Assembly (NCBI RefSeq): GCF_002994045.1
Contig: NZ_MQUC01000003.1
Span: 2,766,501-2,830,500, forward strand
Source of the DNA: Nonlabens agnitus
Lineage (GTDB): Bacteria; Bacteroidota; Bacteroidia; Flavobacteriales; Flavobacteriaceae
DNA: 64,000 bases
Direction of reading: 5' to 3'
Made by a program: the position numbers and the translations under genes. Positions 1 through 64,000 of this stretch are shown one piece after another. How positions within the stretch are numbered: position 1 is the first letter of the stretch; each line of letters begins with the position of its first letter. A model generated the notes under the pieces. The model was not told the origin of the DNA, searched no databases, and saw nothing but the letters and a program-made list of their open reading frames with translations.

Positions 1-130
1 CGGTAAAGTCTATGCCGGGATAGGTGTTGTTTTCAGCGATTTCGGTTTCCTTTTCATCTTTACAGGATGCGAAAACGGTGATTATGGCTATGATCATAAG
101 TGATCTAACAGCGCTCCAATGGTGTTTCAT
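1..130 (-). CDS. Putative lipoprotein, 3' part outside the window
   Basis: The first 43 codons of a minus-strand gene run off the left edge. The ATG is at 130-128. The N-terminus is a basic start, a hydrophobic stretch (LMIIAIITVF) and a lipobox ASC at residues 21-23, followed by KDEKETE. The charged run after the cysteine resembles the lipoprotein export signal known for surface lipoproteins in Bacteroidota. An internal Met at residue 12 is an alternative start. Function cannot be read from this fragment. Confidence 0.6.
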   Translation of the reverse strand, partial: MKHHWSAVRSLMIIAIITVFASCKDEKETEIAENNTYPGIDFT

Positions 131-234
131 TGTATTGAAATTTTAGTGTGATAAATGTAATTTGTTTTCCACCGTTGCAACAACATTACTAAACGGATTT
201 AACAATGTGGTTGTAATGGAGTGGTTGTAGTAGA

Positions 235-274
235 GTTCGCTTTCCTGTCTGCCGACAGGCAGGCGCGAAAGCGA
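235..274. repeat. Long nested palindromic repeat, copy 1
   Basis: The outer arms are GTTCGCTTTC and GCGAAAGCGA. Between them sits a second palindrome, CCTGTCTGCCGACAGGCAGG. It lies between genes, downstream of the terminator of the T9SS gene. Same family as the copies at 33198, 41006, 55767 and 63528. Confidence 0.85.
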
Positions 275-321
275 TACTTTCCAATCTATAGGTGCATCTT
301 GACTAGGATTTGTTACAATAA

Positions 322-350
322 AAAAGAGCTTTCCTCTATGGAAAGCTCTT
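322..350 (-). terminator. Intrinsic terminator of the T9SS Asp-box gene
   Basis: The arms AAGAGCTTTCC and GGAAAGCTCTT are separated by five bases. Read on the minus strand the hairpin is followed by a T-run, 25 bases beyond the stop codon at 375. Confidence 0.85.
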
Positions 351-374
351 CAATGTAGAGTAAATAAAGCGTTG

Positions 375-3300
375 TTAGCGTACTAGTAGTTTTTGAGTTG
401 TCGAGTCGCCGTTAGATGATAGGGTCAAGAAGTACATTCCTGGTGCGAAACCAGTAAGGTCCAATGTTTCTTTTTTATTGTCGATCGTTGCAGATCGCAA
501 GATTTGCTTGCCCGTGATGTCTGTTACCTGATAGTTATATTCACTATCCATTTTCCAATTAAGGTTGAAAATACCGTTGGATGGATTAGGATAAACGGTG
601 TACTGAAGCTCCTGCTTTGCATTTGTGCTGGTGTTTTTTCCTGTGATCATAACATTATCAAGCACAACACCTTCTTGATTGATCGACTGATCAGAGTGAA
701 ACACAAATCTAAAAATGACACGTTCGTTACCTACAAGATCGTCCAGTGAGGTCTTGTAAGTGGTCATCTGGCTGTTAGTACCTGTCCATTGTCCACCTTG
801 ACAGCTAAAGCAGTTATTGCCTTCATTTGATTTGTTTGAGCTGTACCAGTTTTCATCATCTGCATTGCCTAGTAGGTTCCAGTTATTCCCATTATCTGTC
901 GAGTATTGCACATAGAATATATCCCAATCCTGCTCTAGGTCATAGGCCATATCAAACTTGAACTGGGCCGTATCTACATCAGCTAGGTTGTAGCATCCAG
1001 TGTATAGGTAGGCTACGGTTAGGTCTGTATAATTACCATCTAGATTTGTGGCATATACTTGTTGACCATCTGCCGCCTTATTCAACAATCTGCCTTTAGG
1101 AGTACCGCGCTCCCAAAGGACGTTTGCGCTTTTCTCATTTAAAGTAACCAGAGTTTCTTGTTCAAAACCGTAGTTCCGGTTAAGATTTGCAGAATTGTTT
1201 TGAACGATGGTCAATGTTTTGAAATTGTTGCTCAAAAATTCATCGTTGTCTGCAGATACTTGTAATCTAAGAGTGTACGATCCTGGTTCAAGATTTAAAT
1301 CATCAATAGTGACGATTACTTCTTCTTGAGGGTCGATTTCTAGCTCGTAATTTCTAGATAGGTCTGCACCACCATTGATGGAATAAGTAAGAGTTACTTT
1401 GTTGATAGGATTCATACCTGTATTCTCAAGCAGAACATCTACGATGTTACTGCCACAATCGATGGAACCACCATCATTGTTAGAGGCAGATTTCATGCGA
1501 ATGTCATCCATAGGTTGTACAAACTCTACTTTAGTTTGCCATACACCACGACCATAGGTTCCAGCGGTCATGATCATATCATTAGGATTGATCTCGATGT
1601 CACGAACATTTACATTAGGAAGATTATTGGAAAACTTAACCCAATTTCCAGACGCTTCCAGATATTTGAAAATACCTACCGTTGTTCCAACAAATAAGGC
1701 ATTGTCTGCACTGTTTGCCAGGTGAGCCAAAGTGTTTTTACCTAAGTGTGGTAAATTAGAAGTAATGTCTTCAAAGTTAGCACCCATATCATTGCTCATC
1801 ATTATTTTACCATAAGCTGATCCGGTAGCTACATAAAGGATATTATCGTTATTGTTGTTTACTTCAATCGCTGTGATTTCTCCAGGAAGTTCTTTGATCC
1901 AGGTAAATTCCTTACCACCATCTGTACTTCTAAACAATTGCGCATCAACCGCCACATACATGATATCTTCATTGATAGGATCGATTTCCAAAACATCGAT
2001 ATTACCCGTAAAGCTTGAGGATACGGCTACAAACCTATCGCCGTCTACTTTGTATAATTTGTTATAACCAGCATAGATATCACCTGTGCTGGTAGTTTTA
2101 AGAGGAGTGATCCAGTTCCCTTGTGTAGGTCCTTCTATTTTCTTCTTAAATGATCCAGCGTCGTCTGTAATGTAAAGACCAGAACCAAACTGTGTAAAAC
2201 TGTAACGTACATCAGAGTTGTTAGGATCTATACCAGCATCCATCCCATCAGCTCCATGAAAATTTTTCCAGGTATTGCCACTGCGAGTAAACCCACCATT
2301 ATCCTGTAAACCACCAGTGATATTGCTACTGGATTTAGACCCTACAGCGATACGATAAAATTGGCCTATTTGAAGACCACTGGTCAGATCTGTAAATGAG
2401 GTGGCCTCGTTACTACTTCTATAAACACCACCATCAGAAAGAACAAACAGCTCACCATTAAACTCTCTTATTTGGTGAATGTCTGCATGTGTGTAGGTAG
2501 GTGATTCTGGATTGTTCCAAGTGTTGATGCGATCAAAATTACTACCGCCATCAACAGACTTCCACACGTTGAGTGCTCCAGTATAAATTACATTGGCATC
2601 AGATTGTGATACTTCCAAAGCTAGGTTGTACCAAGCTTGTTTATTCTCAAGAATATCAACACCATCGTCTTTTCTAGCAAAAGAATCACCACCATCAGTA
2701 GACTGGTAAACGCCCATGAAGCTGTTTTCAACACCTGCTGCCAGAATATAGACTACTGACGCATCTGCTTTTGTAACACCTATCACCATTCTAGTGATGC
2801 CCGTAGGTAATCCTAAATTGATTTGGGTAAAAGTCTCACCAGCATCAACCGACTTAAAGAAAGAGTTGGGCGTTGCTAGGTATATAATGTTGGGGTTACT
2901 CGTATTTATCTTGACATCCTTTACGTTACCGCTAAAAATTTTCTTCACGGTAGTTCCTGCGTTCATGGATTTGAACAATCCCTTGTTGGATGCAATGTAG
3001 AGGTTGTCATTGTTAGATGGATCAATATAAATCTCGCTTATATTGGCACCAGGATCATTAAAAGTAAGTCCAGTTGTTGTAAAGCTGTCGCCACCATTAG
3101 TAGACTTAAGCATTCCTATGCTTGAAGAATCACCAGCGTCATCATCACCAGTTCCTATATACACAACGTTAGAATCAGTAGCGTCAATTGCGATAGCGCT
3201 AACTCCTATTTGGGAAAGAAAATCAGTTAGTGGAGTCCAGTGTTGACCTGCAGTGGTAGATTTCCACAAGCCACCAGAAGGTGCGCCCACATAATACACA

Positions 3301-3722
3301 TCACTGTTATTAGGATCTACCGCTATAGTATTTATTCTTCCTTGACCAGGTGACCAGGAAGAAGTGTTTTCATAAGTAAAAGGTCCAACTGGATTCCAGT
3401 TGGATGTATCTACGTGACCATCTTTGGGTTGCACAAACCCTAGAAGTTGCTCAGCTACTTCTTGACCTGACTGTACAGTACCATCAGGTTTTACGTAAGG
3501 TTTTGCTCTTTCAAGCCATCTTAGGAATGGTTTGTAACCACTTCCTTTGGCGTTTTTGTTATGAGAAGACCAGTATTGTTCTCCAGCCATTTTGACCTGA
3601 TCATACTTGATCTCGCCAGTACTTTTTTGTACCGCGATGTCTTTCATCCATGGAGCATCGGTTCCCAATTGGCCCGAAACCGTAAAAGATACTAGTAGGA
3701 TAATTAAAGTAATGATTCTCAT
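375..3722 (-). CDS. T9SS-secreted Asp-box (VPS10/sortilin-like) beta-propeller protein
   Basis: A large secreted protein of 1115 aa. I start it at the ATG at 3722, where MRIITLIILLVSFTVSGQ is a clean signal peptide; an upstream start would put 23 non-signal residues in front. The N-terminal two thirds carry repeated Asp-box motifs of the form S-x-D-G-G-x-x-F (STNGGDSF, SVDAGETF, STDGGDSF, SVDGGSNF, STDGGKEF), typical of VPS10/BNR propellers. A CARDB-like segment and a jelly-roll-like segment follow. The last ~75 residues (from YTVYPNPSNGIF) are a type A sorting domain for type IX secretion and cell-surface attachment. The substrate is unknown. A paralogue of 881 aa lies at 57643-60288. Confidence 0.88.
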   Translation of the reverse strand: MRIITLIILLVSFTVSGQLGTDAPWMKDIAVQKSTGEIKYDQVKMAGEQYWSSHNKNAKGSGYKPFLRWLERAKPYVKPDGTVQSGQEVAEQLLGFVQPKDGHVDTSNWNPVGPFTYENTSSWSPGQGRINTIAVDPNNSDVYYVGAPSGGLWKSTTAGQHWTPLTDFLSQIGVSAIAIDATDSNVVYIGTGDDDAGDSSSIGMLKSTNGGDSFTTTGLTFNDPGANISEIYIDPSNNDNLYIASNKGLFKSMNAGTTVKKIFSGNVKDVKINTSNPNIIYLATPNSFFKSVDAGETFTQINLGLPTGITRMVIGVTKADASVVYILAAGVENSFMGVYQSTDGGDSFARKDDGVDILENKQAWYNLALEVSQSDANVIYTGALNVWKSVDGGSNFDRINTWNNPESPTYTHADIHQIREFNGELFVLSDGGVYRSSNEATSFTDLTSGLQIGQFYRIAVGSKSSSNITGGLQDNGGFTRSGNTWKNFHGADGMDAGIDPNNSDVRYSFTQFGSGLYITDDAGSFKKKIEGPTQGNWITPLKTTSTGDIYAGYNKLYKVDGDRFVAVSSSFTGNIDVLEIDPINEDIMYVAVDAQLFRSTDGGKEFTWIKELPGEITAIEVNNNNDNILYVATGSAYGKIMMSNDMGANFEDITSNLPHLGKNTLAHLANSADNALFVGTTVGIFKYLEASGNWVKFSNNLPNVNVRDIEINPNDMIMTAGTYGRGVWQTKVEFVQPMDDIRMKSASNNDGGSIDCGSNIVDVLLENTGMNPINKVTLTYSINGGADLSRNYELEIDPQEEVIVTIDDLNLEPGSYTLRLQVSADNDEFLSNNFKTLTIVQNNSANLNRNYGFEQETLVTLNEKSANVLWERGTPKGRLLNKAADGQQVYATNLDGNYTDLTVAYLYTGCYNLADVDTAQFKFDMAYDLEQDWDIFYVQYSTDNGNNWNLLGNADDENWYSSNKSNEGNNCFSCQGGQWTGTNSQMTTYKTSLDDLVGNERVIFRFVFHSDQSINQEGVVLDNVMITGKNTSTNAKQELQYTVYPNPSNGIFNLNWKMDSEYNYQVTDITGKQILRSATIDNKKETLDLTGFAPGMYFLTLSSNGDSTTQKLLVR

Positions 3723-3997
3723 AAATCTGTGCTCAATGTTCAAGCAATATACTCCTGTAAGAGGCGTACGGTTTTCACTATTCTGTAGCAAGTAGCGTTA
3801 TGAGTTCAATGGCAACAATACTCGATTAAAGGTGCGTGTAGATGTCCGTTAAACGATGAAATCAAGTGTTAAAATGTGTTAATAAAAATCGGGATGCGTT
3901 TTGAAACTCTTGTATAATAAGACTTTGGAGTGGTTTCAGGTGACCAGAGAAAAGGTTTCCTTCATCGGCGATTGACACAAGAGTCTTAATTTGTGCC

Positions 3998-4492
3998 TTA
4001 TCGGGATTTCAATTCTTTGATGTAGGAAGCATCCCAGATTTTTTTCATTTCAGTCAGGCTAGCTACATTGTCATTGGGTACCGCGATGGACAAAACGTAA
4101 TGAGCGATGACAGGCTTGCCATTTTGCTTTTTAATCACGCCACTACCACGACATACTCCCATTTGTGTGTCCAGCAGCTCATCAAAATAAGTGACACCAT
4201 TAACGCTGTAAATATTACGTTCCAGCGAGGTGAAAGACCAGGCTTTTCCTTTATCAAAAAAAGGCTTTGCAAATGCTTTAAATTCTTCTAGTTGCCAGTT
4301 TTCTGTTGCATCAGTTCCTATAAAAACGGCATCATTTGACATAAGATCAAAATAGGTTTCAAATTGCGCATTAGCAGCAGCTTCGTGCCATTGATCTATG
4401 ACCTGGTTCACTTGAGTTTCAGGTATGGTTTGATAGCTTGAACAGCCAGTGATGAAAAACGCGAGGAATGCTGCAAAAAGAAAAGATCTCAT
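3998..4492 (-). CDS. SnoaL/NTF2-like domain lipoprotein
   Basis: 164 aa. The signal FFITGC places the lipidated cysteine at about residue 17. The remainder matches the SnoaL-like/NTF2-like fold pattern: VNQVIDQWHEAAANAQFETYF, then DAVFIGTDATENW, then a C-terminal VLSIAVPNDN strand. Such proteins are small periplasmic or outer-membrane-anchored domains with no single known reaction. It is divergent from tag with a 44-base gap, so the two promoters must be very close. Confidence 0.75.
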   Translation of the reverse strand: MRSFLFAAFLAFFITGCSSYQTIPETQVNQVIDQWHEAAANAQFETYFDLMSNDAVFIGTDATENWQLEEFKAFAKPFFDKGKAWSFTSLERNIYSVNGVTYFDELLDTQMGVCRGSGVIKKQNGKPVIAHYVLSIAVPNDNVASLTEMKKIWDASYIKELKSR

Positions 4493-4536
4493 ATCGATAA
4501 ATTGAAGTTCAATATAATTAAAGGTATTTTCATACC

Positions 4537-5112
4537 ATGGAAATCAACAATAAAAAACATCGTTGTGGCTGGTGCGGGCAAGACCCTTTGTATCAACAAT
4601 ACCACGATCAAGAATGGGGCGTTCCCGTTTATGATGACCAGCGGCTGTTTGAATTTCTTATTCTAGAGACCATGCAGGCAGGATTAAGCTGGATTACCAT
4701 TCTTAAAAAGAGAGAAAATTATAGGGAAGCGTTGGATCATTTTAATGCTGTAAAAATTGCCGAATACGATGATGAGAAGCATCAAGAACTACTCTCAAAT
4801 CCTGGGATTATAAGAAACAAGCTCAAGATAAAATCCATCACCACAAATGCGCAGATATTCTTAGACCTGCAGCAAAGACACGGCAGTTTCTCAAAATTTA
4901 TCTGGTCCTATGTCGATCACGAACCCATTACCAATCACTGGAAAACCTATAAGGACATCCCGCCAAACACACCACTTTCAGACCAACTTTCTAAGGACCT
5001 TAAAAAAATGGGGTTTAAGTTTGTAGGCAGCACCATTGTCTATGCCTTCATGCAGGCGACAGGAATGGTTAACGATCACGAGATCAATTGTTACCGTTAT
5101 GATGAAGTATAG
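4537..5112 (+). CDS. tag: DNA-3-methyladenine glycosylase I
   Basis: 191 aa, normal length for the family. It excises 3-methyladenine from alkylated DNA as the first step of base excision repair. The N-terminus CGWCGQDPLYQQYHDQEWGVP aligns with the E. coli Tag start. The zinc ligands are visible as Cys10, His23, His181 and Cys185, and the base-pocket glutamate is Glu44 in LILETMQAGLSW. The following gene begins inside its 3' end, so the two are probably cotranscribed. Confidence 0.95.
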   Translation: MEINNKKHRCGWCGQDPLYQQYHDQEWGVPVYDDQRLFEFLILETMQAGLSWITILKKRENYREALDHFNAVKIAEYDDEKHQELLSNPGIIRNKLKIKSITTNAQIFLDLQQRHGSFSKFIWSYVDHEPITNHWKTYKDIPPNTPLSDQLSKDLKKMGFKFVGSTIVYAFMQATGMVNDHEINCYRYDEV

Positions 5113-5680
5113 TTGGTGGTTTTTTATGGTAATCGCTTTCGCGAAAGCGAACTCATTACAAGCGCAATCTTCTCAAGTAAAAATCGAAAAGGAAGAACGC
5201 ATTGATCAATCTGACGTTCCAGCACCCATCATTGCTACCATTGCAGATCTAGCCAAAGACACTAACGTCAAATACTATAAAGAAACAGACGACGATCGAG
5301 TAAGCTTTGAAGGTAAATTCAAAAAAGAAGGTAACCGGTACAGTGCAGAATTCAATGTCACAGGAATACTGGAAGATGTAGAAGTTGAGGTGGATAAAAA
5401 ATCGTTGGATGAAAACCTACGTACTGCCATCACTACTAGGCTGGATAGTATTGCAAGTCGCTGGCGCATCGAGAAGATGCAAGAGCAATATTTGCCACAG
5501 TCAAGCATATCGCAGTTAAATCAAAATATCGATCAACGCACCTTTGACAATCTCGAGCTTATCGTAGCTTTTAAAACAGATGGAAAAATATACAGAAAGG
5601 AATTATTGTTTGACACTAACGGGTTTTTAATACAATCCAGAGACGTAAAAAGAATAGCTTATGACTTCCTACTTTTTTAG
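5102..5680 (+). CDS. Exported PepSY-like domain protein
   Basis: 192 aa from the ATG at 5102, overlapping the end of tag by 11 bases; another ATG lies one codon upstream at 5099. The signal peptide MKYSWWFFMVIAFAKANSLQAQ contains the dispersed palindrome, translated as AFAKA. The mature part has two similar alpha/beta units (APIIATIADLAKDTNVKYYKE... and later KTDGKIYRKELLFDTNG), as in the PepSY-like (PF11396-type) periplasmic proteins of Bacteroidota. Function is unknown. The next gene overlaps its end by 20 bases. Confidence 0.7.
   Translation: MKYSWWFFMVIAFAKANSLQAQSSQVKIEKEERIDQSDVPAPIIATIADLAKDTNVKYYKETDDDRVSFEGKFKKEGNRYSAEFNVTGILEDVEVEVDKKSLDENLRTAITTRLDSIASRWRIEKMQEQYLPQSSISQLNQNIDQRTFDNLELIVAFKTDGKIYRKELLFDTNGFLIQSRDVKRIAYDFLLF
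5133..5150. repeat. Short palindrome copy inside the PepSY-like gene
   Basis: Perfect 18-bp palindrome TCGCTTTCGCGAAAGCGA, read in frame as AFAKA at the end of the signal peptide. Confidence 0.9.
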
Positions 5681-6320
5681 GGTTCTTCTATTCTTGCTGC
5701 CTACGCTGGTCTTAGGTCAGGTGGCAGATCAAGTGGTCTTTCAGCCAGCGATCAAAGTCTCGTGGAACCCAGCTTCCAGATGGAGCTTTAACACAGCGGT
5801 AGAACAAAGAACGCAGATTAATGATGATGCCCAAGCTATTAGTATGCAGCTCACTCAATTTGGACAGTATGAAGTAGGTTTTTATTCCCTGATAGGAATA
5901 GGCGTGATGTATAGAGAATTATTTGATGACAACCTGCCTGAGGAAGTACGGTTCATGGGACAATATGTTTACACTAAAAAATACAATCAATTACAACTAG
6001 CTCATCGACTGCGCTGGGACCAGCGTTTGCGAGGTGATCGTTTGACACATCGCTGGCGTTATCGTCTTTCAGGATCTATACCTCTCAACGGTAATGACTT
6101 GAATCCGTCAGAATATTATGTGGTTTCCCATCTAGAAACCTTATTCATTGCGGAAGATGGTTTACGCCCTATCTATGAACAGCGCGTCGGTTTAGGAATA
6201 GGTAGGCAAATCGGGTCTAGCTACAAGTTACAACTCAACACACAGTATCGATGGCTGGATATAACAGCTGCGACGACAACATCTTTATTTTTGAATGTGG
6301 CTCTTTATGCCAGCCTATAG
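5661..6320 (+). CDS. DUF2490 outer-membrane beta-barrel-like protein
   Basis: 219 aa with signal peptide MTSYFFRVLLFLLPTLVLGQ. Alternating hydrophobic/polar strands with many aromatic and arginine residues (WSFNTAVEQRTQ, LAHRLRWDQRL, THRWRYRLSGSIPL) are typical of DUF2490 outer-membrane proteins. It is translationally coupled to the PepSY-like gene by a 20-base overlap and converges on aat with a 6-base overlap. No substrate can be inferred. Confidence 0.8.
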   Translation: MTSYFFRVLLFLLPTLVLGQVADQVVFQPAIKVSWNPASRWSFNTAVEQRTQINDDAQAISMQLTQFGQYEVGFYSLIGIGVMYRELFDDNLPEEVRFMGQYVYTKKYNQLQLAHRLRWDQRLRGDRLTHRWRYRLSGSIPLNGNDLNPSEYYVVSHLETLFIAEDGLRPIYEQRVGLGIGRQIGSSYKLQLNTQYRWLDITAATTTSLFLNVALYASL

Positions 6321-6959
6321 ATAGGATAGAAAAACCTTTCTATCGATCTCCATGGCGCCTAAGCTGGCGAGGTGATCATTGTACAGTTGTGCGTCGATCA
6401 GGTTATAATCGTCTTTGGCCAATTTCTCTACCAGATACCATAGCGCTATTTTACTAGCATCGGTTTTATGGGAGAACATGCTCTCACCACAAAAATTTTT
6501 TTGAGTTTTAAGGTCTATACCGTATAAACCACCTACCAACCGGTCATTTTCAAAAACCTCGATGCTCTTTGCCATTCCTAATTTATGTAGTGCTGTGTAT
6601 GCGGTAATCATCTCTTCATTGATCCAGGTACCTTCATGTAAACCTCTTTTGGCATTCATGCAGGCGCGCATCACGTCTTCAAAACAGGTGTTTTCCTTGA
6701 TGTGATATCTTTTGTTTCTGCGGCTTTGTCTTAGAGATTTTGAAATCTTCATGGGTTTTTGAGACTTGAGGTCAAAAACCATTCTGGGATCTGGAGACCA
6801 CCAGCAGATAGGATCACCGTCGCTGTACCAGGGAAAAATTCCAGACCTGTAGGCGAGCATCAGGCGCTCTACACTCAAATCACCGCCTATGGCCAGTAGA
6901 CCGTGAGCATCTGCCGTGTTGGGATGCGGGAATTCAAGATCAGGTCCTAAAATTTTCAT
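6315..6959 (-). CDS. aat: Leucyl/phenylalanyl-tRNA-protein transferase
   Basis: 214 aa. It transfers Leu or Phe from tRNA to N-terminal Arg/Lys of proteins, marking them for ClpS/ClpAP degradation under the N-end rule. The family signature is plain: FPHPNTADAHGLLAIGGDLS near residue 10, RSGIFPWYSDGDPICWWSPDPR at about 38-59, ESMFSHKTDASKIAL and LIDAQLYNDHLASLGA. It converges on the DUF2490 gene. Confidence 0.95.
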   Translation of the reverse strand: MKILGPDLEFPHPNTADAHGLLAIGGDLSVERLMLAYRSGIFPWYSDGDPICWWSPDPRMVFDLKSQKPMKISKSLRQSRRNKRYHIKENTCFEDVMRACMNAKRGLHEGTWINEEMITAYTALHKLGMAKSIEVFENDRLVGGLYGIDLKTQKNFCGESMFSHKTDASKIALWYLVEKLAKDDYNLIDAQLYNDHLASLGAMEIDRKVFLSYL

Positions 6960-6999
6960 GGTTACTTAAATGTCTAAAACAGTGTGGTTAATAAAAAAA

Positions 7000-7097
7000 G
7001 CTGCTTCTCAATGTTTGCCCTAGCGTGCTGCGATCGCCATCAAAAAAATTGATGAGCAACTCGTGACACAACATAGGCAACCTCATCGTGAAGCAGC
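7000..7097 (-). ncRNA. Candidate structured RNA (possibly 6S-like)
   Basis: The 160-base gap between DUF3127 and aat folds on paper into one long irregular rod. The outer stem GCTGCTTC/GAAGCAGC (7000-7007 with 7090-7097) is followed by ATG/CAT, then TTGCC/GGCAA (7015-7019 with 7076-7080). A central open region leads to the apical hairpin CATCAA/TTGATG (7038-7043 with 7049-7054). On the minus strand the 3' arm runs into seven Ts, so that strand is preferred. The shape recalls 6S RNA, including the flavobacterial 6S form, but I cannot confirm the family. It could instead be an elaborate 3' UTR of the DUF3127 gene. Confidence 0.4.
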
Positions 7098-7120
7098 TTT
7101 TATTTCAATAATTTATTTAT

Positions 7121-7492
7121 CTAGAAAGGAAGATCGTCGTGATCTTCATCGCTAGAATTCTTGATGGGCTCATACTCATCAAACGGTGGTACTTCACCAG
7201 CGCCTGGCGCAGCTGCACCTACTTTCTCAATACGCCATCCTGTGATGGAGTTGAAATATTTGATCTCGCCTTGAGGGCTTTGCCATTCACGACCGCGTAA
7301 ATTGATACCAACCTTTACTGGGTCGCCTACATTGAAGGCGTCTAACAGGCTCGTTTTGTCCTGTACGAACTCAATCATAAGGGGTTGTGGGTATTGCTCT
7401 TCAGTCGTTACGACCATCTCGCGTTTCTGGAAACCATTCGATCCATAAGTTTTGGTTTCTCCTATTAGTTTGATTTTTCCTTGAACTTCCAT
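7121..7492 (-). CDS. DUF3127 domain protein
   Basis: 123 aa from the ATG at 7492 (MEVQGKIKLIGET); upstream codons belong to the end of the neighbouring gene. The OB-fold-like core with FQKREMVVTTEEQYPQPLMIEF and an acidic C-terminal tail ending DDLPF is typical of DUF3127. The acidic tip with a final Phe recalls single-stranded-DNA-binding-protein tails, but that function is inference. It starts 2 bases after the flavin reductase stop. Confidence 0.85.
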   Translation of the reverse strand: MEVQGKIKLIGETKTYGSNGFQKREMVVTTEEQYPQPLMIEFVQDKTSLLDAFNVGDPVKVGINLRGREWQSPQGEIKYFNSITGWRIEKVGAAAPGAGEVPPFDEYEPIKNSSDEDHDDLPF

Positions 7493-7494
7493 AG

Positions 7495-8346
7495 TTATGA
7501 TAATAAAATTTTCCAAGCATCGGCGATCTGGTTTTTAGCGATCAGTTCCTTTGCTTTCTTATGTTTATCTTTTGTGTTGAGGTGTGAAAGGTTTTCCGCT
7601 TTCGCGAAAGCGAGAACCTCATCATCCTCAGGTATTTCACTCAAATTTCCTAGTCTGCCCAGGTCATTGCCGGTAAGTACCTCGCTGTTTCTAGCGTGTT
7701 CTGGCAAGGCATCAACGCCTACGCCATGATTTCTGGTAGGTTTTTCTACTTCAAACATGGCATCTTTAGAACGGCAGTACCAGTTGCCGCCCATGCGCGC
7801 GACCGTATCGATCTTGAACGGGTCGATGCTATCGTTCTCGTCCAATATTTGGTCGTCAATGTGAATCATCACGACTTCACAAATAACGAGGCTTCCGGCG
7901 CCACCATTGTCTCCCAATTCTTTAATGTCAATGACTTTACACTCAAATTGAACGGGACTTTCTGCAACTCTAGGTGGTTTGACCAGTTCGCTTTTTACAG
8001 CAGTAAGACCAGACTTTACAAATTCATCAACGCCAGTAGCATACTCTGTACTGGCAAGCGACATTTGCTGTACCATGTTGTAATTGACCACACTAATCAC
8101 CACCTCGGCATTTTGCTGGACGTTGATGAGCGTATCCTTTACCGTTCCATCACGACCGCGGCGCACCGGTGAAAATACAAGTATAGGCGGTTTTGCGCTA
8201 AACACGTTAAAGAATGAAAATGGTGATAGATTCACCTTGCCATCATTATCAACCGTGCTCGCAAACGCAATAGGTCGTGGCTGTACGGCACCTACAAGGT
8301 GGCCATACAACTGCGGATTCTCGATATCTTCTGGTCTAATTTTCAT
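7495..8346 (-). CDS. Flavin reductase family protein
   Basis: 283 aa, started at the ATG at 8346 (MKIRPEDIENPQLYGHLVGAVQPRPIAFAS), which gives the usual family N-terminus. The FMN-binding split-barrel pattern is visible (PRPIAFASTVDNDGKVNLSPFSFFNVFSAKPP, then a VVSVVNY-type strand). Members reduce flavins with NAD(P)H or bind FMN; the substrate here is not known. The C-terminal helix carries a palindrome copy read as AFAKA at about residue 245. It probably forms an operon with DUF3127. Confidence 0.88.
   Translation of the reverse strand: MKIRPEDIENPQLYGHLVGAVQPRPIAFASTVDNDGKVNLSPFSFFNVFSAKPPILVFSPVRRGRDGTVKDTLINVQQNAEVVISVVNYNMVQQMSLASTEYATGVDEFVKSGLTAVKSELVKPPRVAESPVQFECKVIDIKELGDNGGAGSLVICEVVMIHIDDQILDENDSIDPFKIDTVARMGGNWYCRSKDAMFEVEKPTRNHGVGVDALPEHARNSEVLTGNDLGRLGNLSEIPEDDEVLAFAKAENLSHLNTKDKHKKAKELIAKNQIADAWKILLS
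7597..7612. repeat. Short palindrome copy inside the flavin reductase gene
   Basis: CGCTTTCGCGAAAGCG, read on the gene strand as AFAKA in VLAFAKAENL. Confidence 0.9.
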
Positions 8347-8520
8347 GCGGTTGCTGCAAGATTTCAAAGGTACAGATTCTGTAAGCTGTTTGCAATATCA
8401 ACTGCGATAGTTGCATGTACTTTTGAAGAGATTATCACGTTAATGGAATAGTTGTATTTTTAGTAGGGCATAGGCAGGCACAGCAGCTTGAGGCAGCCCT
8501 TAAATAGGATAGTTCACTTC

Positions 8521-9669
8521 ATGAATTTTACTTCAAACAGGAATATACTGCGATGGATCATCATTGCTTTTGCCATATTTATTACTTCAATCATTTTATG
8601 GAATACCTATCTATTCTTTCAAAAGCTGAAGGAATCTGAGCGTAAGAATATGCAGGAATATGCGATCATGCTCAAGGACTTGAGTAACCAGTCGCTGGAT
8701 GCAGATATAGGTGAGTTAGGGTTGACTGTGGCTGGGAACACTACTGGTGCACCCATCATAAGCGAAGATTACAAAGGAGAACTTAACGCACGTAATCTTC
8801 CTGAAGAAGTGATGAAAGACACCGCTAAACTGCGGGAACTCATCATTGAGTATAAAAGTCAAAACCAGCCCATCGTGACAACGTTTCAAGGTAAAGTCTT
8901 GAACACGATTTACTATGGTGATAGTGTGATTATCAATAAGCTGAAGTATTACCCGCTAGCGTTGTTGTTGATCATATTTCTTTTTGGCGCCGTGGTTTTG
9001 TTTTTTTACAGATCCACCAAGGCATCAGAACAGAACAAGCTTTGGGCTGGAATGGCCAAAGAAAGTGCTCACCAGATAGGAACACCACTATCATCCTTAG
9101 TAGGTTGGACTGCTATTTTAAGAGAGTCAGACGTAGATCCCAGTTATGTGGATGAGATGGACAAGGATATCAACCGTTTGCAGATGATCACTGAGCGATT
9201 CTCAAAAATAGGATCCATACCAACCCTAAAAAAGCTAGACATTGTCCAGCAAACTAAAAGTGCAGCAGATTACATTGAATCCCGATCTTCCAATTTGATC
9301 AAATTTGTTATTGAAGTGCCTGATAAAAGCATTGACGTCATGGTGAATGAACAACTTTTTGCCTGGGTCATTGAAAATCTGATCAAAAACGGAATTGATG
9401 CCATGCGCGGTAAAGGAAATATTGTGGTGCGTTTGAAAGACGCCGCCGGTAGAGTCTACATCACTGTGAGCGATACCGGTAAAGGAATCCCTAAACGTTT
9501 GTGGAAACGCATTTTCAACCCTGGATTCACTACAAAAAAGCGCGGTTGGGGTTTAGGTCTATCGCTAGCGCAACGCATCATTAGCGACTACCATAAAGGA
9601 AAGTTGCGGGTTAAGGAAAGCAAACCAGATCAAGGGACGACTTTTGAAATCGTGCTGGATAAGGCATAG
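8521..9669 (+). CDS. Membrane sensor histidine kinase
   Basis: 382 aa from the ATG at 8521; an upstream TTG at 8488 would only add a non-conserved leader. There are two membrane segments, about residues 10-33 and 145-163, enclosing a small periplasmic domain. The phosphoacceptor His184 lies in AKESAHQIGTPLSSL, followed by the N box ENLIKNGIDAM, the G1 box DTGKGIP and the G2 box GWGLGLSLA. No response regulator gene is adjacent, so it is an orphan kinase with unknown signal. Confidence 0.9.
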   Translation: MNFTSNRNILRWIIIAFAIFITSIILWNTYLFFQKLKESERKNMQEYAIMLKDLSNQSLDADIGELGLTVAGNTTGAPIISEDYKGELNARNLPEEVMKDTAKLRELIIEYKSQNQPIVTTFQGKVLNTIYYGDSVIINKLKYYPLALLLIIFLFGAVVLFFYRSTKASEQNKLWAGMAKESAHQIGTPLSSLVGWTAILRESDVDPSYVDEMDKDINRLQMITERFSKIGSIPTLKKLDIVQQTKSAADYIESRSSNLIKFVIEVPDKSIDVMVNEQLFAWVIENLIKNGIDAMRGKGNIVVRLKDAAGRVYITVSDTGKGIPKRLWKRIFNPGFTTKKRGWGLGLSLAQRIISDYHKGKLRVKESKPDQGTTFEIVLDKA

Positions 9670-9725
9670 GTGTTTTCCTAGAGCTTAGACAATTCAAATT
9701 GATAGTCTACACCTTTTAAATGAAT

Positions 9726-10160
9726 TCAATTGGTAATTGTAAATTCAAAAGTTGATAAACCGTAACCTGAATCGTTCAAATCTTGGCTTTTGAGTGTCCA
9801 ATCCTGATTTTGAATTGGTGATAAAATCAGAATTGGATTGTCTAAATCGTCAGCTTCAAAAAATTTTATTTCGTTGAATGAATCAGTGGGCATTGGATTT
9901 ACACCAATCATAAAATCTTGAAAGACTTCTTTAGATGTATTGATCTCTAAGATGTCTGTGGTGTCGATTCCCAGCCCTAAGCTTTCAGATTTTTGGAAAA
10001 TGGCTATGATTCTTTTATTGGTTTGATTATTTAAAAAATACTCTGATGATCCACCAGAATCAATGATGATAATATCGTCATCTGTATCGGAACATGAAAA
10101 TAAAAGGAACATTGCAAAAAGTAATATCGTCAGAATCTTTGTTGACATAAATAATTTCAT
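9726..10160 (-). CDS. Putative lipoprotein of unknown function
   Basis: 144 aa from the ATG at 10160; an ATG at 10148 is equally possible. A hydrophobic segment ends in LLFSC (lipobox), followed by SDTDDD, an acidic stretch fitting a surface-lipoprotein export signal. The rest is a small beta-rich domain I do not recognise. It has its own short transcription unit before the clpX terminator. Confidence 0.6.
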   Translation of the reverse strand: MKLFMSTKILTILLFAMFLLFSCSDTDDDIIIIDSGGSSEYFLNNQTNKRIIAIFQKSESLGLGIDTTDILEINTSKEVFQDFMIGVNPMPTDSFNEIKFFEADDLDNPILILSPIQNQDWTLKSQDLNDSGYGLSTFEFTITN

Positions 10161-10229
10161 AGATAAATCTTTAACCCTATTATTAACCAGATGCAATAAT
10201 TTGATAAAGGTTGCGTGAAAATTATTAAA

Positions 10230-10266
10230 AATAAAAAACCGTTAAGAATGGAGTCCTTAACGGTTG
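10230..10266 (-). terminator. Intrinsic terminator of clpX
   Basis: Arms AACCGTTAAG and CTTAACGGTT with a 9-base loop, followed on the minus strand by a T-rich run. It lies 21 bases past the clpX stop. Confidence 0.85.
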
Positions 10267-10286
10267 AACCTTTGCCTATAAGTAGC

Positions 10287-11522
10287 TTAAGATACCGCTT
10301 TCAATTTTTGAATGCCGCTCTTATCTAGTTTTGATTCTGCGTAATGTTTTGTGACTTTAAATTCCTTCTCTTCACTACCGGGCATGTCAAACATAGCATC
10401 TGTTAGGATGGCTTCACATAGAGATCGCAGTCCGCGAGCACCTAATTTGTATTCAATAGCCTTATCAACGATGTAATCCAAGGCACCATCAGTTAACGTG
10501 AATTTAATACCATCCATTTCAAACAGCTTTTCATATTGTTTGATAATGGCGTTTTTAGGCTCGGTTAGAATAGCTCTCAACGTTCCAGCATCCAACGGAT
10601 TCATATGCGTGAGAACTGGAAGACGTCCAATGATTTCTGGAATCATCCCAAAATCCTTGATGTCCTTAGGGATAATATATTGCAGGATGTTTTCTTGATC
10701 TGCCACAAGGTCGTTTGACTTAATGGCGGCATAACCTACGGCCTGCATATTCAATCGCTTGCGTATGACTTTTTCAATACCGTCAAAGGCACCACCAGCA
10801 ATAAACAGAATGTTTTCTGTATTGACTTCAATGAACTTTTGATCTGGATGCTTGCGACCACCTTTAGGCGGTACATTCACAACGGTTCCTTCCAACAGTT
10901 TCAATAATCCTTGCTGTACGCCTTCTCCAGAAACATCGCGAGTAATCGATGGATTATCACTCTTACGGGCGATCTTGTCAATCTCGTCGATAAAAACAAT
11001 TCCTGTTTGTGCTTTTTCAAGGTTGTAATCTGCAGCCTGCAATAACCTGGTAAGGATGCTTTCCACATCTTCACCTACATAACCAGCCTCGGTAAGCACT
11101 GTGGCATCCACAATGGCAAGAGGCACGTTAAGCATTTTGGCAACGGTCTTTGCAATAAGTGTCTTACCGGTTCCTGTTTGTCCCACCATCATGATGTTGG
11201 ACTTTTGGATCTCGATATCATCGTCAGTTGATGGTTGCAAAAGTCTTTTGTAGTGGTTGTATACCGCTACAGACATCACTTTTTTAGTGAATTCCTGACC
11301 AATGATATACTGATCCAGAAAATCCTTGATCGCCTTAGGTTTTTTAAGGGTCAAATCTGCCTTTGACACGCCACTTTCCTCATCCTTGCTATCTTCTATA
11401 ACAATGCCGTGCGCCTGCTCAATACATCGATCACAAATGTGCGCATCTAGACCGGCAATGAGCAGATTGGTTTCTGCTTTATTGCGGCCACAAAAGCTAC
11501 ATTCTAGTTGTTCCTTACTCAT
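10287..11522 (-). CDS. clpX: ATP-dependent Clp protease ATP-binding subunit ClpX
   Basis: 411 aa. The AAA+ unfoldase feeds substrates to ClpP in the cytoplasm. The zinc-binding domain has Cys8, Cys11, Cys30 and Cys33. Walker A GQTGTGKT is at about 114-121, Walker B VFIDEIDK at about 176-183, and the pore-loop segment [10 protein letters not shown] at 145-154. It is the last gene of a tig-clpP-clpX series; a perfect palindrome copy separates it from clpP. Confidence 0.97.
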
Positions 11523-11592
11523 AAATGTTGCGTTTTTACAATGTTGAAAACCTTTATAATGACTTTCTTATTGCATGGGTGCTGATGGATGA

Positions 11593-11614
11593 GTTCGCTT
11601 TCGCGAAAGCGAAC
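11593..11614. repeat. Short palindrome copy between clpP and clpX
   Basis: Perfect 22-bp palindrome with half-site GTTCGCTTTCG. It lies in the 113-base spacer of the clpP-clpX transcript, where it would fold as an RNA hairpin without a T-run. Confidence 0.92.
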
Positions 11615-11635
11615 CTGTCATCAACCGCGGTACTA

Positions 11636-12313
11636 TTAGTTATCTCTCGTTAGTACTTCATCGATCATGCCGTACTCCTTTGCCTCGTCTGCGCGCATCC
11701 AGAAATCACGGTCGCTATCCTCGTTGATCTGCTCGTATGTCTTTCCAGAGTGCTTTGCGATGATCTCGTACAACTCTTCTTTGAGCTTGATGGTTTCCTT
11801 AATGGCGATCTCAATGTCAGATGCCTGACCTTGAGCGCCACTGGACACTTGATGTATCATTACACGGCTGTGAGGTAGCGCGCTGCGCTTTCCTTTTTCA
11901 CCGGCGCACAATAGAACAGCGCCCATACTGGCTGCCATTCCCGTACAGATCGTTGCCACATCTGGCTTGATGAATTGCATGGTGTCATAGATTCCCAATC
12001 CTGCATAGACGCTACCGCCTGGAGAATTGATGTAGATCTGTATGTCCTTGTTTGCATCTGTACTGGCAAGAAATAGAAGTTGTGCCTGTATGATGTTTGC
12101 CACCTGGTCGTTCACGCCGGTTCCCATAAAGATGATGCGATCCATCATCAATCGTGAAAAGACATCCATGGCGAGAACGTTCATTTGACGTTCTTCAATA
12201 ATGTTGGGAGTGAGGTTAGTAGGCGTCATGCTGCCTACTAGTTTATCGTAATACATGGGATTTACACCACGATCCTTAACCGCATATTTTTCAAATTCCT
12301 TAGCTATATCCAT
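11636..12313 (-). CDS. clpP: ATP-dependent Clp protease proteolytic subunit ClpP
   Basis: 225 aa, with the N-terminal extension common in Bacteroidota. The serine-protease triad is Ser129 (GMAASMGAV), His154 (SRVMIHQ) and, by alignment with E. coli, Asp199 in QINEDSDRD. The oxyanion-strand glycines appear in INSPGGSVYAG. It forms the tetradecameric chamber served by ClpX, encoded just downstream. Confidence 0.97.
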   Translation of the reverse strand: MDIAKEFEKYAVKDRGVNPMYYDKLVGSMTPTNLTPNIIEERQMNVLAMDVFSRLMMDRIIFMGTGVNDQVANIIQAQLLFLASTDANKDIQIYINSPGGSVYAGLGIYDTMQFIKPDVATICTGMAASMGAVLLCAGEKGKRSALPHSRVMIHQVSSGAQGQASDIEIAIKETIKLKEELYEIIAKHSGKTYEQINEDSDRDFWMRADEAKEYGMIDEVLTRDN

Positions 12314-12340
12314 AACCGTAATATTACTTTTTAATGAATG

Positions 12341-12375
12341 AAAAAGGCGTTAACCTAATTGTAAAGTCAACGCCT
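12341..12375 (-). terminator. Probable terminator after tig
   Basis: AGGCGTTAAC and GTCAACGCCT form an imperfect hairpin followed on the minus strand by TTTTTC. It suggests that part of the tig transcript ends before clpP. Confidence 0.6.
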
Positions 12376-12397
12376 AAAGATAATGATTAAAGAGCGC

Positions 12398-13726
12398 CTA
12401 GGCGTCGTAAGCCTCTTTTATGAAATCTTCATAAGTAACCTCTTTAACCTTGAGCTTTGCATTGTCTTTGAAGAACTTCAACATTTTTTCATTTTGAAGT
12501 TGCTCGCTCATTCTTTTTACTTCTTCTTGATTTTGCATGATACGGGCCACTACTTGGTCTACTTCTTCATCAGTAGCGTTAGTGTGTCCATACTGCTTCA
12601 TCTGTTCTCTTATCTGCGCGCTGGCATAATCCTTAAGCTCTTCAAACTTGAGTTGAAGGTCTTCATTTGCCTTTAGGATATTGGATTCAATCAATTGATA
12701 TCTCAATCCTTTTTCAGAGCGCTCATATTCTGCTGCAGCTTCTTCTTCTGTCAATTCGTTCTCGCCATTGTTTGCGATCCATTTCTTCAGGAAGTCTGCA
12801 GGAAGGTCGAACTTCGTGTCTTCTATCAGACCTTCAGTGATATCAGTAAGAAGCTTTTGATCGGTTTGTTGCGTAAACTGCTTCTTAGCGTCTTCTCTTA
12901 GTCGCTCTCTAAGCTCATCCTCACTTTTGATTACATCTGGACCAAAAAGTTTATCAAAGAACTCTTGATTCAAATCTGCCATCTCGCGCTTGTTGACTTC
13001 TGTAATTTCAAAAGTTACAGGTACGTCTAGGTCATGCGCCTTATCATGTTCGATTTTAAGGTTGGACATCAAATCATGATCGTCTTCAAAAAGACCTTTT
13101 GTCTTCAGCTCTAAAGAGTCCCCTTTTTTAGCGCCAATGAATTTTTTGGTATTGGTTTTACCTTTGATCTTATCTATTGAGAAAGTAGCATCAGTATTGA
13201 TGTCCTCATCGTCGTTGCGGAAGATACCAGTCACTTGATCACCTTCTTCAACAACTTCTTTACTTACGAGCTTACCATATTGCTGTCTAATGCGATCGAT
13301 CTGCTTGTTGATCGTTTCATCATCGGTTTTGATCTGGTAATGCGTTACTGATTTTTTTCCTTTTACATCCACTTCAAAATCTGGAGCAAGGCCTATTTCA
13401 AAATCAAATTTAAAATCGTCGCTGGACCAGTCAATTTCTTCTTGTTCTACAGGAAGCGGATTCCCCAGAATATTTAGTTTTTCCTTAGTGATGTATTCAT
13501 TCAATTGTTCTTGAATGATTTTGTTGATCTCATCAACTAATACTGGTGTTCTATATTTTTTGTTGATCAGGCTTGCTGGAACGTGTCCTTTTCTAAAACC
13601 TGGAATGGTTGCTGTCTTGCGGTAATCTGCAAGAATCTTGTCCACCTTTTCTTTATAATCTGCCTGTGCCACTTCAATGGTGATAGTAGCATTAAGTGCG
13701 TCTGAGTCAGTGCGCTTGATATTCAT
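12398..13726 (-). CDS. tig: Trigger factor chaperone
   Basis: 442 aa. This ribosome-associated chaperone binds nascent chains at the exit tunnel. The N-terminal ribosome-docking signature is present as PGFRKGHVPASLINKKY (about residues 41-57; usual form GFRxGKxP). A reduced PPIase-like middle domain (EEGDQVTGIFRNDDED) and a long helical C-terminal domain follow. It precedes clpP and clpX, as in many bacteria. Confidence 0.95.
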   Translation of the reverse strand: MNIKRTDSDALNATITIEVAQADYKEKVDKILADYRKTATIPGFRKGHVPASLINKKYRTPVLVDEINKIIQEQLNEYITKEKLNILGNPLPVEQEEIDWSSDDFKFDFEIGLAPDFEVDVKGKKSVTHYQIKTDDETINKQIDRIRQQYGKLVSKEVVEEGDQVTGIFRNDDEDINTDATFSIDKIKGKTNTKKFIGAKKGDSLELKTKGLFEDDHDLMSNLKIEHDKAHDLDVPVTFEITEVNKREMADLNQEFFDKLFGPDVIKSEDELRERLREDAKKQFTQQTDQKLLTDITEGLIEDTKFDLPADFLKKWIANNGENELTEEEAAAEYERSEKGLRYQLIESNILKANEDLQLKFEELKDYASAQIREQMKQYGHTNATDEEVDQVVARIMQNQEEVKRMSEQLQNEKMLKFFKDNAKLKVKEVTYEDFIKEAYDA

Positions 13727-13807
13727 TTAAAGACTTTTATGCTGTTAAATTCGGGCTGCAAAATTAGTCTTTATTTGCATGTTATCAAAACGATAGGTGA
13801 CTGTGAG

Positions 13808-14152
13808 TTAATCTTCGCTTTCTGTTGTCTTGAAAAGAAGAGATCTAGCCAAGGCCAATAGAAATGCAAAGATGAGCGCATACCAAATATTATCCACTTG
13901 AAAACCGTCCACTAACCAGTCTGCAATCATGATGATGAAAGCATTTATGAATAAAAGGAATATCCCTAAAGTAAGTACCGTCACGGGTAAAGTAAGGATG
14001 ACCAATATAGGTTTTACTATAAAATTGAGTATAGACAAGGCGAGCGCCACAAAGACCGCCGTTAGAAAATCATCTGTAGAAACACCAGGTAAAATGTAGG
14101 ACAAGAGTATCACCAATACTGCGGTAAGAAGCAACTTGAGAATAAATTTCAT
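13808..14152 (-). CDS. Small four-helix membrane protein (phage holin family 4-like)
   Basis: 114 aa with about four hydrophobic helices and the pattern NFIVKPILVILTLPVTVLTLGIF followed by a short loop ADWLVDGFQV. This is the PF04020-type family named after phage holins but widespread as a chromosomal membrane protein. No phage genes are nearby, so a lysis role is unlikely. Confidence 0.8.
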   Translation of the reverse strand: MKFILKLLLTAVLVILLSYILPGVSTDDFLTAVFVALALSILNFIVKPILVILTLPVTVLTLGIFLLFINAFIIMIADWLVDGFQVDNIWYALIFAFLLALARSLLFKTTESED

Positions 14153-14169
14153 GGGATTGGTTTTTTATA

Positions 14170-14212
14170 AAAATAAAACATCCGCTGGAAAATACATTCC
14201 AGCGGATGTTTG
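14170..14212 (-). terminator. Strong terminator of the FadL-GDSL operon
   Basis: The arms ACATCCGCTGGAA and TTCCAGCGGATGT are perfectly paired around a 6-base loop. On the minus strand they are followed by TTTTATTTTTA. Confidence 0.9.
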
Positions 14213-14229
14213 AAAAATGGGAGTATGAG

Positions 14230-15834
14230 TTATTGAGCTACACTATTACTAGGCTGTACAGATTTGTATTGACCTATATCTACCGTAGGTATAGTCGAAC
14301 CATAGGTAGCATTAATCGCATTGATAACTGTATTTGCAGTAAACGCATAACCTCTAGGTGTAGGGTGAACCGCATCTAAAGAGAACGCACCACCAGAAGC
14401 ATAAGTGCTCGTTAGCGTACCACCGTTAAAGGCAACACCACCTTGTGCCACACCTTGTAACGCAGTTCTAGCATCTACTAGGGCTAGACCGTTTGCTTGA
14501 GCTAAAGCGGCGATCGTCGCATTGTAAGCAGCTTGTGCAGCTGAGACGCTAGCCTGCTCACTTGGCGTCAAGGTAGACTGGTCTTGTAGAGCAAAAGTCA
14601 AACCGTTAGCTGATAATAAGCCAGCCGTTGCTGCTGGAACACCAGCTCCTGTAAGTTGCGTAAATCTTGCTTGATTTACTTGTCCCAAGATAGGTGCTGT
14701 TGGGAAGGTGATCAAATCGTTTGCAGTCGCTGGTCTTATCTGCCCGAACTGCTGAGCAATTAATCCCGCTAGTGGACCGAATTGAGGTGTCAAAGCTAAC
14801 GTCAATTGCGGAGTGATATCATCTAAAGTCTCGTCAAATATAACGGCTGGACTTGCGGCAGTTGTTGAGAAAGTAACAGATCTTTCTGGATACCCAAATG
14901 CTGTAAATGCTTGGTTCAAGTCTGCATAAAAGGCATTTAAAGCAGGAATCTGAGGCGCAAAATCTGGATTAAGTGGGCTAAATGGGGCAAATGGAACCGT
15001 GGTAAAAAACGGAATTGAAGTTACATCTGGTATGTTGATAAGAGCACCTTTTGCACCGTTAGCTGTTAATGCTTGAACGTAGCCAGAATAAACGCTTGCA
15101 AATACAATATCATCAGTAATGTCATTTGGGCCATATGTAGTTGGATCAGTATTGTTTGCTGCATTTTGATCTACACCAGAACCTCCAGAGGTTGCGTAGC
15201 TTAATATATCATTGTTACCAATCCATAACGTAAAGAAAGTTCCATCAGCATCCACAGCGTCTTGTATGATCGTTGCATCAGGAGTTGAGGCAAAACGAAT
15301 GTAAAACGGATTTGCATTAGGTAGTGCTTGTGGATTACCATAACCAGAGGCTCCCAAGTGAAAGCTTTTTGCTCCTGGAACACCAAAGTTGTTCAATGGT
15401 CCGTCAAAAACGTTTGAAATATCAGTCGTAGGAGTTCCAGCAATATTTGATGGTCCAACAGGTCCCATTGCGTTTGCAGTCAAGACTAACCTAGTATTAA
15501 ACCCAGGTAATTGAGCTCCATTAAATAACAGACCACCTATGTTGTCATTTACTAATGGCTGATTGAACTCGCCACCACCAACGAGCTCAAACTGTTGAGC
15601 CATAATATTTGGAAAGGAGTTCTGCTGACCTTCTAAGTAGAGCGCGTTGTCAGCAAATCCAGAAGTTAACGAGTTACCAACACTTACGAATTTGGTAAAA
15701 TCAGCTTCTCCAGCGGTATAAACGCCACCGTCTTCTATAGATTCGTCAAATTCGTTTTCACAACTTACCAAAACAGCAGCTGCTGCAAATAAAGCTATAT
15801 ATTTTATACTGTTTTTCATGTTTATCTTTTTCAT
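14230..15834 (-). CDS. SGNH/GDSL-fold outer-membrane lipoprotein
   Basis: 534 aa. Lipobox VLVSC at about residue 25, followed by ENEFDES. The SGNH blocks are FVSVGNSLTSGF (Gly-Asn-Ser in place of Gly-Asp-Ser), TLWIGNNDIL (block III Asn) and DAVHPTPRGYAF (block V Asp/His). A large Ala/Gln-rich insertion occupies roughly residues 330-470. It is probably an esterase or lipase on the outer membrane. It overlaps the FadL-like gene by one base and shares its terminator, which suggests uptake and hydrolysis of lipid-like substrates. Confidence 0.85.
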   Translation of the reverse strand: MKKINMKNSIKYIALFAAAAVLVSCENEFDESIEDGGVYTAGEADFTKFVSVGNSLTSGFADNALYLEGQQNSFPNIMAQQFELVGGGEFNQPLVNDNIGGLLFNGAQLPGFNTRLVLTANAMGPVGPSNIAGTPTTDISNVFDGPLNNFGVPGAKSFHLGASGYGNPQALPNANPFYIRFASTPDATIIQDAVDADGTFFTLWIGNNDILSYATSGGSGVDQNAANNTDPTTYGPNDITDDIVFASVYSGYVQALTANGAKGALINIPDVTSIPFFTTVPFAPFSPLNPDFAPQIPALNAFYADLNQAFTAFGYPERSVTFSTTAASPAVIFDETLDDITPQLTLALTPQFGPLAGLIAQQFGQIRPATANDLITFPTAPILGQVNQARFTQLTGAGVPAATAGLLSANGLTFALQDQSTLTPSEQASVSAAQAAYNATIAALAQANGLALVDARTALQGVAQGGVAFNGGTLTSTYASGGAFSLDAVHPTPRGYAFTANTVINAINATYGSTIPTVDIGQYKSVQPSNSVAQ

Positions 15835-17081
15835 TACATACTATATGTTATACCTATCCCTGGAATAAGTGCTCTGGACTTGTACGAACCTCTAAATGGT
15901 GCTGGTTGTCCACCTGGATCTGCGTAGAAGTCATAAGACTCTGTAACTTCTTTAAACCTCAAGTATAAGAATGAAGCATCGATCGAGAATCTTGGAGAGA
16001 AGGAATATGATAATCCCGCTGTGTAACCTACAGAATCATTACGCGGTGTTTCTGGAGCAAAGAATCCAGATTGAACCGGTGATTCATCAAAATACCAACC
16101 ACCTCTCAAGGTCAATGCGTCTGTTGCTAGGTATTGTACACCTAATCTGTACGATGAAGCATCCTTGTAATTTCTAGGATTGATGGATGAAGTGCCATTT
16201 TCAAAGTCAATATCAAGGTTTTCATATTCACTCCAGAAGGCTCTATTGTAATCAAATGCAAATAACCACTTGTCGCAGGAGTATGCAATACCTAAAGTAG
16301 CTTCAGCTGGTAACGGTAGTGTAGCCGTGAACCCTTGTGTCCCATTTGCTGGAACTAGTGGGCTATTTGGGAAGTTGGAAAACGTAGCTTCTCCATCTTC
16401 ACTTTCAATGTCGATTAGGGAACGATAGTTAAATCCAATGGATAGGTTATCCGTTGGCGTGAACATTATACCAGCATTCCAGCCTACACCTACAACACCA
16501 CTGTCACTAATAGCAACGTTTGATCTGTTACCTTGCTCGTCAGTCAATGATCTAGAAGCATTTCTATTAAAGTCTACGGAACCTATAGCAATCATGGCAC
16601 CAACACCTAAACTTACATTTTCAAAAATTTGGTAAGAAAGAGTAGGTTGGATAAAAATCGCTTGTAACTCGATTTCATTTACCAAATGTGAACCTTCCCA
16701 ATCTGTAGGCCAGGTAACATTACTACCGTAAGGAGTATAAATCCCTAATCCAACTGCAAACTTATCGCTCAATGCATAGCTTGCGTAAGCATAAAAAGGA
16801 GTTCCTACAGGGCTCTCTGTTTCGGCAAAGGCTCCTGTGTCAGAGTTTTGATAATTCACATCTGAAAATACTCCAAAACCACCTACACTCACATTAAGTT
16901 TATTTTCTAAATGTACAAGACCTGCTGGGTTAAAGAATAGTACATCTGCACTATTAACGACAGCCACACCAGTGTGTCCCATCGCAAGTTGCTTGTTACT
17001 TTGCGTACTTACACGGTAACCACCAGCATAGGAAAGGGCAGAAACCAAACAAAGCACAGCAAAAACTTTTAATTTGTTCAT
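15834..17081 (-). CDS. OmpP1/FadL-family outer-membrane transporter
   Basis: 415 aa with signal MNKLKVFAVLCLVSALSYAGG. The FadL family start follows: GYRVSTQSNKQLAMGHTGVAVVNSADVLFFNPAGLVHL. Repeated amphipathic strands make up the barrel and the C-terminus ends in GIGITYSM. FadL proteins admit long-chain fatty acids or other hydrophobic molecules. The coupled lipase-like lipoprotein downstream fits that role. Confidence 0.92.
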   Translation of the reverse strand: MNKLKVFAVLCLVSALSYAGGYRVSTQSNKQLAMGHTGVAVVNSADVLFFNPAGLVHLENKLNVSVGGFGVFSDVNYQNSDTGAFAETESPVGTPFYAYASYALSDKFAVGLGIYTPYGSNVTWPTDWEGSHLVNEIELQAIFIQPTLSYQIFENVSLGVGAMIAIGSVDFNRNASRSLTDEQGNRSNVAISDSGVVGVGWNAGIMFTPTDNLSIGFNYRSLIDIESEDGEATFSNFPNSPLVPANGTQGFTATLPLPAEATLGIAYSCDKWLFAFDYNRAFWSEYENLDIDFENGTSSINPRNYKDASSYRLGVQYLATDALTLRGGWYFDESPVQSGFFAPETPRNDSVGYTAGLSYSFSPRFSIDASFLYLRFKEVTESYDFYADPGGQPAPFRGSYKSRALIPGIGITYSM

Positions 17082-17183
17082 ATTCAGTTGTTTAAAAAGG
17101 GATAAGGATTATTATTGACCAAATTTAATATTAAATTAATATTACGCAAGCGTTTTCGTAATCATTATGCAAGCATAACAAAT

Positions 17184-17948
17184 TTATTTTACGAAATTCT
17201 CAACGAGTCTGTTAAATTCATCAGGTTGCTCGGCATGTAACCAGTGTCCCGCATTAGGGATGGTGTGGAGTTCCGCTTTCGCGAAAGCATGATCAATAAC
17301 AGCCTTATCGCTATCCAGAATGTAACCAGACTTACCACCACGTACGAACATGGTTGGAATTTGAACGGGAATTTCAATAGGCTCATGGCTGCCTACCATA
17401 CTTTGGGCTTGAGACAACGCCGGTAAGTTGAAACGCCAGCCATAACTGGTCTTGTCTTTTCTGAAAAGGCTCTTGAGTAGAAACTGTCTGGTTCCTTTGT
17501 CGCTAATGGTGCGGCCTACTGCTGCATCTGCATCTTTACGAGAATTGACCGTAGTAAAATCGACAGATTCGAGCGCATGGATGATGTCGCTGTGGTGTGG
17601 ATCGTATGGTTTAGGTGCGATGTCTGCAATGATGAGTTTATCGATCAATTCTGGATACAATACGGCAGCGCGCATGGCGACCTTACCGCCCATACTGTGA
17701 CCTAAAAGAATGATGTTTTCAAGGTTGTGATGGTCGCAATACACTTTAAGATCTGCTGCCATCACATCATAGTTGTGTTCATCGCTATGAAAGCTGCGGC
17801 CGTGGTTGCGCTGGTCCAGTAGGTGAACCTCAAATCCAGATTCGCTCCATTGTGTACCTAGTGTTTTCCAATTGTCTGCCATTCCTAAAAACCCATGAAG
17901 GATGATAAATGGCTTGCCTTGTCCTAATATTATGCTGTGTAATATCAT
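17184..17948 (-). CDS. Alpha/beta-fold hydrolase (YbfF-like)
   Basis: 254 aa. The nucleophile elbow GHSMGG has Ser85; the oxyanion motif [10 protein letters not shown] is at about 18-27; the C-terminal His lies in [11 protein letters not shown]. The family includes esterases acting on small acyl esters; the substrate is unknown. A palindrome copy adds AFAKA just before the strand leading to the catalytic His. It overlaps pdxJ by 4 bases. Confidence 0.9.
17275..17288. repeat. Short palindrome copy inside the hydrolase gene
   Basis: GCTTTCGCGAAAGC, read on the gene strand as AFAKA at about residues 221-225. Confidence 0.88.
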
Positions 17949-18658
17949 GCCAGTCTATGTTTGTACATGTTGACCACATTCTCAAGGCCTAAGTACAAGC
18001 TTTCAGAAATTAATGCGTGGCCTATGCTTACTTCTTTCAAATCAACAATCTGCTCACTAAAGTATTTTAAGTTCTCTAGCGATAAGTCATGGCCCGCATT
18101 GATGCCCAATCCTACTTGAGTGGCCACCTGTGCAGCCTTGATATAAGGAGCGATAGCTTTTTCTTTGTCGGTACTGTATTGACGCGCATAGTCCTCAGTA
18201 TACAACTCAATACGATCAACACCAGTCTGTGCTGCAGCTTCTACCATTTTTTCTACGGGATCTACAAAAATACTGGTGCGTATGCCATTGCTTTTGAAAT
18301 GTGCGACCATGTCTTTGAGAAAATCGGCGTGCTTGATGGTGTCCCAACCTGCATTTGAGGTAATGGCGTCTGGTGCATCTGGTACCAATGTTACCTGTGC
18401 TGGGCGCACTTCATCGACCAGTTTTACAAAACTGTCAATGGGATTCCCTTCAATATTAAGCTCTGTAGTGACTATTTTTTTGAGATCTCGTGCATCCTGG
18501 TACTTGATGTGACGCTCGTCTGGACGTGGATGGATCGTAATGCCTTGCGCACCAAATCTCTCAAGATCCATCGCTACTTGAAGTAGGTCTGGAACATTGC
18601 CACCTCTTGAGTTACGTAAGGTTGCGATCTTATTAATATTCACGCTTAAAATAGCCAT
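17945..18658 (-). CDS. pdxJ: Pyridoxine 5'-phosphate synthase
   Basis: 237 aa. It condenses 1-deoxyxylulose 5-phosphate with 3-amino-2-oxopropyl phosphate in the last ring-forming step of vitamin B6 synthesis. Signatures: [16 protein letters not shown] (start), [12 protein letters not shown] (catalytic and phosphate-binding residues), ELNIEGNP (catalytic Glu) and [14 protein letters not shown] near the C-terminus. Confidence 0.96.
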
Positions 18659-18742
18659 AACAATAGTTTAGAACATCAAAAATACAAACTAAGGCTGCAC
18701 CCTATAACTGGAGAAATGTTTAATTTGCAGGAAAAGCCAGTT

Positions 18743-19399
18743 ATGAATATTCAGGAGTATATCATAAGCGATGTAGCACCCTTAAAAATGGATGACGATG
18801 TGCGCCAGGCGCAGAAGCTCTTCCAGCAGCTCACGTTTTCGCATTTACCTGTCATGGATAATGAAGTTTATCAGGGTTGCGTATCAGAAACTGATGTATA
18901 CTGTTTTGAAGACGGTCAGTCGCTACGGGACGTCAAATATTCGCTGGATACCTTTATGGTAAAACCAGATACGCACTGGCTAGACGTGCTTGAGGCATTT
19001 GCGCAGCACAATTCCAATGTTATGCCGGTGCTCGATGACAAAAATGAATATTTGGGTTATTATGAGTTGAAGGACATCATGCAGCATTTTAGCGATTCTC
19101 CTTTCTTATATGAATCTGGTGCGGTGATTGTGCTGGAGAAAGGTGCAACAGACTATAGTTTTAGCGAGATCGCCCAGATTGTAGAATCCAATGACTGTAA
19201 GGTCTATGGCTGTTTTGTTAGCAACTATAAAGATCACGTCACAGAGATTACCCTTAAAGTTAGTCCCAATAACATCAACGCACTACTGCAAACCTTTAGA
19301 CGCTACAGTTATGTAGTGGTAAGTGCTGCAGAAGATGACTCCTATCTGGATGCTCTCAAAGAGCGGTCAGATTACCTGGATAAATACCTCAATATTTGA
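18743..19399 (+). CDS. CBS-domain pair protein
   Basis: 218 aa from the ATG at 18743. Two CBS modules fill the N-terminal half (FSHLPVMDNEVYQGCVSETDV and NVMPVLDDKNEYLGYYELKDIM). An ACT-like C-terminal domain (VIVLEKGATDYSFSEIAQIVESNDCKVYG) follows. Such proteins sense adenine nucleotides. Its stop overlaps the nadK start (TGATG), so it may tune NAD kinase or simply be coexpressed. Confidence 0.85.
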   Translation: MNIQEYIISDVAPLKMDDDVRQAQKLFQQLTFSHLPVMDNEVYQGCVSETDVYCFEDGQSLRDVKYSLDTFMVKPDTHWLDVLEAFAQHNSNVMPVLDDKNEYLGYYELKDIMQHFSDSPFLYESGAVIVLEKGATDYSFSEIAQIVESNDCKVYGCFVSNYKDHVTEITLKVSPNNINALLQTFRRYSYVVVSAAEDDSYLDALKERSDYLDKYLNI

Positions 19400-20274
19400 T
19401 GAAGAAAATCGCCATTTATGGACAATATCTGCATACCGGTTCACATAAAACGGTAAGCAGTATGGTAGAGGCATTGCTCCAGCGATCCTGCGATGTAAAA
19501 ATAGAATCAAAATTTGCAGGTATTCTTAACGACTTAGAATTAAGTAAACCCATCGATAGTTTTGAACAGCTGGATGAAAGCTATGACTTGCTCATAAGCA
19601 TAGGTGGCGATGGAACAATTTTGAGAGCCGTGACCTACATAGGCCGTCTCAATATTCCCATTTTAGGTATTAATACGGGTAGGCTGGGTTTTCTCGCCAC
19701 GGTACAGCAAGACGAGGTGGAAAAAGTCGTGCAGCGAGTGATGGATGGAAATTATAAGCTATCCAAAAGATCTCTCATTACTGCGTCTTCAAAACATGAA
19801 GAGAACCACTTGCCACCAAATAATTTTGCGCTTAACGAGGTCACGGTAAGCCGCATGAACACGACCTCTATGATCGAGATTGAAACTTACTTGAATGACG
19901 AGTTTCTCACTTCGTATTGGGCAGATGGATTGATTGTTTCTACACCAACTGGTTCTACCGGTTACAGTTTGAGTTGTGGTGGTCCCGTTATTTCTCCAGA
20001 TACAGATGCTTTTGTCATCACACCCATCGCGCCTCATAATTTAAATGCGAGACCGCTTGTTATTCCTGATACTACCGTAATCAAAGTCAAGGTCATAGGT
20101 CGTGAAGATGAATTTCTCGCATCACTAGACAATCGCATCGCTTCTTATCCAGACGGCACCCAAATCACATTGCAAAAGGCAGATTTCACCATCGATCTCA
20201 TCGAGTTGGAAGATCAAAGCTTTATAGAAACGCTACGCCATAAATTGTTATGGGGAGAAGATAAGCGCAATTAG
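19399..20274 (+). CDS. nadK: NAD kinase
   Basis: 291 aa. It phosphorylates NAD to NADP. The catalytic GGDGT motif lies in LLISIGGDGTILRA, followed by NTGRLGFLA and the NEV motif in NNFALNEVTVSR. The glycine-rich SDGLIVSTPTGSTGYSLSCGGP-type segment also appears (with ADG for SDG). Started at the ATG at 19399, one base into the previous stop codon. Confidence 0.96.
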   Translation: MKKIAIYGQYLHTGSHKTVSSMVEALLQRSCDVKIESKFAGILNDLELSKPIDSFEQLDESYDLLISIGGDGTILRAVTYIGRLNIPILGINTGRLGFLATVQQDEVEKVVQRVMDGNYKLSKRSLITASSKHEENHLPPNNFALNEVTVSRMNTTSMIEIETYLNDEFLTSYWADGLIVSTPTGSTGYSLSCGGPVISPDTDAFVITPIAPHNLNARPLVIPDTTVIKVKVIGREDEFLASLDNRIASYPDGTQITLQKADFTIDLIELEDQSFIETLRHKLLWGEDKRN

Positions 20275-20379
20275 ACAATAATTTGACGCTTCCTTTGTTT
20301 TAACATGAGTCACAATGGGCGGCGTTTACCTATGCTGCCTTGTGAGAATTGTTATATTTGCACGTTTGAAAAAAAACCA

Positions 20380-21078
20380 ATGCGGTTAGTACTATTATTG
20401 ATTGCTTTTTTTGTTTTCGCTTTCGCTAAAGCGCAGACCTACGAGTTAGGTGTATGGGCTGGTGGTTCAAACGTGATTGGTGATGTTGGGAGTACAAAAT
20501 ATGTAAATCCATCTGGGATAGCCATAGGTGGCGTGGCAAAATGGAATCGCAGTAATAGACATAGTTTTAGAGGTTCCTTAATTTACACCAGGCTTAATGG
20601 TGATGATAGCAAGAGTGATGATAGGTCTAGAGAATTGAGAGGCTTGGAATACGAGTACAGTATGTTGGAAGCCTCACTAGGTGTGGAATACACATTTTGG
20701 GAATGGGAACTGTATTCTGGAAAGAGACACATTACTCCCTATATGTATACAGGATTTTCAACCTATAGTTATGGAAGCCTGGCACTAAATGAGAATACCA
20801 ATAACAATCAACTAGAACGATACAGTAGAAGAATAGATTTTGCTATTCCATTTATCTTAGGTGTAAAGACAAATTTAACAGAGCATCTAATTCTAGCTGC
20901 AGAAATAGGAGCAAGATATACCTTTACAGATAACCTCGATGGCAGTAATCCAGATGAATCAAAGGATGAATTTGAAGAACTAAAATTCGGGAATTTAAAC
21001 AACAATGATTGGTATGTCTTTAGTGGAGTGACCATAACTTATACCTTTGGACGCAAACCATGTTATTGCAACTTTTAG
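20380..21078 (+). CDS. DUF6089 outer-membrane beta-barrel protein
   Basis: 232 aa from the ATG at 20380, which begins a good signal peptide (MRLVLLLIAFFVFAFAKAQ). The mature protein is strand-rich (YELGVWAGGSNVIGDVGS...). This family is commonly found just before uppS and bamA in Bacteroidota, as here, which hints at a role in envelope assembly. The signal-peptide end is the dispersed palindrome. A TATATTTG promoter-like box lies at 20353-20360. Confidence 0.82.
   Translation: MRLVLLLIAFFVFAFAKAQTYELGVWAGGSNVIGDVGSTKYVNPSGIAIGGVAKWNRSNRHSFRGSLIYTRLNGDDSKSDDRSRELRGLEYEYSMLEASLGVEYTFWEWELYSGKRHITPYMYTGFSTYSYGSLALNENTNNNQLERYSRRIDFAIPFILGVKTNLTEHLILAAEIGARYTFTDNLDGSNPDESKDEFEELKFGNLNNNDWYVFSGVTITYTFGRKPCYCNF
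20418..20433. repeat. Short palindrome copy in the DUF6089 signal peptide
   Basis: CGCTTTCGCTAAAGCG, one mismatch from the core, read as AFAKAQ at the predicted cleavage region. Confidence 0.85.
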
Positions 21079-21080
21079 AA

Positions 21081-21815
21081 ATGGAAGAAATTTTACTTGA
21101 TCAGACTAAATTGCCAAAACACGTTGCTGTCATTATGGACGGTAACGGCCGCTGGGCAAAAAATCAAGGTTTGATGCGAGTGCGTGGCCATGAAAAAGGT
21201 ACGAAAGCTGTGAGTCAGACCGTAAAGACTTGTGCAAAGTTAGGTATCAAATACCTGACACTCTATGCCTTTAGTACAGAAAACTGGAAGAGGCCCAAGT
21301 TAGAAGTGGATACTTTAATGAGAATTTTGGTTTCCAGTTTACGCAAGGAATTACCTACTCTTAGAGAGAATGGCATCCGACTTAAGGCAGTAGGGTCATT
21401 GCACCAATTGCCTGATAAAGCCCAAAAGGAACTTGCCGAGGTTGTCGAACTTACTAAAGACAATGATAAGATGAATCTCGTCCTTGCTTTAAGCTATGGA
21501 TCTAGGGAAGAATTAACAAATGCTGTTAAACTAATAGCTAAAGATGTGGTCAGAGGTGACCTAGAAGTTGAACAAATAGAAGAGTCCACCATTGAGAACT
21601 ATCTATTTACCAAGGATATGCCAGACGTGGATTTATTGATACGTACCAGTGGTGAGCACAGGATCAGCAACTTTTTGCTTTGGCAAATAGCCTATGCAGA
21701 GCTCTATTTTACAAACACGCTGTGGCCAGATTTTCGTAAAAAAGATTTGATGATGGCCTTAAAAAATTATCAAGATCGCGAAAGGCGATTCGGTAAAACG
21801 AGTGAACAATTATAA
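21081..21815 (+). CDS. uppS: Isoprenyl (undecaprenyl) diphosphate synthase
   Basis: 244 aa from the ATG at 21081, two bases after the DUF6089 stop. It makes the C55 lipid carrier for peptidoglycan and LPS. Signatures: VAVIMDGNGRWAK (catalytic Asp), RGHEKGTKA, YAFSTENWKRP and RTSGEHRISNFLLWQ. Confidence 0.97.
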   Translation: MEEILLDQTKLPKHVAVIMDGNGRWAKNQGLMRVRGHEKGTKAVSQTVKTCAKLGIKYLTLYAFSTENWKRPKLEVDTLMRILVSSLRKELPTLRENGIRLKAVGSLHQLPDKAQKELAEVVELTKDNDKMNLVLALSYGSREELTNAVKLIAKDVVRGDLEVEQIEESTIENYLFTKDMPDVDLLIRTSGEHRISNFLLWQIAYAELYFTNTLWPDFRKKDLMMALKNYQDRERRFGKTSEQL

Positions 21816-21819
21816 CAAC

Positions 21820-24396
21820 ATGACAAAACAGTTAGCACCTAAGCTACTTTTAGTAATACTACTTCTCACAAGTGCCATTTCCTTTTCACAAAGACCAGGC
21901 GATATTCCTATAGGAGAATCTACGGAATATATATTGGGAGACATCACCGTCACTGGTACTAAAAGCTATAATGAAAACACTGTTGTTGCTTTTACAGGCC
22001 TACGTAAAGGCGACCGCATTTTCGTTCCAGGCGAGCGTTTGAGTCAAGTCGTCAAAAAGCTTTGGGATCTTAAATTGTTTAGTGATATTAGAGTTTACGC
22101 CGTAGGGATTAAAGGTGACCCTAATGACGACATTGTGGATACGATTGATCTTGAATTCAATATCATTGAAGTGCCCACCTTGAATAAAATCGAGATTGAT
22201 GGTTTAAAAAAGAACCAATCTAAAGATCTATTGAAAGAGCTCAATCTTTCAAAAGGAACTAAGGCAAATGAAAACCTGGTTACTACGACGCGCAATTTCA
22301 TAGAGAAAAAGTATCAAGACAAAGGCTTTTTATATGCAGATGCGTTGGTACGCACACGTGATGCGCAGGATACGCTAGGGAACAATTACGTCGATATGAA
22401 GATCGAGGTAAATAAGAATGAAAAGGTAAAAATTAAGAGCATTGACTTTGAAGGTAACACGCAATTATCTGATAAAAAGTTAAGAAAGGCCTTGAAAAAC
22501 ACGAAGCAGAAAAACTTCTTGCGTGTTTTAAAAAGATCCAAGTATGTAGAAGAAGACTATCAAGAAGATCTAAAAAACTTGGTGGAAACCTACAAGGAAA
22601 ATGGATTTAGAGATGCGCGAGTAGTAGGTGACACACTTACTAAAATCGATGATAAAACCATCGCACTGGACATCAAAGTAGAAGAAGGGAACAGGTACTA
22701 TTTTGGAGATATCAAATTTATTGGGAATACGGTCTATTCAGATGATTATCTGCAGCGCTTATTGAAAGTTGAAAAAGGAGATGTTTACAATGGAGTTGCT
22801 TTTGACAATCAAATCTCTGATCCTGCAGATCCAGATGCGAGAACCTTAGAGAATGAATACCAAAACAACGGTTACCTTTTCTCACGCATCAATGCCGTCG
22901 AGACTAAAGTAGAAAACGATACCATTGATTTTGAAATTCGCATTATTGAGGATAATGTAGCCTACTTCAATCACATTAGCGTTAAAGGTAATACACGTAC
23001 TAATGACCATGTGATTTATCGTAACATACAGTCCAATCCTGGCGATAAGTACTCAAAAGCAGCTATCATCAACTCCATACGGGAATTGGGACAGCTAGGT
23101 TTTTTCAATGCAGAAAATATCAATCCGCGTATTTTGAACCCATCACAACAAGATGGTACCGTAGATGTAGAGTATGAGCTAGAAGAGGCTGGTGCCAGCC
23201 AGATTGAATTACAAGGTGGTTATGGTGGTGGTGGTTTTGTGGGAACTCTAGGTTTGAGGTTCAACAATTTCTCGCTACGTAATATTTTCAATAAGGAGGC
23301 TTATCAACCAGTACCACAAGGTGATGGACAGACACTTGCCTTGAGAGCACAGGCAAGTACTATTTTCCGTACGTACTCTTTGAATTTTACAGAGCCATGG
23401 TTAGGTGGTAGAAAACCTGTTTCCTTCAACGTTTCTTTCTCGCATAGTGAGCAGTTTAGAGTAAATGCTCAGAACTTTAGAGAGGTCGATAGAAACCAGC
23501 GCTTCTTGATTTCTGGGGCTACCATAGGACTTGCTAAAAGGCTGGAGTGGCCAGATCCATACTTCCAGTTTTCACAAGCGCTATCATTCCAACACTATAA
23601 CTTGAAAAACTACCAGACCAATCTATTTAATTTCCCTAATGGTTTCTCAAACAACTTTGCTTATACCTTAGGCCTTACTAGAGATAATGTAGGTGTCAAC
23701 CCCATTTTCCCTACCTATGGTTCGCGTTTTGCCCTTACGGCCAAAATGACCTTGCCTTACTCTTTATGGAATGGTGTGGATTATGAGAACCTAGAAAACG
23801 ACCCTAACTTCCAGACGAATGGAGCGCCAGACCTTGCCAAGATCGATCAGGAACGCTTCCGTTTCTTGGAATACTACAAGATCAAATTTGAGGGAACTTG
23901 GTATACTCAGATTTATGACAAATTAATTATGCAGACTAAGTCAGAATTTGGATTTTTGGGAGCATACAACAACGATCGCGGTCTAGTCCCATTTGAGAGA
24001 TTCTTTGTAGGTGGTGATGGATTGGGAGCTTTCTCGTTAGACGGTCGCGATATTATTAGAATGCGTGGTTATGACAACAGTGCGTTGACCACCAGTGCAG
24101 ATGGTGATACCGTGTATAACAAATTCTCTTTAGAGATGCGTTATCCCATCACGCTAGAGCAGGCGGCATCCATTTATGTGTTGACCTTTGCAGAGGCTGC
24201 TGGATCCTACGATACTTTTAGGAGTTATAATCCGTTTGATGTAGAGCGATCTGCAGGTGCAGGTCTTAGAGTATTTATGCCAGCCTTCGGTTTGTTGGGT
24301 ATTGACTTCGGTTATGGATTTGATCCAGCACCTATTTCAAACAGTACAGATCCTAGTGGCTGGAATGTTCACTTTATAATCGGGCAACAATTTTAA
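21820..24396 (+). CDS. bamA: Outer-membrane assembly factor BamA
   Basis: 858 aa from the ATG at 21820. Signal peptide ending ISFSQ, five POTRA-like repeats (for example ILGDITVTGTKSYNENTVVAF and VKIKSIDFEGNTQLSDKKLRKAL) and a C-terminal 16-strand barrel ending in Phe (FIIGQQF). It inserts beta-barrel proteins into the outer membrane. It is four bases after uppS and followed by two OmpH/Skp-type chaperones. Confidence 0.96.
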   Translation: MTKQLAPKLLLVILLLTSAISFSQRPGDIPIGESTEYILGDITVTGTKSYNENTVVAFTGLRKGDRIFVPGERLSQVVKKLWDLKLFSDIRVYAVGIKGDPNDDIVDTIDLEFNIIEVPTLNKIEIDGLKKNQSKDLLKELNLSKGTKANENLVTTTRNFIEKKYQDKGFLYADALVRTRDAQDTLGNNYVDMKIEVNKNEKVKIKSIDFEGNTQLSDKKLRKALKNTKQKNFLRVLKRSKYVEEDYQEDLKNLVETYKENGFRDARVVGDTLTKIDDKTIALDIKVEEGNRYYFGDIKFIGNTVYSDDYLQRLLKVEKGDVYNGVAFDNQISDPADPDARTLENEYQNNGYLFSRINAVETKVENDTIDFEIRIIEDNVAYFNHISVKGNTRTNDHVIYRNIQSNPGDKYSKAAIINSIRELGQLGFFNAENINPRILNPSQQDGTVDVEYELEEAGASQIELQGGYGGGGFVGTLGLRFNNFSLRNIFNKEAYQPVPQGDGQTLALRAQASTIFRTYSLNFTEPWLGGRKPVSFNVSFSHSEQFRVNAQNFREVDRNQRFLISGATIGLAKRLEWPDPYFQFSQALSFQHYNLKNYQTNLFNFPNGFSNNFAYTLGLTRDNVGVNPIFPTYGSRFALTAKMTLPYSLWNGVDYENLENDPNFQTNGAPDLAKIDQERFRFLEYYKIKFEGTWYTQIYDKLIMQTKSEFGFLGAYNNDRGLVPFERFFVGGDGLGAFSLDGRDIIRMRGYDNSALTTSADGDTVYNKFSLEMRYPITLEQAASIYVLTFAEAAGSYDTFRSYNPFDVERSAGAGLRVFMPAFGLLGIDFGYGFDPAPISNSTDPSGWNVHFIIGQQF

Positions 24397-24429
24397 AATG
24401 GCACGGTTATTTCTTTAAATGATATAATC

Positions 24430-25275
24430 ATGAGAATCAAGAATTACCTTTTACTGTCAATGATGGTTTTATGTTTCGCTTTCGCGAAAGCGCAAAGAGG
24501 CATAAGAGTTGGTTACGTTGATATGGAGTACATTTTAGAAAGCGTTCCAGAATACCAGAAAGCGTCAGAGCAATTAGAGCAGCGCATGCAAGGATGGAAG
24601 ACCGAAATCGAAAAGATGGAGTCTGAAATTGCCCAAATGGAAACCTCTCTCAAGAACGAACGCGTTTTGTTGACTAAGGAATTGATAGAGGAGCGTGAAG
24701 AAGAAATAGGCATCAAGCGACAAGCTCTGAATGATTACCAGCAAAAAAGATTTGGTGCTCAAGGTGATTTCATCAAGCAAAAACAACAGTTGATTCAACC
24801 CGTACAAGATCAGGTATTCAATGAGATGCAAAAGATAGGTGAGCAAAAGAAGTATGACATGATCCTTGAGCGATCAGAGACGACCATGCTTTACAGCGAT
24901 GACCGTCATGATTTGAGTGATGATGTATTAAGAGCCATAGGTCGTACTGGCAAGAAGGCAGATCGTGAAGAAAGAAATCAGACCAGGAACACTCCAGTTG
25001 AGGATGTCAAGGACGAGCCGTATATGTCAGTACAAGAAGCTGCAGATCGTCAGGAAAAAGTAGCTGCAAAAGAGGCGATCATTGACGAGAAGCAAGCCGC
25101 TAGAGCCGAAAAAATAAGATTTAGAGACAGTATAAAAGAAGCAAGAGCAAGAGAATATCAGGAACGTAGAGAAGCGAGTATCAAAGAGCGTCAACGTAGA
25201 AAAGATAGTATTCTAGCTGCTCGCAAGGCAGATAAAGAAAAGAAGGAAAATAACAATCCTCCAGACAATAAATAA
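24430..25275 (+). CDS. OmpH/Skp-family periplasmic chaperone with long charged tail
   Basis: 281 aa. The signal MRIKNYLLLSMMVLCFAFAKAQ contains the palindrome. The OmpH domain (RVGYVDMEYILESVPEYQKASEQLEQRM, then coiled coil and YDMILERSETTMLYSDDRHDLSDDVL) occupies about residues 25-175. A basic/acidic helical tail rich in RQEKVAAKEA and RERQ-type repeats extends to the end. It is probably a holdase for unfolded outer-membrane proteins delivered to BamA. Confidence 0.92.
   Translation: MRIKNYLLLSMMVLCFAFAKAQRGIRVGYVDMEYILESVPEYQKASEQLEQRMQGWKTEIEKMESEIAQMETSLKNERVLLTKELIEEREEEIGIKRQALNDYQQKRFGAQGDFIKQKQQLIQPVQDQVFNEMQKIGEQKKYDMILERSETTMLYSDDRHDLSDDVLRAIGRTGKKADREERNQTRNTPVEDVKDEPYMSVQEAADRQEKVAAKEAIIDEKQAARAEKIRFRDSIKEARAREYQERREASIKERQRRKDSILAARKADKEKKENNNPPDNK
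24477..24492. repeat. Short palindrome copy in the OmpH signal peptide
   Basis: CGCTTTCGCGAAAGCG, read as AFAKAQ at the signal-peptide end. Confidence 0.9.
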
Positions 25276-25335
25276 AGGTTTCAAACCCATTATATTTGCA
25301 GCCCGTTACCATAAAATAAAATAATAAAGTTGATA

Positions 25336-25857
25336 ATGAAACAAGTAAGAAATTTAATAGCCATTGCTGCATTTGTAGTTGCAGGAACTTTTACAGCGAC
25401 CGCGCAGACAGCCGCTTCAAAAGTGTGTCACATTGCATCTCAAGAATTGGTTGAAATCATGCCTAAGGCAAAAGCAGCCGAGAAGCAATTGAGAAACCTT
25501 GCAAAAACCTATGAGGCAGAGCTTGTAAACATGGATAAAGCTTTACAGACGAAGTCCCAAGAAGCACAGCAAAAAGCTCCAACACGTACTGATGAGGAGA
25601 ACCAGCGTATCTTGGAGCAAATCCAGGCAGACCGCAAGACTATCGAAGAGTTTTATACCAATTCTCAAAAGTCTCTTTCTCAAAAAAGAACGGATCTATT
25701 AAAGCCAGTTTATGAAGAGGCAAGACAAGCGATCTTTAAAGTAGCTAGAGCAAAAGGTTTTGACTATGTTCTTGATTCTACTACGGGAACTGGTGTGATC
25801 ATGGCAGACGGTTATGATTTGATGCCAGACGTGAAGAAAGCATTAGGTATCCAATAG
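25336..25857 (+). CDS. skp: OmpH/Skp-family periplasmic chaperone
   Basis: 173 aa from the ATG at 25336 with signal ending TFTATAQ. Skp-like coiled-coil arms (KAAEKQLRNLAKTYEAELVNMDKALQ...) and the C-terminal FDYVLDSTTGTGVIMADGYDLMPDVKKALGI are typical. It is the second tandem OmpH gene after bamA. A TATATTTG box at 25291-25298 suggests its own promoter, although the upstream TTG element is weak. Confidence 0.92.
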   Translation: MKQVRNLIAIAAFVVAGTFTATAQTAASKVCHIASQELVEIMPKAKAAEKQLRNLAKTYEAELVNMDKALQTKSQEAQQKAPTRTDEENQRILEQIQADRKTIEEFYTNSQKSLSQKRTDLLKPVYEEARQAIFKVARAKGFDYVLDSTTGTGVIMADGYDLMPDVKKALGIQ

Positions 25858-25879
25858 GAATACGCTTAAATATATAAGA

Positions 25880-25915
25880 AACCGTCTCTACAATGTAGAG
25901 GCGGTTTTATTTTTG
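25880..25915 (+). terminator. Terminator after the second OmpH gene
   Basis: AACCGTCTCTAC and GTAGAGGCGGTT form a stem with a 3-base loop, followed by TTATTTTT. It ends the DUF6089-uppS-bamA-OmpH unit. Confidence 0.88.
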
Positions 25916-25947
25916 GCGTAAATTAAGATCTCAAACAACACATCATT

Positions 25948-26733
25948 TTGAGTAAGGCTCCCTTAGGTTTTTTTGATAGCGGCGTTGGCGGCACTTCAGT
26001 TTGGAAAGAAGTGGTTCAGCTTTTGCCACATGAGAACACTATCTATCTCGCCGACTCTAAAAATGCACCTTATGGCATTAAATCCAGGCAAGAGATCATT
26101 GATTTAAGCATTAAGAACACAGAGTATCTGCTTGCCCAAGGTTGTAAGTTGATTGCCGTTCCCTGTAACACGGCAACCACAAATGCCATTGATTATTTGA
26201 GGGCTAAGTATAACGTTCCCTTTATAGGTATAGAACCGGCCATAAAGCCCGCAGCCCTAAATTCTGATACCAAAAAAATTGGCATTTTAGCTACTAAAGG
26301 TACCTTGTCCAGCCAGTTGTTTAAAACCACACAAGAAAAATTCACAAGAGATATTGCCACGATTGAAGTCACGGGTACCGGCATTGTGGAACTTATTGAA
26401 TCTGGTAAGAAAGACAGTCGTGAGATGAAATCCCTGCTGCAGGAAATCACACAGCCATTCATGACCTCCGGCATTGATTACCTGGTTTTGGGCTGTAGTC
26501 ATTACCCATATATTAAAACCACCTTGCAGGAATTGCTACCTAAAAACGTTAAGATCATAGATTCTGGTGCAGCCGTGGCAAGGCAGACCTTGGCGGTTTT
26601 ACAAGAGCAGAATCTTCTCAATACAAGTAGTGACTCAGGACAGCATCGGCTCTTTTCGAATGCAGATCCTACGATTCTGGAAGAGCTTATTCAGCCTGTA
26701 GAAAATGCTACAATTGCCTCGTTGGATTTTTGA
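25948..26733 (+). CDS. murI: Glutamate racemase
   Basis: 261 aa. It makes D-glutamate for peptidoglycan. FFDSGVGGTSVWKEV is the N-terminal signature. The two catalytic cysteines lie in VPCNTATTNA and LGCSHYPY. No ATG is available in front; the TTG at 25948 is the likely start, giving MSKAPLGFFDSG. Confidence 0.95.
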   Translation: MSKAPLGFFDSGVGGTSVWKEVVQLLPHENTIYLADSKNAPYGIKSRQEIIDLSIKNTEYLLAQGCKLIAVPCNTATTNAIDYLRAKYNVPFIGIEPAIKPAALNSDTKKIGILATKGTLSSQLFKTTQEKFTRDIATIEVTGTGIVELIESGKKDSREMKSLLQEITQPFMTSGIDYLVLGCSHYPYIKTTLQELLPKNVKIIDSGAAVARQTLAVLQEQNLLNTSSDSGQHRLFSNADPTILEELIQPVENATIASLDF

Positions 26734-26825
26734 ATAACTTCTGCCCACTGTTGAAAAGTCTAGGGACGAGCCATCGCGCTTCCCTTACCTAAATTGTATT
26801 TTTAAACCTCCTAAAATCAAGCACA

Positions 26826-29444
26826 TTGGCAGCCAAAAGTAAGAAGGTCACACCCTTAATGCAGCAATATAACAAGATCAAGGTAAAATATCCTGATGCC
26901 TTGTTGCTCTTCCGTGTGGGTGATTTTTACGAGACTTTTGGAGAGGACGCCGTCAAGACCGCTCGCATCCTCAATATTGTATTGACCAATAGGAACAACG
27001 GTGGCGAGCGCACAGAGCTGGCAGGTTTCCCGCACCATTCCTTGAACACCTATTTGCCTAAGCTTGTCCGTGCTGGTGAACGCGTGGCCATTTGTGATCA
27101 ACTGGAAGATCCTAAACAGACTAAAAACATCGTTAAACGTGGAGTTACAGAGTTGATCACTCCAGGCGTTTCCCTCAACGATGAGGTCTTGCAAGCTGGC
27201 AGTAACAATTTCTTGGCAGCAATATCGCTTTCGCGAAATGTCTATGCCGTGGCATTTCTGGATATATCAACCGGTGAGTTTTTGATCAGCCAAGGCACCA
27301 AAGAAGAAGCCGATAAACTATTGCAGAACTTCAATCCTAGTGAGGTTCTGGTATCTCGCAGCGATAAAAAGCAACTGGCTCAAGACTTTCCTTATGACTT
27401 GCCTTTTTTCTACTTAGAAGATTGGGTGTTCCAGATTGATTATGCCAGAGAAAGTCTACTCAAACACTTTAAGGTAAATTCCTTAAAAGGTTATGGAGTG
27501 GAAAAGCTGGATGAAGCCCTAATTTCAGCAGGAGCCATACTACACTACCTCGCAGAAACACAACACCATCAAATTGATCACATTGCTACTATCTCTAGAA
27601 TAGAAGATGATGGCTTCGTCTGGATGGACCGATTCACGGTGCGTAATTTGGAGCTGTATCAGGCTCTCAGTTCTGGTGCCGTTACGTTGATTGATGTCAT
27701 TGACCAGACGACAACATCCATGGGCGCTCGTTTGCTCAAGCGCTGGATGGCATTCCCGCTTAAAAATGCAGATCAAATAAAAAAGCGACACGATGTGGTC
27801 GCTTATTTCAAAGCTCAGCCTCACACCAGAGAAGCTATCAAGATTCAGCTCAAGAGTATGAATGATCTTGAGCGGTTAGTTTCAAAAGTGGCGGTCGGTA
27901 AGATTTGTCCGCGAGAGGTGATTCAATTGAAGAATAGTTTGTTGGCCATAGCTCCCATCAAAAAACTGGCAATGGAAGCTCCAGACAGTTCATTACAGGT
28001 CTTGGGAGAGAGCCTCAACAACTGTAAGCATCTTGTTGAACTCATTCAAGAACGATTGGATGAAGAGGCACCTGTCAACATCTTAAAAGGAAAAACCATC
28101 GCTAATGGCTTTCATGAAGAGCTGGATGAGCTGCGTGGTCTAGCAACTTCTGGAAAGGACTATCTAGATAAGATGCTGGATCGACACAGTAAGGAAACTG
28201 GTATTTCCAGCCTAAAAATATCCAGCAATAATGTATTTGGCTATTACATAGAAGTCCGCAATTCCCATAAAGATAAAGTCCCAGAATCTTGGACACGTAA
28301 ACAAACCCTTGTCAACGCAGAGCGTTACATCACCGAGGAGCTCAAAGAATATGAGGGAAAAATACTGGGTGCTGAAGAGCGTATTCATGCGCTGCAGCAA
28401 GAATTGTTTGAAAAGGTCGTTCAAGAAATCATTCCTTTTATCAAGGCCATTCAAAACAATGCACATTTGATCGGCCAGCTGGACTGTTTGTTGTCCTTTG
28501 CAGATCATGCTGTGGCGTCCAATTACACGAGACCAGAGATTTTAGAGACTGATGAATTGGTCATTAAAGGTGGACGGCATCCAGTGATAGAAAAAATGCT
28601 GCCCGCAGATCAGCCTTATATTCCTAATGATGTACAACTCGATCGTGAGGAACAGCAAATCATCATGATCACTGGGCCCAATATGAGTGGTAAAAGTGCG
28701 ATCCTTAGACAAACGGCATTGATTGTCCTACTCGCTCAAATAGGAAGTTTTGTTCCTGCAGATGAGGTCAAGATGGGAATCGTAGATAAAATATTTACGA
28801 GAGTTGGAGCCAGCGATAACATATCTCAAGGTGAATCCACCTTCATGACAGAAATGAACGAGAGTGCCAGCATTTTAAATAACGTTAGCGATCGCAGTTT
28901 GATTTTGCTGGATGAGATAGGTCGTGGAACCAGTACCTATGACGGTATTTCCATCGCCTGGGCCATCACAGAATATCTTCATGAGCATCCATTTAAAGCA
29001 AAAACCCTATTTGCTACCCATTACCACGAGCTCAATGAAATGACCGAACAGTTTGACCGCATCAAAAATTATAATGTTGAGGTAAAAGAATTGAAGGATA
29101 AAGTGCTGTTCATGCGCAAGCTCATTCCTGGCGGTAGTCATCATAGTTTTGGAATTCACGTAGCAAAAATGGCGGGCATGCCTCAACAAGTGATTCATAA
29201 AGCTCAAAAGATTTTAAAAACTCTTGAAAAGTCGCATCAACGAGAAGACTCTAAAGCTGCCATGAAAGCGGTGCAAGATGAAGAAATGCAACTGAGTTTC
29301 TTCAACCTAGATGATCCATTGTTGGAGGAAGTGCGCAATGAAATACTGCAAGTTGACATCAACACCTTAACGCCAGTCGAGGCATTGATGAAATTGAACG
29401 AGATAAAACGCATGCTTGTGGGAAAGGATAAAGCCACAGGATAA
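26826..29444 (+). CDS. mutS: DNA mismatch repair protein MutS
   Basis: 872 aa from a TTG start at 26826 (MAAKSKKVTPLMQQYN, the usual family N-terminus). Mismatch-contact motif FYETFGEDA, Walker A GPNMSGKSAILRQ, Walker B and signature LLDEIGRGTSTYDGISIAWA and ATHYHEL are all present. QLSFF near the C-terminus looks like a sliding-clamp-binding motif. A partial palindrome copy lies at about residue 133. Confidence 0.97.
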   Translation: MAAKSKKVTPLMQQYNKIKVKYPDALLLFRVGDFYETFGEDAVKTARILNIVLTNRNNGGERTELAGFPHHSLNTYLPKLVRAGERVAICDQLEDPKQTKNIVKRGVTELITPGVSLNDEVLQAGSNNFLAAISLSRNVYAVAFLDISTGEFLISQGTKEEADKLLQNFNPSEVLVSRSDKKQLAQDFPYDLPFFYLEDWVFQIDYARESLLKHFKVNSLKGYGVEKLDEALISAGAILHYLAETQHHQIDHIATISRIEDDGFVWMDRFTVRNLELYQALSSGAVTLIDVIDQTTTSMGARLLKRWMAFPLKNADQIKKRHDVVAYFKAQPHTREAIKIQLKSMNDLERLVSKVAVGKICPREVIQLKNSLLAIAPIKKLAMEAPDSSLQVLGESLNNCKHLVELIQERLDEEAPVNILKGKTIANGFHEELDELRGLATSGKDYLDKMLDRHSKETGISSLKISSNNVFGYYIEVRNSHKDKVPESWTRKQTLVNAERYITEELKEYEGKILGAEERIHALQQELFEKVVQEIIPFIKAIQNNAHLIGQLDCLLSFADHAVASNYTRPEILETDELVIKGGRHPVIEKMLPADQPYIPNDVQLDREEQQIIMITGPNMSGKSAILRQTALIVLLAQIGSFVPADEVKMGIVDKIFTRVGASDNISQGESTFMTEMNESASILNNVSDRSLILLDEIGRGTSTYDGISIAWAITEYLHEHPFKAKTLFATHYHELNEMTEQFDRIKNYNVEVKELKDKVLFMRKLIPGGSHHSFGIHVAKMAGMPQQVIHKAQKILKTLEKSHQREDSKAAMKAVQDEEMQLSFFNLDDPLLEEVRNEILQVDINTLTPVEALMKLNEIKRMLVGKDKATG
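27226..27238. repeat. Partial short palindrome inside mutS
   Basis: CGCTTTCGCGAAA: most of the core, with the right arm decayed. Read as LSRN, so less certain than the other copies. Confidence 0.5.
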
Positions 29445-29460
29445 TTTTACATTAAATCCT

Positions 29461-29489
29461 TTGCAGAATAAGGAAAGTTATTAAATTTG
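29461..29489 (+). promoter_or_regulatory. Probable promoter of the tRNA-Gly gene
   Basis: TTG at 29461, 18 bases, then TAAATTTG at 29482-29489. This fits the flavobacterial TTG-N17-23-TAnnTTTG promoter pattern about 60 bases before the tRNA. Confidence 0.6.
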
Positions 29490-29548
29490 CATCCGCTTTG
29501 AAACTTAGTTTGAAAGTGATTGTTCTTCAAATTTTGAAATACAATAAT

Positions 29549-29620
29549 GCGAAAGTAGCTCAGGGGTAGAGCATCACCTTGCCAAGGTGGAGGTCGCGGG
29601 TTCAAATCCCGTCTTTCGCT
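29549..29620 (+). tRNA. tRNA-Gly (anticodon GCC)
   Basis: Acceptor GCGAAAG pairs with CTTTCGC, discriminator T. D-arm GCTCAGGGGTAGAGC, anticodon loop TTGCCAA (GCC), T-arm GCGGGTTCAAATCCCGT. The CCA end is not encoded. Confidence 0.97.
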
Positions 29621-29624
29621 CTAG

Positions 29625-29652
29625 AAAAAGCCGATTCAACGTCGGCTTTTTT
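29625..29652 (+). terminator. Terminator after tRNA-Gly
   Basis: AAAAGCCGA and TCGGCTTTTTT around a 7-base loop, directly after the tRNA. Confidence 0.85.
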
Positions 29653-29684
29653 GATCATACCAATGATGTGTCGCTGACACAATC

Positions 29685-29770
29685 GCTCGAGTGGTGGAAT
29701 TGGTAGACACGTTGGACTTAAAATCCAATGAGCAGTAATGTTCGTACGGGTTCAAGTCCCGTCTCGAGTA
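29685..29770 (+). tRNA. tRNA-Leu (anticodon TAA)
   Basis: 86 bases with a long variable arm as expected for tRNA-Leu. The acceptor GCTCGAG pairs with CTCGAGT, discriminator A. Anticodon arm TTGGACTTAAAATCCAA gives TAA; T-arm ACGGGTTCAAGTCCCGT. Confidence 0.96.
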
Positions 29771-29771
29771 C

Positions 29772-29803
29772 AAAAAAGCTTCTCTTTTAGAGAGGCTTTT
29801 TTA
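29772..29803 (+). terminator. Terminator after tRNA-Leu
   Basis: AAAAAGCTTCTCT and AGAGAGGCTTTTTT form a stem with one bulge, ending in six Ts. Confidence 0.82.
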
Positions 29804-29903
29804 GTTTTGTTGCATTTTATAATTACTCGGCTTCACTCGCATCTTTTCCTACTTAGTTTTCAACTGCAGCCTCTTTAACGGGAAGGTGTAATGTGTATTG
29901 GGT

Positions 29904-29925
29904 TTTCGCTTTCGCGAAAGCGAAA
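29904..29925. repeat. Short palindrome copy downstream of marC
   Basis: Perfect 22-bp palindrome with half-site TTTCGCTTTCG, between the tRNA-Leu terminator and the end of marC. Confidence 0.9.
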
Positions 29926-29978
29926 TAATTAACCAAAACAATGCTCAAATCGAGGTGGATTATAAACTTAAGTTCAGC

Positions 29979-30593
29979 TTAATTAAGGACGGTGAAGAAA
30001 TCCTTTAATCCGGTAAGAATGCTTTGTACCGCATAGGATGCGAGGATCAAACCCATCACTTTACTGATGACTGTAATCCCGTAGGAACCTATTCTTTTTT
30101 GAACGGCATTTGCAGCAATCAACAGTAGACTTGTTAAAGTGATGACGATAAGAACGAGGACCGTGGTTATGGCTTGTTGCTCTATGCTATACAGGTTGTT
30201 GTTGGTCATGAGTACCACGGCCATGATCGCACCAGGTGATGCGATGGATGGGATCGCAATGGGAAAGATGGAAACGTGTTTATAGTCCGTGATTTTACTT
30301 TTTTCGCTTTCGGGTTTTCCTTCTCCAAAAATCATGGTCAAGGCAAAAAGAAACAGAATAACTCCACCTGAAATCTGAAAGGCATTCAAGGAGACTTCCA
30401 TTCCTTCCAGTATAAGTTGGCCTACCACTATGAAAAACAATAGGATCAAGAAGGCGATGAAGGATGCTCGCAGGGCAATCTTACGTTTGTGTTTCTTGTC
30501 AAAGTTTTTGGTAGCTTCCAGATATACAGGTACAGATCCCAACGGATCAATTACCGCAATCAGGAATAAAATGGTGGTGATGATTTCTGTCAT
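29979..30593 (-). CDS. MarC family integral membrane protein
   Basis: 204 aa with six hydrophobic segments. The family signature IDPLGSVPVYL is near the N-terminus, with SGGVILFLFALTMIFGEG in the middle and AIPSIASPGAIMAV in the fourth helix. MarC proteins are widespread and their transport substrate is unproven. It starts one base after the DUF3124 stop. Confidence 0.92.
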   Translation of the reverse strand: MTEIITTILFLIAVIDPLGSVPVYLEATKNFDKKHKRKIALRASFIAFLILLFFIVVGQLILEGMEVSLNAFQISGGVILFLFALTMIFGEGKPESEKSKITDYKHVSIFPIAIPSIASPGAIMAVVLMTNNNLYSIEQQAITTVLVLIVITLTSLLLIAANAVQKRIGSYGITVISKVMGLILASYAVQSILTGLKDFFTVLN

Positions 30594-30594
30594 G

Positions 30595-31137
30595 TTACTG
30601 CACTCTTTTTCCCTGTGTGGTAAAGGAAAGGCCTTGCTGCCTGTTGGTAGAGTTCATGATACCTTCAAACATAGGTTCTGGAGTCGTTGTTGAGGCTTTC
30701 CATTCAAAAAGGAAATTTGATCCTGTGCCACCAGTGACGTCTTCTTCGTCTATGATAATTTCCACAGTTTCCATAGGTGCTAGATAGATGGGCTGATCAA
30801 AATAGGTCCTGATCATTTTACCATGCGTATCAAAATATTTGGCACTGAGTACGTAAATAGAATCCGTATCGCTGGTGTTGCGCAGGCTTGCCGTGGCGGT
30901 AAGATTGATACGCTTATGTTCTGATAGGTTATAAATCTGCGAATAGATAGAAAGATAAGTCTTTCCAATTTCTAAAGAATCTAATTGAGAGGTATCAGCA
31001 GCTCTTTTGGACCAGTTCTCTGGATTGACGGAACTCATTTTTTCCTGCTCCTCGCAACTTGCTAGGGCAAGTGCAAAAAAGCAGAAAGTGTATAGATAGT
31101 CTTTAATTCTCAACCTTTTATATAAGTTCATCTCCAT
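30595..31137 (-). CDS. DUF3124 lipoprotein
   Basis: 180 aa. Hydrophobic segment ending LALASC (lipobox), then EEQEKMSS. The DUF3124 core is recognisable: YSQIYNLSEHKRINLTATASLRNTSD, YVLSAKYFDTHGKMIRTYFDQPIYLAPMET, and GGTGSNFLFEW. A second ATG two codons in is an alternative start. It probably forms an operon with marC. Confidence 0.85.
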   Translation of the reverse strand: MEMNLYKRLRIKDYLYTFCFFALALASCEEQEKMSSVNPENWSKRAADTSQLDSLEIGKTYLSIYSQIYNLSEHKRINLTATASLRNTSDTDSIYVLSAKYFDTHGKMIRTYFDQPIYLAPMETVEIIIDEEDVTGGTGSNFLFEWKASTTTPEPMFEGIMNSTNRQQGLSFTTQGKRVQ

Positions 31138-31490
31138 CCTATTTTAAATCATAAAGATACTTATTTGATATCAAGTTATTATGAGGTTCAAGACAGTAGC
31201 TCGTTAGGTTTAACAATGCTTTTTTCGATTTTAAAACTTCTTTTGAGATTGATATTCGCTTGTACGCAGAAATATAAGTTGTCTGCTCCTGATATCTTTA
31301 CCCCAAACAAATGGTCCAATCTTAACGTAACATTCTCAGCCAGCTTCTTATCAAAACTTAGTGCTATATTATCTTTACAGCAATAGCTAGTGGTAAACTC
31401 AAATGGGATATGCAAATGGTTTTCGATCATTTGACGATTTTGGATTAATTGATTACCTAGCTGACCGCTGCACTCAAAACTTAATAAAAC
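31138..31490. other. 353-base gap between DUF3124 and cysE
   Basis: The gap holds the two divergent promoters. A minus-strand reading frame of about 80 codons (31188-31430) is open, but it has no recognisable domain and its longer form runs antisense into cysE. I do not call it a gene. Confidence 0.4.
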
Positions 31491-32285
31491 ATGCTTTCGA
31501 CTCAACTCATAGACGCGATCACCGCCCAAAAGAAGGAAGTTTCGGTTTCCATGAGATTAAAAAGCGAATCACAACGCTTTAGTCAGCTACTGTTCCATGT
31601 ATTCTTTGATTCAGAAACAGATACCATTGCTGCATTAAGAGAGTTGGAAGATCTTTTTCTGGTCATACGAAATCTAGCCTGTCCAGATATCAAAGGCAAG
31701 CCCTGCAAGACTTGGGAAGACTTTACGGTCGCGATACCAGATCTATTCTGCAGTTTAAAAAAGGATGCTACTGCCATTTATGAGAATGACCCAGCAGCAA
31801 AATCTCTGGAAGAAATCTACTTGGCCTATCCTGGATTTTTTGCCATTGCTATTTATAGAATGGCTAGAGTTTTTTACAAACTAGGCTTACCACTTATTCC
31901 TAGGCTCATGACCGAATATGCGCACCAGCTTACAGGAATCGATATCCATCCAGGAGCAACCATAGGAGCATCTTTGTTCATTGATCATGGTACAGGTGTC
32001 GTCATAGGCGAGACGGCAGAGATCCATGATCATGTAAAGATTTATCAAGGGGTAACACTAGGCGCGCTCACGGTAAAAAAATCCCTTCAAGATCAAAAAA
32101 GACATCCTACCATACAAGATCACGTCACTATCTATGCTAACGCTACTATTCTAGGCGGCGATACCGTAATAGGCGCACATAGTACCATTGGTGGAAACGC
32201 TTGGATAACTTCGTCTGTAGATAAAAACACGGTGGCGATCTATACCGCACAGGTAAAAACATCAACCCAAAAAACACATTCATGA
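31491..32285 (+). CDS. cysE: Serine O-acetyltransferase
   Basis: 264 aa. It makes O-acetylserine from serine and acetyl-CoA, the first committed step of cysteine synthesis. The C-terminal hexapeptide-repeat helix is clear: GIDIHPGATIGASLFIDHGTGVVIGET, then DHVKIYQGVTLGAL and NATILGGDTVIGAHSTIGGNAWI. It overlaps the next gene by 4 bases (ATGA). Confidence 0.94.
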   Translation: MLSTQLIDAITAQKKEVSVSMRLKSESQRFSQLLFHVFFDSETDTIAALRELEDLFLVIRNLACPDIKGKPCKTWEDFTVAIPDLFCSLKKDATAIYENDPAAKSLEEIYLAYPGFFAIAIYRMARVFYKLGLPLIPRLMTEYAHQLTGIDIHPGATIGASLFIDHGTGVVIGETAEIHDHVKIYQGVTLGALTVKKSLQDQKRHPTIQDHVTIYANATILGGDTVIGAHSTIGGNAWITSSVDKNTVAIYTAQVKTSTQKTHS

Positions 32286-33160
32286 GTCACTCGATTCTAG
32301 ATCAGATAGGAAACACGCCACTGGTAAAATCCATGGTACTTAATACAAATCCCAACGTCACACTCTATTTTAAAATGGAAGGTGATAATCCAGGTGGCAG
32401 TGTTAAGGATAGAGCTGCATTTAACATGATCAAGAGTGCGCTGGAAAGAGGTGAGATTGATCAGAATTCCAAACTAATTGAAGCAACCAGCGGCAATACT
32501 GGTATCGCTCTAGCCATGATCGCTGGGATCTATCAACTGGATATAGAACTGGTCATGCCAGAGAACGCCACAATAGAACGTGTGCAAACCATGAAAGCCT
32601 ATGGCGCAAAAGTTACCCTGCATCCAGATGGCATTGAAGGCGCGAGAGATTATGCCACAGATAAAGTAGAAAAAGAAGGATATTTTTCCTTCAATCAGTT
32701 TGCTAATGAGGACAACTGGAAGGCGCACTACAAAACCACTGGCCCAGAAATATGGGCAGACACAGATGGCAAGGTCACGCATTTCGTCTCCTCGATGGGA
32801 ACCACGGGAACGATCATGGGAACCTCTACCTATTTGAAGGAGCAAAGCAAAAACGTCCAGATCGTCGGCGTACAACCTACAGATGGCTCCAGCATTCCGG
32901 GAATACGTAAATGGCCCAAAGAATACCTGCCCGCCATCTTTGACGCCTCAAAAGTAGATCGTGTGATGGAAGTAAGTACAGAGCAAGCAAGAGCTATGGC
33001 CAGACGTCTCGCTAGGGAAGAAGGCATTTTTTCTGGGATGAGTAGTGGTGGAGCCACTACAGCAGCCTTGAAACTGGCCAGTGAACTGGAGAGCGGCGTG
33101 ATCGTGAGTATCATCTGTGACCGCGGCGACCGTTATCTTTCTTCAGACCTTTTTGAGTAA
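32282..33160 (+). CDS. cysM: Cysteine synthase (CysM-type)
   Basis: 292 aa. It replaces the acetyl group of O-acetylserine with sulfide or thiosulfate. The PLP lysine is Lys42 in NPGGSVKDRAAF. The substrate loop TSGNTGIAL starts at about residue 69 and the phosphate-binding GTTGTIMG is present. GIRKWPKEYLP favours the CysM branch. It is coupled to cysE. Confidence 0.94.
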   Translation: MSHSILDQIGNTPLVKSMVLNTNPNVTLYFKMEGDNPGGSVKDRAAFNMIKSALERGEIDQNSKLIEATSGNTGIALAMIAGIYQLDIELVMPENATIERVQTMKAYGAKVTLHPDGIEGARDYATDKVEKEGYFSFNQFANEDNWKAHYKTTGPEIWADTDGKVTHFVSSMGTTGTIMGTSTYLKEQSKNVQIVGVQPTDGSSIPGIRKWPKEYLPAIFDASKVDRVMEVSTEQARAMARRLAREEGIFSGMSSGGATTAALKLASELESGVIVSIICDRGDRYLSSDLFE

Positions 33161-33197
33161 AATACTAGGTGTTTGATAGATGAGGTTGATGATGAAT

Positions 33198-33238
33198 TTC
33201 GCTTTAGCGCCTGCCTGTCGGCAGACAGGAAAGCGAAC
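33198..33238. repeat. Long nested palindromic repeat, copy 2
   Basis: Inverted orientation relative to copy 1: left arm TTCGCTTTAGCG, inner palindrome CCTGCCTGTCGGCAGACAGG, right arm AAAGCGAAC. It lies between the convergent cysM and PfkB-kinase genes and could act as a bidirectional hairpin. Confidence 0.88.
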
Positions 33239-33265
33239 TAAAGACACATTTTTCACAATATTAAT

Positions 33266-34189
33266 CTACGGTTGTAGCGATAAGTTTGCAGGTAAGCCGC
33301 CGATGGTAGTCAGTTTGATGGAAGCTACTTTAAGCGCAAATTCAACACACTGCTCTAAACTGCGATTCTCCAGCATGGCGCATAAAAATCCAGACCAGAA
33401 TGCATCACCAGCACCAGTAGCATCTTCTACAGATGTGATGGGAATGGCAGGCATTTCAAGTAAGGCGTGATCTTTACGGGAAACAATTACTCCATCACTG
33501 CCACGAGTAAGACAGATCAAATTTGCGCCGTAACCGTGAAGTGTTTCAAAAAGCTCACTGCTGGTCATCGCATTGCCATACAGACGCTGCATGTCATCCA
33601 TACTTATCTTGATCATGGCGCCGTAGGAGCAGTATTCCTTAATCGTTTTGATCGCCTGATCCTTATCGGGCCATATCCTCGCAGAATAGTTGAGGTCGAT
33701 GCTTATCAAACAACCTGCAGTAGCGGCCACCTTGACCTTTTCTAAAATAGTGTCACGTGCCGGATTGCGGCTTAAAGCAAAGCAAGTCGTGTGAAATACA
33801 GCGGCTGATTTGATGACATCGTCAGGAAGTTGTGAGTTGATGATCTCACAGTCTGCTTCTCTATAGGCTATAAAGTCTGGAGTTTCAGAAGTTTTTGAGA
33901 CCAGTATGGTGCTCGTGGGAACGTCAGTTACTTTTCTCACATGATCCTGATTCATGCCCAGCGATTGCATTTCCTGCAATAGAAAATCCCCTAAACCATC
34001 GTCTCCTATGGTTGCTACCAGCGTAGCCGTAAAACCCAGCTTGGTGAGATTCATCGCCACATTTGCTGGTGATCCACCTAGAAAACGCTTGAATTCTGCT
34101 GTATGGGCGATGTCTGGACTGCGGTGCAAGCCTATAAAATCGATCAGGATCTCGCCTATGCAAATGACTTGTTTATTGTTGTCTTTCAT
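33266..34189 (-). CDS. PfkB-family carbohydrate kinase (probable fructokinase)
   Basis: 307 aa. The N-terminal sugar-site motif GGSPANVAMNLTKLG and the C-terminal ATP/catalytic motif DATGAGDAFWSGF (Asp base) are present. In this operon it would phosphorylate the fructose released by the GH100 enzyme. It overlaps that gene by one base. A fructokinase role is inferred from the neighbours. Confidence 0.88.
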   Translation of the reverse strand: MKDNNKQVICIGEILIDFIGLHRSPDIAHTAEFKRFLGGSPANVAMNLTKLGFTATLVATIGDDGLGDFLLQEMQSLGMNQDHVRKVTDVPTSTILVSKTSETPDFIAYREADCEIINSQLPDDVIKSAAVFHTTCFALSRNPARDTILEKVKVAATAGCLISIDLNYSARIWPDKDQAIKTIKEYCSYGAMIKISMDDMQRLYGNAMTSSELFETLHGYGANLICLTRGSDGVIVSRKDHALLEMPAIPITSVEDATGAGDAFWSGFLCAMLENRSLEQCVEFALKVASIKLTTIGGLPANLSLQP

Positions 34190-35355
34190 CAGGATAGCAG
34201 TCTTTTACCGTTCATGTATTCTCTCACGAGAATCTCTCCAGCAGCGCTCCAGGTGCAATATTTGATTCCTATCGCGGCTGTCGTCTGCGTATTGAAGTTT
34301 TCGTAATAGCCGTAATCTTCGGCGCTGTTGAGTTGTTTAATGTGAGCTAGGATTTCTTGGCTCTTGTTTTCATGCTGTCCGGCCAGTGCCATTCCATAAA
34401 AGCCGTTGACCATTTGCCAGGTGCCGCCATTATGGAATTCATAAGCATGGTTGCGGAATTCATACTTGCAATTGTCCGTCAATAATTCCCAATGCTTGTC
34501 GCCTTCCTGGATAGGTTCCCAAAAAGCTGGTAACAAGTTGAGCGGCAAGGTACAGCGCAGCTGTTCTGAGTAGGTAATGACGCTTTCGCGAAAGCGAACT
34601 GAACCCAATCCCAGTAACAAAGCAATGGAATTTCCCAAGGCGTCAAACATGGTCTGATAACCCGACGGATTGATGGAAGCCATCCAATAAGGTTTGTCTT
34701 CCATTGATTTATAAGCCCTAGGATGAAACGGATGCTCAAAATTTCCTGCGGTATAGTTGCCTTCCAGTATCGTAGTGATCGTACTAATTTGTTCTTCCAA
34801 GGCACTTGAAGGTTCCAAAATATGGACGCAGCGTAACGCCCAAAGGCGTAATACCTGATCGTAGAAGATGTGACCTTCCGTAATATATTCATCTGCCCAG
34901 TTTCCTGATCTGGGAACGTAAATCAAATGGTTGTTGTTGAATTCCCAAGCCTTGAGTAGCTGGAGTCCTTTATGAATTTTGGGAAGCATTTTTTTAAAAA
35001 AGTCCTTTTCACCAGTATGTGATTCATAATTGCAGACTCCTATAATAAACCAGGAAATGGTATCAACACGGCCGGCAAGACCGCCAAAGCTTACTTCACT
35101 AGCTCCATCTTCTTTAAAGTGGACGTTTGAAGGTACGTGACCCAATTCATGCTGGTGGCTGGCTAGGGTTTCTAGCGTAGACTTAAAGGTCGCGATCAAC
35201 GAGTCGTCACCATCCAGCAATGCGGCAAGTCCACAAATAACGCCGTCTCTAGCCCAGATGCGCTTGTAGTTGGAAATATCTGAAGCGCTGGCGAGAAAAC
35301 CGCGATCTGATCGTGCAGCGGCCAAAAGACTTGATGGATCTTGAGTGATTTCCAT
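34189..35355 (-). CDS. GH100-like invertase (sucrose hydrolase)
   Basis: 388 aa with an (alpha/alpha)6-barrel pattern. YKRIWARDGVICGLAALLDGDD, GGLAGRVDTISWFIIGV, and RSGNWADEYITEGHIFYDQV resemble alkaline/neutral invertases of GH100; related sequences are sometimes named amylo-alpha-1,6-glucosidase. No signal peptide, so it acts in the cytoplasm on imported sugar. A palindrome copy is read as RFRES at about residue 254. Sucrose as substrate is inferred from the transporter and kinase beside it. Confidence 0.82.
   Translation of the reverse strand: MEITQDPSSLLAAARSDRGFLASASDISNYKRIWARDGVICGLAALLDGDDSLIATFKSTLETLASHQHELGHVPSNVHFKEDGASEVSFGGLAGRVDTISWFIIGVCNYESHTGEKDFFKKMLPKIHKGLQLLKAWEFNNNHLIYVPRSGNWADEYITEGHIFYDQVLRLWALRCVHILEPSSALEEQISTITTILEGNYTAGNFEHPFHPRAYKSMEDKPYWMASINPSGYQTMFDALGNSIALLLGLGSVRFRESVITYSEQLRCTLPLNLLPAFWEPIQEGDKHWELLTDNCKYEFRNHAYEFHNGGTWQMVNGFYGMALAGQHENKSQEILAHIKQLNSAEDYGYYENFNTQTTAAIGIKYCTWSAAGEILVREYMNGKRLLS
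34581..34596. repeat. Short palindrome copy inside the GH100 gene
   Basis: CGCTTTCGCGAAAGCG, read on the gene strand as RFRES. Confidence 0.9.
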
Positions 35356-35357
35356 AA

Positions 35358-36740
35358 TTATTGAACTACTTGATTCTTGCGTTTTACTTTGATAAATAGG
35401 GTAAATACCGCTGCCAGTCCCAGAAACACACCTGCCATTTTGATAACGTTGATAGGGTTGCTACCCAACAATTCATAGACAAATCCCTGCATGGTCAAAA
35501 TCTGGATGATCATAGGAATTACAATGAACATGTTGAAAATACCCATGTAGACTCCTGTTTTCTCTTTTGGAATGGATCCGGCTAGTAATTGATAAGGCAT
35601 TGCCAGCATCGATGCCCAAGCGATACCTAAGCCTATGGTTGCTAGGTACAAGGTGTAAATAGGCGTCGCACCACTACCGAATGGGTTAGGGATCGAGAAC
35701 AAAACTTCTGTAACACTTAAGTATGGAATACAAAACACACCTATACCACCTAGGATCAAAGCAAAGAAATGAACTCCTTTTGCTCCAATTTTGTATGCTA
35801 ACGGTACTAACGCAAAAGCCACCATAAAACAAACGATGTTATAGGAGCCGTTCACTTGACCTGTCAGCACTTGGGCTTCTTTAAAACCGGCCGTATCGGT
35901 ATCTAACGTTCCAAAAAACGATAAAGACATTGCAGAGGTCAAGTACTGCCAATAGCAAAACATAGCGTACCAAGTAAAGAATTTTACCGGTATCAATTGC
36001 TTCATGGTGAGTGGCATTTCTTTAAAGGCCGTGACGATATCCTTCCAGGTTCTTGTCAGGATATTGCCGTGTTCTTTTTCGGCTTTAATCGCAGCGAGCT
36101 CTTCTGGAGTTGGTGGGTATTCTTTGGTAGTATAAACCGATACCAGAATACTGGCAATGGAGGCAAAGGCACCAATGAAGAAAGCCCAGTACGTCGCTAC
36201 TGGTATACCGTTATCCATGGTGTCTGTCAAAGCAAAGAAACCTATGGAGATCAAGATAGCTGGCGTGAAATTGGCTAACGTGGTTCCTAAGCCGGTAAAA
36301 AAGCTCTGCATCAAAAATCCAAGAGAATGTTGCTTTTTAGGTAAGATATCAGAAACAAAAGCCCGGTAGGGTTCCATGGCTATATTGTTTCCTGCATCAA
36401 GTATCCATAACAAACTTGCCGCAATCCAGATGGAAGGCGAGTAGGGCATAAATAAAAGCGCTACACTGGCACAGATCGCACCTATCAAAAAGAAAGGCTT
36501 GCGACGACCAAATCGTGGCGACCAGGTACCATCACTTATGGCACCTATGATAGGTTGCAAGATCAATCCGGTTACAGGACCGGCAAGCCACAAAATGGGA
36601 ATCTCACTTTCCTCAGCACCCAGATATTTATAAATGGCGCTCATGTTACTTTGTTGCAACCCAAAACTGAATTGAATCCCGAAGAATCCAAAATTCATGG
36701 TCCAGATTTGCCAGAAACTTAGTTTAGCTTTTTGAAACAT
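35358..36740 (-). CDS. SUC/GPH-type sugar:cation symporter (MFS)
   Basis: 460 aa with about 12 hydrophobic segments. The cytoplasmic loop [31 protein letters not shown] closely follows the pattern of plant sucrose transporters and bacterial relatives. [20 protein letters not shown] is the matching helix 4-5 region. It probably imports sucrose or a similar disaccharide across the inner membrane. It starts 17 bases inside the 3' end of the glutaredoxin-like gene and ends two bases before GH100. Confidence 0.87.
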
Positions 36741-37086
36741 TATCTTTTGTAAAAGGGATTAATTTTTCAAGAAATTGGTCAAAGTCACCGTCATTGATGA
36801 GGTATTCGCCAGATTTTTTGATCACTGGCATGTTTAAGTTTTTTAGGTCAATGGACGCTGCCTTCAACCCTTCGATCATTTCCTTTCTTTTGGCAACATT
36901 CGTATCCACATCATAAAATGTGTATTCCACTTTGTTTTTGTCCAGTAGAGCCCTTGAATCGTGACAGTAATGACAGTCGTCTATTCCATAAACGATGAGC
37001 TGGGTTTCTTGCTGCGTTGACGTTTCGGTTTGTGAGAACGCATGCGCCGTTGTGAACAAGAAGAGTAAGACAAAAAGGGATTTCAT
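36724..37086 (-). CDS. Exported glutaredoxin-like thiol protein
   Basis: 120 aa. Signal peptide MKSLFVLLFLFTTAHAFSQ, then a small thioredoxin fold with the CHYC redox motif in YGIDDCHYCHDSRALL and the cis-Pro loop NMPVIKKSGEYLI. Periplasmic location is inferred from the signal. Its place in a sugar-uptake operon is unusual; it may service cysteines of envelope proteins, or it may just be a passenger. Confidence 0.82.
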   Translation of the reverse strand: MKSLFVLLFLFTTAHAFSQTETSTQQETQLIVYGIDDCHYCHDSRALLDKNKVEYTFYDVDTNVAKRKEMIEGLKAASIDLKNLNMPVIKKSGEYLINDGDFDQFLEKLIPFTKDNVSKS

Positions 37087-37101
37087 GAGAAAGGCTTTAG
37101 G

Positions 37102-37138
37102 TAAAAAGAGTTGCTGAAAACCTCGCTTTCAGCAACTC
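37102..37138 (-). terminator. Hairpin terminator between the TonB receptor and the rest of the sugar operon
   Basis: GAGTTGCTGAAA and TTTCAGCAACTC pair perfectly around a 7-base loop, followed on the minus strand by TTTTT. It would lower expression of the enzymes relative to the receptor. Confidence 0.85.
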
Positions 37139-37176
37139 CAAGGTACTGATCTAAACTAAAGTAAAAAGGCTAATTT

Positions 37177-39810
37177 TTAGAATCGGTATCCTAATCCTAA
37201 TGAAATGGATCTTCCAGGTACTGGACGTACTCTAATGAAATTGGTTTGACCTTCAGTAATTGCGCCTTCTTCAGACTCTGTGATCCCTAAGGTGTCAAAG
37301 ATGTTGTTGGCAGATAGGTTTGCCGTCAAGTTGTTTGCGATCTGGAAGTTCACGTTACCACTAACAATTAAGAATGCAGGTAATACCAACTGATTGCTGT
37401 CTTGTGCAAAAGCCTTAGACTGTCCTATAAAACTTAGACCTACATTATTTTGTGACTCAGCACCAAAGCTGTAGGATGGCAAGAAGTTATAGATAAAGTC
37501 TGGCTGTCTTCTAGGAGTGTTTCCTGCATTGTCACCAGAGTCAATTTCGGCATTGGTGTAGGTTACACCACCACGCAGGTTGAGGTTGTCAAATCTGTAG
37601 GTACCTTCTAGTTCAATACCTATGGACTTATAATCGTTCTCGATAATTTGCTGTGAGGTTGCTTCAAAACCACCTTCTTCTGTTGTTTTTGCATAGAAAG
37701 CAGTTGCGTACAATGCACCGTTTTCAAATCCTTGTTTGTAACCTACTTCTGCTTGGTTGATAAAGTCCAATGCGTTGATCGCATCACCATCTAGATAATT
37801 GAGTCCCGCAAAGAGTATTCTGTCAGCTTTCGCGGAAGCGCCTCTAGAATATCTTCCAAACACAGCTTGAGACTCTGACAACTTCAAGTTAGCACCTAAG
37901 GAATAAGAGAAATAGTCATAGTCATAATCTACAGTGGTAGGGTTTGCCACGTCAATAGCAGAAACAGACTGCTCGATAAACGAAATTTCACCGTCATTGT
38001 TCACGTCATAAGTGGTTTGAACTGGTCCTGCAAAAGTTCCATCTACACGACCTTTATCAAAACGAGCACTTGCATTGAAGTTGAGATTTTCATTGGCCTC
38101 GATGGAAACGTCCACATAAGGAGCACTCACATTATAATCAGTGTCGTAGTTGCGCTGGCAACAGTTACCGAATAGGGTAGCGCCATAGCCAATAAGTCCG
38201 TTTTCACTGCGAGCGTCGCCATTAGCCGCTGTAGCGTTGATCAAACGAGCACGGTCACCAGATGCTTCCAGCAAATAGGAGTTCCACAACCAGGACATGC
38301 TTACATTTTGATAGGATTTGAAGTATCCCAAGGTGATATCGATATTGTCAAATGATTTGGACAACCTCGCATCATTCATAAAGTTGTTGAAGTTATTGAG
38401 CTGTGTATCAAACAATACCGTTGGAGCAAGAATGGTGTTGCCAGGAACTGGGCTGCCGTCGTTTGCAAAAGTCAAGTTTGCATAGTCACGTGAGGTAGCA
38501 AAATCACCGGCAAGAAAATCGTTGGCCGTCAAGACGCTCGCTGGAAATGGTGAGTTGAATCCACCTTTATTGAAGGAAAATCTGCCGCGATTATCAAATC
38601 TCCAACCGTCTACCAGATCAAAGGAAGCCTCAACACCTACTGAGCTTGAAATAGGATTCATACCGTTTGCCACATCAGATCTTCTCAATTCTCCACTGTC
38701 GCCTAGACCTACATTTTGACGTAAGAATGGTGTGTGTAATGTTTGACCATTAGCATCAAATCCTGCGATGTCATTAAAATCAGGATCGGCGTTTGTTCCA
38801 GAAACAGCAATAGGGTTAGGCAAGTAAGCAATAGCCTTGTCGTTTAGGTGTTTAGCATATAGTCTTACGTATCCTTTTTCAAATTCTTTAGTGATATTAA
38901 ACTTAAACTGACCGCCATTGTTAGCCGTATAACCAGCATCTCGTATGCCTTCACCCACACGGTAGAAACCACCCATGTGAAAATACAGTCCGTCGGCGAT
39001 AGGAGCGCCGTACTCAAAATCAGTTCTAAAACTATTGTAATCTGCTCCAAAGGTTGTCCCTAGAGATCCACCTTCTACACGACCTGTTTTGCTAATCAAG
39101 TTGATGATGGCACCAGGAGAATTTGAAGAAAGTGTTGATGCAGATCCACCACGTATGGCTTCAATTCTAGCGATGTTGGAATCGTATCTGGTAAAAATAT
39201 CTGCAGTTGCAAAAGACATATCCCCAAAAAGCAGCACCGGTAAACCATCTTCCTGAATCTGTACATACTTTGATCCACCAGAAGAAACCGGCACACCACG
39301 AACAGCAATGTTGGAATTACCTTCTCCACCAGAGGATTCTGCGCGTATTCCTGGAATGGTTCTGAAGATCTCTGCTGTTGTTCTAGGTGCAGATTGTTCT
39401 ATCACTGTAGGCGTTAGGGTAGTGATCGATACAGATGATTCTAATTTTGACTTTGGGTTTGCCACACCAGTAACGACGATGGCGTCTAGGGAAGCAGCAT
39501 CTTCGGCAAGTTCAAAGTTGAGCACACGGTCAACACCTATAATGCTTAAGGACTTTTCTACTTTGGTGTAACCTATGGAGCTGGCAACAACAATGTAATC
39601 GCCGTCTTCTACATTAGTAATGGTGTAGTTCCCATCAAAATCTGTAATAGCTCCTTTTGTAGTGTTTTGTAGTACAACATTGACATTAAGTAATGGCGTA
39701 CCGCTCGCGTCTGTGATTTTCCCAGTGATCTTGGACTGTGAGAAACCTACTAGACAAACAAAGAATGCCAGTAGAAAGGCAATCTTATGAATTGAAGTAT
39801 TTGTTTTCAT
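37177..39810 (-). CDS. TonB-dependent receptor of the sugar locus
   Basis: 877 aa. Signal peptide ending CLVGFSQ, a carboxypeptidase-like regulatory domain (about residues 27-110, ITGKITDASGTPLLNVNVVLQ), a plug domain (TTLTPTVIEQSAPRTTAEIFRTIPGIRAESSGG...) and a 22-strand barrel ending in LGYRF. No SusD partner is encoded nearby, so it is a classical TonB receptor, probably for sucrose or a related oligosaccharide. Two LacI-type operators lie upstream. A degenerate palindrome (SAKA) is at about residue 657. Confidence 0.92.
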   Translation of the reverse strand: MKTNTSIHKIAFLLAFFVCLVGFSQSKITGKITDASGTPLLNVNVVLQNTTKGAITDFDGNYTITNVEDGDYIVVASSIGYTKVEKSLSIIGVDRVLNFELAEDAASLDAIVVTGVANPKSKLESSVSITTLTPTVIEQSAPRTTAEIFRTIPGIRAESSGGEGNSNIAVRGVPVSSGGSKYVQIQEDGLPVLLFGDMSFATADIFTRYDSNIARIEAIRGGSASTLSSNSPGAIINLISKTGRVEGGSLGTTFGADYNSFRTDFEYGAPIADGLYFHMGGFYRVGEGIRDAGYTANNGGQFKFNITKEFEKGYVRLYAKHLNDKAIAYLPNPIAVSGTNADPDFNDIAGFDANGQTLHTPFLRQNVGLGDSGELRRSDVANGMNPISSSVGVEASFDLVDGWRFDNRGRFSFNKGGFNSPFPASVLTANDFLAGDFATSRDYANLTFANDGSPVPGNTILAPTVLFDTQLNNFNNFMNDARLSKSFDNIDITLGYFKSYQNVSMSWLWNSYLLEASGDRARLINATAANGDARSENGLIGYGATLFGNCCQRNYDTDYNVSAPYVDVSIEANENLNFNASARFDKGRVDGTFAGPVQTTYDVNNDGEISFIEQSVSAIDVANPTTVDYDYDYFSYSLGANLKLSESQAVFGRYSRGASAKADRILFAGLNYLDGDAINALDFINQAEVGYKQGFENGALYATAFYAKTTEEGGFEATSQQIIENDYKSIGIELEGTYRFDNLNLRGGVTYTNAEIDSGDNAGNTPRRQPDFIYNFLPSYSFGAESQNNVGLSFIGQSKAFAQDSNQLVLPAFLIVSGNVNFQIANNLTANLSANNIFDTLGITESEEGAITEGQTNFIRVRPVPGRSISLGLGYRF
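37826..37839. repeat. Degenerate short palindrome inside the TonB receptor gene
   Basis: GCTTTCGCGGAAGC, one mismatch from the core, read as SAKA. Confidence 0.6.
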
Positions 39811-39892
39811 GATGCATTATGGATTTGTGAATAATTCCTATTGTGGTTGCTAATCTATTGGCATTAGGCAGTTAAAAAAGCGAAATAGAAAA

Positions 39893-39906
39893 CGAAAACG
39901 TTTTCG
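39893..39906. promoter_or_regulatory. LacI-type operator 1
   Basis: Perfect palindrome CGAAAACGTTTTCG in the 151-base gap between the TonB receptor and lacI-family genes. The central CG and outer AAA/TTT match LacI/PurR-type operators. Confidence 0.85.
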
Positions 39907-39913
39907 AAAGTAC

Positions 39914-39927
39914 CGAAAACGTTTTCG
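39914..39927. promoter_or_regulatory. LacI-type operator 2
   Basis: Identical to operator 1 and exactly 21 bases away, two helical turns, so two dimers would bind the same face of DNA. Confidence 0.85.
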
Positions 39928-39961
39928 ATAAATTTTCTTAAATTCGATCAACGCATCATTT

Positions 39962-40993
39962 ATGAAACCTACCACACTCAAAGAAATAGCAGAAATCCTA
40001 GGCATTTCCATCACTACGGTTTCTAAAGCTTTAAAGGATTATCCTGATGTAAGCAAGAAGACCAAAGCCATGGTTAAGGAACTCGCGGTCACCATGAATT
40101 ACAGGCCTAATTCCTTTGCCGTGAATTTGCGTACCAAGGAATCCAAAACCATAGGTCTGATCATCCCTGAGATTGTCCATCATTTTTTCTCAAGTGTCAT
40201 TAAAGGAATCATTAGCCAGGCAGAAAAGAAGGGCTATCTGGTCATTATTTTACAAAGCGATGAATCCTACGTCCTAGAGAAAAAGCAAATGGAGTTGCTG
40301 CTTAACAAAAATGTGGATGGACTTTTAATCTCTTTGGCAAATGCCACAGCAGACTTTGATCACTTGACCAATTTTATGGAACAAGGAAAACCTTTAGTGC
40401 TCTTTGATAAAGTGGCAAAGATTGTCAACTGCTCAAAAATCATCATTGATGATCGCAAGGCTGCAGAGACTGCCACACAGCATCTCATCGATACCGGTTG
40501 TAAACGCATTGCCCATTTTAGAGGGCCGTTGTTGCCTCAAAACTCTATCGACCGGTTCTTGGGATATCGCAAGGCACTGCGTGATAACCATATGGAGTAC
40601 GACCCGTCTTTAGTCTATATATGCAACGACATGAGCTATGAAGAAGGTGGTAATTATGCAGAGCAGTTGGTCAAGGAACATCCAGATGTCGACGGTGTTT
40701 TTATCAATACAGATATGGTTGCCATAGGCGCCATCACCAGACTTAGAGATATGGGAATCGATATTCCTGGTCAAATATCCATTGTAGGTTTTAGTAACTG
40801 GTTCATGTCATCGGCGATTTCTCCATCGTTGACCACCATTGATCAGCCGGGTTTTGAGATGGGTAAAGTAGCGTTCAAACGTTTGTACAAAGAAATGCAG
40901 GCCGTCAAGTCAAAAAAGCAATTGCCGCCCACAATCAAAGTGCTGGATACCGCACTGGTAAAACGAGAATCGACTAGATCTGTTACTGTTTAG
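39962..40993 (+). CDS. LacI-family transcriptional regulator
   Basis: 343 aa. The N-terminal HTH (TLKEIAEILGISITTVSKALKDYPDVSKKT, residues 4-33) contains the TVSKAL recognition helix. A hinge helix and a periplasmic-binding-protein-like effector domain follow (TIGLIIPEIVHHFFSSVIKGI, ending at IKVLDTALVKRES). It is divergent from the sugar operon and probably represses it, and itself, through the paired operators. The inducer is unknown. Confidence 0.93.
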   Translation: MKPTTLKEIAEILGISITTVSKALKDYPDVSKKTKAMVKELAVTMNYRPNSFAVNLRTKESKTIGLIIPEIVHHFFSSVIKGIISQAEKKGYLVIILQSDESYVLEKKQMELLLNKNVDGLLISLANATADFDHLTNFMEQGKPLVLFDKVAKIVNCSKIIIDDRKAAETATQHLIDTGCKRIAHFRGPLLPQNSIDRFLGYRKALRDNHMEYDPSLVYICNDMSYEEGGNYAEQLVKEHPDVDGVFINTDMVAIGAITRLRDMGIDIPGQISIVGFSNWFMSSAISPSLTTIDQPGFEMGKVAFKRLYKEMQAVKSKKQLPPTIKVLDTALVKRESTRSVTV

Positions 40994-41005
40994 CAATACA
41001 TTAGA

Positions 41006-41045
41006 GTTCGCTTTCCTTTCTGCCGACTGGCAAACGCTAAAGCGC
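41006..41045. repeat. Long nested palindromic repeat, copy 3
   Basis: Left arm GTTCGCTTTC, degenerate inner palindrome CTTTCTGCCGACTGGCAAACG, right arm CTAAAGCGC. Directly after lacI, between convergent genes. The most decayed of the long copies. Confidence 0.78.
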
Positions 41046-41072
41046 ATACTTATAAAAACCTACGCAAATAAA

Positions 41073-41095
41073 AATGCAGCGATTACCGCTGCATT
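41073..41095 (-). terminator. Terminator of the small lipoprotein at 41118
   Basis: AATGCAGCG and CGCTGCATT around a 5-base loop, followed on the minus strand by TTTATTTG. Confidence 0.8.
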
Positions 41096-41117
41096 CTATA
41101 AATTAAAGGCTCACTGA

Positions 41118-41333
41118 TTAATTATCATCTGCATCAGTGCGCTCTTCCTGTATTTCTTCTTCGATCTCGTCGCCCAGTTCCTCGATTTCATCACCTACTT
41201 TTTCTAGGTTATCCTCAGTATCTTCTGTAGCGGCCTCGATGGCATCTTCTGCTTTTTCAGCGGTGGATTCACGGCAAGAAGTGGTCGCCAGTAACAAACC
41301 TAGGACAGCGCTGCTTAGGAATATTTTTCTCAT
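41118..41333 (-). CDS. Small acidic lipoprotein
   Basis: 71 aa. Signal MRKIFLSSAVLGLLLATTSC with lipobox TTSC, then RESTAEKAEDAIEAATEDTEDNLEKVGDE-type heptads to the end, strongly acidic and helical. It is a relative of the four tandem lipoproteins at 50236-51518, which share the SC-R-(D/E)-E start. It may be surface-exposed, because a charged run after the lipid-bearing Cys is a known export signal in Bacteroidota. No function is known. Confidence 0.78.
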   Translation of the reverse strand: MRKIFLSSAVLGLLLATTSCRESTAEKAEDAIEAATEDTEDNLEKVGDEIEELGDEIEEEIQEERTDADDN

Positions 41334-41466
41334 AATAATGTTGTTTAATGGATGACTAAATCTAGGTCATTATTCTTAAACGTGAAAGCACGCTTCCAGC
41401 CATCAATTTCAGCTTTTTGATTGTGAGGTTACGATTGTGACTTTTACCTTTCTGAATATGAATGGG

Positions 41467-42252
41467 TCAGTCTATTTTTTCACTCAAGTATTTCCAGTAT
41501 CGTTTTGGGACGTGTTGCAGGTGCAGTTTCATGTTTTTGCGCGATTCTATGTTGACGCTCTTGAAATATTGATTCCACAGATCACGGTAGTTGTTTTCGC
41601 TTTCGCGAAAGCGAGATTCCTGACCAGCTAACTTATTGGTTACGCCTCTTTTTGCTATAGGATCGTCAAATTTTATGGTGATCTCTTCTACTTTTTCCAA
41701 GTCATACGAGATCCCAAAATCTCTCTTCAAATCGTAAATGATCCATTTTTGATCTGCATATCTATTTTTAAAATGGCTGCTTATGAGCGGCAACACATTA
41801 AAATCTGGCTCGCAATTAGCATAATACACGTCGCCGTCAATCAGGTGAAAGCGTATGAAGGCTTCCATGCGGTGCTTCTCGCGGCCTACCATTTTGGCAG
41901 CTTGCGAAATTTTCAAAACGGTGGAGTTCCCGTAATCTCCAGACGGTGCTTTGTTATTCTCAAAGGTGGTCCTGCAATACTCAAAAAGCGTATTCTCGAT
42001 CCCAATGATCTCACTTAAAAAGGCGCGATAGAGATCGTAAAAATCGCTTTTGCTGGTGAGTTCCTGCAGTTTTTTTAAAACACGTTCTGCCTTGTCGTGT
42101 TCTGTAATTACGGTATGTGCCTCACCAAACAGCTGATTCTGCACCTGCGATTCTGGCTGGATGATGGGGCTTTTGATCTTGTGGGCATAAATGGTAAAAA
42201 CCGTGGTCAAAAAACCATTGAAAGAGCCATCATAAGTCAAGACATTGTTCAT
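41467..42252 (-). CDS. TIGR03915-family DNA repair-associated protein
   Basis: 261 aa. The pattern LTYDGSFNGFLTTVFTIY at the start and AAKMVGREKHRMEAFIRFHLIDGDVYYANCEPDFNVLPLISSHFKNRYADQKWIIYD in the middle match the TIGR03915/DUF4130 family, normally encoded next to the TIGR03916 radical SAM protein. The reaction is not known. It overlaps that gene by 4 bases. A palindrome copy is read as RFRES at about residue 214. Confidence 0.88.
   Translation of the reverse strand: MNNVLTYDGSFNGFLTTVFTIYAHKIKSPIIQPESQVQNQLFGEAHTVITEHDKAERVLKKLQELTSKSDFYDLYRAFLSEIIGIENTLFEYCRTTFENNKAPSGDYGNSTVLKISQAAKMVGREKHRMEAFIRFHLIDGDVYYANCEPDFNVLPLISSHFKNRYADQKWIIYDLKRDFGISYDLEKVEEITIKFDDPIAKRGVTNKLAGQESRFRESENNYRDLWNQYFKSVNIESRKNMKLHLQHVPKRYWKYLSEKID
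41598..41613. repeat. Short palindrome copy inside the TIGR03915 gene
   Basis: CGCTTTCGCGAAAGCG, read on the gene strand as RFRES. Confidence 0.9.
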
Positions 42253-43511
42253 GAAAATAGGCTTAATTGATTGGTGAAGTTCTTGCTGTACTTGCTACTG
42301 CCTGACAATAGGATCTGGTTCTTTATTTGTATGCCCGTAAGGTCTCGCGTCTCAAACTCCCTTGAATTGCACGTGATGAAATACTTGCTACGGTTCATGG
42401 AGATCCCAATGGCTTTTAAGTGTTCCCAGTTGAGTTTTCTATAACGACGTGCACTCAATATTTTGCCTACTGATTTTAATCCAACTCCAGGAATGCGAGC
42501 GAGCATTCTCTTTTCTGCCTTGTTGATGTCTACAGGGAATTGATCAAGGTTGCGTAGTGCCCACGAAAGTTTAGGATCAATATCCATGTCTAGATTCTGG
42601 TGCTGGTCGTTCAGGATTTCCCGCACGTCAAAACCGTAAAACCGCAATAGCCAGTCCGTTTGATAGAGTCGGTTCTCACGCATCATGGGAACTTCAGTTC
42701 CTAGGGCAGGCAATCTGGAGTCATCTGCTACCGGCACGTAACCAGAATAATAGACGCGCTTCATCTGGAACTTGTTATAAAAATAGTTGGCGCTGTACAT
42801 AACATCGCGATCGCTCTCACCAGTGGCGCCCACGATCATTTGGGTACTTTGCCCAGCAGGTGCATAAACTGGCGTGCTCTTGATGATCTTTTTTTCTGAC
42901 TTATAAATCTGGATCGAGTTTTGAACTGCTTTCATGGGCTGTATAAAATCCTTGTGGTCCTTATCTGGCGCCAGTAATTTCAAGCCAGCTTTTGTTGGGA
43001 TCTCAATATTGACTGATAGCCTATCTGCATACAATCCTGCTTCCTGCATCAGCTCATCGCTCGCGCCAGGTATGGACTTGAGGTGAATGTAGCCGTTGAA
43101 GTTTTCTTCCAGGCGCAGTTTTTTTGCCACACGTATCAACCGTTCCATGGTGGCGTCTGGACTCTTGAAGATTCCAGAGCTCAAGAAAAGGCCTTCAATG
43201 TAATTGCGTCTGTAAAAATTGATGGTAAGATCTACCACTTCTTGAACGGTAAATGCAGCACGTTTTATATCGTTTGATTTACGGGTCACGCAGTAGGCGC
43301 AGTCAAAGATGCAAACGTTAGTCAATAGAATCTTGAGCAGTGATACACAACGACCATCTTCAGTATAGCTATGGCAAATTCCCATACCGCTGGAATCGCC
43401 CAGTCCTTTGTTTTTGTTCTGTCGTTTGCTGCCGCTACTGCTGCAACTCACGTCATACTTTGCAGCATCTGCCAGTATCTCCAGTTTTTCCTTTATTCTC
43501 TCGTAATTCAT
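42249..43511 (-). CDS. Putative DNA modification/repair radical SAM protein (TIGR03916)
   Basis: 420 aa. The radical SAM cluster ligands are Cys67, Cys71 and Cys74 (CIFDCAYC). A C-terminal helix-hairpin-helix (MLARIPGVGLKSVGKILSARRY) suggests DNA binding. The last residues NQLSLFS contain QLSLF, a canonical sliding-clamp-binding pentapeptide, so it may be recruited to the replication clamp. The chemistry is unknown. It is cotranscribed with TIGR03915, downstream of dnaE and dinB. Confidence 0.9.
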   Translation of the reverse strand: MNYERIKEKLEILADAAKYDVSCSSSGSKRQNKNKGLGDSSGMGICHSYTEDGRCVSLLKILLTNVCIFDCAYCVTRKSNDIKRAAFTVQEVVDLTINFYRRNYIEGLFLSSGIFKSPDATMERLIRVAKKLRLEENFNGYIHLKSIPGASDELMQEAGLYADRLSVNIEIPTKAGLKLLAPDKDHKDFIQPMKAVQNSIQIYKSEKKIIKSTPVYAPAGQSTQMIVGATGESDRDVMYSANYFYNKFQMKRVYYSGYVPVADDSRLPALGTEVPMMRENRLYQTDWLLRFYGFDVREILNDQHQNLDMDIDPKLSWALRNLDQFPVDINKAEKRMLARIPGVGLKSVGKILSARRYRKLNWEHLKAIGISMNRSKYFITCNSREFETRDLTGIQIKNQILLSGSSKYSKNFTNQLSLFS

Positions 43512-43633
43512 AATCGTTGCCCACGTATGTGAGTGTTTTTGCTTAGTTCAAATCTTCTTTATGTCACGCCGCCGCATAGTGGCACTGGTTAGAAGTGATC
43601 TCAACGCTCCTTGAAAGAACATCAGTGACTCCA

Positions 43634-46600
43634 TCATTCTCTAACCTTACCTGGTTTGCGACCAGCACCAGGCTGATGAATGTTTGCATTCTCATGCGGC
43701 AGTTCCAAGCGACGGTACCCATTGCCGTTTCCCATGCGGCGATCGCGCAGGCTTGCCTGTTTATCCAGCCGCTGCATGGTTTGCGGATTATCCTCTGCAT
43801 ACCGTGGATCTTGTATGTAATCCATTTTTCTCATGTCCTCAACCTCTATGGAACAGAAGTCAAACTCTTCAACTACTTTGCCATATACTGCATAAATACC
43901 GCTGCCGCGAAAGCTGATTTTTGCCGCCACAGGTGGAAACATTACGGTATCGAAAAAATGACCGTCTCGATCCAGAAAGGTCCCAAACTGCATGCGCTTG
44001 CCTTTGGCCGTATGTGTCGTTTTGATGTTTACCACATAGCCGTAAATCAAGATTTTATTGTTGAGATATCTCGATAGGTCCTTGCACGTATGATTGTTGC
44101 GCGGCTCATCTACCAATAAGTCAAAATGGGAACACAAGGGAAACCCTAGAAGTTCTATCTGCTCAAAAGCCAGTTCTTGTTGTGTGGTCGTCAATTTAGG
44201 AATATGTGCTTGTCTAAACTTGGGCACGAACAGCTGTTTTTGCAACGCCTTTTTAGGTGTTTTATCCATCTTGAAATGTGCTTGCCACAAGAGTTCATAT
44301 CGATCTATTCCTGTAAACCTAAAGGCATCAATGCGTATCAATAAACTCATCTGGTCTATGCTTATCGCGACTCTATTGATAAAATCATCCAGCGATGTAA
44401 ATTCTCCATCTCGCCATCTGGATGCTACAATGGACAACATTGCTTTTTTCTCCAGTTCATTGATGTAGCTGTAACCCAAGTATATCGAGGTCCCTTTGAT
44501 CACATTTGCCACATCACTGTTATTGATGCAAGGTGCTTCAATAGTGGCGCCGCACATTCTTGCCTCGTGTACGTAGAGTTCTGGTTTATAGAAACCACCA
44601 CCATTGTTGAGTGTTGCGGTCATGTACTCCAGCGGGAAATATCGTTTTAAGTACAAACTCTGGTAGCTTTCCACGGCGTATGAGGCAGAGTGACCTTTCG
44701 CGAAAGCGTACCCAGCAAAACTCTTGATCTGGTTCCATATCTCTTGGGATTCTGCTGGATCGTGACCTTCTTTGCGACAGTTTTTATAAAACTTTTCTTC
44801 CACCTTTTGGAACTCTTCTCGAGAACGGTATTTACCGCTCATACCGCGTCGCAGCACGTCTGCCTCGCCCAGGTCGAGCTTTGCATAATGGTGAGCCACC
44901 TTGATCACGTCTTCTTGATAGACCATGATACCATAGGTTTCTGGCATGATACTTTGTAGGATGGGATGTGCCTCGGCACGCTTTTCTGGATAGCGCGTGC
45001 GCAGGATAAACTCGCGCATCATACCACTTTGCGCCACGCCAGGCCTGATGACAGAGCTGGCTGCGACCAGTCCTATGTAATCATTGGTGGCCAGTTTACT
45101 CAAAAGCATGCGCATCGCTGGTGACTCGATGTAAAAACAACCTATGCATTTTGCGCGTGAGATCATGGCGTTGATGCTCTCGTCCTTCATAAACTTTTTC
45201 ACGTCACGACGCACATCTGCCAGTACAGCATCTGGCTGATTGTTCTTAATGATCTGGATGGCGTCCCTTATTTTTCCCAGACCGCGCTGTGCCAGGATGT
45301 CAAACTTATGGATGCCGGCATCCTCTGCAATATGCATGTCAAACTGTACGGTAGGATAACCTTTGGGCGGCAGGTTGGTGGCACTGTAATAGTGAATGGG
45401 ACGCTCTGTAATGAGAATACCACCAGCGTGAATGCTGGTATAGTTGGGCATGTCCATCAAATATTTGGAATACCTGATCACCAACTGGTGCATGTGATCC
45501 AGTAGCGCAAAATTCCAACTTCCAGAGGTGAGCATGTCAATATCTGCTCGTGGCAACCCAAATACTTTACCCAATTCTCGCAGTACCGCGCGATATTGAA
45601 AAGTGACATAGGTTCCCTGCAACGCGACATTAGCTCGCTTCCCGAATTCCTCAAAGATGAATCGGGTCATGTCCTCACGATCGTCCCATGAAAAATCAAG
45701 GTCAAAATCTGGTGGGCTGGTACGGTAATCATTGATAAACCGCTCAAAATATAGATCCAGTTCAATGGGATCGACCTCAGTGATTTGCAATAGGTAGGCA
45801 AGGATGCTGTTAGCGCCACTACCACGGCCTACATAAAAATAACCTTGCTCACGAGCATATTGACAAATGCGCCAGTTGATCAGGAAATAGGCAACAAATC
45901 CTTTTTTTACCACAGTGGTGATTTCCTTTTCAATGCGTGCGTCAATATCTGGTGTTGATGCGCCGTACCGCAATGGGATTCCTTCCTGAGCCAATTGCTG
46001 GAGCAGTTTGAAATCTGCTATTGAGTTTTCTTCTGGTGTACCGTCGCGGTGGTAGGTCTTCTGGTTGGCATTGAGTTGCGACTTGTCGTAATCAAAACTT
46101 ATGCTGCACTGGTCCAGCAGTTTTTTGGTGTTTTCAATGATGAATGGATATTCGCTAAACAGGGCTTCCAGTTCATCAACAGGAATCATTTTATCGGCTT
46201 CAGTGCCTTGTTGTTGTGTGGGCAGCTGGCTCAAGAGAATGTTCAGGTCGATGCAGCGCAGCAATCGGTGTGCGTTAAAATCCTTCTTGTTTCTAAACGT
46301 AACAGGCTGCAGGATCACCAATTTATCCTTGTACTTGAGATAATCGGTAAAGGGTAGTTTACGTAGGCTTGTTATGGAGACTCCTATGAATTCGCTTTCG
46401 CGAAAGCGAGTTTTCCTCAACGCTACCACTTTCTCCAGTGGGTAAATGACAAAACAATTTTCAAATGCAGGCGCTACCTCTGGCAGGGCTGTCTTCCCGT
46501 GAAGGTGCGGTGACAAAAAATCATTGAGTTCTTGAAAGCCAGCGTTGTTTTTTGCAAGTCCTACATACAACTGCTGGTGATCATTACGAAAGTCGATGCC

Positions 46601-46780
46601 TATTACCGGTTTTTGCGGCTTGTTCTCCAGCAGGCGCACAAAGTTGAGACAGGCGCTGGTGTTGTTGATGTCTGTTAGTACAATGGTTTCCAGCCCACTT
46701 TTTATCGCAAGGTCGATGAGCGCCTCTTCATCAAAGGTGCCGTATCGCATGGAATAATAGGTGTGGTTATTCAGGTACAT
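43634..46780 (-). CDS. dnaE2: DNA polymerase III alpha subunit, error-prone (DnaE2-like)
   Basis: 1048 aa from the ATG at 46780. Polymerase catalytic aspartates are Asp360 and Asp362 in PPDFDLDFSWDD; GRGSGANSILAYLL and YAFAKGHSASYA are further family motifs. The N-terminal PHP domain begins NNHTYYSMRYG, where the first metal-binding His of HxH is replaced by Asn, so PHP activity is doubtful. QKQLF before ELLGFPLCSH lies where the internal clamp motif sits in alpha subunits. Its place beside dinB, SRAP and an S24 repressor points to the damage-tolerance type, not the replicative dnaE. Confidence 0.88.
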   Translation of the reverse strand: MYLNNHTYYSMRYGTFDEEALIDLAIKSGLETIVLTDINNTSACLNFVRLLENKPQKPVIGIDFRNDHQQLYVGLAKNNAGFQELNDFLSPHLHGKTALPEVAPAFENCFVIYPLEKVVALRKTRFRESEFIGVSITSLRKLPFTDYLKYKDKLVILQPVTFRNKKDFNAHRLLRCIDLNILLSQLPTQQQGTEADKMIPVDELEALFSEYPFIIENTKKLLDQCSISFDYDKSQLNANQKTYHRDGTPEENSIADFKLLQQLAQEGIPLRYGASTPDIDARIEKEITTVVKKGFVAYFLINWRICQYAREQGYFYVGRGSGANSILAYLLQITEVDPIELDLYFERFINDYRTSPPDFDLDFSWDDREDMTRFIFEEFGKRANVALQGTYVTFQYRAVLRELGKVFGLPRADIDMLTSGSWNFALLDHMHQLVIRYSKYLMDMPNYTSIHAGGILITERPIHYYSATNLPPKGYPTVQFDMHIAEDAGIHKFDILAQRGLGKIRDAIQIIKNNQPDAVLADVRRDVKKFMKDESINAMISRAKCIGCFYIESPAMRMLLSKLATNDYIGLVAASSVIRPGVAQSGMMREFILRTRYPEKRAEAHPILQSIMPETYGIMVYQEDVIKVAHHYAKLDLGEADVLRRGMSGKYRSREEFQKVEEKFYKNCRKEGHDPAESQEIWNQIKSFAGYAFAKGHSASYAVESYQSLYLKRYFPLEYMTATLNNGGGFYKPELYVHEARMCGATIEAPCINNSDVANVIKGTSIYLGYSYINELEKKAMLSIVASRWRDGEFTSLDDFINRVAISIDQMSLLIRIDAFRFTGIDRYELLWQAHFKMDKTPKKALQKQLFVPKFRQAHIPKLTTTQQELAFEQIELLGFPLCSHFDLLVDEPRNNHTCKDLSRYLNNKILIYGYVVNIKTTHTAKGKRMQFGTFLDRDGHFFDTVMFPPVAAKISFRGSGIYAVYGKVVEEFDFCSIEVEDMRKMDYIQDPRYAEDNPQTMQRLDKQASLRDRRMGNGNGYRRLELPHENANIHQPGAGRKPGKVRE
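44695..44708. repeat. Palindrome-like sequence at a conserved dnaE motif
   Basis: CTTTCGCGAAAGCG is read as AFAKG, part of the conserved FAKGHS polymerase motif. The resemblance may be coincidence or an exapted copy. Confidence 0.4.
46393..46408. repeat. Short palindrome copy inside dnaE2
   Basis: CGCTTTCGCGAAAGCG, read on the gene strand as RFRES at about residues 125-129, in a poorly conserved part of the PHP region. Confidence 0.9.
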
Positions 46781-46882
46781 TTTTAAAAACAAGCTTATCT
46801 ACAATGGACAAATGGCTTAAATATTTTACTTCTAGGCAGTTCTCGACTACGCTCGAGCAAGCATTTGCTTACGCTCTACTCT

Positions 46883-48100
46883 CTACTGTTTTCTATGCGC
46901 CAGAACTACTGGCGGCAAACCGTTGAATGGGTTGACCATTCTACCTATGGTTTTGGCTTCCATTCCAGCGGCTTTGACAACCATACGGTCGCCGTACTTT
47001 TCCCTGATTTTATCTAGGGCACTATATAGATTCAACGCACTTTCGTCATCTTCAAATAAGTTGATTTGATAATGACCGCTTACAAGATGCGAGAAGCGTA
47101 TCCCAATAAGACGCACCAAAATTCTGCGGTTGTACAGCTTGTCAAAAAGGTCCAATATTTTAGGAATCAATATGTGGTCTGCACTGCAAAAGGGAATGCG
47201 CATTTGTTTGGAATAGGTATTGAAATCAGAGTATTTGATTTTCACATTAATGCATGCCGTAAGTTTATCACCACGGCGCAATTGATACGCCAAGTTTTCT
47301 GTCATCGCAATCAATATGGACTTGAGCTTTTTGACGTCTATGGTGTCATTGTCAAACGTACGTTCTGTACTGATGGACTGGCGCTCATTGAATGCAATCA
47401 CGGGTCTATTATCGACACCTTGCGCTCTGCGCCAGATAAGACTACCGTTTTTGCCCAGTACGTTGATGAGCATCTCTTCTGACATTTCCTGGATCGTGTG
47501 AATTCTTCTCACGCCCAGATGCCTTAATGTTTGATAGGTTTTATCGCCTACCTGCGGTATTTTCTTGATGGATAATGGTGCCATGAATTGTTTTTCATGC
47601 CCGTGCTCTATCATAAGCTGGTTATTGGGTTTTGCCTCACCAGTCGCAATTTTTGAAACCACTTTATTGATAGACAGTCCAAAAGATATGGGCAAACCAG
47701 TCTCTTTAATGATTTTGCTGCGCACCTCACTGGCTAGTTTATAGCAGCCGTGGAATTTGTCTATTCCTGTGAGGTCTGCATAGAACTCATCAATGCTGGA
47801 TTTTTCAAAGAGCGGTGTTTGCTCTTTGATGATTTCAGTCACCTCGTCAGAATGTTTTGAATAGGTACCTGCATTACCGCGTATGACAATGGCTTCTGGA
47901 CATAACTGGCGTGCGAGTTTCATAGACATACCACTATGGACGCCATAACCACGCGTCTCATAACTACAGGCTGCCACCACACCACGATCACTGGTACCAC
48001 CTACTAGAAGCGGTTTGTTTTTAAGCCGTGCATCCATCTTACGCTCTACCGAAACATAAAATGTATCCAGATCAATATGCATGATATTCTTGTCAGCCAT
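46883..48100 (-). CDS. dinB: Y-family DNA polymerase (DNA polymerase IV)
   Basis: 405 aa. Metal-binding residues Asp10 (MHIDLDTFYVSVE) and Asp104-Glu105 (SSIDEFYADLTG) are present. The usual SIDEAYLD is varied to SIDEFYAD. Two HhH segments follow (IKKIPQVGDKTYQTLRHLGVRRIHTI). QINLF near residue 355 fits a clamp-binding motif. It probably performs translesion synthesis together with the DnaE2-like polymerase encoded next. A terminator-like hairpin in front suggests a separate promoter. Confidence 0.93.
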   Translation of the reverse strand: MADKNIMHIDLDTFYVSVERKMDARLKNKPLLVGGTSDRGVVAACSYETRGYGVHSGMSMKLARQLCPEAIVIRGNAGTYSKHSDEVTEIIKEQTPLFEKSSIDEFYADLTGIDKFHGCYKLASEVRSKIIKETGLPISFGLSINKVVSKIATGEAKPNNQLMIEHGHEKQFMAPLSIKKIPQVGDKTYQTLRHLGVRRIHTIQEMSEEMLINVLGKNGSLIWRRAQGVDNRPVIAFNERQSISTERTFDNDTIDVKKLKSILIAMTENLAYQLRRGDKLTACINVKIKYSDFNTYSKQMRIPFCSADHILIPKILDLFDKLYNRRILVRLIGIRFSHLVSGHYQINLFEDDESALNLYSALDKIREKYGDRMVVKAAGMEAKTIGRMVNPFNGLPPVVLAHRKQ

Positions 48101-48140
48101 GATAGTTACTCGGTATTGGTATTTTTAAAATAAGTGGTCA

Positions 48141-48170
48141 AAAAACCTCACAGTAAAAACTGTGAGGTTG
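48141..48170 (-). terminator. Hairpin between the 90-aa gene and dinB
   Basis: AACCTCACAG and CTGTGAGGTT with a 6-base loop, followed on the minus strand by TTTTTTG. It would partly uncouple dinB and dnaE2 from the SRAP transcript. Confidence 0.78.
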
Positions 48171-48198
48171 ACGGTATTTCAAATAATGAGAGGTGGTT

Positions 48199-48468
48199 CT
48201 AGTCCTCTATGTTTTTAATGATGATATCGTTGACGCTGGGCTCCAGCATACTGATCAATCCATCCAGCTCTTTATTGCTGGAGAACTCGATACCGTTCGT
48301 CTGTAACACCTCATACAGAGTCTCGTATACTTTTTTGACAAGGTTGTTTGCATCTGCCACTTTATCCTTCCAGGTTTTAAGTGGAATAGTGGAGTTTGCT
48401 TTGCGCCTGGAAGCCATCAAGTTCTGGACTCTTAGGGCTAGATCTGCTTTTATGTGCTCAATGTCCAT
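48199..48468 (-). CDS. Unknown 89-aa protein in the damage-response cassette
   Basis: Mostly helical, starting MDIEHIKADLALRVQNLMASRRKANST and ending PSVNDIIIKNIED. No membrane segment, signal or motif that I recognise; a Met one codon earlier (48471) could be the start. It begins within ten bases of the SRAP stop, so it is surely cotranscribed with it, and a terminator follows. Its context suggests a role in the same stress response, but nothing in the sequence says what. Confidence 0.7.
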   Translation of the reverse strand: MDIEHIKADLALRVQNLMASRRKANSTIPLKTWKDKVADANNLVKKVYETLYEVLQTNGIEFSSNKELDGLISMLEPSVNDIIIKNIED

Positions 48469-48477
48469 CATCTTTAT

Positions 48478-49305
48478 TTAAAACAATACAAATTGATCTC
48501 CAGCCACGAGTCGCTCCTCGCGTATGGTAAATGGTTTTTCTTCCACATACTTCAAACGCTCATACAAACTGCGGTCATAATCCTTAAAGAGTTTCTCGCC
48601 TATAGGCTTTAAGAGCTCCAATCCATTTTGTTCTGGATTCTTGATCTTTTGCGAGATAGGGTAGGCATTGAATCCTTTGTCATCAAATGGCTTCATGATA
48701 CTTGTCAATCTTGCCATGGAAAGATCCTTATCCAGCCATTCTTCTTCTTGTTTTCTAGTCAATACCACTGGTGCACGATGGTGACCTATACGTTGTGTAA
48801 GCCTGTTAGCCGCCGTGGTCACTATGGCAACGGTATGATGCTGCTCACCAGTTAAGGGATGTTGCCATACATCATAGATACCAGCTAGTGCAAACGGCCC
48901 ACGATCTTTATTGGGATAAACCAGATGTGGTTTGTTGAGTTTTTCCAGTTTAGGACCTTCAATGAAAGCATCTACAAGTACAAGGCATCGTTGTGATTTG
49001 ATGGCGTGTCTAAACATAGGCTTCTGAAAGATGCCTGCCGGTCCATCATAATTAGGGTCGTTGTTAGGGTTGTAACTTCCTTCTGCCCTGGCATTGATCA
49101 TGTAGGTTTGCTTGTGTGCCCAGTGTGGCGTAAAACCTAAGGTAAACATCTGTATATGGTTGGGTCTTGCACTGGTGATCACCGGTATTTTATTGCCGGC
49201 ACTTATGTTCACATTTTCTGATAGTTGTTCCGCTTTCGCGAAAGCGGCATTAAAACGCTGCTCCAACAATGCTGCTGGTGTTATAACTGATGCTCTTCCA
49301 CACAT
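48478..49305 (-). CDS. SOS response-associated peptidase (SRAP/HMCES/YedK family)
   Basis: 275 aa. The catalytic Cys2 is exposed after Met removal (MCGRASV) and forms a thiazolidine crosslink with abasic sites in single-stranded DNA. The active-site Asn lies in YMINARAE, Glu in VDAFIEG (usual GFYEW changed to AFIEG) and His in GHHRAPVVL. It is divergent from the S24 repressor, and the control region has five palindromic operators. A palindrome copy encodes AFAKA at about residue 21. Confidence 0.93.
   Translation of the reverse strand: MCGRASVITPAALLEQRFNAAFAKAEQLSENVNISAGNKIPVITSARPNHIQMFTLGFTPHWAHKQTYMINARAEGSYNPNNDPNYDGPAGIFQKPMFRHAIKSQRCLVLVDAFIEGPKLEKLNKPHLVYPNKDRGPFALAGIYDVWQHPLTGEQHHTVAIVTTAANRLTQRIGHHRAPVVLTRKQEEEWLDKDLSMARLTSIMKPFDDKGFNAYPISQKIKNPEQNGLELLKPIGEKLFKDYDRSLYERLKYVEEKPFTIREERLVAGDQFVLF
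49230..49247. repeat. Short palindrome copy inside the SRAP gene
   Basis: Perfect 18-bp palindrome CCGCTTTCGCGAAAGCGG, read on the gene strand as AFAKA. Confidence 0.9.
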
Positions 49306-49318
49306 AACTTTCGATTTT

Positions 49319-49414
49319 GGAAATATTCCTAGGAATAGTTCTGTTTACACTTCAAAAGTATGGAATAATTCCTAATATATGGAAATATTCCAGTGTTAAA
49401 ATTGGAATAATTCC
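49319..49414. promoter_or_regulatory. Five-copy operator array between SRAP and the S24 repressor
   Basis: An 11-bp palindrome recurs at 49319 (GGAAATATTCC), 49332 (GGAATAGTTCT, imperfect), 49362 (GGAATAATTCC), 49381 (GGAAATATTCC) and 49404 (GGAATAATTCC). They cover both divergent promoters, including TACTTTTG on the minus strand at 49360-49353. They are likely binding sites of the adjacent XRE-S24 protein. Confidence 0.82.
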
Positions 49415-49431
49415 CAAAAGGAGTATATTTG
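49402..49431 (+). promoter_or_regulatory. Probable promoter of the S24 repressor gene
   Basis: TTG at 49402, 19 bases, then TATATTTG at 49424-49431. The last operator copy lies between the two elements. The start codon is only 4 bases further on, so this transcript would have almost no leader. AAAGGAG at 49417 could instead serve as a ribosome site of a longer transcript. Confidence 0.55.
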
Positions 49432-49435
49432 AACT

Positions 49436-50203
49436 ATGGGACAAGATATTTCTATAGAGGCACAGCGCTTCAAAATCGTACGTGAAGGTCTAGGCAAAAC
49501 GCAGGCCGAGTTTGCACAAATGCTGGATGCGGGATCATCCACGGCAGACATTGAACGTGGTAAAAAGAAGATCACGGGTAAGATTGTGACCGAGCTGTTA
49601 CGCCAGTTCAACATCAACCCTTTATGGCTGTATGGAAATAGTTATAACAAGCACCTAGAAACTAGTCAAAGCACCGCTCCCAAAATCATCACCATGGATG
49701 TAAGTGAGCGTGAGAATATGATCATGGTGCCTATCAAAGCCAGTGCCGGTTATGCCAACAATCTACAGGATACGGACTGGTTCAATGAGTTGCCAGCTTT
49801 TAATATACCGTTGCCACAATATAGAGAAGGAAGTTATCGCGCATTCCAGGTAAAGGGCGACAGCATGTTGCCCGTTTTACAGCCTAATGAATGGGTGATG
49901 GGTCGTGCGGTAGAAAGCTTACGCCAGGCAAACGACGGTAAGATCTATGTCGTTGTTACCAGTGACACTGTCGTCGTCAAGAAGTTGCGTAAAGATTCAC
50001 AAGAGCGCGTGATGCTTATTTCCCTGAACAATGAATATCCTATTATCGAGCAGGACGTGGCAGAGATATCTGAACTTTGGGAAGTCAATTCAAAATTGAG
50101 TTTTGACCTGGATGTTCATGAAGGCCAAGAGGCGATGATATCGCTCAAACAAGGACTCGATAGTCTAAGAGACGAGATTGCAAGCATAAAAAAAGGAACC
50201 TGA
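49436..50203 (+). CDS. XRE-family repressor with S24 (LexA-like) peptidase domain
   Basis: 255 aa. N-terminal HTH (QRFKIVREGLGKTQAEFAQMLDAGSSTADIERGKKKIT) and C-terminal S24 domain with Ser143 in KGDSMLPVL and Lys182 in VVVKKLRK. Ala104-Gly105 in KASAGYAN sits where LexA and CI repressors cleave themselves. By analogy, DNA damage would trigger self-cleavage and derepress the SRAP-dinB-dnaE2 cassette. Binding to its own upstream palindromes is inferred. Confidence 0.9.
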   Translation: MGQDISIEAQRFKIVREGLGKTQAEFAQMLDAGSSTADIERGKKKITGKIVTELLRQFNINPLWLYGNSYNKHLETSQSTAPKIITMDVSERENMIMVPIKASAGYANNLQDTDWFNELPAFNIPLPQYREGSYRAFQVKGDSMLPVLQPNEWVMGRAVESLRQANDGKIYVVVTSDTVVVKKLRKDSQERVMLISLNNEYPIIEQDVAEISELWEVNSKLSFDLDVHEGQEAMISLKQGLDSLRDEIASIKKGT

Positions 50204-50216
50204 TTAGGTTCCTTCT
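50193..50216 (+). terminator. Terminator of the S24 repressor gene
   Basis: AAGGAACCT and AGGTTCCTT around four bases, followed by CTTTGTT; the stem overlaps the stop codon region. Confidence 0.75.
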
Positions 50217-50235
50217 TTGTTATCTATGATTTTAT

Positions 50236-50400
50236 TTAATCTGGATCACTAGGTGTAGGGTTTGTGTCGTAGCCATCATCGCTGCTATCATCTGCATCTG
50301 GTGCTAATGTTTCTACCTCGATTTCTTTTTCTTCACGACAGCTGTTCAATGCCGGTGCTAGTATCGCGCATAATGCGCAAGCAATAAATAGTCTTTTCAT
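50236..50400 (-). CDS. Very small acidic lipoprotein (54 aa)
   Basis: The ATG is at 50400 and TAA at 50238-50236. MKRLFIACALCAILAPALNSC is a short lipoprotein signal with lipobox LNSC. The tail begins REEKEIEVE, is rich in Asp and Glu, and ends with a Pro/Thr/Ser-rich DTNPTPSDPD. The shared SC-RE start and position make it the first of four tandem relatives, although its tail is not heptad-like. Function unknown. Confidence 0.7.
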   Translation of the reverse strand: MKRLFIACALCAILAPALNSCREEKEIEVETLAPDADDSSDDGYDTNPTPSDPD

Positions 50401-50565
50401 GTTTTTAATTTTTGTGCGTCGTTCTCGTCACGGTTTTTAATTTCTAGTAATTGGAAAGTTTTGTTTATTTTAAATATAATTCAGTTTGATAATCGATCAC
50501 GATAGTGATCAACCCCAACAATGCTAAATATAAATTATTGTAGGGCAAACCAATAGTAACAAAAG

Positions 50566-50595
50566 CAAAAAAGCCGTCTCGAGAGACAGCTTTTC
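50566..50595 (-). terminator. Terminator of the 82-aa acidic lipoprotein gene
   Basis: AAAGCCGTCTC and GAGACAGCTTTT pair with one mismatch; on the minus strand a T-rich run follows. Confidence 0.75.
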
Positions 50596-50622
50596 TATAA
50601 GGATTATAAAAACACGTGGTTT

Positions 50623-50871
50623 TTACATGTCGTCTGCTGCATCTTCTAAATCATCAGCGCGATCGTCCATTGCGTCTTCAACCTCTTCAGCTTGCTCCTC
50701 TAATTCATCAGCACGCTCTTCCATTGCCTCTTCTACATCGTCTGCAGCATCTTCCATGTCGTCAGACATTTGCTCCATTTTTTCTTCTGCACTATCTGCC
50801 TCATCTCTACAAGAAGTAGTGAATAACACCACTGTGAATAGCGCAATGAAGAGTAGGTTTAATTTTTTCAT
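50623..50871 (-). CDS. Small acidic lipoprotein with internal repeat
   Basis: 82 aa. Signal MKKLNLLFIALFTVVLFTTSC is almost identical to that of the next gene upstream, which suggests recent duplication. The mature part is a nearly pure Asp/Glu/Ala helix with two 18-residue units (VEEAMEERADELEEQAEE and VEDAMDDRADDLEDAADD), probably coiled coil. Cys is followed by RDEAD, fitting a surface-export signal. No function is known. Confidence 0.8.
   Translation of the reverse strand: MKKLNLLFIALFTVVLFTTSCRDEADSAEEKMEQMSDDMEDAADDVEEAMEERADELEEQAEEVEDAMDDRADDLEDAADDM
50651..50758. repeat. Two 54-bp tandem units inside the acidic lipoprotein gene
   Basis: The same segment starts at 50651 (TCATCAGCGCGATCGTCC) and 50705 (TCATCAGCACGCTCTTCC), 54 bases apart, and encodes the duplicated 18-residue acidic helix. 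Confidence 0.7.
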
Positions 50872-50940
50872 AATTAAAAAGTTTTGGTTAAGAGGTAAAT
50901 ATAAAATATTGAGACGTTTTAAAGGATTTTTGTTAAACTA

Positions 50941-50969
50941 AAAAAGCTGTCCTTTTGAGACAGCTTTTA
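50941..50969 (-). terminator. Terminator of the 72-aa acidic lipoprotein gene
   Basis: AAAAGCTGTC and GACAGCTTTT around a 7-base loop, followed on the minus strand by T-rich sequence. Confidence 0.85.
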
Positions 50970-50992
50970 AGTATAAGATGGTAAACGCCTAA

Positions 50993-51211
50993 TTAAGCAG
51001 CGTCATCGTTTCCTTCTACTTCGTCTTCAACTTCTTGAGCGCCATCTTCAACAGCGTCCTCTACATCTTCTGCAGCATCTTCCATATCTTCACCTACTTC
51101 TTCCATAGATTCTTCGATGTTAGTTTCTTCAACTGTAGTCTCTTCTCTACAAGAAGTAGTGAATAAAGCAACTGCAAAAAGAGCGATAAATAATAAATTT
51201 AGTTTTTTCAT
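50993..51211 (-). CDS. Small acidic lipoprotein
   Basis: 72 aa. The signal MKKLNLLFIALFAVALFTTSC differs at only two positions from its neighbour at 50623. The mature part REETTVEETNIEESMEEVGEDMEDAAEDVEDAVEDG is a short acidic amphipathic helix, ending EVEGNDDAA. It has its own terminator, so copy number or dosage seems to be regulated gene by gene. Function unknown. Confidence 0.8.
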   Translation of the reverse strand: MKKLNLLFIALFAVALFTTSCREETTVEETNIEESMEEVGEDMEDAAEDVEDAVEDGAQEVEDEVEGNDDAA

Positions 51212-51260
51212 TGTAATAGTTTTTAAGTTAAATGATGATAAATATATAATAGTTGATCAA

Positions 51261-51283
51261 AATCATTGCCTTGCGGCAAGATT
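51261..51283 (-). terminator. Possible terminator of the 74-aa acidic lipoprotein gene
   Basis: TTGCC and GGCAA with flanking AATC/GATT form a small hairpin just past the stop; on the minus strand GATTTTGATC follows, a short T-run. Confidence 0.5.
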
Positions 51284-51293
51284 CTACGATCAA

Positions 51294-51518
51294 TTAGTTA
51301 TCGTCGCCTATCTCGTCGATAGCCTGATCGATTTCTTTGTTTACTTCTTGATCAGCTTTTTCTCCAGCTCTTTCAAGAATACCGCCAGCTTCTTCAGCAG
51401 CCTCTTCCGTTTCAACTTCTACTTCTTTAACGATAGTCTCAGTTTCAGTCTCACGACAAGAGGTGAATGCAGTAGCACATGTAGCAAATACCGCTAGGGT
51501 TAATACAACTTTTTTCAT
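51294..51518 (-). CDS. Small acidic lipoprotein
   Basis: 74 aa. Signal MKKVVLTLAVFATCATAFTSC with lipobox FTSC, followed by RETETETIVKEVEVETEEAAEEAGGILERAGEKADQEV. The tail is a mixed-charge helix, less acidic than its neighbours. It is the most upstream member of the tandem group. Function unknown. Confidence 0.8.
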   Translation of the reverse strand: MKKVVLTLAVFATCATAFTSCRETETETIVKEVEVETEEAAEEAGGILERAGEKADQEVNKEIDQAIDEIGDDN

Positions 51519-51638
51519 TGTTGATGATTAAATGATTAAAGCGGCAAAAGTATTTTTTTTGCTCAAAACTTTTACTAATGTTCTCATAACTTATTAACAA
51601 TTTAATTGGCTCATTTCTATCTTTATAGCAAAAAGTAG

Positions 51639-52301
51639 ATGAGTTTTCATAAAATGTTTTCTTTCTTAAGAGAGCTACAAAAAAATAACAATAAGGAATG
51701 GATGGATGCACATCGCGACACCTATGAAGAAGTGCGCGACTGGTATAAATCTTGGCTCAATGAGCTGGATGCAGAACTAGGCAAAATTGACAAGGACTAT
51801 CATTCTACCGAAGGCAAAAGAGCCATCAACCGTATCAACAACAACCTACTTTATCATCCCAATAAACCTATCTACAAAGACCATTTTGGCGCTGGACTGG
51901 ATCTATCAGAAAATGGCAAACAAGGTGATTTTTACATTCATCTAGGGACCAACGGCTCCTTTATCGCTGGCGGTTTTTACAATCCCAAAAAGGAAACTCT
52001 TGACTCCATACGCGACGCTATCGACTATAATGGTGCCGAATTCAAAAAGATCATGGCTAAAAAGTCTTTCAAAGAAACCTTTGGTGAAATGATTGAAGAT
52101 GAGAATAAACTCAAGACCTCGCCCAAAGGCTATTCACAAGATCATGAACACATAGATCTACTACGACGTAAAAGTTTTGCAGTAAAACATGACGTGACCC
52201 AAAAAGAAGTCATGCAGGATGATTTCAAGGAAAAATGTGTAGAGATATACAAGGAAATGTTGCCCTTTAGAAAATATTTGAATAAGGCCGTGACAGTTTA
52301 A
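51639..52301 (+). CDS. DUF2461 domain protein
   Basis: 220 aa, cytoplasmic. The family pattern is clear: FSFLRELQKNNNKEWMDAHRDTYEEVRDWY, KRAINRINNNLLYHPNKPIYKDHFGAGLD, DFYIHLGTNGSFIAGGFYNP and PKGYSQDHEHIDLLRRKSFAVKH. The biochemical role of DUF2461 is unknown. It converges on the next gene with a 4-base overlap. Confidence 0.92.
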   Translation: MSFHKMFSFLRELQKNNNKEWMDAHRDTYEEVRDWYKSWLNELDAELGKIDKDYHSTEGKRAINRINNNLLYHPNKPIYKDHFGAGLDLSENGKQGDFYIHLGTNGSFIAGGFYNPKKETLDSIRDAIDYNGAEFKKIMAKKSFKETFGEMIEDENKLKTSPKGYSQDHEHIDLLRRKSFAVKHDVTQKEVMQDDFKEKCVEIYKEMLPFRKYLNKAVTV

Positions 52302-53275
52302 TCTTTTGGCTCGTACACTTTAAGAACCGCACCCATTCCGTAATTGTCATGACCAGATCGTACCAGCTTGCTGTTAGGATTGTAAGTCAGGTCAAAAAGC
52401 TGCCAGGTTTTGTTGTTGAAAAAAATACGACGTACCCAGGTTTGCTTACCATCAATTTCATCGGTAAACGGTAAGAGTGGCCTATAGGTCGTGGATACTT
52501 TTTCCATACCGCGGCGGGTTTTGATCTCTCTATATTTTTTGGCGTCTATCAATCTGCCGTCTGGATAAGTGTATCCCAACACTTGAATGGCGGCAAAAAT
52601 TCCGTTTTCAGGAATCTGAATTCCCAGTTCCTCTACATCCAGTTCATGGATCTCGTCGGTTTCTTGAGTGATTACAAAAGTTTGCGCAGGATAATTGGAT
52701 TGTCTCGTGGGCGATCCATCGCCGTTGACGTTGTAGAATTGCACCCTAAACATAGTAGAAAATGCTCGCAACTTTCCCTTTTTACTGGCCTGACTTTCTT
52801 CAAGAACAACCGGTATTTGTAGGGTTTTGATTAATGTGCGGCGTCCATCCTGTCGTTCAAATTTTACCGCAATTTCAGATTCTACGGTAGGCAGCCAGCA
52901 ATCAAAATAATTGTCATGAACGATCGCATCAATCTCTTCTTCCTTAAATTTTCCTTCCAGTTTTGCGAGTACCACGATCGCATCCATCTGCGCTGTTGAT
53001 GGATTCATGTACAGCTTATCAACCACATTTACTGTAGCAACCTTCAAGTCTTCATAACCTATGGATGATACTGTTAGAGAATCTACGTCTGGATATCGCT
53101 TTCGCGAAAGCGTAAACACTCCATCGCCATCTGCAAAGGTGCCTTTCCCATTACCAAAGCTGATGGTCGCAAAAGAAACTGGCTCCTTTGAAATCGAGTC
53201 CAAGAGTGTGATCTTTTGTGCGCTCGAGAGAACCGCAGTGCATAGTAGGCTAAGAAGTAATAAGTTCTTCATCAA
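52298..53275 (-). CDS. Carboxypeptidase-like regulatory domain protein
   Basis: 325 aa. Signal peptide MMKNLLLLSLLCTAVLSSAQ, then a CarboxypepD_reg-like domain (ITLLDSISKEPVSFATISFGNGKGTFADGDGVFTL...) and a C-terminal domain of unknown type. A palindrome copy is read as LSRKR in that domain at about residue 55. It overlaps the start of the downstream-reading neighbour waaA by 26 bases, so both are on one transcript. Confidence 0.82.
   Translation of the reverse strand: MMKNLLLLSLLCTAVLSSAQKITLLDSISKEPVSFATISFGNGKGTFADGDGVFTLSRKRYPDVDSLTVSSIGYEDLKVATVNVVDKLYMNPSTAQMDAIVVLAKLEGKFKEEEIDAIVHDNYFDCWLPTVESEIAVKFERQDGRRTLIKTLQIPVVLEESQASKKGKLRAFSTMFRVQFYNVNGDGSPTRQSNYPAQTFVITQETDEIHELDVEELGIQIPENGIFAAIQVLGYTYPDGRLIDAKKYREIKTRRGMEKVSTTYRPLLPFTDEIDGKQTWVRRIFFNNKTWQLFDLTYNPNSKLVRSGHDNYGMGAVLKVYEPKD
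53097..53112. repeat. Short palindrome copy in the CarboxypepD_reg-like gene
   Basis: CGCTTTCGCGAAAGCG, read on the gene strand in the third frame as LSRKR. Confidence 0.88.
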
Positions 53276-54524
53276 TGGTTTTTAATTGTTCGAGCACGTG
53301 ATTTGTCGCGCCAGTATTGCTATTGACCCAATGCCCACAAACCATGCCTGTTTTCTCCCTTAAAAAATCATCCTCAAATAGTTTGTTGACTGTATCTGCA
53401 AAATCCTGCGCGTTAGATATGGAGAAAAGTCCACCTAGATCTTCCAGTTTTCCAGCTTCAGGATACTTGTCATAATTCTTACCTATCACCACAGGAACGC
53501 CAAAGGTGGCTGCCTCTAAAATATTATGCAGGCCAGAATTACCCATGGCGCCACCTACATAGGCGACATCTGCATAGCTGTATATTTTTGTGAGTAATCC
53601 TATGGTGTCTATGACAAGAACGCTCTTGTTGGAAGTCAGTAACTTCTCGTGAATTTTGGTTTCCGTCCATCGCAAGGTGTCAAAGGGCAGACTATTTTCT
53701 AACTCTGTAACCTTTTCTTCATGCACCTCATGCGGTGCGATAATCACTTTGATCTCTTTTGTCTGGTCATTCCCTACAAGCCATTTTTTCATCACCTCAA
53801 TATCCTTGGGCCAGCTGCTGCCTACCACAAGACAAGGCTTGCCATTGATGAGCTTTTCCAATGCCGGTATACGATTATCTCGTTCAATAAGCTGGCTGGC
53901 GCGATCAAATCTCGTGTCGCCACTTACACTGGCATTTTCAAAACCCAGCTTTTTGAGCTCTCTTAAGGACGATTCATTTTGCAGGAAAAAATGGTCAAAG
54001 GCTTCTAAAGAGCTGGTCATCCACGAGCCGTACCATTTATGGAAACTCATCTTTTCTCTAAAGATTCCGCTTACCAGGATGGTGGGAACCTTATGTGACT
54101 TGAGCGCATTCAAATAATTGGGCCAGAACTCATATTTGACCATTATGGCCAGCGATGGCTCGACCAGACCCATGAACTTTGAAACGTTTGAGACTGCATC
54201 AATAGGTAGGTAACAAACCACATCAGCAAGTTGGGTGTTCTTTTTATTCTCGTATCCAGATGGTGAGAAAAAGGTGAGCACCACCTGATATTTCTTTCGG
54301 TTCAATTTCTCTAAGATCGGGACCACCTGTTCATATTCACCTAGAGAGGCCACGTGCACCCAGATTTTTGGTATCGTGCTCTTTACTTTGGTGTCCAGAA
54401 TGTCCCAGGATCGTTCCCGACCTTGTGATCCCAGCTTCATTTTCTTGTTAAAGAAACCGGCGATGGGAAGTGCCGCTTTCGCGAAAGCGGAACCCGTATC
54501 ATACAAACTTTTTAAAATAGGCAT
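53250..54524 (-). CDS. waaA: 3-deoxy-D-manno-octulosonic acid (Kdo) transferase
   Basis: 424 aa from the ATG at 54524 (an ATG six codons earlier is possible). It attaches Kdo to lipid A at the inner membrane. The GT30 pattern is visible: WVHVASLGEYEQVVPIL (catalytic Glu), YLPIDAVSNVSKFM, EFWPNYLNALKSHKVPTILVSGIFREK, and IAPHEVHEEKVTEL. VAYVGGAMGNSGLHNILEAATFGVPVVIGKNYDKYPEA is the donor-sugar site. A palindrome copy (AFAKA) lies at residues 12-17, in the usual N-terminal anchor. Confidence 0.94.
   Translation of the reverse strand: MPILKSLYDTGSAFAKAALPIAGFFNKKMKLGSQGRERSWDILDTKVKSTIPKIWVHVASLGEYEQVVPILEKLNRKKYQVVLTFFSPSGYENKKNTQLADVVCYLPIDAVSNVSKFMGLVEPSLAIMVKYEFWPNYLNALKSHKVPTILVSGIFREKMSFHKWYGSWMTSSLEAFDHFFLQNESSLRELKKLGFENASVSGDTRFDRASQLIERDNRIPALEKLINGKPCLVVGSSWPKDIEVMKKWLVGNDQTKEIKVIIAPHEVHEEKVTELENSLPFDTLRWTETKIHEKLLTSNKSVLVIDTIGLLTKIYSYADVAYVGGAMGNSGLHNILEAATFGVPVVIGKNYDKYPEAGKLEDLGGLFSISNAQDFADTVNKLFEDDFLREKTGMVCGHWVNSNTGATNHVLEQLKTIDEELITS
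54473..54490. repeat. Short palindrome copy inside waaA
   Basis: Perfect 18-bp palindrome CCGCTTTCGCGAAAGCGG, read on the gene strand as AFAKA. Confidence 0.9.
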
Positions 54525-54625
54525 AGGCAGTAAAAATAGCATAAAATAGCCGTTGGGTGATGCGCTACTTATATCGTATTTTTACAATAATGTCGCTGTT
54601 TACAGCTGTTAATCTAGAAAATCGC

Positions 54626-55759
54626 ATGCGCAAGATTCAAATGGTAGACCTAAAAGGTCAGTATGAAAAGATCAAACCAGAAGTTGATAAAAACGTGATG
54701 GATGTCATTGAGACGACCGCCTTTATCAATGGACCAGAGGTACACGCTTTTCAAAAGGAACTCGAGGAATATCTCAACGTTAAACACGTGATTCCATGTG
54801 CCAATGGTACCGATGCCTTGCAAATTGCCATGATGGGATTAGGGCTCAAGCCCGGCGACGAGGTCATCACGGCAGATTTTACGTTTGCAGCCACGGTAGA
54901 AGTCATCGCATTGCTACAACTCACGCCGGTTCTAGTCGACGTGAACCCTTTTGATTTCAATATTGACATAGAGGCCGTTAAACGTGCTATTACTCCTAAA
55001 ACAAAGGCTATTGTACCGGTGCATTTATTTGGTCTAGCAGCAAATATGGACGAGATCATGAAGCTTGCCGAAGAGCACGATCTTTATGTCATTGAGGACA
55101 ACGCTCAAGGAATAGGTGCCAATTTCATGCATTCCAACGGTTCTAAGTCCAAAACGGGAACCATAGGCCATGCAGGAACGACTTCATTTTTCCCTTCTAA
55201 GAATCTAGGTTGTTACGGCGATGGTGGTGCTATTTTTACCAACGATGATGATCTAGCGCACACCATACGTGGGATCGTCAACCATGGTATGTATGAGCGA
55301 TACCACCACGATGTGGTTGGTGTCAATTCAAGATTGGATTCCATGCAGGCGGCCGTGTTGCGCATTAAGTTGCGCCATTTGAACGATTACAATGACGCGA
55401 GACGCAGTGCAGCAAGAAAATACACCGCTGCTTTTGCGCAGGAAGAAAAAATCATCACACCGCTTATTTGCGATAATTGCGATTGCCATGTGTTCCATCA
55501 ATATACCTTGACCATCAAGGATGCAGACCGCGACGCACTGGTCAAGCACTTGAATGAAAAAGGGATTCCATGTGGTGTCTATTACCCAATCCCACTACAC
55601 AAACAAAAAGCGTATCAGGACGAGCGCTACAACGAGGCAGATTTCCCTGTTACGAACAAACTGGTTCAAGAATGTATCTCGTTGCCTATGCATACAGAGC
55701 TGGATGACGAGCAGATCGCCTTTATTACTAAAACCGTTATTGACTTTGTAAATGGGTAG
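54626..55759 (+). CDS. DegT/DnrJ/EryC1/StrS-family aminotransferase
   Basis: 377 aa from the ATG at 54626 (MRKIQMVDLKGQYEKIKPEVD). PLP enzyme that aminates nucleotide-linked keto-sugars. CANGTDALQIAM, ADFTFAATVEVI, VEDNAQGIGA-type (IEDNAQGIGA) and the PLP lysine in FFPSKNLGCYGDGGAI are present, as are VNSRLDSMQAAVL and GIPCGVYYPIPLHKQKAY. It probably serves surface-polysaccharide synthesis, in keeping with waaA next door, but no sugar operon surrounds it. Confidence 0.92.
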   Translation: MRKIQMVDLKGQYEKIKPEVDKNVMDVIETTAFINGPEVHAFQKELEEYLNVKHVIPCANGTDALQIAMMGLGLKPGDEVITADFTFAATVEVIALLQLTPVLVDVNPFDFNIDIEAVKRAITPKTKAIVPVHLFGLAANMDEIMKLAEEHDLYVIEDNAQGIGANFMHSNGSKSKTGTIGHAGTTSFFPSKNLGCYGDGGAIFTNDDDLAHTIRGIVNHGMYERYHHDVVGVNSRLDSMQAAVLRIKLRHLNDYNDARRSAARKYTAAFAQEEKIITPLICDNCDCHVFHQYTLTIKDADRDALVKHLNEKGIPCGVYYPIPLHKQKAYQDERYNEADFPVTNKLVQECISLPMHTELDDEQIAFITKTVIDFVNG

Positions 55760-55766
55760 TTTTTAA

Positions 55767-55806
55767 TTCGCTTCACGCCTGCCTGTCTGCAGACGGTAAA
55801 GCGAAC
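55767..55806. repeat. Long nested palindromic repeat, copy 4
   Basis: Left arm TTCGCTTCACG, inner palindrome CCTGCCTGTCTGCAGACGG (partly decayed), right arm TAAAGCGAAC. It lies between two plus-strand genes. Confidence 0.82.
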
Positions 55807-55844
55807 TCATAAACAACCTTATAACTAAACTTTAAAATCCTATT

Positions 55845-57128
55845 ATGAGACATCTATTTGCGCTTCTCTTTTCGGTAATGCTCAGTTTTACTGCGTTTGC
55901 CCAACAAACCACTACATTTATACATGCAGGTCATTTACTGGACACAAAATCTGGTAAGTGGATGGATGAGATGACGATCAAGGTAAGCGGTACTGAAATT
56001 ACAGATGTTTCTAAAGGCTATGCCGCCATACCTCAAGATGTCAAATATTTTGATTTGAAAGACCAATGGGTGCTGCCAGGCTTGACTGATATGCACGTCC
56101 ATATGGAAACAGAATATAATCCACAGGCGTACATCTCAAAATTTGTAGACGATCCAGCAGACGTCGCATACAACTCGGTCGCTTTTGCAGAAACTACTTT
56201 GATGAAAGGATTTACTACTGTACGTGATTTAGGCGGTAGCGGTATCAACATTAGTTTGAGAGATGCCATCAATAAAGGAAAGCTGGTAGGTCCTAGAATC
56301 TTCACGGCTGGTAAATCCATCGCTACTACTGGTGGTCACGCAGATCCTACTAATGGTGGTAATGCAGCATTTATGGGAAATCCTGGACCACGTGAAGGAG
56401 TAGCCGATGGTGCTGACCAAGCTCGTGAAGCTGTGCGTCACCGCTATAAAAATGGCGCCGATTGTATTAAGATTACCGCTACTGGTGGCGTCTTGAGCGT
56501 TGCAAAAAATGGTAGCAACCCGCAATTTACTGTTGAAGAAATCAAAGCCATCACAAGTACCGCAGCAGATTATGGTTTTCACGTGGCGGCACATGCACAT
56601 GGTGATGAAGGAATGCGTCGCGCGGTAGAAGGTGGCGTTAGGACCATTGAGCATGGTACTTATATGAGCGAGGAAACTATGGACCTCATGAAAAAAATGA
56701 ACTGTTATTTAGTTCCCACAATCACAGCTGGAAAGGAAGTCGCTATGAAAGCCGAAGAAGACGGTTTCTATCCAGACATTGTTGTGCCTAAAGCAAAAGC
56801 AGTTGGTCCGCAAATTCAAGGAACTTTTGGTCGTGCTTACAAACGTGGAGTGCCTATCGTTTTTGGAACTGATGCAGGCGTGTTTAAGCATGGTAAAAAC
56901 GCAATGGAATTTGGTTATATGGTAGAAGCAGGAATGCCCGCCATGGAAGCGATTCAAAGTGCGACCATCACACCTGCGAAAATCCTACAGATGGAAGATC
57001 AGATAGGTCAAGTCCAAAAAGGCTTTTTTGCTGATATTATCGCTGTTTCCGATAATCCTGAAAAGAATGTGGCTACACTTAATGACGTCAAGTTTGTGAT
57101 GAAAGACGGTAAAGTTTACAAGGATTAG
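55845..57128 (+). CDS. Exported amidohydrolase (imidazolonepropionase-like)
   Basis: 427 aa with signal peptide MRHLFALLFSVMLSFTAFAQ. Metal site HxH in LTDMHVHMETEYN; DCIKITATGGV supplies the lysine that is usually carbamylated; HVAAHAHGDEGMRRAVEGGVRTIEHGTYM has the next histidines; VFGTDAGVFKHG holds the catalytic Asp. Relatives act as peptidases or cyclic-amide hydrolases in the periplasm. The substrate is not predictable. Confidence 0.9.
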   Translation: MRHLFALLFSVMLSFTAFAQQTTTFIHAGHLLDTKSGKWMDEMTIKVSGTEITDVSKGYAAIPQDVKYFDLKDQWVLPGLTDMHVHMETEYNPQAYISKFVDDPADVAYNSVAFAETTLMKGFTTVRDLGGSGINISLRDAINKGKLVGPRIFTAGKSIATTGGHADPTNGGNAAFMGNPGPREGVADGADQAREAVRHRYKNGADCIKITATGGVLSVAKNGSNPQFTVEEIKAITSTAADYGFHVAAHAHGDEGMRRAVEGGVRTIEHGTYMSEETMDLMKKMNCYLVPTITAGKEVAMKAEEDGFYPDIVVPKAKAVGPQIQGTFGRAYKRGVPIVFGTDAGVFKHGKNAMEFGYMVEAGMPAMEAIQSATITPAKILQMEDQIGQVQKGFFADIIAVSDNPEKNVATLNDVKFVMKDGKVYKD

Positions 57129-57152
57129 TTCAAAAAAAACTTGAATTCCGCT

Positions 57153-57191
57153 AAAACAAGAAACGCCGCGAATCGCGGCGTTTCTTGTTTT
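57153..57191 (+). terminator. Long perfect terminator hairpin after the amidohydrolase
   Basis: An 18-base stem (AAAACAAGAAACGCCGCG with its complement) around AAT. A and T runs on both sides let it act in both directions. Confidence 0.92.
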
Positions 57192-57204
57192 ATAAATAAA
57201 TCCT

Positions 57205-57424
57205 TTACAAAGCTGGATGGTTCTTGAATCCTTTGTCTTCTAGATACTGCACGTAATCCCGAGTATTCACGGTTGCCTTTAGATCATGCAACAAATTATA
57301 AAGACCAAAGAACGTACGGTTGATGTATAAAAGGTGCTTGCTACCACGATTACCATTCATTTTACGCAACTTTTAATCATACTATACTTTTTGCTTAATG
57401 ATGGGATAACGTCCCAGAGAGATT
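57205..57424 (-). pseudogene. Duplicated 3' end of the aarF-like kinase gene
   Basis: This segment repeats the last ~220 bases of the kinase gene at 62133-62353 in the same orientation. From 57206 to about 57371 identity is about 96 percent by eye (6 differences in the first ~157 bases, 4 of them silent) and the stop codon is kept. Beyond 57371 there is an indel and identity falls sharply. A 51-codon frame (ATG at 57360) still encodes the kinase C-terminus from MNGNRGSKH to KNHPAL with two changes. No functional gene is expected. It marks one edge of an AT-rich island. Confidence 0.88.
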
Positions 57425-57574
57425 CTATAGCGAAACCAAGTGATAGTTTTAGTAATGGTTTGTCGAACCAGCTTAGCTTTTTAAATGTTGCGTCAATGAG
57501 AATCTTACCGTAGAATTAAACTTTAGTGAAGTATTTTGCTCAGAAAGAATGATTTTAGAATTACTTCAAAATAT
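57425..57574. other. Non-coding stretch inside the island edge
   Basis: About 150 AT-rich bases between the duplicated gene end and the terminator of the T9SS gene. I see no gene, tRNA or repeat in it. Confidence 0.5.
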
Positions 57575-57603
57575 AAATGCCGTGGAGTCATTCCACGGCA
57601 TTT
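57575..57603 (-). terminator. Terminator of the second T9SS Asp-box gene
   Basis: AAATGCCGTGGA and TCCACGGCATTT around five bases, followed on the minus strand by a short AT-rich run. Confidence 0.85.
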
Positions 57604-57642
57604 AGTTACAAACGTTTTTCAAAAATTAAGTTAATCTCAGTT

Positions 57643-60288
57643 TTACTCAACAATTATTTTCTGAGTGTAAACATTACGTTCATCCATAATTTTTATGATG
57701 TACATACCGGATCCTATTTCATTCATAGATATTTCGGTTTTCGACCTTTTAAGATCACCAGTCAAGATTTGTTCACCTAGTAAGTTATATACTTGAAAAG
57801 TATACTCATTATTAAAATTACTGATTTCTACATTTAAAACACCATTGTTTATGGGATTAGGAAATAAAATAGGGGCAGTAATATTGGATACATCGTTTAT
57901 GCTAAGTAGAGATTGATTACTCAAGCTAGTTTGCCAACTACCTCTACCATAAGTTGCAGCTCTAAGTATACCTGTAGAAGAAGTTGGGTAAAATATTTCT
58001 AAATCAGTGACCGCGCATTTCGGTAAATCCGTAAGAAATGGCACAGCTGAGGTTGTTAAATTATCAATAGCATAAACCCCTATATCTGCACCAATATATA
58101 CTTCATCATTTGGGCTGTTCTTTCGATAAACGATCGTATTCATAGGTATATTAGGTAGACCATTTGATACATTTATCCAAGTGTTACCACCATCTGTCGT
58201 CTTATAAACTTTTTCACCTGCAGCATAGCCAGAAAATATTACCCATATCTTTGAAGCATCAGTATTTGAAATTGCTAGATTCTTTAGTTTGGCAGAAGCC
58301 ACGGGTAAACCATTTGTAATATCTGACCAAGTGGATCCCGAATTAATTGATTTTGAAATGATATTATCTTTAATAACGTAAATAGTGCTAGAACTACTTG
58401 GGGCTATTTCAAATTTCAAAATATTCTCATTTATTGGTGCTGGTGCCGTAGTTCCTGTTTTTGAAGCTGTTGGGTTTGCTGTAAACCAATTACTTGAGAC
58501 ATATAAATCTTTCCCGCTTCCTATATAAATCTTATCTGCATCTACTGGATCTTGTTTTATCGGTGTGAACCAATCACCACTAGGTAATGCAGGTGTAAAG
58601 GTTAAATTACTAGAAGTCAAACCTCTATCCATTGATATAAAAAATTGACCATTTACAGTAGATGAGACCAAAACATTGTCATTAGAGTGATCTATAAAAC
58701 CGTCTTCACCATCGCCACCGCTCAATACCGACCATGACCCAGCGTCGTATTTTAATGAACCTATATCTTGCAAACCAGCAAAGAAAAAATCCTGACTTGA
58801 AGGAGATAAAGCAATATTAGTTTGTTGACTTACTGCAATGTTATTTGTAATATCAGTCCAGGTGACGCCATCATCGGTAGTTTTTGAAACACCACCATCA
58901 CAAGTTGTAAAAAATGTAGTGCTGCTTCCAGGCATATATGCTATATATTGTATATCCGCATGAATATAGGGCTCTGGTTCAGTGTTCTGACCTGGATAAG
59001 CTGGGTTTGCACCCAGCCAATAAGTAATCCGTGTCCAATTTACGCCTCCATCCGTTGATTGCCACTGATTAACGCCACCTATGGTTACTTTATTTTTATC
59101 AACAGGAGAGACCGCAATAGCCAAATCATGAAAAGCTTGCCCACCAACAGAGTCAGCAGTAGGATGAGCACTGGAGTGTAAGATGTTTGGTGTAGACGCC
59201 GTTGATTGTTTAGTAAATGTATTACCACTATCTGTGGAACGGTAAAACCCTTCAAATCCTTGATCGCTGCTTTTACCTATAATTGCATAAACGTAATTAA
59301 CATCAGCTGGTGTTACAGCCATTTCAATACGCTCAACATCGACTGGATTAGGTAAGCCAGTAGAAGTGTTTGCTATCCAACTAATTCCACCATTAGTGGA
59401 TTTATAAATTTGCTTACCTGCGGCATATGCAATTGTTGAACTTCCTGGCTTGTACTTAACATCAGACAAAGCCTTAGTAGGTAGTGTGTGAGAAGATACT
59501 GTATCCCAGCCATCTGTTGTTCTAAATACACCACCATCGGTTGAGACCATCATAACCAAAGGATCGTTAGGATCCATTACTATTTTGGATATTCTGTAAT
59601 TATCTGTTACCGTCCAGACTAAACCAGTGGTTTGCCAGTTAGCACCACCATCTGTCGATTTTAAAACCCCTATACTTCGTCTATCGCTTTCTCTATCTCC
59701 CGTTGCTAAGTACATTAAATTAGGGTTACTAGGATGAATCACTAAACCAGAGCAACCTATGATTGATAAGTAATCAGTATTAGTAGACCATGATACACCA
59801 CCATTTGTTGTCTTCCATAGTCCACCGTCTGGCGCACCTACGTACATAGTTGTTGTGGGATTTAGAGGATCAAATGTGATGAAGTTTAATCTACCTGATC
59901 CCGCATCATAACCTGAGGCTACTGTACCTTGATTTAAAGTCGTCCAACTAGAAGTTGCTGATGTAGCCTTCATTTGACTATTTGCATCTTTTGCTAACTC
60001 ATTATTGTATTCTTTCTGCCACTGAATGAAATTAGGGTACGTATTAGAAGGTAAAGATAAATCTCCAGTAGGATAAACTTTATCTGCTATCTGATTTTCC
60101 CATCTTTTAAATATTTTATATCCCTGACCTTTTTCAGGTATTCTGTTAGACCAATAATTATTAAATTCTTTTTGAAGCTCATAAAACGATTTTTCACTAG
60201 CAGCCATTTTAGACCAGCTTTTGTCGCCTTGAGAAAACATCAACAATGAAAACAGACATGTTAATGCAGTTAGGTATAAATGTTTCAT
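57643..60288 (-). CDS. T9SS-secreted Asp-box (VPS10/sortilin-like) beta-propeller protein
   Basis: 881 aa. Signal peptide MKHLYLTALTCLFSLLMFSQ. Asp-box motifs include KSTDGGANW, RSTDSGNTF, QSTDGGVNW, KTTDDGVTW and KTTDGGNTW. The C-terminal ~75 residues (from PILFPNPINNGVLNVEI) form a type A sorting domain for type IX secretion. It parallels the 1115-aa protein at 375-3722 from the N-terminal WSKMA...GQGYKIFKRWE segment on, but lacks the extra domains before the sorting signal. AT-rich codons set it apart from the core genes. Function unknown. Confidence 0.88.
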   Translation of the reverse strand: MKHLYLTALTCLFSLLMFSQGDKSWSKMAASEKSFYELQKEFNNYWSNRIPEKGQGYKIFKRWENQIADKVYPTGDLSLPSNTYPNFIQWQKEYNNELAKDANSQMKATSATSSWTTLNQGTVASGYDAGSGRLNFITFDPLNPTTTMYVGAPDGGLWKTTNGGVSWSTNTDYLSIIGCSGLVIHPSNPNLMYLATGDRESDRRSIGVLKSTDGGANWQTTGLVWTVTDNYRISKIVMDPNDPLVMMVSTDGGVFRTTDGWDTVSSHTLPTKALSDVKYKPGSSTIAYAAGKQIYKSTNGGISWIANTSTGLPNPVDVERIEMAVTPADVNYVYAIIGKSSDQGFEGFYRSTDSGNTFTKQSTASTPNILHSSAHPTADSVGGQAFHDLAIAVSPVDKNKVTIGGVNQWQSTDGGVNWTRITYWLGANPAYPGQNTEPEPYIHADIQYIAYMPGSSTTFFTTCDGGVSKTTDDGVTWTDITNNIAVSQQTNIALSPSSQDFFFAGLQDIGSLKYDAGSWSVLSGGDGEDGFIDHSNDNVLVSSTVNGQFFISMDRGLTSSNLTFTPALPSGDWFTPIKQDPVDADKIYIGSGKDLYVSSNWFTANPTASKTGTTAPAPINENILKFEIAPSSSSTIYVIKDNIISKSINSGSTWSDITNGLPVASAKLKNLAISNTDASKIWVIFSGYAAGEKVYKTTDGGNTWINVSNGLPNIPMNTIVYRKNSPNDEVYIGADIGVYAIDNLTTSAVPFLTDLPKCAVTDLEIFYPTSSTGILRAATYGRGSWQTSLSNQSLLSINDVSNITAPILFPNPINNGVLNVEISNFNNEYTFQVYNLLGEQILTGDLKRSKTEISMNEIGSGMYIIKIMDERNVYTQKIIVE

Positions 60289-60319
60289 AACCTAGATATG
60301 TGTTTAAAAGTTTAGGCTA

Positions 60320-60353
60320 CAAATGTAAATAAGCGTTAAGAAAGCATTAACAA
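60320..60353 (-). promoter_or_regulatory. Probable promoter of the second T9SS gene
   Basis: On the minus strand, TTG (60353-60351), 23 bases, then TACATTTG (60327-60320). It fits the flavobacterial pattern about 31 bases before the start codon. Confidence 0.5.
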
Positions 60354-60421
60354 AAAGACTACGCAAGTACTACTCATAAATTAATTTACTCCTACATAGA
60401 AATTTCTTATTCTTTTGATCT

Positions 60422-60790
60422 TTAGGAAAATGAGTCTTTTAAATAATCACTTAGCTTAATATTATTTTGCTTTAGATTAAGTTTTGAACTAATTCTATAC
60501 CTTTTACTTTCCACAGCCCTGACAGAAGAATTTGTAAATGAACTGATTTCTTTATTTGTAAAATCCATAAACAAATAATAGCATATAATTTTTTCTGATG
60601 AATTTAGTTTTGGATGTTTTGTAGAAAGTTGATTGAAAAAGTTTACGTTAAGATCATTTATTAAATTTAAATGATCTTCGCCACTCGAAAATAGCGTTGA
60701 AGAGTTTAATTGAATCTTTTTGTACAACTCTTTGACTCTGTTTTGTTGCTCCTTTAATTCAGAAATAGCTGCAATATTTTTTATTTCCAT
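60422..60790 (-). CDS. LuxR-type HTH part of a split TPR regulator
   Basis: 122 aa if started at its own ATG. The N-terminal part is coiled coil (KEQQNRVKELYKKIQ). The C-terminal ~60 residues form a LuxR-type HTH (LNSSEKIICYYLFMDFTNKEISSFTNSSVRAVESKRYRISSKLNL). The frame stays open upstream to 60885, where it meets the 378-aa gene. Together the pieces would give a 523-aa signal-TPR-membrane-coiled-coil-HTH regulator of a type common in Bacteroidota. It is probably the C-terminal half of one gene. Confidence 0.8.
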   Translation of the reverse strand: MEIKNIAAISELKEQQNRVKELYKKIQLNSSTLFSSGEDHLNLINDLNVNFFNQLSTKHPKLNSSEKIICYYLFMDFTNKEISSFTNSSVRAVESKRYRISSKLNLKQNNIKLSDYLKDSFS

Positions 60791-60855
60791 TTTTATCTCT
60801 GAAAGGTAACCTTCAATTCCTTTTACCTTTACTTTTAATTTCTCGTGATTATCTT

Positions 60856-61992
60856 TTAAATAGGCAAACTCATCTTTATTTTTTTGAAATTTCGAATTAT
60901 TTGCTTAGTTCTTTTATTCTTAATTAGATAATAACTTAAACCTAGAAGTAAAACTGCGGAAAGCGATAAGGCCCATGTTTTATTTAATTCTTTTTTTCTT
61001 TTTTCTACATTTAATTCATTTTCAGATTGTAATAACACATCTCCGATGAGTAAACTCGCATCCATTGTTTTTCTCAAGATATTATCTTCTAAGAAGCGCA
61101 AAGAATCTATGTACTTGTTTTTGGATTGATAATCCTTGTTGTAATCAAAATAGTCTGCGTAAAGATTAAAATAGTTTCTTTTATCTTCATCAGTCATAGC
61201 GTCTTTAACCCTCTTGGATTTATTAAGATAAAAAAGAGTGGAGTCCATCATTTTTTTATCGAAATGAAATTCCCCAAAATCTCCATAAAGGGTCGCTAAA
61301 TGTGATTTATATAATGCAGGTGTTATACTGGAATCGTCCTTTAAGTTTTTAAGGTTATTGAAATAAACGTGAGCTTCTGCTAGATTGTCTAATTCAAGAT
61401 AATTAGTTGTTATTAAAAACAAGCCGTACAATTGATAATAACCATCATCTTTGAAACTTTTATAATGTTCTAAATTATCAAGTAATATGTTATTACTATT
61501 AATAAAGTTTCCTTTGTTTAATTGATCTAAAGCTTCCATTTGGGTAACTTCAGCTAGTCCTTGGCTATTACCAGCCAAATTATAATAGTTATGAGCTTTA
61601 TTTAAAAAGTGATATGCGCTAGAATCTTTTTTTATTACGTATAAATTGTAAAAGAGTTCTAGAGAAGCCCAACCAGCTATATCATAGTTCTTTTCAGATT
61701 CAGCATATTTCATTGCCAATATAGTATTCTGATATTGTTGAGCTGTTTCTTGATTTCTAGAATTAATTATTACTCTCAACTTGTAATAACAAGCTAGATG
61801 TCCCTTTATATTATCAGACAGAGGTTTAGCAATAGAATCTAAGTAATTTTCTGCCAAGCGATAATTAGCATCAATCGCTTTGCTTGCTAGGTCCATATAC
61901 TTTTCTTCATGTGAACTCTGTGAATATAATGACAGGATGTTCAGTACATTCACAGAAATCAGGACAAAAATTTGATATAGCCTCACGGTCAA
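60856..61992 (-). CDS. TPR sensor part of a split LuxR-type regulator
   Basis: 378 aa. Signal peptide or membrane anchor MTVRLYQIFVLISVNVLNILSLYSQ. TPR-like helices run to about residue 330 (for example SSAYHFLNKAHNYYNLAGNSQGLAEVTQMEALDQLNKGNF). A membrane segment follows (TWALSLSAVLLLGLSYYLI), then a short basic end. The protein stops just after a run of seven A's; a shift of one base there continues the frame into the HTH half. It may sense conditions in the periplasm and regulate the T9SS gene beside it. Confidence 0.8.
   Translation of the reverse strand: MTVRLYQIFVLISVNVLNILSLYSQSSHEEKYMDLASKAIDANYRLAENYLDSIAKPLSDNIKGHLACYYKLRVIINSRNQETAQQYQNTILAMKYAESEKNYDIAGWASLELFYNLYVIKKDSSAYHFLNKAHNYYNLAGNSQGLAEVTQMEALDQLNKGNFINSNNILLDNLEHYKSFKDDGYYQLYGLFLITTNYLELDNLAEAHVYFNNLKNLKDDSSITPALYKSHLATLYGDFGEFHFDKKMMDSTLFYLNKSKRVKDAMTDEDKRNYFNLYADYFDYNKDYQSKNKYIDSLRFLEDNILRKTMDASLLIGDVLLQSENELNVEKRKKELNKTWALSLSAVLLLGLSYYLIKNKRTKQIIRNFKKIKMSLPI
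60879..60885 (-). other. Seven-A run at the frameshift junction
   Basis: On the minus strand the codons read TTC AAA AAA ATA. Re-reading one A gives NKDEFAYLKDNHEKLKVK, a coiled-coil linker, and then joins the LuxR half without a stop. Programmed slippage, phase variation, a real disruption or a sequencing error could each explain it. Confidence 0.75.
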
Positions 61993-62132
61993 TTCAATAA
62001 AAACTTTAGGCGCTAAAAGTATTTAATGCATTGCTTTAAGCCTAATGATTATAAAGTCAAATAAATTATTATGAGATTAAATACACTTAACAGTAATAAG
62101 TTTATGTAAAAACTTTTGTGTCAATAGGAACT

Positions 62133-63473
62133 CTACAAAGCTGGATGGTTCTTGAATCCTTTGTCTACTAGATACTGCACATAATCCCGAGTATTCACGG
62201 TTGCCTTTAGATCATGTAACAAATTATAAAGACCAAAGAACGTACGGTTGATGTACAAAAAGTGCTTGCTACCACGATTACCGTTCATTTTACGCAACTC
62301 TTTATCGTTGCTATACTTCTCGCTTAGCGAACTGATCTGATCCCAGAAGGATTCATCTGCAAAATTGAAGGTTTCTTCTTGAAATGGTTTGGTAAACAAA
62401 CTCAACATCTCATGAAACAACGCAGAGAAATACTTGACTTCCTTCTGGCTATCGTCCTCACGTAAAATCTCTAATTGATAGAGTTTCTGCTCAAAGATTT
62501 CAGGATTATTAATACTTGCAGGAACCGCTAGTTCAAAGTACGGCTGATAAAATTCATCTGGAATTTGCTTGATACAACCAAAGTCAATCGCAATCAACTC
62601 ATTGTTTTCTGAGATCAAGAAATTCCCAGGATGTGGATCTGCATGAACTGCTTTTAGGCCGTGCATCTGGAACATATAAAAATCCCATAACGTCTGTCCC
62701 AGTTTGTTGCCAGTTTCTTGAGCAAATTCGGTTAGGGCAAATTCGCTCAAGTGCTGGCCGTTCATCCAGTCCATCGTGATAATGCGTTTACTGGATAGAT
62801 CTGGGTAGTATTCAGGGAAATGTAAATGAGGTATGTGCGAGCAAGCCTCAGTTATAGCGATGCTTTGCTCAACTTCAAGATTGTAATCGGTTTCTTCTAG
62901 GAGCTTGTCTTCAACCTCGGCAAAGTATCTTTTGGAATCTTCACCCTTTAAGTTGAACATCTTGATAGCAATAGGCTTTACCATCGCAAGGTCACTACTT
63001 ATGGAATCTGCAACACCAGGATACTGAATCTTAACTGCGAGCTCCTTACCGTTTTTAGTAGCTTTATGAACTTGCCCAATGCTCGCGGCATTGATGGAAT
63101 CCTTAGAAAAAGTATCGTAGATCTCTTCAGGAAAAGCTCCTTGATAGCGCTTGAACGTTTTGCGTACCAGCGGTGCCGATAGTGGTGGCACACTAAACTG
63201 AGCCAGGCTAAACTTTTCCACATACGCGCCAGGCAATAAACTCTTATCCATGGACAGCATTTGTGCGACCTTGAGCGCGCTGCCCTTAAGACTCTTCAAG
63301 CCGTCATAAATATCGCTGGCATTATTTTCATCCAGCTCACTGCGATCCATGCCTGGATTAACAGCCTTCTTGGAATAATATTTAAGATAATTCCCACCTA
63401 TTTTCACTCCAGTCTTCACAAGCTCTGTTGTGCGACCTATTTTGCTGGTGGGTATTTTATCTAGTGTTTTCAT
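62133..63473 (-). CDS. ABC1/AarF/UbiB-family atypical kinase
   Basis: 446 aa. The ADCK-type motifs are present: KGSALKVAQMLS (the KxGQ-like helix with a changed motif), NAASIGQVHKA (the A-rich loop), AVKIQYPGV (ATP lysine), QMHGLKAVHADPHPGNFLI and IAIDFGCIKQI (DFG). Members support quinone or lipid metabolism. No membrane anchor is seen at the C-terminus. The last ~73 codons are duplicated at 57205-57424. It lies beside a TetR-family gene, an arrangement also seen in other flavobacteria as far as I recall. Confidence 0.92.
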   Translation of the reverse strand: MKTLDKIPTSKIGRTTELVKTGVKIGGNYLKYYSKKAVNPGMDRSELDENNASDIYDGLKSLKGSALKVAQMLSMDKSLLPGAYVEKFSLAQFSVPPLSAPLVRKTFKRYQGAFPEEIYDTFSKDSINAASIGQVHKATKNGKELAVKIQYPGVADSISSDLAMVKPIAIKMFNLKGEDSKRYFAEVEDKLLEETDYNLEVEQSIAITEACSHIPHLHFPEYYPDLSSKRIITMDWMNGQHLSEFALTEFAQETGNKLGQTLWDFYMFQMHGLKAVHADPHPGNFLISENNELIAIDFGCIKQIPDEFYQPYFELAVPASINNPEIFEQKLYQLEILREDDSQKEVKYFSALFHEMLSLFTKPFQEETFNFADESFWDQISSLSEKYSNDKELRKMNGNRGSKHFLYINRTFFGLYNLLHDLKATVNTRDYVQYLVDKGFKNHPAL

Positions 63474-63527
63474 TGCTTGATTATGAATTCAGATCACTGA
63501 ATCTTGTGCTGCTGTTGGTTGATGTTA

Positions 63528-63567
63528 TCGCTTTCCTTTCTGCCGACAGGCAGGCGCGAAAGCGAAC
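63528..63567. repeat. Long nested palindromic repeat, copy 5
   Basis: Left arm TCGCTTTC, inner palindrome CTTTCTGCCGACAGGCAGG, right arm CGCGAAAGCGAAC. It lies between the TetR-family and kinase genes and is near-identical to copy 1. Confidence 0.88.
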
Positions 63568-63630
63568 TTTTCAAAAATCATTTTCAACCTACAGTCAGTA
63601 ATATTTAAAATTTAGCCGATGGACCTAGGT

Positions 63631-64000
63631 TTAGGCCATTCGCTCTTTCCACAAAAACTTTCCAAAGTCAAAGACAGCATCCAGTGGTGTGTTATCAAAA
63701 ACATCAAAAATGGTGTTGACCGACTTCTCGATCGCCATATCTGTTTTCTCAAAACCAGCACTGTCGTCGTCCATCCAGAATTTGAGTAGGAATAACATTT
63801 GTACCCATGCACCTTCGCTATATATAGTTTCAGAGCGTTCTAGAAGTATGTTGGTTTTATTCTCGTTACGATCCTGAATCAATTCTTTGGCAAAACCTTT
63901 CACGTGCTTGCGCAAACCTTTAAGCTGTTCCATCTTGCTCATCATGTGCTGATTCTCTTGCAATGCAAACAGGACATAACTGCGGTTGAGTGTCAACAAT
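63631..64000 (-). CDS. TetR-family regulator, C-terminal part (5' end outside the window)
   Basis: At least 122 residues of the C-terminal ligand domain are present; the N-terminal HTH lies beyond the right edge. The helices LTLNRSYVLFALQENQHMM and MLFLLKFWMDDDSAGFEKTDMAIEKSVNTIFD, and the end FDFGKFLWKERMA, match the C-terminal domain of the TetR-like proteins that accompany AarF-type kinases in flavobacteria. It probably regulates, or is coexpressed with, the kinase. Ligand unknown. Confidence 0.78.
   Translation of the reverse strand, partial: LLTLNRSYVLFALQENQHMMSKMEQLKGLRKHVKGFAKELIQDRNENKTNILLERSETIYSEGAWVQMLFLLKFWMDDDSAGFEKTDMAIEKSVNTIFDVFDNTPLDAVFDFGKFLWKERMA

Follow-up and report, generated by a model that had tools for sequence, protein, structure and literature searches.

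The HIPs, including cyanobacterial HIP1 (GCGATCGC), are short and highly over-represented sequences of 5-8 bp. In PMC4390886, they are described as having a G+C content of 75% or more and, in general, 1000-2000 copies per Mb, and a small repeat, SDR5, sits precisely inside HIP1 of cyanobacteria (Elhai 2015, PMC4390886). Sites of the parS, Noc and SlmA type are palindromic, 14-16 bp long and dimer-like. DUS and USS occur in many copies, are group-specific and encode permissive peptides, and USS are flanked by T-rich segments. Known Chi sites are 5-8 nt long and not palindromic.

Here, we describe a 16-bp palindrome, CGCTTTCGCGAAAGCG (62.5% G+C), found in a window, that is, the whole analysed stretch of 64,000 nucleotides, from Nonlabens agnitus. 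The genome-wide count proposed in the first-pass annotation gave 676 exact copies in the 3.2-Mb genome (3.216 Mb) and 0 for the reversed-sequence control, an over-representation far beyond chance, as in HIPs. However, 210 copies per Mb, or 255 with one mismatch allowed, and the G+C content both fall below the values given for HIPs, and the palindrome has 16 bp and long biased arms. It differs from sites of the parS, Noc and SlmA type in its hundreds of evenly spread copies. Its density is similar to that of Chi sites, which are likewise kept in phage-like DNA, but its symmetry and its 14-16 bp set it apart; compared with DUS and USS, it is palindromic and conserved in phage contigs. In the open-licence PMC literature, nothing was found for CTTTCGCGAAAG or CTGCCTGCCGGCAGGC, the titles found with TTTCGCGAAA concern other subjects, and neither a Nonlabens or Dokdonia palindrome, nor an iterated flavobacterial palindrome, nor such repeats by title were found.

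Palindrome sites in the window and along the chromosome

About sixteen dispersed copies of the core had been listed for the window in the first-pass annotation, and all 16 places were recovered with an offset of 0-3 bases. At no more than three mismatches, 17 matches occur (11 exact, and two each with one, two and three mismatches), whereas 100 dinucleotide-shuffled versions of the window contain 0.15 on average; the 17th, with three mismatches, is located at 43900 and was absent from that listing. As had been claimed, 14 of the 16 listed copies lie within predicted genes and leave the frame unbroken. The other two are intact and intergenic, at 29907..29922 and at 11596..11611, the latter site being present with diverged flanks in a Dokdonia contig (L042).

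Intact copies are located at 5134..5149 (gene 5036-5680, +; peptide IAFAKAN close to the N terminus), 7597..7612 (gene 7495-8367, -; LAFAKAE), 24477..24492 (gene 24430-25275, +; FAFAKAQ at residue 16), 49231..49246 (gene 48478-49305, -; AAFAKAE at residue 20) and 54474..54489 (gene 53250-54542, -; SAFAKAA at residue 18), while a copy with one mismatch at 20418..20433 (gene 20305-21078, +) encodes a signal-peptide-like FAFAKAQ. Further intact copies occur at 34581..34596 (gene 34189-35355, -; RFRESVI), 41598..41613 (gene 41467-42252, -; RFRESEN) and 53097..53112 (gene 52298-53275, -; TLSRKRY). The DnaE-type gene 43634-46792 (-) carries an intact copy at 46393..46408 (RFRESEF) and a copy with two mismatches at 44693..44708, where a conserved AFAKG is written in motif codons. 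The remaining copies are found at 17274..17289 (one mismatch; gene 17184-17948, -), 37825..37840 (two mismatches; TonB-receptor gene 37177-39810, -) and 27226..27241 (partial, three mismatches; mutS-type gene 26826-29444). The Rfam scan of the window yielded nothing beyond two tRNAs.

The palindrome repeats about every 3-4 kb along the chromosome (about 3.4 or 3.5 kb). In seven sampled stretches that make up 40% of the chromosome, its density is 0.23-0.32 per kb and the spacing is even, with a CV of 0.55, a gamma shape of 3.4 and a largest gap of 11.8 kb; gaps shorter than 800 bp number 10 of 348, where 72 are expected. Exact copies alone are less evenly spaced (CV 0.73), with short gaps still rare; their CV is 0.89 for the copies listed in the first 434 kb and 1.84 in G002, where one gap spans 94 kb. 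Intergenic copies number 64 in 66.1 kb between co-directional genes, 25 in 26.9 kb between divergent genes and 16 in 18.2 kb between convergent genes, and this similar density in all orientations shows no preference for promoters or terminators.

With its arms, the element extends past the 16-mer and covers about 46 bp. The 5' arms are depleted in C (1-17% at positions -16 to -1, against a background of 20.6%) and the 3' arms in G, with peaks of information at -15, -12/-11, -9 and -5 to -1. Flanks had been thought to keep the palindrome symmetric beyond the core. This holds for the first flanking pair, which is complementary in 56% of copies compared with 45% by chance (z 5.5), whereas pairs 2-15 do not exceed chance and the arms are mutually independent past the first pair. 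Copies with 0, 1, 2 and 3 mismatches number 276, 59, 20 and 17 in the sample from this genome, a spectrum that indicates that the inner 14 bp are sharply recognised. Copies with one mismatch deviate mainly at outer positions (34 of 59), as one-off copies of HIP1 do (PMC4390886), and only 1 of 20 copies with two mismatches remains palindromic.

Origin of the palindrome and the hairpin inside it

The palindrome behaves as a DNA site, not as coding sequence, and arises by base substitution. At the RFRES site of the DnaE-type protein, the codons CGC TTT CGC GAA AGC are present without any change in 18 of 21 Nonlabens rows, while all 15 rows from other genera have other residues at equal length. 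Further aligned pairs likewise show gap-free substitution; several alignments of distant pairs contain gaps and count neither way on insertion. Since relatives carry other letters at these points and no gap, the 16-mer copies are not inserts, and empty and filled sites differing by the length of the 16-mer, as expected of REP- or MITE-like elements, were not seen. The suggestion of a mobile palindrome tolerated in genes thus fails for the 16-mer wherever alignment is possible. Residues shared with distant genera had been named as the sign of ordinary coding sequence; at the RFRES site they are not shared, whereas the AFAKG peptide is near-universal (14 of 15 other-genus rows), but its motif codons are restricted to 11 of 21 Nonlabens rows and, with two mismatches, two other motif-rich genera.

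The palindrome is protected by selection even within genes. Between this genome and G020, a single change is found among the 98 four-fold codon positions that lie in the palindrome, compared with 10417 changes among 19217 (54%) outside. Between G000 and G007 (94.7% identity), 88 of 90 exact sites are identical, with a divergence of 0.14% in the motif and 3.6% in the flanks; between G000 and G020 (79.8% identity), the corresponding values are 40 of 46, 1.1% and 14.6%. Sites of this genome are shared with other members of the genus in 44 of 82 cases (20-kb stretches) and with Dokdonia-type contigs in 2 of 16. Roughly half of the sites turn over inside the genus, and some have been kept for the age of the genus.

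Part of the mobile-element idea stands in another form, as the palindrome is the landing spot of a tiny mobile hairpin. The insertion point of this hairpin of 20-21 bp within the palindrome is constant and lies at the edge of the central CGCG, and the hairpin occurs in frame within genes too; HIP1 likewise has a small repeat, SDR5, inserted at a fixed point (PMC4390886). Four cases, each with a hairpin of 20 bp, are intergenic in the window: 238..273 (CGCTTT, 20 bp, CGCGAAAGCG), 33200..33235 (one mismatch, convergent genes on either side), 41009..41044 (one mismatch; filled in G007 too, whereas the aligned stretch of G020 is an unsplit palindrome) and 63529..63564. A decayed palindrome enclosing a decayed hairpin is located at 55769..55803, directly past the gene ending at 55759. 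These five places (238, 33200, 41009, 63529 and 55769) were missing from the earlier listing.

As expected of SDR-like very small mobile elements, exact filled and empty sites are found in close relatives. In the stretch labelled 2500k, the site at 92375 is filled in this genome and exactly empty in G007, that at 31151 is filled here by a decayed copy and empty in G007, and that at 23911 is filled in both and empty in G020. In many split forms, the outer stem of the palindrome is kept around the inner hairpin. Searching the 1137 genes predicted in 40% of the genome with a regular expression for a Y1/HUH transposase produced four weak matches, none of them convincing.

Distribution in genera, phages and island-like regions

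The 23 searched genomes of the genus contain 180-737 copies of the palindrome each. Outside the genus, it is dense in 2 of 236 genera of the family sample, and the genera bearing it do not form one clade in the DnaE-type tree, where two changes are required. Phage contigs, one of them with an integrase, bear the palindrome at spacings close to the host's, and its sites are retained there at 65-70% identity. Two phages of Nonlabens or a relative, P12024S/L, have no palindrome within three mismatches in 71 kb; their annotation includes ERF and YqaJ recombination genes. In two island-like regions, an NRPS region and an RHS region, the palindrome is absent or nearly so.

Readings of the palindrome

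Of the kinds of explanation considered in the first-pass annotation, a nucleoid or replication-protein site is the best supported, although no protein was found. We consider the chances about even that the palindrome is the site of a putative dimeric protein acting chromosome-wide. Such a protein would bind the palindrome as duplex DNA in a sequence-specific manner and serve nucleoid organisation or DNA maintenance over the whole chromosome. About one site would be required per few kb, so selection would fill long gaps, and it would be neutral to additional close copies and to the choice of host gene. Resident phage genomes would be under the same pressure, from which freshly acquired islands and extrachromosomal phages would be exempt. 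The hairpins would be separate selfish inserts at the CGCG border; if the palindrome folds as a single strand, its loop meets its stem at this border, and the palindrome may therefore be cut or opened there. Counting against a chromosome-wide protein site are the less even spacing of exact copies, the incomplete sharing of sites within the genus and with Dokdonia-type contigs, the scatter of the bearing genera over the tree and the site-free phages P12024S/L. A ParB paralogue reading parS-like sites is not supported: 8 of 10 motif genomes searched have a single ParB_N match, a second protein of 616 aa occurs in two motif genomes (G014 and G019), and a similar second one in the non-motif G042. 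Canonical parS, GTTTCACGTGAAAC, is separate from the palindrome, with 2 copies in the sample from this genome and none in the 200-kb block holding its ParB gene.

A recombination-control site would fit almost as well as a chromosome-wide protein site. Specifically, AddAB, which resects DNA ends, might read the palindrome as a Chi-like site and switch from degradation to recombination, and its symmetry would let the palindrome work in both directions. On each strand, the arm on the 5' side is rich in G/T and poor in C, and this is where the recombinase would load judging from E. coli. One palindrome per 3.5 kb resembles the density of Chi in E. coli. AddB-like proteins were found in 14 of 14 genomes and RecC in 0 of 25, phage contigs conserve the palindrome, and the palindrome-free P12024S/L have recombination genes of their own. 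Motif-bearing rows also fall on one side of the AddB tree (82/84; partial rows of 762-777 residues), but Nonlabens AddB is no closer to the two motif-rich genera (36.6% and 37.3%) than to the motif-free g17 (38.7% and 37.4%), so this grouping may be due to long-branch attraction. Known Chi sites are shorter and lack symmetry. We regard the AddAB reading as rather unlikely.

An uptake tag, for which a competence receptor would have a preference and whose copies would build up through transformation and selection, would agree with the genus-level distribution, the many copies, the permissive peptides such as signal-peptide-like ends and the rarity in the two island-like regions. However, the phage contigs that bear and conserve the palindrome at near-host spacing speak against this earlier suggestion, which we consider improbable.

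There is a similarly small chance that the palindrome is of the HIP type and, lacking any function of its own, is driven by mismatch repair together with a DNA methyltransferase. No published precedent found comes closer than HIP1, which also shows precise insertion of a small repeat and deviation at outer positions (PMC4390886). In the sample from this genome, the inner 10-mer occurs 17 times against 1.4 expected and the 12-mer 13 times against 0.1 outside the 14-mer, counts that include near-variants of the full site. But CGCG is not enriched outside the motif (0.85), TCGCGA is enriched only 1.2-fold in this sample and 1.5-fold in G007, and recognition covers 14-16 bp. HIPs belong to another phylum, and two palindrome-rich genomes, G007 (680 copies) and G009 (427), have neither a PF00145 nor a PF01555 match; these candidate families, present in 13 and 12 of 24 genomes, respectively, are not common to the motif genomes.

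That hairpin structure in RNA or single-stranded DNA is what counts seems very improbable: the 16-mer self-folds and many split forms keep their outer stem, but the arms lack covariation past the first pair, copies with two mismatches rarely stay palindromic and intergenic copies have no preference for gene ends. Finally, the 16-mer as itself a mobile insert, suggested by its dispersed and often in-frame copies, is almost certainly wrong where alignment is possible, in view of the gap-free substitution in relatives.

Beyond the preferred chromosome-wide protein site, we tentatively propose, as a possibility on the doubtful side, a chromosome-wide address system in a few genera of marine flavobacteria: a putative protein would read sites of about 46 bp every 3.4 kb or so, temperate phages would have adopted the address, and the hairpin, at 21 bp one of the smallest known mobile elements, would exploit the cut or opening made by the system. 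If so, HIP1 with SDR5 and the palindrome with its hairpin would be independent cases of one general phenomenon. Hundreds of strictly kept, even sites imply that some process reaches all parts of the chromosome at intervals of a few kb, and the palindrome could be used as bait for its reader. The long-open HIP question gains a second independent system, one with sharper features: its footprint is long, its spacing even and its empty sites exact, and phages conserve it.

Other genera were sampled with 18 stretches of 18-20 kb, none of which contains another palindrome dialect of at least 12 bp three times, and the one candidate, GTAAAACGTTTTAC in G212, was dropped with just 4 copies genome-wide. 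The palindrome seems to mark DNA originating in palindrome-bearing genera. In other genera, heavy-metal efflux islands hold clusters of it.

Abundance, carriers and spacing of the palindrome

The first-pass annotation held that the 16-bp palindrome CGCTTTCGCGAAAGCG is over-represented beyond chance, and the counts bear this out. The window (C4:2766501-2830500 of the 3.216-Mb genome) has 17 matches with no more than three mismatches, compared with 0.15 expected, and the genome-wide count is 676 exact copies and 819 with no more than one mismatch, against 0 for the reversed control. Within the genus, each of the 23 genomes searched (N. agnitus included) has 180-737 exact copies, while among 95 other relatives four have 1-4 copies and 91 have zero. 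In a family draw of 397 genomes from 237 genera, searched with the inner 14-mer, 80 genomes contain it, with 578-762 copies in four genomes of the genus, 408 and 857 in members of two other genera (G258 and G274, respectively), and 1-19 in 74 others. Among named genomes, Nonlabens, Dokdonia or the genus member BBFL7 account for 67 of the 80 matches listed (from at least 111 stretches). In the DnaE-type tree, the three genera rich in the motif do not form a single clade; the genus g17 (G038), which lacks any copy in G038 or G313, groups with G258 and G274. The system may have been gained twice or lost in g17.

Spacing was analyzed in 1.264 Mb (six 200-kb stretches and the window, 40% of the genome), containing 276 exact copies and 59, 20 and 17 copies with one, two and three mismatches, respectively, at 0.23-0.32 copies per kb in each stretch. 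In 34 of the 59 one-mismatch copies, the change is at the outermost positions. For copies with no more than two mismatches, only 10 of 348 gaps are shorter than 800 bp, compared with 72 expected under random placement, and the gaps have a coefficient of variation (CV) of 0.55 and a maximum of 11.8 kb. Uneven tolerance along the genome would give a CV above 1, and consequently the evenness needs a cause. The CV is 0.48-0.53 in G007 and G020 (other members of the genus) and G274, and 0.72 in the sparser G258. For exact copies alone, it is 0.73 in the 1.264-Mb sample, 0.89 at 14-448 kb of the genome (83 places listed), 0.82 in the genome G016 and 1.84 in the genome G002, the last raised by long empty stretches. 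Short gaps remain rare with exact copies, the minimum being 768, 1652 and 2492 bp in N. agnitus, G016 and G002, respectively.

According to mechanical gene predictions, the 352 of 355 copies that could be placed comprise 246 coding, 105 intergenic and one straddling, a threefold excess of intergenic copies given that 9.4% of bases lie outside predicted genes. The intergenic density is similar for co-directional, divergent and convergent gene pairs, which argues against a promoter or terminator role. All three reading frames are used (145 AFAKA, 58 LSRK and 43 RFRES, after the encoded peptides), and the first tenth of the gene is favoured (50 of 246 coding copies). The peptide AFAKAQ would suit the end of a signal peptide; in the window, AFAKA followed by Q, E or A occurs within the first 16-38 residues, at places resembling such ends, in 20305-21078, 24430-25275, 48478-49305 and 53250-54542.

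Conservation, turnover and extent of the element

That the 16-mer might be an insert in genes was one of the earlier suggestions, which the informative alignments contradict. For the DnaE-type gene (43634-46792), 21 Nonlabens rows (the window and 20 fetched of 22 relatives) were aligned with 15 rows from other genera. At the RFRES site, 18 of the 21 read exactly CGC TTT CGC GAA AGC, and the remaining rows are one with a single mismatch, one lost and one unalignable there; all 15 other-genus rows have different residues of equal length. Further aligned pairs exhibit the same change without a gap, while gaps in the alignment make several distant pairs uninformative. The opposite possibility, that distant genera carry the same residues, likewise fails at RFRES (0/15). 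It holds for the peptide YAFAKGHSASY at a second site of this gene, identical in 14 of 15 other-genus rows, but not for its codons, since motif codons (no more than two mismatches) occur in 11 of 21 Nonlabens rows and none of the 15 others. G258 and G274 also encode this peptide with motif codons, with two mismatches.

In an alignment of N. agnitus with G007 (354,643 columns, 94.7% identity), 88 of 90 exact sites are identical, and divergence is 0.14% in the motif versus 3.6% in the flanking 20 bp on either side; conversely, the 93 exact G007 sites comprise 88 identical, three with one change and two gapped in N. agnitus. For G020 (79.8% identity), 40 of 46 sites are identical, five have one change and one has three, with divergence of 1.1% in the motif versus 14.6% in the flanks; its 45 exact sites comprise 40 identical, two with one change and three gapped. 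Some gapped G007 and G020 sites are places where N. agnitus carries a hairpin insertion. Four-fold codon positions changed relative to G020 number 1/98 in the motif versus 10417/19217 outside. This conservation points to selection on the sites. Gene conversion between copies is a possible cause as well, but would leave the even spacing unexplained.

At greater distance, the sites turn over. N. agnitus has 39 of 47 sites from 20-kb stretches of other genus members, which in turn have 44 of 82 of its sites. It shares 10 of 14 sites of named Nonlabens contigs and 2 of 12 of Dokdonia-type contigs, where 2 of 16 of its own sites are found, against 0 of 16 in outgroups.

The element itself is larger than the core. 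In 335 copies, the 5' arm is short of C, which makes up 1-17% at each position from -16 to -1 against a background of 20.6%, and the 3' arm is short of G; information content peaks at -15, -12/-11, -9 and -5 to -1. Intergenic copies are depleted more strongly, and the effect fades by about -30. The bias recurs, less uniformly, in Dokdonia-type contigs (for example, C of 0.25-0.27 at two positions), N. tegetincola (11 sites), G274 and other Nonlabens sets, and is weak in G258 (8 sites) and viral contigs. Past the first flanking pair the arms vary independently, and therefore look like contacts and not a stem.

Hairpins inserted in the palindrome

A scan of 1.28 Mb with intact copies masked revealed 30 split palindromes with no more than one mismatch, whose gap is exactly 20 bp in 7 and 21 bp in 14 (21 of 30). 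The inserted hairpin reads CCTGCCTGCCGG(T)CAGGCAGG, or a variant of it, and is flanked by CGCTTTCGCG and AAAGCG, in either orientation. In the 2500k block of the genome, position 92375 is filled in N. agnitus and an exact empty site in G007, 23911 is filled in both and an exact empty site in G020, and 31151 is empty in G007 with a decayed copy in N. agnitus. No target duplication was seen at these insertions.

Strong hairpins sit at a palindrome, whether intact or partial, in 19 of 21 cases in the 1.264 Mb and 4 of 4 in G007. None was found in 340 kb from 17 further stretches of the genus, one, away from any palindrome, in 20 stretches of other genera (398 kb), and one in named contigs (839 kb), at a palindrome of a Dokdonia (L062). 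In 100 kb of G274 there are four, of which two are at a palindrome by the rule used, where the split falls two bases further out (CGCT/TTCGCGAAAGCG), and the other two are in seemingly decayed palindrome halves.

All six well-formed coding insertions measure 21 bp and preserve the reading frame (e.g., AFLPDRQAGAKA), while the 17 intergenic ones comprise nine of 21 bp and eight of 19-20 bp (6:0 versus 9:8, Fisher p 0.058); one 20-bp, two-mismatch insertion was called coding. Filled sites stay spaced from intact ones, with a median distance of 1994 bp (24 sites) versus 909 bp for random places and 2330 bp for intact neighbours. A second hairpin type, CTTCGAC..GCTCAG, occurs inside palindromes at 181347 and 160319 of the 1500k block and near 307 of the Dokdonia contig L052, once with a CCTGCC hairpin nested inside.

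Mobile DNA and the candidate mechanism

The motif occurs in 41 stretches of viral contigs, part of them GC-rich chance-like matches. Copies are spaced 3-5 kb apart in L142 (with portal, capsid and tape-measure proteins) and L117 (with an integrase), although the contigs were chosen for holding at least one copy and copy density is therefore biased. Less easily due to that choice are the sites shared, some with one or two mismatches, by viral pairs at 65-70% identity (L126/L144, L116/L132, L143/L149 and L126/L141). Phages P12024S and P12024L, which we take to be lytic (host record Persicivirga, phage names now Nonlabens), have no match within three mismatches in 71 kb. The 94 kb of G002:C1:131677-225871 lack an exact palindrome and, in the 20 kb read, encode an NRPS bearing condensation and AMP-binding domains; the sparse N. 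agnitus stretch C4:316001-332000 has an RHS-repeat gene and a single variant copy across the 16 kb read. Both may be acquired islands. The RHS-repeat protein is large (1566 aa) and adjoins an 1813-aa protein without Pfam match.

In motif-poor genera, copies are often clustered. The cluster in G404 (L293) includes RND efflux, heavy-metal P-type ATPase and CusB genes; that in G155 (L311), judged by eye from translations, carries one gene for RND efflux and one for a TolC-like protein (signal peptide ...VSAFAKAQ), with motif copies 933 bp apart, a pair also found in G169, G283 and G146. These clusters and pairs look like transferred islands, and the efflux islands of L293 and L311 probably come from Nonlabens- or Dokdonia-type donors; the palindrome may mark the donor.

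A candidate protein dimer that would read the palindrome and work along the whole chromosome fits the evenness of the spacing, the indifference to gene context, the sharp 14-16 bp core and the long independent arms. It also fits the presence in phage contigs and the absence from the two phages and, with one exception, from the two island-like stretches. Hairpins insert at either edge of the central CGCG, where loop meets stem in a folded-back strand, which suggests cutting or opening there. The main rival to such a dimer is Chi-like control of AddAB. The present case works much like cyanobacterial HIP (Elhai, 2015; PMC4390886), but the palindrome fails the density and G+C features, and neither of the methyltransferase families tested (PF00145 and PF01555) goes with it; therefore, it is not filed as HIP. 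As separate observations, Nonlabens AddB is fast-evolving, its partial sequences (L312-L325) showing 48-66% identity to that of N. agnitus within the genus versus 70-81% in the DnaE-type protein, and two genus members (G014 and G019) have a second ParB_N protein of 616 aa.
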